IMG/VR virus record: IMGVR_UViG_3300025671_000533
Span: 1-23,692 of that record
Reading direction: 5' to 3' (one strand)
Length of the DNA: 23,692 nucleotides
From: a virus
In this document: positions 1 through 23,692 of the stretch, in pieces
How positions within the stretch are numbered: position 1 is the stretch's first letter
Layout of the letters: every line of letters starts with the position of its first letter
Program-made: the position numbers and the translations under genes
Notes under the pieces: generated by a model
Database searches by the model: none
The model's input: the letters and a program-made list of their open reading frames with translations, nothing else
Told to the model about the DNA's origin: nothing

Positions 1-114
1 CACAAAGACCCAATCGTTGCGTATCGTAGATATGTAATAAATGAAAAACACTATGCCAAGTGGGAACAGAACAGAGCTAAACCTACATGGTGGACTACTA
101 AGGAGGTAGCGTAA
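1..114 (+). CDS. C-terminal end of an unidentified protein (5' end outside window)
   Basis: The frame starting at base 1 is open for 37 codons and ends at TAA 112-114, two bases before the next start. The visible peptide is rich in basic and aromatic residues (RRYV, KHYAKW) and ends shortly after PTWW. The last codons contain the AGGAGG ribosome binding site of the next gene, which is consistent with a real gene end in a compact operon. I do not recognise the family, and too little is visible to assign a role. Confidence 0.6.
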   Translation, partial: HKDPIVAYRRYVINEKHYAKWEQNRAKPTWWTTKEVA

Positions 115-115
115 A

Positions 116-796
116 ATGAAATTTAAAATAATATTTAGTGCAGTAATGATAGCAATGATGGTTGCTATTGTTAGCTCAGTCAACATCACAATGGACAATA
201 TACAAAAAAATAAAGCAGGACTTACAAGGTTGAATAAATCTTTCCTGTCTCTCAGCGAAGAGTTTCAAAGCGTAGGTAGACAAGCAGAGTTAATAGAATC
301 TACTAGAGAGAGCTATAGAAATTCTTTGGTTGAGTTATCAAATAGATTAGATTCTATGGATGAAACAAACTCAGAAATCTATCGTATCTTAAATGAGTTA
401 GATGAGAAGTTAAACAAACCACCTATGCCTATTGTTTTAGAAAAACCTGTTGAACTTGAAACAACAGAAGAAATTGGAGTTAATGGAGGACTAGGTGTCC
501 TAACCGGAACTCAAATTGTTGGGCAGCCTGAAACAAAAGAACTTGAAGTTGTTCCTTGTCCTAAACCAAAGGCAACAAGGAGTTTTGATTCTTATCTTTC
601 TCGAATTACAATCAACAAAAAAATATCTTTTACTGTTATTTATGATGTTGTCTCTGGCCAAAGTACAAACACAAGGTACGATGGTGCAGTTCCAAGTAAA
701 CTAAAACGAGCAGTCGATAAATATATTTCTGAATTAGAATTTCCAGGAGAGATAACTGTACAAGGATGTACTCTACCTTTTACAATAAATATTTAA
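116..796 (+). CDS. Membrane-anchored coiled-coil protein with possible TonB-C-like C-terminus
   Basis: The 226-residue product has an N-terminal hydrophobic segment (about residues 4-22, after a short basic start), which would be a signal anchor placing the rest in the periplasm. Residues about 26-105 are polar and predicted helical, with heptad-like spacing of Leu/Ile, suggesting a coiled coil. A linker of about 45 residues follows, containing EKPVELETTEE and PCPKPK. The last 70 residues read as beta strand, SG-type turn, a helix around LKRAVDKYISELEF, and a final strand ending LPFTINI. This order resembles the C-terminal domain of TonB-family proteins, but the usual YP motif is absent and the match is by eye only. 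AGGAGG at 101-106 lies 9 bases before the ATG. It could instead be a structural or superinfection-related membrane protein. Confidence 0.75.
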   Translation: MKFKIIFSAVMIAMMVAIVSSVNITMDNIQKNKAGLTRLNKSFLSLSEEFQSVGRQAELIESTRESYRNSLVELSNRLDSMDETNSEIYRILNELDEKLNKPPMPIVLEKPVELETTEEIGVNGGLGVLTGTQIVGQPETKELEVVPCPKPKATRSFDSYLSRITINKKISFTVIYDVVSGQSTNTRYDGAVPSKLKRAVDKYISELEFPGEITVQGCTLPFTINI

Positions 797-806
797 GGAA
801 AATGAC

Positions 807-1022
807 ATGTATATTTATATGAACACAGAAAGCGAAACAAGAATTTTAACTCGTGATGAGTACAGAATTTTTTTAGATTTTACTCTTGATAACTATGAAG
901 ATATGTATTCAGAGAAGGTTGGTTATGAAGTAAATTATAATCCAAGAAAAGATAGTTTTACAGTCACATTACCATCTAATAATGTAATAAGTTTTGTTGA
1001 TTTATTCAACGAAAGGGGTTGA
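807..1022 (+). CDS. Small hypothetical protein (71 aa)
   Basis: This is a short, soluble-looking acidic and aromatic protein with no transmembrane segment and no motif I recognise. The middle (YEVNYNPRKDSFTVTLPSNN) looks like a beta hairpin. It starts 10 bases after the preceding gene, with a modest AAGGAAAA ribosome site overlapping that gene's stop. A second in-frame ATG lies at codon 5 and could be the real start. Its TGA stop (1020-1022) overlaps the -35 box of the promoter that drives the SSB gene, so it is the last gene of the upstream segment. Confidence 0.6.
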   Translation: MYIYMNTESETRILTRDEYRIFLDFTLDNYEDMYSEKVGYEVNYNPRKDSFTVTLPSNNVISFVDLFNERG

Positions 1023-1046
1023 CTTTTTAGTCAGCAAGTGTATAAT
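1019..1046 (+). promoter_or_regulatory. Sigma70-type promoter upstream of the SSB gene
   Basis: A -35 box TTGACT (1019-1024) and a perfect -10 box TATAAT (1041-1046) are separated by 16 bases. Transcription should start near 1053 and give a leader of about 30 bases before the SSB ATG at 1084, which has AGGAG at 1072-1076. The -35 overlaps the stop codon of the preceding gene. The two boxes lie in one of only two intergenic gaps above 50 bases in the window. It should be read by host RNA polymerase. Confidence 0.75.
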
Positions 1047-1083
1047 AACTAATGCAATAATGCCAAACCATAGGAGAAAATAA

Positions 1084-1521
1084 ATGGCAATACAACAAGG
1101 AATAGCCTATTGGGCTAGTGTAAGAACACCTAATACCAAGTTCGAACCCTGTTATACAGTGGACTTAGTAGTAAGTGATGAGGTGGCAAATGACTTTGAA
1201 AGTCGTGGCTTCAGGGTTAAAGACCTGATAGTCAATGATGAAGTTGTTGGTCGGTCTATTAACTTTAAAAGAAAAGTCAATGGTCCAAATGGAATGGTTC
1301 GTAAAGCACCATTACTAATGGATGCTGATAAAGTTCCAATGGATGAAAACGTTGGTAATGGTTCTAAGGTTAGAGTTCAATACAATGAGTGGGAAGCCAC
1401 TAATAAGTTTGGAACTTTCAAGGGCTTGGACTTTCAAGCTATGCAAGTAGAAGAATTAATTTCTTATAAAGCCGGAGACGGAGATGAGTTTGATTCTATC
1501 GAAGGTGGCGAGGAGTTCTAA
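1084..1521 (+). CDS. Single-stranded DNA-binding protein, T7 gp2.5-like
   Basis: The 145-residue product is of the size and layout of phage OB-fold SSBs of the gp2.5 type. The body is beta-rich with basic patches (NFKRKVNGPNGMVRKAP, residues about 60-77) and a FGTFKGLDFQAMQV strand pair. It ends in a strongly acidic tail, GDGDEFDSIEGGEEF, with a terminal Phe. In T7 the acidic, aromatic-terminated tail of gp2.5 docks onto the polymerase and helicase, so this protein probably coats ssDNA at the fork and coordinates the downstream gp4- and gp5-like proteins. It has its own promoter and a good AGGAG site, suggesting high expression. Assignment is by overall pattern rather than by an invariant motif. 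Confidence 0.8.
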   Translation: MAIQQGIAYWASVRTPNTKFEPCYTVDLVVSDEVANDFESRGFRVKDLIVNDEVVGRSINFKRKVNGPNGMVRKAPLLMDADKVPMDENVGNGSKVRVQYNEWEATNKFGTFKGLDFQAMQVEELISYKAGDGDEFDSIEGGEEF

Positions 1522-1818
1522 ATGATTATTACTATAAATAATGATGATGGTTCTACTACCTTTGATGTTAATAATATCAGCGATGATAGTATTAAACAAG
1601 AAGCTACTGTCATAGTACAAAAGGTAGGTAACCTACAAGTTATCATTGAAGCCTTAGACTTTGCAAGTCGTACACATCGTGCTAACTTAGAAGAACTTCT
1701 AAAAGATAGAGAGGAAGCAATCGTTGAAACAGCCCCTGCTCGTAATGAGAAAGGTCAGTTTGTTGGTGACGACCCTGATACTATTGAAGATGAATCTAAA
1801 GTAGTAAAAGAATCTTAA
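1522..1818 (+). CDS. Small acidic hypothetical protein (98 aa)
   Basis: The ATG follows directly on the TAA of the SSB gene, so the two are probably translationally coupled and share one transcript. The N-terminal half mixes beta strands and a helix (VQKVGNLQVIIEALDFASRT). The C-terminal third (residues about 75-98) looks disordered and acidic and carries NEKGQFV, a tail pattern I recognise from other phage hypothetical proteins. No catalytic motif is visible. Position between SSB and a terminator suggests an early replication accessory, but function is unknown. Confidence 0.75.
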   Translation: MIITINNDDGSTTFDVNNISDDSIKQEATVIVQKVGNLQVIIEALDFASRTHRANLEELLKDREEAIVETAPARNEKGQFVGDDPDTIEDESKVVKES

Positions 1819-1828
1819 TTCTAACCAT

Positions 1829-1867
1829 GCTAGGACACAGATTAAATTCTGTGCCTAGCTTTTTTTT
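1829..1867 (+). terminator. Factor-independent terminator-like hairpin
   Basis: The left arm GCTAGG-A-CACAG (1829-1840, one bulged A) pairs with CTGTGCCTAGC (1849-1859) around an 8-base AT loop, followed by eight Ts (1860-1867). This is a textbook intrinsic terminator for the plus strand. It closes the SSB and 98-aa gene transcript and sits 9 bases before the primase-helicase start, so it probably lets through only part of the transcription. Confidence 0.85.
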
Positions 1868-1876
1868 GGGTCAAAC

Positions 1877-3550
1877 ATGGAAAACAATTTAAAATTTGTA
1901 AAGTATCATCAGCCTTGTCCATCATGTGACAGTAGCGATGCCCTATCACTCAACGAGGATGGGTCTGGTAAATGTTTTAGTTGTCATAAGTTCTTTCCTA
2001 GTATTGATAAACAATCTACATTCAAATCAAACCAGGTAAAAACAAGTATGAAAGAAACAATAAAAGAACTGAATGCACATGGTGGTGTGTTCGCAAAGTT
2101 AACAGATAGAAACATAGCAAAAGAGACTGCTGAAAAGTATGGTGTCAAAGTTGTATATGACTCTAATGGTACGTTAGCTCAACATATATATCCTTTATAT
2201 ATTAACAATGAGCTTACGTCTAACAAAATTCGATACGTCAGAGATAAGAAATTTTCTTTTGATGTATCACCTAATGGTGTTGGACTTTTCGGTCAACAGT
2301 TATTCAAAGAGGGAGGTAAGTATCTTACCATAACGGAGGGAGAGTGCGATGCTATGGCAGCCTATGAACTACTTGGTAGTAAGTGGGCTGTCGTATCCGT
2401 TGTTAGAGGTGCAGCAGCAGCAGTAAAAGATATTAAAGAAAACCTTGAGTATGTAGAAAGCTTTGATAATGTTGTGCTTTGTTTTGATAAAGACAAACCG
2501 GGACAAGAAGCTGCTAAGAAAGTAGCTACCATATTAAAACCTGGTAAAGCCAAGATAGTAACTTTACCTAATGGTTACAAAGATGCTAACGACATGTTGA
2601 ACAAGGGACTCTTCAAAGAGTTTACTAGTTCTTGGTGGGATGCAAAGGTTTATACTCCTAGTGGTATCATTCGTGTATCAGAAAAACAATCTGAGTTTCT
2701 TAATCGTGAAAGAAAAGAAAGCATTCCCTATCCTTGGGAAGGTTTAAATAAAAAACTATATGGCTTGAGACAAGGAGAGCTCGTAACTTTAACGGGTGGA
2801 ACGGGTCTTGGTAAGTCTAGTATTACTAGAGAGCTTGAACATTGGTTAGTTAAAAACACTGATGATAATGTAGGTATCATAGCATTAGAAGAAGATTGGA
2901 AACGCACAGTTGATGGTATTCTTTCTATTGAAGCTAACGCTAGATTATACGTAGACCAAGAGAGAGATAAGTTTGATAAAGAAACTATCATGGATATGTT
3001 TGATAAGATATTTTCTAATGACAAAGTATTTATTCATGCTCACTTTGGAACGAATGAGATAGATGATATCTTTGCCAAGCTTAGATATCTCATTGTTGGA
3101 TGTGATTGCAAGTGGGTAGTTGTTGACCATCTACACATGCTAGTCAGTGCATTAGCAGAAGGAGATGAAAGAAGAGCCATTGATAATATTATGACTAGAC
3201 TGAGAAGTTTAGTTGAAGAAACCGGGGCCGGATTAATATTAGTATCTCACTTGAGAAGAGTTGATGGAAACAAAGGTCACGAAAACGGAGTTGAAGTAAG
3301 TCTCTCTCATCTTCGTGGGTCTAACAGTATAGGACAGTTGTCTGATTGTGTTATTGCACTTGAAAGAAACCAACAATCCGATGATGATTTAGAAGCGAGG
3401 ACAACAAAACTTCGTATACTTAAGTCAAGATATACAGGTGATGTAGGAATGGCTACATCTTTAGTGTATGATAAAGACTCTGGTCGTTTAACTGAATACT
3501 CTGATGCAGAGTTAATGAGCAATGAGGAAGAAACCTTAATGCCTTTTTAG
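1877..3550 (+). CDS. Primase-helicase, T7 gp4-like
   Basis: The 557-residue protein combines the two T7 gp4 activities: making RNA primers and unwinding DNA 5'-3' as a ring hexamer. The N-terminal zinc-binding domain has CPSC (C14, C17) and CFSC (C33, C36). The TOPRIM primase core includes ITEGECDA with Glu154. The RecA-like helicase has Walker A TGGTGLGKSS with Lys313, Walker B WVVVDHLHM around 415, and later motifs SHLRR and HLRGSNSIGQLSD. It ends MSNEEETLMPF: as in T7 gp4, an acidic tail ending in Phe that contacts the polymerase. No Shine-Dalgarno is visible before the ATG, which lies 9 bases after the terminator U-tract. An internal ATG at 2048 (codon 58) follows the zinc domain, where T7 starts its short form 4B. 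Confidence 0.95.
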   Translation: MENNLKFVKYHQPCPSCDSSDALSLNEDGSGKCFSCHKFFPSIDKQSTFKSNQVKTSMKETIKELNAHGGVFAKLTDRNIAKETAEKYGVKVVYDSNGTLAQHIYPLYINNELTSNKIRYVRDKKFSFDVSPNGVGLFGQQLFKEGGKYLTITEGECDAMAAYELLGSKWAVVSVVRGAAAAVKDIKENLEYVESFDNVVLCFDKDKPGQEAAKKVATILKPGKAKIVTLPNGYKDANDMLNKGLFKEFTSSWWDAKVYTPSGIIRVSEKQSEFLNRERKESIPYPWEGLNKKLYGLRQGELVTLTGGTGLGKSSITRELEHWLVKNTDDNVGIIALEEDWKRTVDGILSIEANARLYVDQERDKFDKETIMDMFDKIFSNDKVFIHAHFGTNEIDDIFAKLRYLIVGCDCKWVVVDHLHMLVSALAEGDERRAIDNIMTRLRSLVEETGAGLILVSHLRRVDGNKGHENGVEVSLSHLRGSNSIGQLSDCVIALERNQQSDDDLEARTTKLRILKSRYTGDVGMATSLVYDKDSGRLTEYSDAELMSNEEETLMPF

Positions 3551-3558
3551 GAATATTT

Positions 3559-5370
3559 ATGGAATTAGTTTTTGATATAGAAACAAATGGATTGCTTTTT
3601 GATTTCAAAGAAAAAGTTTGGGATGAGGAAGTTAAAAAGAACATTGAAATTATAAGACCGGCAGCTACAACTATCTTTTGTATTGTTGCTATAGACGAGA
3701 ATGACAATGTATATTCATTTGAACCCCATCAAATTGATGAGGGTATTAAATTTTTAGCTGAAGCTGATAAAATAATTGGTCATAATATTATTGGTTTTGA
3801 TATACCAGCTATTAAAAAACTTAAAGGGGTGGACCTGTATGAACATACAGAAGCTCTTGATACCTTGACCCTATCAAGACTTTTCCACCCCACCAGAGAG
3901 GGAGGTCATGGTATTGAAGCATGGGGTTATCGTTTAGGTGGTGTACAAAAAGTAGAGCATACAGATTGGACTCAGTATAGTCCGGAGATGTTAAAGAGAT
4001 GTCAAGTAGATACTGTTATAAATAAAAAAGTTCTTGCAGCACTAAGAAAAGAAAGTCTTGGATTTTCTAAACAATGCATTGAGCTTGAACATTCTGTTGC
4101 TAAAGTAATTGCTGACCAACATGTTAATGGTTTTTACTTTGATGAAAAGTCAGCAACCTTTTTACTTAGTTCTTTAAATAAAAGAAGAAAAGAAGTTGAA
4201 GAAGAAGTACATAGAACATTTAAACCTAAGTGGGTCGATGTTAAAGAAGTACAACCTAAACTTAAAAAAGATGGTGAGCTTTCTAAATCTGGTCTATCTA
4301 ATATAGAATACGAAGAACGAGTTAAAACAAAAGACCTTACTCCTTTTATGAGAAAAGAATTAAAAGAGTTTAACTTAGGTTCCCGTCAACAGATTGGAGA
4401 TTATCTAAAAGACTTTGGGTGGAAACCAAAACGTTTTACTCCAACGGGTCAACCTATTGTAGATGAGGGTACATTAAAACTAATAACTCATATCCCAGAA
4501 GCTAATTTAATAGCTGAGTATTTATTACTACAGAAAAGAGCAGCTCAAGTTGAGTCTTGGATAGATGCTGTTGAACTGACGGGTAAAACAGATAGTAGAG
4601 TACATGCTAGTGTTATAACATTAGGTACAATTACTGGTCGCATGGCACATAGAAGTCCCAACATGGCTCAAGTACCTGCTGTTTACAGTCCTTATGGTAA
4701 AGAGTGTAGGTCTTGTTGGACTGTACCAAGTGGATATAAACTTGTAGGTGTAGATGCAAGTCAATTAGAATTAAGAATGTTAGCACACTACATGGCTGAC
4801 GAGGATTATATAAATGAAATTATTAATGGAGACATTCACACGACTAACCAAAACCTTGCAGGACTTGAATCAAGAGACCAGGCAAAAACTTTCATCTATG
4901 CCCTCATTTACGGGGCCGGAGATGAAAAGATTGGAAGCGTTGTTGAAGGAAACAGAGAAGAAGGTAAGAGATTGCGAGAACGCTTTCTTAGTGGTAACCC
5001 TGCATTTAAATCTCTTAAAGGAAGGATTGAAAGAGCAGCAGGGAAAGGATTCCTCAAAGGGGTAGACGGTAGAAAAATATTCTTACGACACAAACATGCA
5101 GCATTAAATACTTTACTTCAGGGTGGTGGTTCTATCCTTATGAAACAAGGATTAGTCTTACTTGAAAAACTTTTAAAACTAAACACGATTGATTATAAGT
5201 TTGTTGCTAACATTCATGATGAGTGGCAGATAGAAGTTAAAGAATCTCAAGCAGAATTTACAGGTCAACTTGCTGTTGATAGTCTTATCAAAGCAGGTGA
5301 ACATTTAAAGCTTCGTTGTCCTATGGATGGTGAATACAAGATAGGAGAAAATTGGAGTGAAACACACTAA
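3559..5370 (+). CDS. polA: Family A DNA polymerase, T7 gp5-like, with 3'-5' exonuclease
   Basis: This is the 603-residue replicative polymerase. The exonuclease domain shows Exo I FDIETNGL (D6, E8), Exo II GHNIIGFDI (D81) and Exo III with D151, where the usual Tyr four residues earlier is Arg147. Polymerase motif A is VGVDASQLELRML (D399). Motif B is RDQAKTFIYALIYGAGDEKIG-like, with Tyr447 at the site equivalent to E. coli Pol I 762 and T7 Tyr526. Motif C is HDE at 553-555. Length is somewhat below T7 gp5 (704). It starts 8 bases after the primase-helicase stop with a weak AGGA site and overlaps the next gene by 14 bases. T7 gp5 uses host thioredoxin for processivity; I cannot tell whether this one does. 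Confidence 0.96.
   Translation: MELVFDIETNGLLFDFKEKVWDEEVKKNIEIIRPAATTIFCIVAIDENDNVYSFEPHQIDEGIKFLAEADKIIGHNIIGFDIPAIKKLKGVDLYEHTEALDTLTLSRLFHPTREGGHGIEAWGYRLGGVQKVEHTDWTQYSPEMLKRCQVDTVINKKVLAALRKESLGFSKQCIELEHSVAKVIADQHVNGFYFDEKSATFLLSSLNKRRKEVEEEVHRTFKPKWVDVKEVQPKLKKDGELSKSGLSNIEYEERVKTKDLTPFMRKELKEFNLGSRQQIGDYLKDFGWKPKRFTPTGQPIVDEGTLKLITHIPEANLIAEYLLLQKRAAQVESWIDAVELTGKTDSRVHASVITLGTITGRMAHRSPNMAQVPAVYSPYGKECRSCWTVPSGYKLVGVDASQLELRMLAHYMADEDYINEIINGDIHTTNQNLAGLESRDQAKTFIYALIYGAGDEKIGSVVEGNREEGKRLRERFLSGNPAFKSLKGRIERAAGKGFLKGVDGRKIFLRHKHAALNTLLQGGGSILMKQGLVLLEKLLKLNTIDYKFVANIHDEWQIEVKESQAEFTGQLAVDSLIKAGEHLKLRCPMDGEYKIGENWSETH
5346..5370 (+). repeat. Imperfect direct repeat, copy 1 (polymerase gene junction)
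   Basis: This 25-base stretch matches 5941-5965 at 20 of 25 positions by my alignment. It contains the 14-base overlap of the polymerase end and the next gene's start, GTGAAACACACTAA, which corresponds to ATGAAACCCACTAA in copy 2. Both copies encode an ETH-stop in one frame and a start plus Lys in the other. Confidence 0.65.
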
Positions 5371-5965
5371 TAATTTTAAATGGAAATACACGGGTAGAGA
5401 TTCTAATTACAAACCAAAATTTACAAGACAGCTAGAAGAACCTTTAGATTATGTTTTATCATTTTTAGACAGTAATAATATTAAATATATTATTGGAAAA
5501 AGTAAAAGTTTAGCTATTTATAGTCGGTTACATAAATTTAGATATTACTACACTACAGGTAAGTGGTCACTAAATTCTGGTAATAAAAACATTAAAGTAA
5601 ATAATAAAAAATATTATTTATCTAAAGGTATTGAAGATTTTTATGAAAGATTTTTTATTAAAAATTTAGAAAAAGAAAATAATATATCTTATATTAAAAA
5701 AATTGGTCTTAAAAATTATGGTTACCCTCGATATGAATATGATTATATTCGTACAGTAATTGGTGACGATAAATCTAAAGCTAGAAATTTTTACTTACTT
5801 TACTATCATTACAAGGATGAAAAGTTTTGTCCGTTTATAAATAGAGAAGGTATAAAATGGATTCAAGATACAGATGAATATATTAACTTTGAAAAAAATA
5901 AAGATACTATACAAGCTTATGTTGATGTATTATTAAATAAAGGAAATTCAAATGAAACCCACTAA
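5357..5965 (+). CDS. AT-rich hypothetical protein (202 aa), probable inserted cassette
   Basis: The start is GTG at 5357, inside the last codons of the polymerase gene, with AGGAG about 9 bases upstream. The product is rich in Lys, Asn, Ile and Tyr (for example KFRYYYTTGKWS and NKKYYLSKGIEDFYERFF) and its DNA is visibly richer in A+T than its neighbours. I do not recognise a domain; the segment FRYYYTTGKW recalls a pattern found in marine phage hypothetical proteins. Both ends overlap neighbours by 14 bases in near-identical sequence, so the gene may have been inserted between the polymerase gene and the following nuclease-like gene. No membrane segment or nuclease motif is visible. Confidence 0.75.
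   Translation: MKHTNNFKWKYTGRDSNYKPKFTRQLEEPLDYVLSFLDSNNIKYIIGKSKSLAIYSRLHKFRYYYTTGKWSLNSGNKNIKVNNKKYYLSKGIEDFYERFFIKNLEKENNISYIKKIGLKNYGYPRYEYDYIRTVIGDDKSKARNFYLLYYHYKDEKFCPFINREGIKWIQDTDEYINFEKNKDTIQAYVDVLLNKGNSNETH
5941..5965 (+). repeat. Imperfect direct repeat, copy 2 (nuclease-like gene junction)
   Basis: Second copy of the 25-base junction at 5346-5370. It holds the ribosome site AGGAAA, the ATG at 5952 of the next gene and the TAA at 5963-5965 of the preceding one. It differs from copy 1 at five positions, one of which changes GTG to ATG. Confidence 0.65.
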
Positions 5966-6380
5966 AGAAAACAGAAAAAAGTTTGATATAGACTTAGAGT
6001 ATGGTACAATCAGAGAAGATAAAGTAGCAGAAATGCTTACCAATAAAAAGGTAGAAGTTAAATCTGAACGTGGTATGTGGATGAAGACGGGCAACATAGC
6101 AATTGAATATCAAAGCTATGGCAAACCCTCTGGCATCAAAGCAACTGAATCAGATTATTGGTTTCACAATCTTTGTATTGGAGACAATGAATATTGTACA
6201 CTTGTTTTTAAGACTGATGTTCTTAGAACTATTGTTGATAAACTTGATACATTTAGAACTGTATCTGGTGGAGACCATAACGCAAGTCAAATGTACTTAG
6301 TTAATTTACAAAAGCTTTTCTCATCTGATGTGATTAAAGCATTTAAGGAGTTTGAAGATGGCAAAAAAGAAAACAGTTGA
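5952..6380 (+). CDS. PD-(D/E)XK-like nuclease or resolvase-like protein
   Basis: The 142-residue product has a short N-terminal helix with acidic residues (EYGTIREDKVAEML, 16-29), a strand carrying VEVKSE (E35-x-K37) and a following strand NIAIEYQ (E52), then GKPSGIKATESDYW. This order (helix Glu, ExK strand, then GN..IE and a conserved GI..T..DYW) is what I would expect from small Holliday-junction-resolvase-like members of the PD-(D/E)XK superfamily. The usual Asp of the first strand is not obvious. It starts with ATG 8 bases after AAAGGA and overlaps both neighbours (14 bases upstream, 23 downstream). A role in recombination, branch cleavage or host DNA breakdown is inferred. Confidence 0.65.
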   Translation: MKPTKENRKKFDIDLEYGTIREDKVAEMLTNKKVEVKSERGMWMKTGNIAIEYQSYGKPSGIKATESDYWFHNLCIGDNEYCTLVFKTDVLRTIVDKLDTFRTVSGGDHNASQMYLVNLQKLFSSDVIKAFKEFEDGKKENS

Positions 6381-7233
6381 TACAGTTGTAGAAGATATTT
6401 ACTCTACTATTTCAGCCTTAACCAAAGGCCAGGATATAAAACTAACCGATAAAGACTTAAAAGTATTTGGTGAAGACATGGCTGATGCCTTAAAACAATG
6501 GGCAACACCAAGAGGTGCAGATAAAATTAATATTAATACTCTTCGTATGTCTAACATCGGTAAACCTCAACGACAGTTGTGGTATGATATGAACTTAAAG
6601 AAAGAAGGAATCACTGAGTTTGAACCTAGTACTTTGATTAAGTTTTTATACGGACACTTGTTAGAAGTATTGGTTTTATTTTTCGTTAAACTATCTGGAC
6701 ATAAGCTAGACTCACAACAAAAAGAAGTATCAGTTAGTGGTATCAAAGGTCACATGGATTGTAAGATAGATGGTGAAGTAGTAGATGTAAAGACTGCTTC
6801 TGGTTTTGCTTTTAAGAAATTTAAAGATGGTACTCTTGTAGAGTCAGATACCTTTGGATACTTAGCCCAACTTGCTGGGTATGAAGAAGCTGAACAAACA
6901 TCTAAAGGTGGGTTCTTGGTTTTAAATAAAGAATCCGGAGAGCTAACTTTATTTAAACCAGAAGAGTTAGATAAACCTAACATCAAAGATAAAATTAAAA
7001 CAGTCAAGAAAATTATTAAAAGAAAAACACCACCTATCTTTTGTTATGACCCTGTTCCCGAAGGTAAGAGTGGTAATATGAAACTTGCAAGAGAATGTAA
7101 TTGGTGTCCTTACAAACATGAGTGTCATAAAGAATCAAATGATGGTCAAGGCTTACGAGTTTTTGAATATGCTAAAGGGCCAGTTTACTTTACTGATGTA
7201 CAAAAAGTTCCAAATGTTCAGGAGATACTATGA
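6358..7233 (+). CDS. PD-(D/E)XK exonuclease, RecB/Cas4-like
   Basis: I place the start at ATG 6358 (291 residues), 7 bases after AAGGAG at 6345-6350; an in-frame TTG at 6352 has no such support. The nuclease core shows GHLLEVL (H100, E103), GHMDC (D134), VDVKTAS (D143-x-K145) and QLAGY (Q171), the full RecB-type set. The C-terminus has four cysteines, one in FCYDP then CNWCPYKHEC, like the iron-sulfur patch of Cas4 and AddB. The N-terminal box reads IGKPQRQLWYD and lacks the usual Cys, so the cluster may differ or be absent. In T7-like marine phages such proteins occupy the place of gp6 exonuclease, degrading host DNA and processing recombination ends. It overlaps the next gene by 4 bases (ATGA). 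Confidence 0.88.
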   Translation: MAKKKTVDTVVEDIYSTISALTKGQDIKLTDKDLKVFGEDMADALKQWATPRGADKININTLRMSNIGKPQRQLWYDMNLKKEGITEFEPSTLIKFLYGHLLEVLVLFFVKLSGHKLDSQQKEVSVSGIKGHMDCKIDGEVVDVKTASGFAFKKFKDGTLVESDTFGYLAQLAGYEEAEQTSKGGFLVLNKESGELTLFKPEELDKPNIKDKIKTVKKIIKRKTPPIFCYDPVPEGKSGNMKLARECNWCPYKHECHKESNDGQGLRVFEYAKGPVYFTDVQKVPNVQEIL

Positions 7234-7499
7234 ATGGTAGAAAAGCAAAAGCAATTAGAAAAAAATCTTTAGTCTTATTAGTTGATTGGGTTAAGACTTT
7301 AATCCCAGAAGAAGAAGCAAACAAACTTACATTACAACAAGCTTATGATTTAGTTCCAAAAGAAACACATGTTTTTGCCAATGGTAAATTTATGTTATCA
7401 TCATTTTCTTTGAAATGGATTATTCAAAAAATTAAAAAATTAATTAAAACTAAAAACTTAAACGACATAACTGTCAAGGACTTAACAAATGAAATCTGA
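7230..7499 (+). CDS. Small basic hypothetical protein (89 aa)
   Basis: It begins with an ATGA overlap with the exonuclease stop, preceded by AGGAG at about 7221. The N-terminus is strongly basic (GRKAKAIRKKS), followed by a predicted helix, the stretch THVFANGKFMLSSFSLKW, and a lysine-rich C-terminal helix (KIKKLIKTKN). The basic character would suit nucleic acid binding, but no known DNA-binding motif is visible. It is cotranscribed with the nuclease genes and overlaps the following small gene by 11 bases. Confidence 0.7.
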   Translation: MNGRKAKAIRKKSLVLLVDWVKTLIPEEEANKLTLQQAYDLVPKETHVFANGKFMLSSFSLKWIIQKIKKLIKTKNLNDITVKDLTNEI

Positions 7500-7644
7500 T
7501 TTAGAAAAAGCAATCATAGCTATGGGTGAAGTATTAAAAGAAGAAGGTGAATCACTAGATGGTTTTGATAACCAAACACTACAAAACTTATCAACCTTGT
7601 TAGCTGCACATGTTGAAGACAAACTAGATAGGGTAGTTCACTAA
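7489..7644 (+). CDS. Very small hypothetical protein (51 aa)
   Basis: ATG at 7489 to TAA 7642-7644 gives a 51-residue acidic, fully helical-looking product (MKSDLEKAIIAMGEVLKEEG at the start, DNQTLQNLSTLLAAHVEDK in the second half). AAGGA about 8 bases upstream, an 11-base overlap with the gene before, and a TAATG overlap with endonuclease I after it support real, coupled translation. Without it, 144 bases would be the only sizeable gap in this operon. Function is unknown. Confidence 0.7.
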   Translation: MKSDLEKAIIAMGEVLKEEGESLDGFDNQTLQNLSTLLAAHVEDKLDRVVH

Positions 7645-8081
7645 TGCCTAAGAGAGTACCAAGAAAACCCAGACCTAAAAAGGTTAATGTTCCTAAAGGC
7701 TATGATAGTACATGGGAATATAATATACACCAAACAATTTTAAAAGATTGGGCACATCACTTTGAAGCTATCAAATATATTATTGACAAAAAATATGAAG
7801 TAGATTTTGTTAAAACATTTCAAGATAAAACTATTTTACTAGAAGCTAAAGGCCGGTTCTGGGACCACGCTGAGTATAGTAAATATGTTTGGATTAGAAA
7901 AGCTTTACCAGAACATATGGAGTTAGTCTTCTTATTTCAAAAGCCTTTCTCTCCTATGCCAGGAGCCAAGGTAAGAAAGGATGGAACAAAACGAACCCAT
8001 GCTGAGTGGGCTGAAACAAATAATTTTAGATGGTACAGTGAAGATACACTACCGGATGATTGGAGAAGTGATGAGCTATAA
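7644..8081 (+). CDS. Endonuclease I, T7 gp3-like Holliday junction resolvase
   Basis: The 145-residue product matches T7 endonuclease I (149 aa) in length and active-site order: Glu25 in YDSTWEYNIHQTI, Asp54 in KYEVDF, and Glu67-x-Lys69 in LLEAKGRF (T7 E20, D55, E65, K67). The N-terminus is very basic (PKRVPRKPRPKK), which would help bind branched DNA. The family acts as a domain-swapped dimer that cuts four-way junctions and other branched DNA, trimming replication intermediates before packaging and helping degrade host DNA. Start ATG 7644 overlaps the preceding stop by one base, and its end overlaps the next gene by 11 bases. Confidence 0.92.
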   Translation: MPKRVPRKPRPKKVNVPKGYDSTWEYNIHQTILKDWAHHFEAIKYIIDKKYEVDFVKTFQDKTILLEAKGRFWDHAEYSKYVWIRKALPEHMELVFLFQKPFSPMPGAKVRKDGTKRTHAEWAETNNFRWYSEDTLPDDWRSDEL

Positions 8082-8343
8082 ATTTAACGAAGGATATATA
8101 CTACAAGAACTTAAAGCATACATTGATGGTACATATAATGAACACTATGCTTCTGATAAATACCAAGCAACAGATATAATTGTTGACTCTGGACATGGGG
8201 AAGGTTTTTGTATTGGAAATATTATGAAGTACGCTAAACGCTACGGAAATAAAGAAGGAAAGAACAGAAAAGATATATTAAAAATATTACACTATGGTAT
8301 AATTATGTTAAACATACACGACATGGAAACAAACAATGATTGA
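8071..8343 (+). CDS. DUF3310-like small protein
   Basis: I start this gene at ATG 8071 (90 residues), with GGAG at 8062-8065; a longer frame from 7981 would lie almost wholly inside endonuclease I and has no ribosome site. The pattern GFCIGNIMKYAKRYGNKEGKNRKD followed by ILKILHYGIIML (given here in two pieces) fits the DUF3310 family, in which a conserved GN-KY-RY core and a Lys-rich helix recur in many phages. These are sometimes labelled nucleotide kinase, without evidence that I can confirm here. Its place next to ribonucleotide reductase would suit a nucleotide-related role. It overlaps nrdA by 8 bases. Confidence 0.75.
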   Translation: MSYKFNEGYILQELKAYIDGTYNEHYASDKYQATDIIVDSGHGEGFCIGNIMKYAKRYGNKEGKNRKDILKILHYGIIMLNIHDMETNND

Positions 8344-10231
8344 AAATAAAACAGGAATTAAAGAATACCTCGGTATTAAAATTAATTACAGTAATGAAAC
8401 TCTACTAGATAAGTTTAGTCTTGACACAGTAAAAGATAGATACTTATGGGATAAAGAAACACATGCACAAGAAGCATTTGCTAGAGCAGCAGTCTTCGGA
8501 GCAACTTACAAAGGGCATACAGATTTTGAATTAGCTCAAAGATTGTATCACTATGCTTCTAACCTTTGGTTTATGTTCTCAACACCGATACTTTCTAACG
8601 GAGGAACAACAAGAGGTCTTCCTATTAGTTGTTTTTTAAATTATGTTGGAGATTCAATTGATGAGTTAACTGACCACTTTAAAGAAAACGCAAACCTCGC
8701 AAGTTCTGGTGGTGGCATTGGTGGATATTGGGGAGATATTAGAAGTAATGGTATTTCTACTTCTAGAGGAAGTAAATCTACAGGCTCTATTCCTTTTATG
8801 CATGTCGTTGATGCAGAAATGTTAGCCTTTAATCAAGGAACAACAAGACGTGGTAGTTATGCAGCGTATACAAATATTTCTCATCCGGAGATTGAAGAGT
8901 TTATTAACATGCGTAAAGAATCTGGTGGTGATATCAATCGAAAGAATCTTAATCTTCACAACGGTATCAACATTACCAATGAGTTTTTAAAAGCTGTTGA
9001 AGAAGATGCAGACTTTAGATTGATAGACCCTAAAACTAATGAAGCTGTTAAGATAGTAAAAGCTAGAGACTTATGGTGGCAAATATTAAACGCTAGGGCA
9101 GAAACAGGTGAACCTTACATGGTTAATATAGATACATGTAATGAAGCTTTACCTAAAAACCAAAAAGATTTAGGTTTGGAAATCAAGCAGAGCAATCTTT
9201 GTTCTGAGATTACTCTTCCTACAAACGAAGAAAGAACAGCAGTATGTTGTTTATCTTCAGTAAACTTAGAACACTTTGATGATTGGTCAGAGAATCCAAT
9301 GTTTATAGATGATTTAATAACCATGTTAGATAATGTACTTCAACACTACATTGATAACGCTATTGATACAGATAATTTAGGAGAATACAATGCAAATTTT
9401 AAAAGGTTCAAAAAAAATATTAAAGAAGGTAAAAAAAGTTTTACTAAATCTGCCTACTCTGCTTACAGAGAAAGGTCGTTGGGTCTCGGTGCGATGGGCT
9501 TCCATGCGTATCTCCAATCACGCAACATACCTTTTGAAGGTATCTATGCTACAGGGTTTAATTACAAAGCTTTTAAACACATTAAAAAACACGCAGTGGA
9601 AGCAACTAGACGACTTGCTGATGAACGTGGTGAGTCACCTGATATCAACGGTAGTGGCTCTCGTAATGCTCATTTACTCGCTGTTGCACCTAACGCTTCT
9701 TCTAGTATTATTTGTGGTGGTACATCTCCTTCGATTGAGCCCTATCGTGCTAACGTTTATACGCACAAAACTCTCAGTGGTTCTTTCCAAGTTAAAAATA
9801 AATACTTAGAAGAGTTACTGCAAGATAAAGGAATAAAAAAACAAGAGTTGGTAGATGTTTGGAAAGACATTGCAGCTCATGAAGGTTCAGTACAGCATCT
9901 TGATATATTAACTGATGAAGAAAAAGAAGTATTTAAAACTGCTAATGAGATAGACCAGATATGGATTGTAGAACATGCAGCTAAACGTCAAGAGTTTATA
10001 TGTCAATCGCAGTCTGTTAATCTTTTTTTTACACTTCCAAGTGCAACTGAGTCACAAGAAGTTCATGATGAATACATGCAGTACGTTAGTGATGTTCATT
10101 GGTATGGGATGAACAAACTTAAATCTTTATACTACTTCCGGTCTAACGCTGCTCGTAGTGTAGAAAATGTAAATCTTAAAGTTCAGCGTATTAAATTAGA
10201 TGATGCTGAATGTATCGCATGTGAGGGATAA
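8336..10231 (+). CDS. nrdA: Ribonucleotide reductase class Ia, large (alpha) subunit
   Basis: This 631-residue subunit reduces ribonucleoside diphosphates to deoxyribonucleotides for phage DNA synthesis. Visible residues are Cys99 in PISCFLNY (E. coli C225), the NLCSE box with Asn287, thiyl Cys289 and Glu291 (E. coli N437, C439, E441), Cys304/305 in CCLSSVNL (E. coli C462), and a C-terminal CIACEG tail (C626, C629) that would relay electrons from thioredoxin-like donors. It is shorter than E. coli NrdA (761) because the N-terminal ATP-cone is missing, so feedback inhibition by dATP through that domain should not occur. It overlaps the DUF3310-like gene and is followed immediately by a small gene and nrdB. 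Confidence 0.96.
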   Translation: MIENKTGIKEYLGIKINYSNETLLDKFSLDTVKDRYLWDKETHAQEAFARAAVFGATYKGHTDFELAQRLYHYASNLWFMFSTPILSNGGTTRGLPISCFLNYVGDSIDELTDHFKENANLASSGGGIGGYWGDIRSNGISTSRGSKSTGSIPFMHVVDAEMLAFNQGTTRRGSYAAYTNISHPEIEEFINMRKESGGDINRKNLNLHNGINITNEFLKAVEEDADFRLIDPKTNEAVKIVKARDLWWQILNARAETGEPYMVNIDTCNEALPKNQKDLGLEIKQSNLCSEITLPTNEERTAVCCLSSVNLEHFDDWSENPMFIDDLITMLDNVLQHYIDNAIDTDNLGEYNANFKRFKKNIKEGKKSFTKSAYSAYRERSLGLGAMGFHAYLQSRNIPFEGIYATGFNYKAFKHIKKHAVEATRRLADERGESPDINGSGSRNAHLLAVAPNASSSIICGGTSPSIEPYRANVYTHKTLSGSFQVKNKYLEELLQDKGIKKQELVDVWKDIAAHEGSVQHLDILTDEEKEVFKTANEIDQIWIVEHAAKRQEFICQSQSVNLFFTLPSATESQEVHDEYMQYVSDVHWYGMNKLKSLYYFRSNAARSVENVNLKVQRIKLDDAECIACEG

Positions 10232-10411
10232 ATGAAACAATCAGAATTTGATAAGGTGTTTAGTCAGAAGTTTTCTGGCTTTACAAGTAGGATGTGGTTA
10301 GATTATTGTGATGAAAATAATAATCCATTCGCAAAAACAAAAGATTACGCAGGATACGTAATTGAAAATTTTAAATATTTAGTTAAGAAATTTAACAAGG
10401 AGAACATATGA
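10232..10411 (+). CDS. Small protein between nrdA and nrdB (59 aa)
   Basis: The ATG abuts the nrdA TAA and the TGA (10409-10411) overlaps the nrdB ATG in an ATGA junction. The product is basic and aromatic, beginning MKQSEFDKVFSQKFSGF and ending VKKFNKENI, probably two or three helices, with a single Cys in WLDYCDE. AAGGAG in its last codons serves nrdB. Tight packing on both sides argues for a translated gene. I do not recognise a family; its position suggests a link with the reductase, for example a partner or regulator, but that is inference. Confidence 0.7.
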   Translation: MKQSEFDKVFSQKFSGFTSRMWLDYCDENNNPFAKTKDYAGYVIENFKYLVKKFNKENI

Positions 10412-11391
10412 GCTTACTACACCCAAGAGACTACTACAAACCTTTTGAATACCCATGGATGTACGAGTATTACAAGTTACAAAATCAAATGCACTGGATG
10501 CCAGAGTCAACACCATTACATACAGATGTAAAAGATTGGCAAGATATTACAGATTCAGAACGACATTTATTGACACAAATATTCAGATTGTTTACTCAAT
10601 CAGATGTTGATGTGGGTGCAGGTTATATTGACAAGTACATGCCTTTGTTTAAAAAACCTGAAGCAAGAATGATGATGAGTTCTTTTGCTAACATGGAATC
10701 AATACATCAAGATGCTTATAGTTTGCTTCTTGATACAGTTGGTATGCCTGAGATAGAGTATAAAGCTTTCTCAGAGTATGAAGAAATGGCTAACAAACAT
10801 GATTATGTTGGAGATTTCAAACCTCTTAAGTCTGATAAAAAAACTATTGCTAAAACTTTAGCAGTCTATTCAGCCTTTACAGAAGGACTACAGTTGTTCT
10901 CAAGCTTTGCAATCTTGTTAAACTTCCCAAGGTTTGGTAAGATGAAAGGTATGGGACAGATAGTTACCTATTCAATTAAAGATGAGTCTATGCACGTTGA
11001 AGCCATGACTAAATTGTTCAGAGAGTTTATTAAAGAAAACATAGAAATATGGACCGATGATTTTAAAGGAGAACTCTACCAAATTTGTAGAGAAATGGTA
11101 GAGTTAGAAGATAAATTCTTGGATTTAGTTTTTGAAATGGGAGACCTTGAGGGTCTAACAAAAAAAGATATGTATGCTTACAACAGATACATAGCTGATA
11201 GAAGATTGTTACAGCTCGGTCTTAAAACAAATTATGACCAACGTGAGAATCCTTTAGAATGGATAGACGAAGTAATGGGTGTAGAGCATCAAAACTTTTT
11301 TGAGGGCCGGGCAACTTCTTATATGAAGGCTGGGTTAAGAGGTAGACAAGATAAAATAACTTTTTCAAAATTGGAGAGTAATAATGGTTAA
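10408..11391 (+). CDS. nrdB: Ribonucleotide reductase class Ia, small (beta) subunit
   Basis: The 327-residue subunit houses the di-iron centre that generates the tyrosyl radical. Ligands appear in order: Asp66 (QSDVDVG), Glu97 and His100 (MESIHQDAY), Glu159 (FTEGLQ), Glu193 and His196 (DESMHVE). The radical tyrosine is Tyr104, at the same spacing as E. coli E115-H118-Y122. All ligands of the standard class Ia site are present, so it is not a manganese-only or radical-less variant by this criterion. AAGGAG lies a few bases before the ATG. It forms the holoenzyme with the upstream NrdA and overlaps the following small gene by 8 bases. Confidence 0.96.
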   Translation: MSLLHPRDYYKPFEYPWMYEYYKLQNQMHWMPESTPLHTDVKDWQDITDSERHLLTQIFRLFTQSDVDVGAGYIDKYMPLFKKPEARMMMSSFANMESIHQDAYSLLLDTVGMPEIEYKAFSEYEEMANKHDYVGDFKPLKSDKKTIAKTLAVYSAFTEGLQLFSSFAILLNFPRFGKMKGMGQIVTYSIKDESMHVEAMTKLFREFIKENIEIWTDDFKGELYQICREMVELEDKFLDLVFEMGDLEGLTKKDMYAYNRYIADRRLLQLGLKTNYDQRENPLEWIDEVMGVEHQNFFEGRATSYMKAGLRGRQDKITFSKLESNNG

Positions 11392-11602
11392 TAAAAATGA
11401 AGCAAACTTAGTAAGCTTTAAAGTTTTGTTGACACGAGATAATAAAATAGTAACTGAATTTAGTATGTTACCCCTCGAAATGGTGGATGAAATATTTCCA
11501 CTAGACGAGAGAGATGTAATTAAATCTATATTAAGAAACGGAAAGTATAAACTTTCTGACTTACATAACTTCTTTCAAAGAGAGTTAAACGTTTTAAAGT
11601 AA
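11384..11602 (+). CDS. Small hypothetical protein at the end of the replication module (72 aa)
   Basis: ATG 11384 lies in the nrdB end, with GGAGAG about 6 bases upstream. The product looks like a small alpha/beta protein: strands VSFKVLLTRDNKIVTEFSML, then helices around VDEIFPLDERDVIKSIL and LHNFFQRELNVL. No motif is recognised. It is the last plus-strand gene; its stop is 5 bases from the end of the converging minus-strand gene. Being downstream of nrdB in the same transcript is the only clue to its role. Confidence 0.7.
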   Translation: MVNKNEANLVSFKVLLTRDNKIVTEFSMLPLEMVDEIFPLDERDVIKSILRNGKYKLSDLHNFFQRELNVLK

Positions 11603-11607
11603 CTGTT

Positions 11608-12039
11608 TTATTTCTTAACTAAACTACCACCAAAGTACATACCTATAATTGCTGATACAAGGTTTGTATCTAGTTGTGTTATTACCAAGCCTTGAAAGGT
11701 TACCCATTGAAATACATCTCTACCATCTGTAAAAAATAAAAACCCCGGTTGAAATAATGTGTATCCTACTGTTACATCTACATCTGGATAGTAAACAGCT
11801 ACCAGTTTAGGTAGTATAACGATTGCAAAGATTGCAGATAATGCTATGACACGTCTTGTCCATTGAAAGCCTTTATCTTGTACGTTCCTTGCAGACTCTA
11901 CAGCTTTAAGTTGGAACTCGCCCCTTGTAATCAACATCTTCTGCTCATCTTGTTTAGCCTTCATACGTTGAGACCATAGACTTAATAAACTACTAAGAAG
12001 AGTTGAGCCAAGCATTGTTATAATTTCAAAGGGGAACAT
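11608..12039 (-). CDS. Three-helix membrane protein, putative holin
   Basis: The 143-residue product has three hydrophobic segments: about residues 4-22 (EIITMLGSTLLSSLLSLW), 63-84 (after FQWTRR) and 126-140 (VSAIIGMYFGGSLV). A polar helix rich in Lys, Gln and Glu (24-55) separates the first two. Small size, three transmembrane helices, a double-basic KK end and location at the end of the late operon suit a class of phage holins similar to the three-TM holins of gene transfer agents. No endolysin gene is visible beside it, so a virion or spanin-like role is also possible. It starts 1 base after the preceding stop without a clear ribosome site, so it is probably translationally coupled. Confidence 0.6.
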   Translation of the reverse strand: MFPFEIITMLGSTLLSSLLSLWSQRMKAKQDEQKMLITRGEFQLKAVESARNVQDKGFQWTRRVIALSAIFAIVILPKLVAVYYPDVDVTVGYTLFQPGFLFFTDGRDVFQWVTFQGLVITQLDTNLVSAIIGMYFGGSLVKK

Positions 12040-12040
12040 A

Positions 12041-12277
12041 TTATGTATCTATTGTTAAAGTTGATTCAAGTAAATCGTTAACAGAGTCTATTAAATATTT
12101 AGGAACATTAGCCCCTAATATATTATCTTCGTTATGTGCAATCATAAAAGATTCTATTAAGTCCTCGTATAAGGGCCGGAAGTCTTCACGTTTTAACCAA
12201 GGTTCGTTACATCTTGTACGGGCTTTACAGTCTATACGATATGCTGTGTCTAGTTGTTTTTCTGTGTATAAAAGCAT
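12041..12277 (-). CDS. Small hypothetical protein (78 aa)
   Basis: The product starts MLLYTEKQLDTAYRIDCKAR and contains two Cys (DCKARTRC) followed by NEPWLKREDFRPLYEDL and a helical, acidic C-terminus. It begins 2 bases after the stop of the 1706-residue gene and ends 1 base before the putative holin start, so all three are coupled. The WLKREDFRPLYEDL stretch reminds me of small conserved hypothetical proteins in other marine phages, but no function is known to me. A lysis or virion accessory role is suggested only by position. Confidence 0.7.
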   Translation of the reverse strand: MLLYTEKQLDTAYRIDCKARTRCNEPWLKREDFRPLYEDLIESFMIAHNEDNILGANVPKYLIDSVNDLLESTLTIDT

Positions 12278-12279
12278 TA

Positions 12280-15200
12280 TTATTTTAGTTTATCTCTTTC
12301 AGCTTCAAGGTAACGTTTATAATTTGTTCGTTGTTCGGGTGTCATTCTTTCTATTTGTCTTGCTCTATCTGCATATTCTCGTTCATCAAAAACGTCATGA
12401 ATATAATCATGTTGTTGGTCTACACTTGCATAAGTATCAAACAAATTACCACCAGTAGTTTTGTAAACTGCAGCATCTACTCCTCTAGCCAATCTTGTTA
12501 AAGGATTACTTCTATCAGATTGCATTCCTCTATGCATATACTCATGTGGCTCTGTAATTTTTTTCATTGAGTTGTCTTTAGTCGATGCTAATAATAACTC
12601 ATCGTCTTTTGGCATGTATGCTCCAAGAATAGCAGGACTATCTTCGTCAAACTGTCCTAAAGATTTATCTTTTACTGAGTATTTAGTGTTAAAAACAGCA
12701 GAGTCTGGGTCAGTTGCTCTATAAATTTTTGGTCTTGTACCGTACTCATCTATACCTTCTCTACCTCTTATTTCAAAACGGTCATTAGTTACTACACGTG
12801 GGTCATATTCTGGGTCTCCACCATGAAACCCTCTACCTTGTGGGTCATTTCTTAAAGCAGCTTCACTCATTTTTTCAGCATCTATTTCTTTCTTTAAACT
12901 AGTTCCTTCTTTTATAGGTAAATATATTTTTCCATTTTTTTTAATATAATTTTTTAATACTGAAGTAACATTACTAGGTAAATAACGTAAATCTTTTTCT
13001 AAAACAAAATTAGATTGTGTTTCAAATAATTTTACTTCTTCACTTAATTTTTGAGCTCTCTTGTTTCTATCTTGTAAATTTCTTAAATGAGCTTTTTCAG
13101 CCACACCATCATTTGGATTTTTTTTGTAGTCGCCATAAGTTCCTGGTTTTAACCATTTATTGTTAATAGCTTCAGTAATTTGTTGAGTTGTTCCTGTTTC
13201 AAAAAGTTTTCTTAAAGTGTCTAAGTTACCGCTACCAATATGATTTCTCATTTTACTTTTAGAATTCATAATAGTATCTAAAAAATAATCTAGATTAGAT
13301 TCATTAGAATCTTTTAAATTATTATCTTTTAAAAATTGTTGATATCCGTTTTTATGTGCTTTTGTTGTAAGTTGGAACAACCCTTTACCTAGTTTACTAT
13401 TGCCTACTTCTTGTTGTTTGTAACTAAAAGTACCTTCATAAGGTAATCCTTTGCTTTTTTGTATGGCTGTTTCCTTATCTATGTTAGCCATAATTCCAAC
13501 AATAGCTTCAGTTCTTAAACCCTTTTCTTTTAAATGATTATAAATATCTAATTTGTTTTCTTGTACACTGTGTTTACCACCATGTACAAAGCCTAAACGT
13601 TTAACACCCCGTTTTTTCTTTTCCATACCACCATACTCATCTTCTTGAGGTAGTCCTACTTCTGATTGTTGTTGCAGTGCATACAGTTCATTCTCTAAAG
13701 GAGTAGTCCCAGTCACTTCACTTTGAGCCATACCACCAACTATAAAGCCTTGACGGGGTGTTCTAGTTTCTTCTTCTTCTTCGTAAGGCTCACCCGTCAA
13801 CGGATTAATCCTAGTCTTAGGGTCGTCTTTAACTTGAGGAACGATGTAACCACCTCTAACATTTTGTTGTCTAGTGTCTGCTATAGTTTTAAATCTATTA
13901 ACTTCGTCTTCTAAGTTTCTGTAAAGTTCGTCTAGTTCTTGTTCAGCTTCATCTTTACTAAGTTTTCCTTGACCATAATCTTTTTGTATTTTATTTACAG
14001 CTTTTTTACTTGCTGCATAGAATCTTCTAAACTCCGCACCCTTAATACCTAGTAACTTTGAGACCTCTGTAGGCTGTAGTTTAAAACCAAACACACTCAT
14101 AATAGCTTCAAAGGGTGTATAAGTTGTACCATACTGAGCTTCTGTACCTTCTTTAGCTCTTCTAAAAGCTTGAACAATTTTCTTAGAACCAAATGTTTCA
14201 CCGAATGGGTCATACTTATCAATAGCTGTCATATCAGCACTAGGTTTTTGTAGTGCTGTAAATAATGGTACAGAGAAAGCTGTGCTAGGTATGTTAGGAG
14301 TTAAACGACTAAGTATGTGTTGTAATTTAACTGCATCATCATTACCTAATCCTAGACCCTCAATCTTTTGCAATGTAAAAGGGTCAACTCCTGTCATGAT
14401 AGGTATCATAATTTCACCAATAGCACCAAAGCTAGGTGTTAAAGTTGTTGGAAGTTTTATAGACCTATCATCCGTAAATGGAAGAGGTATACCAATACCT
14501 TTTTCACCAACAGTAAATACATCACCACCTGGTATAAATCTTTTTACATCTATATACAAAGGTATCTCTTCACCCTTTGCTGTTCTTCTTTCTGATGCAA
14601 AAGGTAACTTAATAGTAGTAGATGGGAGAAAAGGCATTCCAAATAACTTTTGTTTCATCTCTTCACGCATCACTTCACGTTCAGCTTCTTCATCACCAGG
14701 TCCAAAAGTCTTACCTGCTTCGTTTAATAGGTGTGCACCTAATGACCACTTAGCAAACTTCCAAGGTCTTTTAATTGCTGCTTCAGCTAGTAAAGGAATA
14801 ACCCTATATGTATAAGAAAGAAAAGGTGTTGGAAATCTTCTCATTGCATTAATAAAGGGAGCATTAATATCATAATCAATAAACCATTTTTTAGCATCTG
14901 CTGCAGCTTCTGCGGGACTCATACCTTTAGAAAGTCTGTCCATAAACAATCCCATTCTAAACGCTTGGTCTTCAAGCTGATAAAACTTTTCAAGCTTACC
15001 AACTGTCATATCGTATCCTTTACTGCTTAGTTTTCCAAAAACTCCTGCTGAATATTTTTGAGCATTAATAATCTCAGGTGCTGTTTCATCTGAAAGTTTT
15101 CTAAGAATATCATCACCAATTTCTGAGCTCTGTTTTGTTAGCTCTCGGCTTAACATGTCTGAATTAAATACACCATGCTCATCAGCTAGTTTAAATAACG

Positions 15201-17400
15201 TTGCATCTTTATCTTTACGTAAACCTTTTTGTAGTTCTGAAAATCCCCGGCCCATAAATTTATAGTTAGCATCTGCTAAATCATAAAGAATAACATTTGA
15301 TACAGTGTTATTAACGTGCACAACTGGATTCCATGCAGTCTTTGTTTTTTTCCAAAGTCTATTAACTGCAAGATATCCGTTGAGTACACCATCACCATCT
15401 TCTTTTAATCTTTGTATTCTTGTTAAATCATCAAAAACTTCTTTAGGTACATACTTACCAGCTAACTGCCCATATTTTTTTATAGGTTTACCTTGTACTT
15501 TTAGTGTTTGGTTTAAAGCATCTTGAGGTACTTGTACCCAATCGTCTGCTTGAATTAATCCTTTAGATATTTTATCTTCAAAGCCTAATCGACTTAAGGA
15601 AAGAACATCATCTTTAGCTATGTTCTCATAGATTTTAAACGTTGTTAAATCGTTGGTCATTAATCGACCTGTCTCAGCAATATTGAAAGAAGCATCTTCA
15701 ATCTCACCCATTTCTTGACGTTGTTTTTTTGTATAATCTTTCCTTAAACTAATTTTTTGTGTGCTTTCAAGTTTAACAAGCTCACCATCATCTGCTAAAA
15801 CTTTCCAATCCCTAACATCTGTAACTGTTTCATTTAGTTTATAGTTTGCAATATTATCTTTACGTTGCTTTTCAACTTTATTAAGAATCTTTTGATAACT
15901 AACTTTGCTAACTGTAGATGTTAAAGGTACAACTTCATAATCATCATAGATACCAAAGTTTTTACTACCTGGTTTTAAACTTCTAGCATAAGCTGCTTTA
16001 GTAATATTCTTAGTATTTTTAATTCCTCTAGCCCTTAACTCATCACCAATTAATTTTATTTGACGAGCTGCTTGATAACCCTTTTTACTTATATCTTTAC
16101 TTAAGTATTTTTCGTATGTTCTTTTAAGATAAGTATCAGCATTTTTATTAAACACTTCTTGACTTAGCAAACCAGCATCTACCATATCTTGTCCAGCTTT
16201 TTTAATAACATTACGTGCTTTAGCAGAAAAACCGACTAGCTCTGGAACATCATCTATCTCACCAGTTATCATTCCATTTAAGACTTTTCTTTGTTCGGGT
16301 GTAAGTGTTTGTGTTTCTTCTACAATTTCAGCAAACTGTGTTGCAAGAGTATTGACCTCTCCTGTACTTGCCTTTAACACATCAGTATATCGTTGAGGTA
16401 AACCATAGTTATCAACTATACCTCTTGACATAATATCTCCTATAGTTCCAGACTCAGTAGATATTTTTGATATAGCCTTAGTACCACTAACACCACCAAG
16501 AGCAAAGAGTAATCCAGCTATAATCTTTTGAGCTTCAGTAGCTTCGGGGTCATTAAATGCATTGTATCCACCTACACCGGCTGCAACACCTACAATTCCA
16601 GAACCCCAATTTTGTACAGCCACATCCCAAAGTTTATCTCCTGCTACATTAGCGTAAAAACTTTTTATGTCTTCACCCATAACATCAGCCTTTTGACTTT
16701 GTTGTTCGGCAACAGCTTTACTAGCTGCTTCTTCTATTTCTTCAGGAGTTAAAGCTTTGCCTTGTTGAGTTAGTAAAGCTCTGTCTTGAACATTTCTTTT
16801 TTGAATATCAGACGAGGATGGAATTATAGGCTCTCTACCTAAAGCTTTAGTTATGCTTCGTGCAACTGCTGCACCACCTAATCCTAACACACCACCTGCT
16901 GTTACACCTGTGGCTGCATTTAAAAGTCTGCTTTCTCCCTCACCAACATAAGACATACCTGCATAAGCCCCACCTAGCCCTGCTCCGTACTTAGCAGCAT
17001 CAGATAAAGATTTAGATTTTTTTATCCAACCTGCTAAAGGTATCCACCCTACAGGGTCTAATGCAATTGCTGAACCTAAATAAGATTGAAATGCTTTATC
17101 ACCATACTCAGGATTTTCAAAGATAGCTTTTAACTTTTCATCTTTATCTTTAAGAGTATCTAATAAACTAGACTTTTTAGTTAGCTTTGCATAGATTTGT
17201 TGAAGTCCTCTAGAAGAATCTGACATACCCATTTTCATTGCATACTTTACAGCTTGTTGTTCGCTTAATGCTTTTGAACGTGCAGGGCTTGTCAAGTTAC
17301 CTGTAGTAACAAGTTTTGGTATATTAGTTTGTTGTAAACTTGGAGTTACAGCTTGTGGTGTTTGCGAAAGCTCTCCAAGAGTGGTAAGTTTTATTGCCAC
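12280..17400 (-). CDS. Giant internal virion/ejection protein with lysozyme-like domain and HExxH motif
   Basis: The 1706-residue product starts with GTG (17398-17400), supported by GAGGAA in the end of the upstream gene. Gly/Ala-rich hydrophobic stretches lie near 136-181 and 263-303 and could insert in membranes. Around 690 the motif KTAWNPVVHVNNTVSN and around 855-880 FPTPFLSYTYRVIPLL recall large phage polyvalent-protein domains. Residues about 1275-1400 resemble the phage tail lysozyme fold (YNHLKEKGL, NIDKET with Glu1310, GKGLFQLTTKAH), which would cut peptidoglycan. Near the C-terminus PHEYMHRG (His1619, Glu1620, His1623) is an HExxH zinc-protease motif. The layout suggests a T7 gp16 counterpart that enters the cell envelope during DNA ejection, though no sequence match to gp16 itself is seen. 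The function of the middle third is unknown. Confidence 0.85.
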   Translation of the reverse strand: MAIKLTTLGELSQTPQAVTPSLQQTNIPKLVTTGNLTSPARSKALSEQQAVKYAMKMGMSDSSRGLQQIYAKLTKKSSLLDTLKDKDEKLKAIFENPEYGDKAFQSYLGSAIALDPVGWIPLAGWIKKSKSLSDAAKYGAGLGGAYAGMSYVGEGESRLLNAATGVTAGGVLGLGGAAVARSITKALGREPIIPSSSDIQKRNVQDRALLTQQGKALTPEEIEEAASKAVAEQQSQKADVMGEDIKSFYANVAGDKLWDVAVQNWGSGIVGVAAGVGGYNAFNDPEATEAQKIIAGLLFALGGVSGTKAISKISTESGTIGDIMSRGIVDNYGLPQRYTDVLKASTGEVNTLATQFAEIVEETQTLTPEQRKVLNGMITGEIDDVPELVGFSAKARNVIKKAGQDMVDAGLLSQEVFNKNADTYLKRTYEKYLSKDISKKGYQAARQIKLIGDELRARGIKNTKNITKAAYARSLKPGSKNFGIYDDYEVVPLTSTVSKVSYQKILNKVEKQRKDNIANYKLNETVTDVRDWKVLADDGELVKLESTQKISLRKDYTKKQRQEMGEIEDASFNIAETGRLMTNDLTTFKIYENIAKDDVLSLSRLGFEDKISKGLIQADDWVQVPQDALNQTLKVQGKPIKKYGQLAGKYVPKEVFDDLTRIQRLKEDGDGVLNGYLAVNRLWKKTKTAWNPVVHVNNTVSNVILYDLADANYKFMGRGFSELQKGLRKDKDATLFKLADEHGVFNSDMLSRELTKQSSEIGDDILRKLSDETAPEIINAQKYSAGVFGKLSSKGYDMTVGKLEKFYQLEDQAFRMGLFMDRLSKGMSPAEAAADAKKWFIDYDINAPFINAMRRFPTPFLSYTYRVIPLLAEAAIKRPWKFAKWSLGAHLLNEAGKTFGPGDEEAEREVMREEMKQKLFGMPFLPSTTIKLPFASERRTAKGEEIPLYIDVKRFIPGGDVFTVGEKGIGIPLPFTDDRSIKLPTTLTPSFGAIGEIMIPIMTGVDPFTLQKIEGLGLGNDDAVKLQHILSRLTPNIPSTAFSVPLFTALQKPSADMTAIDKYDPFGETFGSKKIVQAFRRAKEGTEAQYGTTYTPFEAIMSVFGFKLQPTEVSKLLGIKGAEFRRFYAASKKAVNKIQKDYGQGKLSKDEAEQELDELYRNLEDEVNRFKTIADTRQQNVRGGYIVPQVKDDPKTRINPLTGEPYEEEEETRTPRQGFIVGGMAQSEVTGTTPLENELYALQQQSEVGLPQEDEYGGMEKKKRGVKRLGFVHGGKHSVQENKLDIYNHLKEKGLRTEAIVGIMANIDKETAIQKSKGLPYEGTFSYKQQEVGNSKLGKGLFQLTTKAHKNGYQQFLKDNNLKDSNESNLDYFLDTIMNSKSKMRNHIGSGNLDTLRKLFETGTTQQITEAINNKWLKPGTYGDYKKNPNDGVAEKAHLRNLQDRNKRAQKLSEEVKLFETQSNFVLEKDLRYLPSNVTSVLKNYIKKNGKIYLPIKEGTSLKKEIDAEKMSEAALRNDPQGRGFHGGDPEYDPRVVTNDRFEIRGREGIDEYGTRPKIYRATDPDSAVFNTKYSVKDKSLGQFDEDSPAILGAYMPKDDELLLASTKDNSMKKITEPHEYMHRGMQSDRSNPLTRLARGVDAAVYKTTGGNLFDTYASVDQQHDYIHDVFDEREYADRARQIERMTPEQRTNYKRYLEAERDKLK

Positions 17401-17403
17401 TAA

Positions 17404-19611
17404 TTATTCCTCAGTTTCTGTTTCGGATTCTCCTTGTGCAGCATTTCCCATAACAACTGCTGCTCCTACTGGTATTCCCCATTTAGCCATTGTTTTCATT
17501 GAAGGAACATAACCTGCTAATTGAGCACCTTTAATTTTAGCAAAGTTTTTAGTAAACTTACCATACTCCATTGCCTTACCGTTTTTACTAATAGACTGAA
17601 CAATAGCTTGTTCTATACTTGTTAAACCACTAAACCAATTATCATAAGATTTTTTATTGTTAAATCCAAAAAGATTTCCTTTTTTTCTTTGGTCTAATAA
17701 ATTAGTAATCATTTGTTTAGTTTTAGGGTCGCCTAATACCTTTTTACTTGCAGCATTTACTAACGCTTTCCCCGCAAGTTTTCCACCTATTTTAACTAAA
17801 CCATAACCAGGAATTAACCAAGTTGCATCTATAATATCTAATTCATCGCCTAATGCAAATTGAGTTACTTTACCAATATAAGGAACTTCATTTAAAGATT
17901 GCAACCAAGTTTTTTCTTCTTCAACTTCAGGCTCTTCAACCATCATAGGTTGATAACTTTTAATAACAACTTGGTCTTCTACTACATTATAACCAAGAGC
18001 TTGATTACCTTGTAAAATACTGCCTAGTCCCATTTGTTCTAATTGTGCAGGACCAAACGCAGGGGCATTATTACCTCTTGGGAAATAGTTACCTAGTGAG
18101 TCAACTCTTGAACGGTCACCGTTTTCAAATTCTGTTTTTAATTCTTCTAAGAAAGTTTCATTAGAAATAACAGCATCTTTAAATTCTCGTAAATCTTTTT
18201 TACCTTCAAAGCTATCAGCATATTCTCTCCAATCAGAGTTGTTTGCTAAGTTATAATCTAAGATTGCAATATCTCCACCAATAACATTACTTTTGTTTAC
18301 CCTTGTTTCTACGGGTACAAATTGATTTACATATTCATCTAATGTTTTGTAATAAGAAGGTTTAGGTGCTTGAGTTGGGTTTGCTAAATAAGCAGTTAAG
18401 TCTGCTTTTTGAGATTTATTACCAAGAGCATCAGTTGTAAAAAAATTATCATCACGATATAAATTATATGCTTCTTCTATTTTTGCAAAATTTTCTCTTC
18501 TAAAACTATCAGCATCTACTTGAGAAAAAGATTTTTTAAATTTACCATCTAAAGCTTTATAGGCATACTCTGGTAAATAGTTTTCATTGTTAATTAATCT
18601 ATAATATTCTTCTTCAGCTCCAGTTACATTTTCTAATAACGATGCATAAAGAGCTTGTTCAGCTATTGGAGCAAGTTTTTGTTGATAAGGGTCGTCTGGT
18701 AAATTTGTTCTTATTTCTTCATATTGAGGTTTACCATCTAAGTCTGTCCAAGATACACTATTAATAATATAATTAACAATTCTTTGTTGTCCTGTTACAG
18801 AATCTGTAATAGTTTCTTTTTGTCTTGTTCCTATCTTTGTTGTGACATCTTTTCTAATATCTGCATTTTTTAATGTCTTTGCAATCTTATCCGTAAGCTC
18901 GGGACTAAAAGTATAAATAGCTTTTAAGTCTTTATTTAAACTGTCAATTTCTGAAAGTTTTGATTTAGAAATATTTTCATTATAACTTTTCTTTAAGTCT
19001 GCAGCACTTGTGTAGTTTAATCCTTGTCCTCTAAATAAACTACCCATGCCTTTCATAACATTAAAGTTGTTTGCTCTGCTTACATTATTAAATATATTTT
19101 GATAAGCTTCATCAATAAACGCACCTTGTTTAGCAGCATCTGCTGTGTAAGGAATACCCGCTTCATTAAGTCTTTCTCTTAAAGACATAAAATTCTTTTT
19201 ATAAGCATTAGAAGCATCTGTTAAAGTTGGACCATAAGCTTCATCTGGATATGATACAGTAAGTTTTTGTTTTTCAGTATCAGCTACAGGTAAATTTAAC
19301 AAAGCTCTTTGGTCTAGTAGTTCTTTAGCTTTAGCTTTAGAAAAAGCTTCTATGTCTCCACCGTAATTATCTTGCAAATCTGTTTCTAACTCACTAAACT
19401 TATTAAGTTGCATTAGTTGATTTTTTTTATTTTGAGCATCAAATACTTTTTCTTCTTGTAATCTTGCTATGTTATCAGCAACTTTAGATTGTCCAAACTT
19501 TTTAACAACTCCAAGACCTTGAATAACTTCATCAATAAGTTTTGTATCTTGTCTGGTTGCTTGTTTGTAAACTTTAGATTTTGTTATATCTTTTGTGTAT
19601 TGACTTGCCAT
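17404..19611 (-). CDS. Putative internal virion protein (735 aa)
   Basis: This is a large, mostly helical, polar protein with many Lys, Asn and Gln residues. The first 100 residues (for example KKFGQSKVADNIARLQEEKV) look like coiled coil. A Gly-rich hydrophobic region near residues 585-620 (DATWLIPGYGLVKIGGKLAG) and a C-terminal hydrophobic patch (WGIPVGAAVVMGNAAQ) precede the acidic end ESETETEE. Those segments suggest membrane contact, as in ejection proteins. It sits directly before the 1706-residue gene, the place that T7 gp15 has relative to gp16, so it may form the same trans-envelope tube; I see no direct sequence signature. ATG is 2 bases after the preceding stop. Confidence 0.75.
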   Translation of the reverse strand: MASQYTKDITKSKVYKQATRQDTKLIDEVIQGLGVVKKFGQSKVADNIARLQEEKVFDAQNKKNQLMQLNKFSELETDLQDNYGGDIEAFSKAKAKELLDQRALLNLPVADTEKQKLTVSYPDEAYGPTLTDASNAYKKNFMSLRERLNEAGIPYTADAAKQGAFIDEAYQNIFNNVSRANNFNVMKGMGSLFRGQGLNYTSAADLKKSYNENISKSKLSEIDSLNKDLKAIYTFSPELTDKIAKTLKNADIRKDVTTKIGTRQKETITDSVTGQQRIVNYIINSVSWTDLDGKPQYEEIRTNLPDDPYQQKLAPIAEQALYASLLENVTGAEEEYYRLINNENYLPEYAYKALDGKFKKSFSQVDADSFRRENFAKIEEAYNLYRDDNFFTTDALGNKSQKADLTAYLANPTQAPKPSYYKTLDEYVNQFVPVETRVNKSNVIGGDIAILDYNLANNSDWREYADSFEGKKDLREFKDAVISNETFLEELKTEFENGDRSRVDSLGNYFPRGNNAPAFGPAQLEQMGLGSILQGNQALGYNVVEDQVVIKSYQPMMVEEPEVEEEKTWLQSLNEVPYIGKVTQFALGDELDIIDATWLIPGYGLVKIGGKLAGKALVNAASKKVLGDPKTKQMITNLLDQRKKGNLFGFNNKKSYDNWFSGLTSIEQAIVQSISKNGKAMEYGKFTKNFAKIKGAQLAGYVPSMKTMAKWGIPVGAAVVMGNAAQGESETETEE

Positions 19612-19613
19612 AA

Positions 19614-20222
19614 TTATTTACCTAATAAACTTGTTCTTTCTGTTGGTTCGGGTCTGTCTAATAATCCCTTTACTTCTTGTATTGTTTCTTCTGGAATTTC
19701 TTCTATCTTTTGTTGTATTTCTTGTGTTTCACCCGTTGGAAGTTTTAAGCTCTTTAAAGAAATCTTTTTAATTCCATCCCTAACTAAGTCTGATGCTTCT
19801 TCTAATTTTGAATCTTGATTTACATCTTCAGCAGCATCTTCTTCATCGTCTCCTGCATAAAGTTCATAACGAAGCCCTACTTTTTCTGCAAGTGCCATAA
19901 TAATAAAACCAACAGACTCAACAAGTAACATCATTAAATCAACATCCCATAACCCACGACTGTAACCACTTAATAAATAAGTTCTAGTCATAACATCAAT
20001 AGGAATACCATCAGAAATAGCATCTGTTAAAGCAATAAACTTTTCTTTATCTGTTAGTTCTTCTAAGATATAAAGTTCTGCTTCACGTCTGTTTGTAAGC
20101 TGTGGCGGTGATTCCCAAGGATATTTTTGGTCTGGGCTGTTTGTTAAACTTTGTCCAGGAATAGGGCCAGTGTAGTTAATTAACTTATCAGCAGTTGCTT
20201 GATTCATAAATTGTTCTTGCAT
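19614..20222 (-). CDS. Putative virion-associated protein (202 aa)
   Basis: The N-terminus has YTGPIPGQSLTNSPDQKYPW, with ESPPQLTNRREAELY following, a pattern I associate with structural proteins of large marine phages. A hydrophobic helix lies around residues 93-114 (DLMMLLVESVGFIIMALAEK), followed by an acidic linker (GDDEEDAAEDVNQD) and a charged, Pro-containing tail. It could be a minor virion or scaffold-like protein; I cannot decide. Start ATG at 20222 has GGGAG about 9 bases upstream, in the end of the preceding gene. It is in a continuous late operon with 2-3 base gaps. Confidence 0.7.
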   Translation of the reverse strand: MQEQFMNQATADKLINYTGPIPGQSLTNSPDQKYPWESPPQLTNRREAELYILEELTDKEKFIALTDAISDGIPIDVMTRTYLLSGYSRGLWDVDLMMLLVESVGFIIMALAEKVGLRYELYAGDDEEDAAEDVNQDSKLEEASDLVRDGIKKISLKSLKLPTGETQEIQQKIEEIPEETIQEVKGLLDRPEPTERTSLLGK

Positions 20223-20225
20223 ATC

Positions 20226-21455
20226 TTAAACTCCCATCCTAATAGTTGATTGTGGAATTGGTACAGAGTTAGCTCTTAAAGCTTGACCAAAACTAAACGG
20301 GTCTCCACCATAAAAACCAGCATCTGCAAAGCCTTGCATATTTTGAGGACCCATATAACCTGCTTGAGCAAATTGGTCAGCATAAGCTCTAGTATAATCA
20401 TTAGATGTAGTAACGTCTGTAGATAGTGGAGTTACTTCTATTGGTTGCTGATATCCTGTACCCTCATCTGAAGTATCTCCTTGTAATGCTGCTGCTCCAC
20501 CCGCAACTTTACTTAACTGCATTGCTTCTTTTTGTAATACATCAAACTGTGTAGCTGCTGGATTATCTGCAACCATATCTATATAGCCTTTATTAACTCT
20601 TTGTAAATTTCTTTGATAATTCATTAACCTTTTGTTTTGATATATTTGGTCTTTTGTTAAAGTTCCTCTAGCAACAGTTGTAGTTTGAGGAGTTAATTCA
20701 ACTAACTCAAGGTCGTTGTCTCCAATATAAGATACTTTTTTATCAAAACCAGTAATAACATCTACAGTCTGTCCTTGTGATTTAACTAAATCAAGATTAG
20801 GTTTAGGTATATCAACATTTTCAAAAGATAAATTTAAGTCTTTAGCTTTTAGTGGGTCAGGAGTTGTAATCGCTGTGGTAGACGGTCTTAATAATGAAGA
20901 GTCAGTTTTTAAAGCAACGTTAGCTTCCACAGTTTTAGGAACTCCACTATCAGTATATCCTTTTGTTTGTAAGTCTTCACCAAGTTTTGTAGCATCTGCC
21001 ATAGCAGTATCGGGAGTAATGTTTGCTGTAGGTAATCCTACTTTCATTCTAAAGTCGTCTAGCTTTCTTCCTACAAAGTTTGATAGCTTATCTGATGCTC
21101 CTTCTACATATCCAGCAGTTCCCGGTCTTGCAAAAGAACCTCCGGTTACTTTATTTAAAGTACCACTTACTAAGTCTGTAACTTTTCCATACACACTTCC
21201 AACAGCATTACCTGCAACACGAATACCATTCATGACAGCCCCTAAAGGACCACTGAGTCCTTGAGCCCACGTGCCAAACGTTGACCACGCAGCTCCCAGC
21301 CCCGGCAGCATAAGAGTAAGAGCAAGTGTACCTATTGGACCAAGCTTACCAAAAGCTTTACCAATTTCACCCAAGCCTTTCTTTAAAGCTCTACCTGGAT
21401 TTTTAAGTACTTTCTTAATTCCTTTAAATGTTTTTTTTATAAATTTCTTAAACAT
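20226..21455 (-). CDS. Putative ejection protein with cationic amphipathic N-terminus (409 aa)
   Basis: I place the start at ATG 21455, with AAAGGAG a few bases upstream between this gene and the preceding stop; an upstream in-frame TTG at 21482 would overlap that stop and has no ribosome site. The product begins MFKKFIKKTFKGIKKVLKNP, a lysine-rich amphipathic helix of about 38 residues, then a hydrophobic stretch (about 40-60, GTLALTLMLPGLGAAW) and Gly-rich repeats of GKV and GNAVGSVYG type. The rest is polar and low in predicted structure, ending QSTIRMGV. Such an N-terminus suggests interaction with membranes or with DNA, fitting a virion protein released during DNA entry. I do not recognise a catalytic domain. 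Confidence 0.75.
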   Translation of the reverse strand: MFKKFIKKTFKGIKKVLKNPGRALKKGLGEIGKAFGKLGPIGTLALTLMLPGLGAAWSTFGTWAQGLSGPLGAVMNGIRVAGNAVGSVYGKVTDLVSGTLNKVTGGSFARPGTAGYVEGASDKLSNFVGRKLDDFRMKVGLPTANITPDTAMADATKLGEDLQTKGYTDSGVPKTVEANVALKTDSSLLRPSTTAITTPDPLKAKDLNLSFENVDIPKPNLDLVKSQGQTVDVITGFDKKVSYIGDNDLELVELTPQTTTVARGTLTKDQIYQNKRLMNYQRNLQRVNKGYIDMVADNPAATQFDVLQKEAMQLSKVAGGAAALQGDTSDEGTGYQQPIEVTPLSTDVTTSNDYTRAYADQFAQAGYMGPQNMQGFADAGFYGGDPFSFGQALRANSVPIPQSTIRMGV

Positions 21456-21465
21456 AGTTTCTCCT

Positions 21466-23692
21466 TTAACCTGTTGGGTCAAATAATGCTAAAAAGTTTT
21501 CTAGTCTAGTCATATAGGTCGGACCTTTTAAAGCTGAATTTTCACCTTGCATACCTGCTACAGCTATATTCGTTTCTCTGTTAGCTGCATTTTCTGCAGA
21601 CTTCCAAATATAATCAAACTCATCACGTACTTCTTGCCATAAAGCAGCTTGTGCTTGAGTTGTAATACCATAAGCTTGTTGAGCATTAAGCATATTAATT
21701 TGTTGTTGAGCTGCAGTATTAGCTTTAGTAATACCTCTTCTCCACTGAACATTACTTTGTTCAATAACTAAAGAGTTTTGAGCATTAAACTGTTCTCTAG
21801 CAAAAGTTTGTTGTGAGTTGTATTGGTCTACACTAGCTGCTAATTGTGCATTAAATTTATTTACATCTGTTTCTCGTTGAGCTCTTCTAGCTTCTGCTTG
21901 GTTTGCTTGTACAGCATTAAACTGTTGCATAGCATCATTACGTTGAGCATTGTTTAATTTAACTTGAGTATTTAAATTTGTCATAAACTGCTGTGTTTGA
22001 TTTTCACTAGCAGCATTAAATTGTTTTGCTGCATTTTCTGCTGCTTGATTACTCAACAGTACTTGTTGTTCTTGTTGAGCTCGTAAAACATTTGTTTGTT
22101 GTTTTGCATTTAAGTTAGTCATATCCATTTGTAGGAATGCTTGAGCATTTTGTATTTGAGATTTCTGATAAAAATCTGCTTCTGCTAAATTAGCTTGAGA
22201 CATAAGTAAAGCATTTTGAACTGTAGATTGTTGGTCAAAGTTTGCTTCTGTTATTCCTACAGTTTGTAAGAACTTACTGTTAGATAATGCTGTTTGTTGG
22301 TCAGCATTAAACTGAGCCATGTCCATTTGAAATACTGTTTGTGCGTTTTGTAGTCCTGTTTGTTGAGCTCTTGCAGCATTTGCTTCTGCTTCTTGAGCTT
22401 CAATAGATTTTTGTTGTCCTACACTAGCTTGTATAGCTTGAGCATTTGCTTGAGCTAAAGGCATAGCTGATGTTATAATAGCATTGAACAAGGCATCTCT
22501 ACCTACAGTAGATGCAGACATACCACGTTGAGCTAACATTTTTTCTACTGATGCAACAGCAGGTCTAGCCCATGTAGGAATCTTACCTTCTTCAATACCA
22601 TTAATTAATGTATCTAACTGATTAGAGACTAATGCTTCTTCTGGAAGCCCTTCAATAATTCCTCGTTGAGTTTCACTAAACTCCATTAGCCTAGCTTCTA
22701 AAGATTCGGGGTCATTACCAAGCTCTGTTATATCTTCTTCACTTAAACCTGCATTAGTTAATTGTTTTTTAGCTCTTGTAACTCTTGCTAAAGAAGAACC
22801 AACATTTTCTGCAGCAGTAGCTTTAGCTTCGGGACTTAAAACACCTACAACTCTTTCAGTTAATGCACCTGGTATAATTTCTACTTCTGCACCTTCAATA
22901 GGTTTAACTCTATCTACTTGAGCAGCTTGAGCTATAGCTTCATCTGATACTTGACCTTGAGCAGCTTCTAAGTCTGGAGCTTTATCAATCTGAGCAACAT
23001 CTTCAATTTTTGAAGTTGTAATAGGTTGTGGTGCTCCAACATCGGGAGCTCTTACTCCTTGTCTAACTTGTTCGTCTGCACCAACTCTAGCTTGATATTC
23101 TGCTGAGTCTAATGGTATTCCTGTCGGGTCTATTTTAAATTTAGGGTCTTCTTTGTCAATAATTTCATCAGCACTTACAGTAGCTGTAGCAGCTTCTGCT
23201 TTTAAACCTAATTCTTCTATTCCAAGTTTACCTGTAGCTATATCCTCTTGACGTTTAGCAGACTCATCAACTCTAAATTCTCTTTCTCTTGCAGCAGGAC
23301 TTACAGTACCCGATGGAGATTCACTAATAGGAGTAGGTATAGTTGGAACATCTCTTGGTGCTGGCGTAGGTGCAGGAGTAGGTGCTGACGTAGGTGCAGG
23401 AGTCGGTGCTGGCGTAGGCGCAGGAGTAGGTGCTCCGGGAATATTACCATAGTCAAAGCCACCCCCCGGAGGTCCATAACCACCTCTATCTAAGTCACCC
23501 CTATTGTTTTCTCTATTTTGTCTAATAGTTTCAGCACGAACATTTCTAGTTTCTAATACTGGTGCAGGTGTTGGAGCTGGTCTAGGTGCCGGTGTTGGAG
23601 CTGGTCTAGGTGCCGGTGTTGGAGCTGCTACCGGTTGAGGTGCAGGTCGATAAACTGGAGCAGGTCTAGGAGCTGGGGTTGGTGCCGGAGTT
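21466..23692 (-). CDS. Long helical Gln/Asn/Ala-rich virion protein with Pro-Ala linkers (N-terminus outside window)
   Basis: The frame ending at 21466 stays open to the window edge, giving at least 741 visible residues. An internal ATG at 22686 is only codon 336 of the visible part: the upstream frame (NDPESLEARL before it) is continuous and has no start-site signal. Residues 1-45 and about 88-112 are (T/R)PAP-type repeats. An Arg/Gly-rich insert (RGGYGPPGGGFDYG) lies between them. Then comes an Ala-rich helical region, and from about 420 to 690 a Gln/Asn/Ala-rich array with recurring QFNA-like units at about 22-residue spacing, as in long coiled coils of the 11-residue type. The C-terminus ends LENFLALFDPTG. 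It is most likely a structural or ejection component; the real function is not evident. Confidence 0.8.
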   Translation of the reverse strand, partial: TPAPTPAPRPAPVYRPAPQPVAAPTPAPRPAPTPAPRPAPTPAPVLETRNVRAETIRQNRENNRGDLDRGGYGPPGGGFDYGNIPGAPTPAPTPAPTPAPTSAPTPAPTPAPRDVPTIPTPISESPSGTVSPAAREREFRVDESAKRQEDIATGKLGIEELGLKAEAATATVSADEIIDKEDPKFKIDPTGIPLDSAEYQARVGADEQVRQGVRAPDVGAPQPITTSKIEDVAQIDKAPDLEAAQGQVSDEAIAQAAQVDRVKPIEGAEVEIIPGALTERVVGVLSPEAKATAAENVGSSLARVTRAKKQLTNAGLSEEDITELGNDPESLEARLMEFSETQRGIIEGLPEEALVSNQLDTLINGIEEGKIPTWARPAVASVEKMLAQRGMSASTVGRDALFNAIITSAMPLAQANAQAIQASVGQQKSIEAQEAEANAARAQQTGLQNAQTVFQMDMAQFNADQQTALSNSKFLQTVGITEANFDQQSTVQNALLMSQANLAEADFYQKSQIQNAQAFLQMDMTNLNAKQQTNVLRAQQEQQVLLSNQAAENAAKQFNAASENQTQQFMTNLNTQVKLNNAQRNDAMQQFNAVQANQAEARRAQRETDVNKFNAQLAASVDQYNSQQTFAREQFNAQNSLVIEQSNVQWRRGITKANTAAQQQINMLNAQQAYGITTQAQAALWQEVRDEFDYIWKSAENAANRETNIAVAGMQGENSALKGPTYMTRLENFLALFDPTG
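23357..23428 (-). repeat. Three tandem 24-base repeats encoding PAPT units
   Basis: Units at 23357-23380, 23381-23404 and 23405-23428 differ at one to three positions. Each is itself two diverged 12-base units. On the minus strand each 12-mer encodes Pro-Ala-Pro-Thr, with one Ser replacing Pro. They are more GC-rich than the surroundings and in frame, so they lengthen a stiff linker in the protein. Confidence 0.9.
23561..23632 (-). repeat. Three tandem 24-base repeats encoding TPAPRPAP units
   Basis: Units at 23561-23584, 23585-23608 and 23609-23632 are nearly identical; the third diverges only in its last few bases. Each encodes eight residues of the TPAPRPAP type on the minus strand. More diverged PAP units continue to the window edge, so the array may be longer. 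Confidence 0.9.

Follow-up and report, generated by a model that had tools for sequence, protein, structure and literature searches.

Phage nucleases by which host DNA is degraded to feed replication are well known from T4 (EndoII and EndoIV) and from T7 (endonuclease I together with the gp6 exonuclease). The self-recognition of T4 depends on modified cytosine, and the enzymes of T7 are not known to recognise any particular short palindrome. Chloroviruses encode site-specific endonucleases that are able to destroy host DNA. The restriction-modification (R-M) systems of PBCV-1-type chloroviruses are among the subjects of PMC7248222. Phage phiX174 is devoid of GATC, a motif that alters its mutation rate through mismatch repair, and the avoidance of GATC by phiX174 and T7 has been explained by enterobacterial Dam/MutH (PMC5014478). 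The marine SAR11 hosts were reported in 2022 to be without R-M systems, and GANTC was found to be depleted in about half of the pelagiphages (PMC9516812).

The window, i.e. the whole stretch of 23,692 bp that was analysed, was found to be a linear fragment of a larger marine virus genome. Its DNA polymerase A (3559..5370, plus strand), which served as the tree marker, was 52% identical to that of pelagiphage HTVC115P. The plus strand was found to contain a primase-helicase followed by the polymerase, a Cas4-type exonuclease, an endonuclease, nrdA and nrdB, and the large genes of the minus strand are probably structural. The exonuclease (6355..7233, plus strand) matched phrog_1990 with E=1.3e-51. 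The endonuclease (7644..8081, plus strand) was assigned to phrog_945 by a profile match and is T7 endonuclease I-like; in the comparison of gene contents both genes were found with or without GATC. The large subunit (8336..10231, plus strand) and the small subunit (10408..11391, plus strand) of ribonucleotide reductase, a source of nucleotides, were recognised by homology to the annotated NrdA and NrdB of HTVC115P, respectively.

The GATC-free stretch was found to cover the entire window (1..23692), the machine count being 0 on both strands. The expected number was 67.7 under a second-order Markov model and 75.6 under independence, and dinucleotide shuffles contained 53±7 sites. The first-pass annotation, made by eye, had described this absence, had put the independent expectation at about 75 and had proposed a comparison with codon-preserving shuffles; in 300 such shuffles of the genes 55.5±4.9 sites were found (minimum 41, z -11.2). 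The only other tetramer missing from the window was CGCG, of which 1.3 were expected. In 8 long open reading frames the Asp codon before C was GAC in 41 cases and GAT in none, the same codons in other contexts being 257 GAT and 58 GAC, and ATC was never used for Ile after G. Avoidance through codon choice, as well as the frequent occurrence of GANTC (63 sites), had likewise been read correctly, and the strong selection against GATC that had been proposed from its complete absence was upheld.

Some other tetramers of this AT-rich window were also found to deviate, as an effect of base composition, codon usage or assembly would require. AATT (173 vs 268) and TCGA (14 vs 35) were below the codon-shuffle expectation; neither was near zero, and AATT was close to its Markov expectation (ratio 0.89). 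Against such an artefact stand the codon-preserving shuffles given above and the independent agreement of isolates, prophages and metagenome contigs. In the Xanthomonas citri jumbo phage XacN1 no GATC was found in 384,670 bp, where 1,441 were expected, and the next lowest tetramer ratio was 0.71. An artefact is refuted by the codon shuffles and the XacN1 count.

The relatives in IMG/VR were found to fall into two states. Among 80 loci with a polymerase 62-99% identical to that of the window, 65 contained 0 or 1 GATC and 15 contained 4 to 30, the latter lying between roughly one fifth of the expected number and the full expectation. This two-state distribution suggests a discrete cause inside the phages. 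The loss was thus found to be common among relatives, a comparison which had also been proposed by the first-pass annotation, and its state followed a phage gene and not the host.

This gene (5952..6380, plus strand), located between those of the DNA polymerase and the exonuclease, encodes a protein of 142 amino acids, very probably a GATC-specific PD-(D/E)XK endonuclease, and matched the PHROG 13596 profile (function listed as unknown) with E=3.6e-42 over 130 residues. It was present in every GATC-free locus that covered the site and missing from all 15 loci with GATC; the 8 zero-GATC loci in which the gene was not called all end at, inside or before it. In the GATC-containing loci that span the junction, the interval between the polymerase and the exonuclease was occupied by other genes, several of them of nuclease families (T5orf172/GIY-YIG, recombination endonuclease VII). 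Further genes of this interval looked nuclease-like by eye.

The genes for the polymerase, primase, SSB, exonuclease, endonuclease I-like protein, DUF3310 protein and ribonucleotide reductase were rejected as the cause, all of them being present in GATC-containing relatives as well. The open reading frame of 202 amino acids between the polymerase and the nuclease (5357..5965, plus strand) was restricted to the closest relatives of the window and was found in only 7 of the 65 GATC-free loci; it cannot therefore account for the loss.

In a tree built from the polymerases of 87 genomes (loci from IMG/VR, isolates, and Roseobacter phages without the gene), 69 genomes had the gene and no GATC, 18 had GATC and no gene, and neither of the two other combinations was found. 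About 10 changes of the gene and about 10 of the GATC state were placed on the tree, and they occurred together; sister phages with a polymerase identity of about 70% were found to change GATC state along with the gene. The independent pairs on well-supported branches were concordant in 6 of 6 cases (sign test p=0.031, the minimum possible with six pairs), and 10 pairs were obtained when all branches were used, the deep placement of long branches being uncertain. The phrog_13596 gene thus marks the loss of GATC almost perfectly. The association carries no direction, and the gene might settle only in genomes that are already free of GATC.

The same division was found among isolates, for which observed/expected GATC is given in up to 50 kb. 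The gene-bearing phages HMO-2011 (SAR116 host, 0/156), HTVC115P (0/144), HTVC103P (0/150), HTVC019P (0/96), HTVC011P (0/81), HTVC031P (0/73), HTVC109P (0/68) and Bylgja (0/76) contained no GATC. On Roseobacter FZCC0023 the gene-bearing CRP-143 contained 0/133, and the gene-less CRP-118, CRP-113 and CRP-114 contained 182/207, 75/175 and 123/199, respectively. On HTCC1062 the gene-less HTVC010P contained 131/139. HTVC008M of the same host contained 24/130 in its first 50 kb, in which part the gene was not found, which indicates that other causes of depletion exist.

Restriction of unmethylated GATC by DpnII/MboI-type R-M systems of the hosts, which phages would escape by avoiding the site, is the kind of cause to which palindrome avoidance is usually attributed, and the depletion of GGCC, ACGT and GTAC in some relatives is what host R-M would give. 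It is nevertheless quite improbable for GATC. The loss of sites did not follow the host, the phages of FZCC0023 and of HTCC1062 being split by the presence of the gene, and the hosts of the carriers include SAR11, SAR116, Roseobacter and Xanthomonas. SAR11 was reported without R-M systems (PMC9516812), the avoidance in XacN1 is near-absolute and confined to a single motif, and the sister phages described above switch with the gene.

Phages might also lose GATC to escape Dam/MutH mismatch repair or regulation through Dam, an explanation put forward for phiX174 and T7-like enterobacteriophages. It has the phiX174 precedent (PMC5014478) in its favour and is highly improbable here. No Dam was found above the cut-off in 10 carrier genomes, and no D12 methyltransferase was found in XacN1. 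Gene-less phages of the same hosts were found to retain GATC, and a tie to one phage nuclease gene is not predicted by this explanation. The two sources named by the first-pass annotation, host restriction at GATC and a methyl-directed system, thus fit poorly, phages of the same host strain differing in GATC by one phage gene, although the strong selection it proposed was right. Most likely the pressure on GATC stems from the phage-encoded nuclease and not from the host.

GATC is about as frequent in the hosts of the carriers as expected, the Pelagibacter chromosome having contained 96/101 observed/expected GATC in 40 kb. In Pelagibacter genomes the gene-bearing prophages stood out as stretches without GATC, at least 10-20 kb long, next to flanks that contain it; in these prophages the nuclease must presumably be silent.

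The search of IMG/VR with the nuclease gave 160 loci, of which 157 contained no GATC, and 72 of 76 further nuclease-bearing IMG/VR loci were also free of it. These searches were pooled with the earlier loci and the isolates, and loci were deduplicated by gene sequence (protein and first 300 bp of the frame), so that some related contigs count separately. Among the resulting 273 distinct gene-bearing loci (3.47 Mb, with one clade of altered gene copies excluded), 269 contained no GATC, and 13 sites were found in total vs 8,908 expected from the Markov model of each locus. Two phages with distant homologues, C75C1 (0/108) and C72C1 (0/121), were GATC-free, their nucleases and that of XacN1 being about 26-46% identical to other members. 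Gene-less close relatives of XacN1 were sought as a control and none was found.

The loci L159, L314, L315 and L316 form the single excluded clade and were found to contain normal GATC (93 vs about 62 expected). Their gene copy was altered at the motif that is TGN in the majority of members (VEVKRCTGAIYNVFVEYE), and an insertion was present in its GGD loop, which fits a specificity that was lost or changed. In a search for a new specificity of this clade no missing word could be singled out, as many words are depleted in these phages. A few other members with TNN, TKN, TGR or TGK at this position remain GATC-free, so that the glycine and the asparagine alone are not decisive. L164 (9 GATC, all on one side) and L363 (2 GATC) contained sites downstream of an apparently intact gene, and a single GATC was found in each of L133, where it lies at the end of the contig, and L053.

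Alignments of 21, 56 and 29 members were found to contain invariant E35-x-K37, E52, S60-G61 and G107-D108 residues, numbered after the window protein, and in addition the invariant or near-invariant D14, L15, E22 and T46-G47-N48. The E35-V-K37 of the proposed active site lies at 6054..6062, the T46-G47-N48 motif replaced in the single GATC-regained clade at 6087..6095, and G107-D108, in the loop that contains the insertion in that clade, at 6270..6275, all on the plus strand. The classic D-x(n)-E-x-K was found in the Bacteroidota, XacN1 and L179 forms, the Bacteroidota Asp being located on an extra hairpin; the short phage forms are without the hairpin that bears the classic PD aspartate.

The AlphaFold2 model of the window protein (pLDDT 86, pTM 0.76) gave weak Foldseek matches to type II enzymes, mainly PvuII and MspI. 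The model of a Bacteroidota homologue (pLDDT 92, pTM 0.86) matched NhoI and Eco15I with probability 0.82-1.0 (best E 2.4e-3), and also DpnI, NaeI, BglI and Holliday resolvases (Hjc). A PD-(D/E)XK fold of the family is thus predicted on the Bacteroidota homologue, with Foldseek E values no better than 2e-3. Searches of Pfam, NCBIfam, PADLOC and PDB sequences gave no match to restriction endonuclease families, including DpnII/MboI/Sau3AI, and no relative of the nuclease among PDB sequences.

The protein could act on GATC in another way, as a nickase, as a DpnI-like enzyme for methylated GATC, or as a binding factor that blocks replication or packaging, and the methylation-dependent NhoI, Eco15I and DpnI are among the closest folds. 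Methyl-dependent cutting would give no selection in hosts without Dam, however, and the invariant E-x-K together with the predicted nuclease fold favours cleavage, so that such a mode is improbable. The near-total absence of the site suggests that the protein would break both strands at one short, fixed target.

A methyltransferase beside the gene was found neither among the open reading frames of the window nor in HMO-2011, HTVC115P, HTVC103P and HTVC019P. C75C1 and C72C1 were found to encode cytosine-type DNA methyltransferases, that of C75C1 adjoining the nuclease gene, and their GATC count is still zero. In three Bacteroidota genomes (L267, L269 and L272) the gene was flanked on one side by that of a DUF6996/DUF6997-like protein (a Pfam match in L269, similarity by eye in L267 and L272) and on the other by that of an N6_N4-type DNA methyltransferase, and in L269 a Dam-family methyltransferase also adjoins this group; in the Bacteroidota genome L271 the gene stands alone. 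The Bacteroidota locus resembles an R-M locus, from which phages could have taken the nuclease. The three genomes with a neighbouring methyltransferase were GATC-poor (0/172, 27/147 and 6/88), so that this enzyme need not match GATC, and the genome of L271 was GATC-poor as well (27/233). The Bacteroidota genomes with the gene were poor in other palindromes too.

Taken together, the gene very probably encodes an orphan restriction-type endonuclease that cuts unmethylated GATC, a reading drawn from sequence comparison, and the phage would be immune through genome-wide loss of the site and not through methylation. The product of 5952-6380 would be a small PD-(D/E)XK endonuclease; its substrate would be double-stranded DNA with unmethylated GATC sites, and it would be expressed together with the replication genes. 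The host chromosome, in which a GATC occurs roughly every 400 bp and is not methylated in these hosts, would be fragmented, and the DNA of rival gene-less phages would probably be cut too. With the help of the exonuclease and the ribonucleotide reductase encoded nearby, the fragments could supply phage DNA synthesis. The carrier genome would offer no target, and no protecting methyltransferase was found; the phage would be immune because its own genome is without GATC. The purpose is probably the destruction of host DNA; the exclusion of competitors is a less likely purpose, and some other purpose is less likely still.

It also appears likely that a solitary GATC endonuclease used as a weapon is a widespread strategy, in which self and non-self would be told apart by base sequence alone, genomes of up to 385 kb are cleared of the word and stay so in phages of many lineages and on hosts of many phyla, and GATC returns where the nuclease is lost or altered. 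No prior report of the function of the gene, of the link between gene and word, or of GATC in connection with XacN1, pelagiphages or an orphan phage endonuclease was found in the open-access literature. The proposal offers a specific, testable reason why a tetranucleotide is wholly missing from phages that are among the most abundant in the ocean, and a likely function and target for the unannotated family phrog_13596. The avoidance of a word, usually read as a trace of host R-M, can arise from the phage's own weapon, and the interpretation of avoided sites in phage genomes would change accordingly. The search for phage genes that coincide with a missing word is suggested as a general method by which nucleases and their specificities may be found, and the proposal may also explain the takeover of host DNA and the exclusion of rivals by marine phages.

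The nuclease resembles the PD-(D/E)XK type II enzymes (PvuII, MspI, DpnI, NhoI and Eco15I) in its small size, invariant E-x-K, predicted fold and implied short palindromic target; unlike them, it is encoded in a phage replication cluster, no cognate methyltransferase for GATC lies beside it in the phage genomes that were inspected, and its self-protection would be based on sequence. It shares the implied target of the DpnII/MboI R-M systems, and its Bacteroidota homologues adjoin DNA adenine methyltransferases; unlike those systems, it matched no Pfam or NCBIfam restriction endonuclease, and the phages retain the nuclease only. As in T4 and T7, a phage nuclease is proposed to break down host DNA, and the window carries its own endonuclease I-like gene besides the phrog_13596 nuclease. 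As in phiX174 and T7, GATC is missing or rare in the phage genome, but here the avoidance goes with a gene of the phage and not with Dam/MutH, and no Dam was detected in the hosts. In contrast to the chloroviruses, which shield their own DNA by methylation, the site was found to be purged from the genome, and what is new with respect to the chlorovirus R-M systems, as far as found, is a protection that would rest on clearing the entire genome of the site.

The interval between the DNA polymerase and exonuclease genes is a nuclease-swapping site. In relatives that lack the gene of the proposed GATC-specific nuclease and retain GATC, its place is taken by genes of the GIY-YIG/T5orf172, endonuclease VII or resolvase-like kinds; the exchanged position was found in loci L035, L037, L038, L019, L058, L057 and L075. 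The nuclease gene of pelagiphage HTVC115P (L083 6675-7058) was located upstream of the polymerase rather than after it, flanked on both sides by lysozyme-annotated genes, which suggests that it moves independently. The window was found to end in a minus-strand ORF (23301-23691) running off the end and containing a proline-rich repeat run of PAPTPAP type.

In phage C75C1 (L096 16131-17923), a cytosine-type DNA methyltransferase gene directly adjoined the nuclease gene, and GATC was still absent. The Bacteroidota loci L267 (9352-11222), L269 (3926-6855) and L272 (8995-11126) contained a conserved cassette, with a DUF6996/DUF6997-type protein followed by the nuclease homologue and an N6_N4-type DNA methyltransferase. 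Only the methyltransferases of these three cassettes were matched by PADLOC models, and the cassette is likely an undescribed restriction-modification system. In the 69-kb sample (L294-L298) of the Cytophagales genome carrying L267 (G001), several palindromes have been purged from the chromosome of a bacterium, with GATC found 0 times against 172 expected, CTAG 0, CCGG 1 and GGCC 1.

Total absence of GGCC was found in many relatives, both GATC-containing and GATC-free (0 against 5-18 expected in L015, L017, L021-L023, L025, L037, L047, L048, L050, L061, L065 and L078), and strong depletion of ACGT and GTAC in another set (L041-L046, L049 and L055). These deficits possibly reflect either further phage genes whose presence coincides with one missing word or host restriction-modification. 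In pelagiphages HTVC019P, HTVC011P and HTVC031P (L085, L086 and L087), GAATC, one form of GANTC, was found 0-1 times vs 14-27. Pelagiphage GANTC depletion has already been published (PMC9516812), and its cause could be phage-encoded as well.
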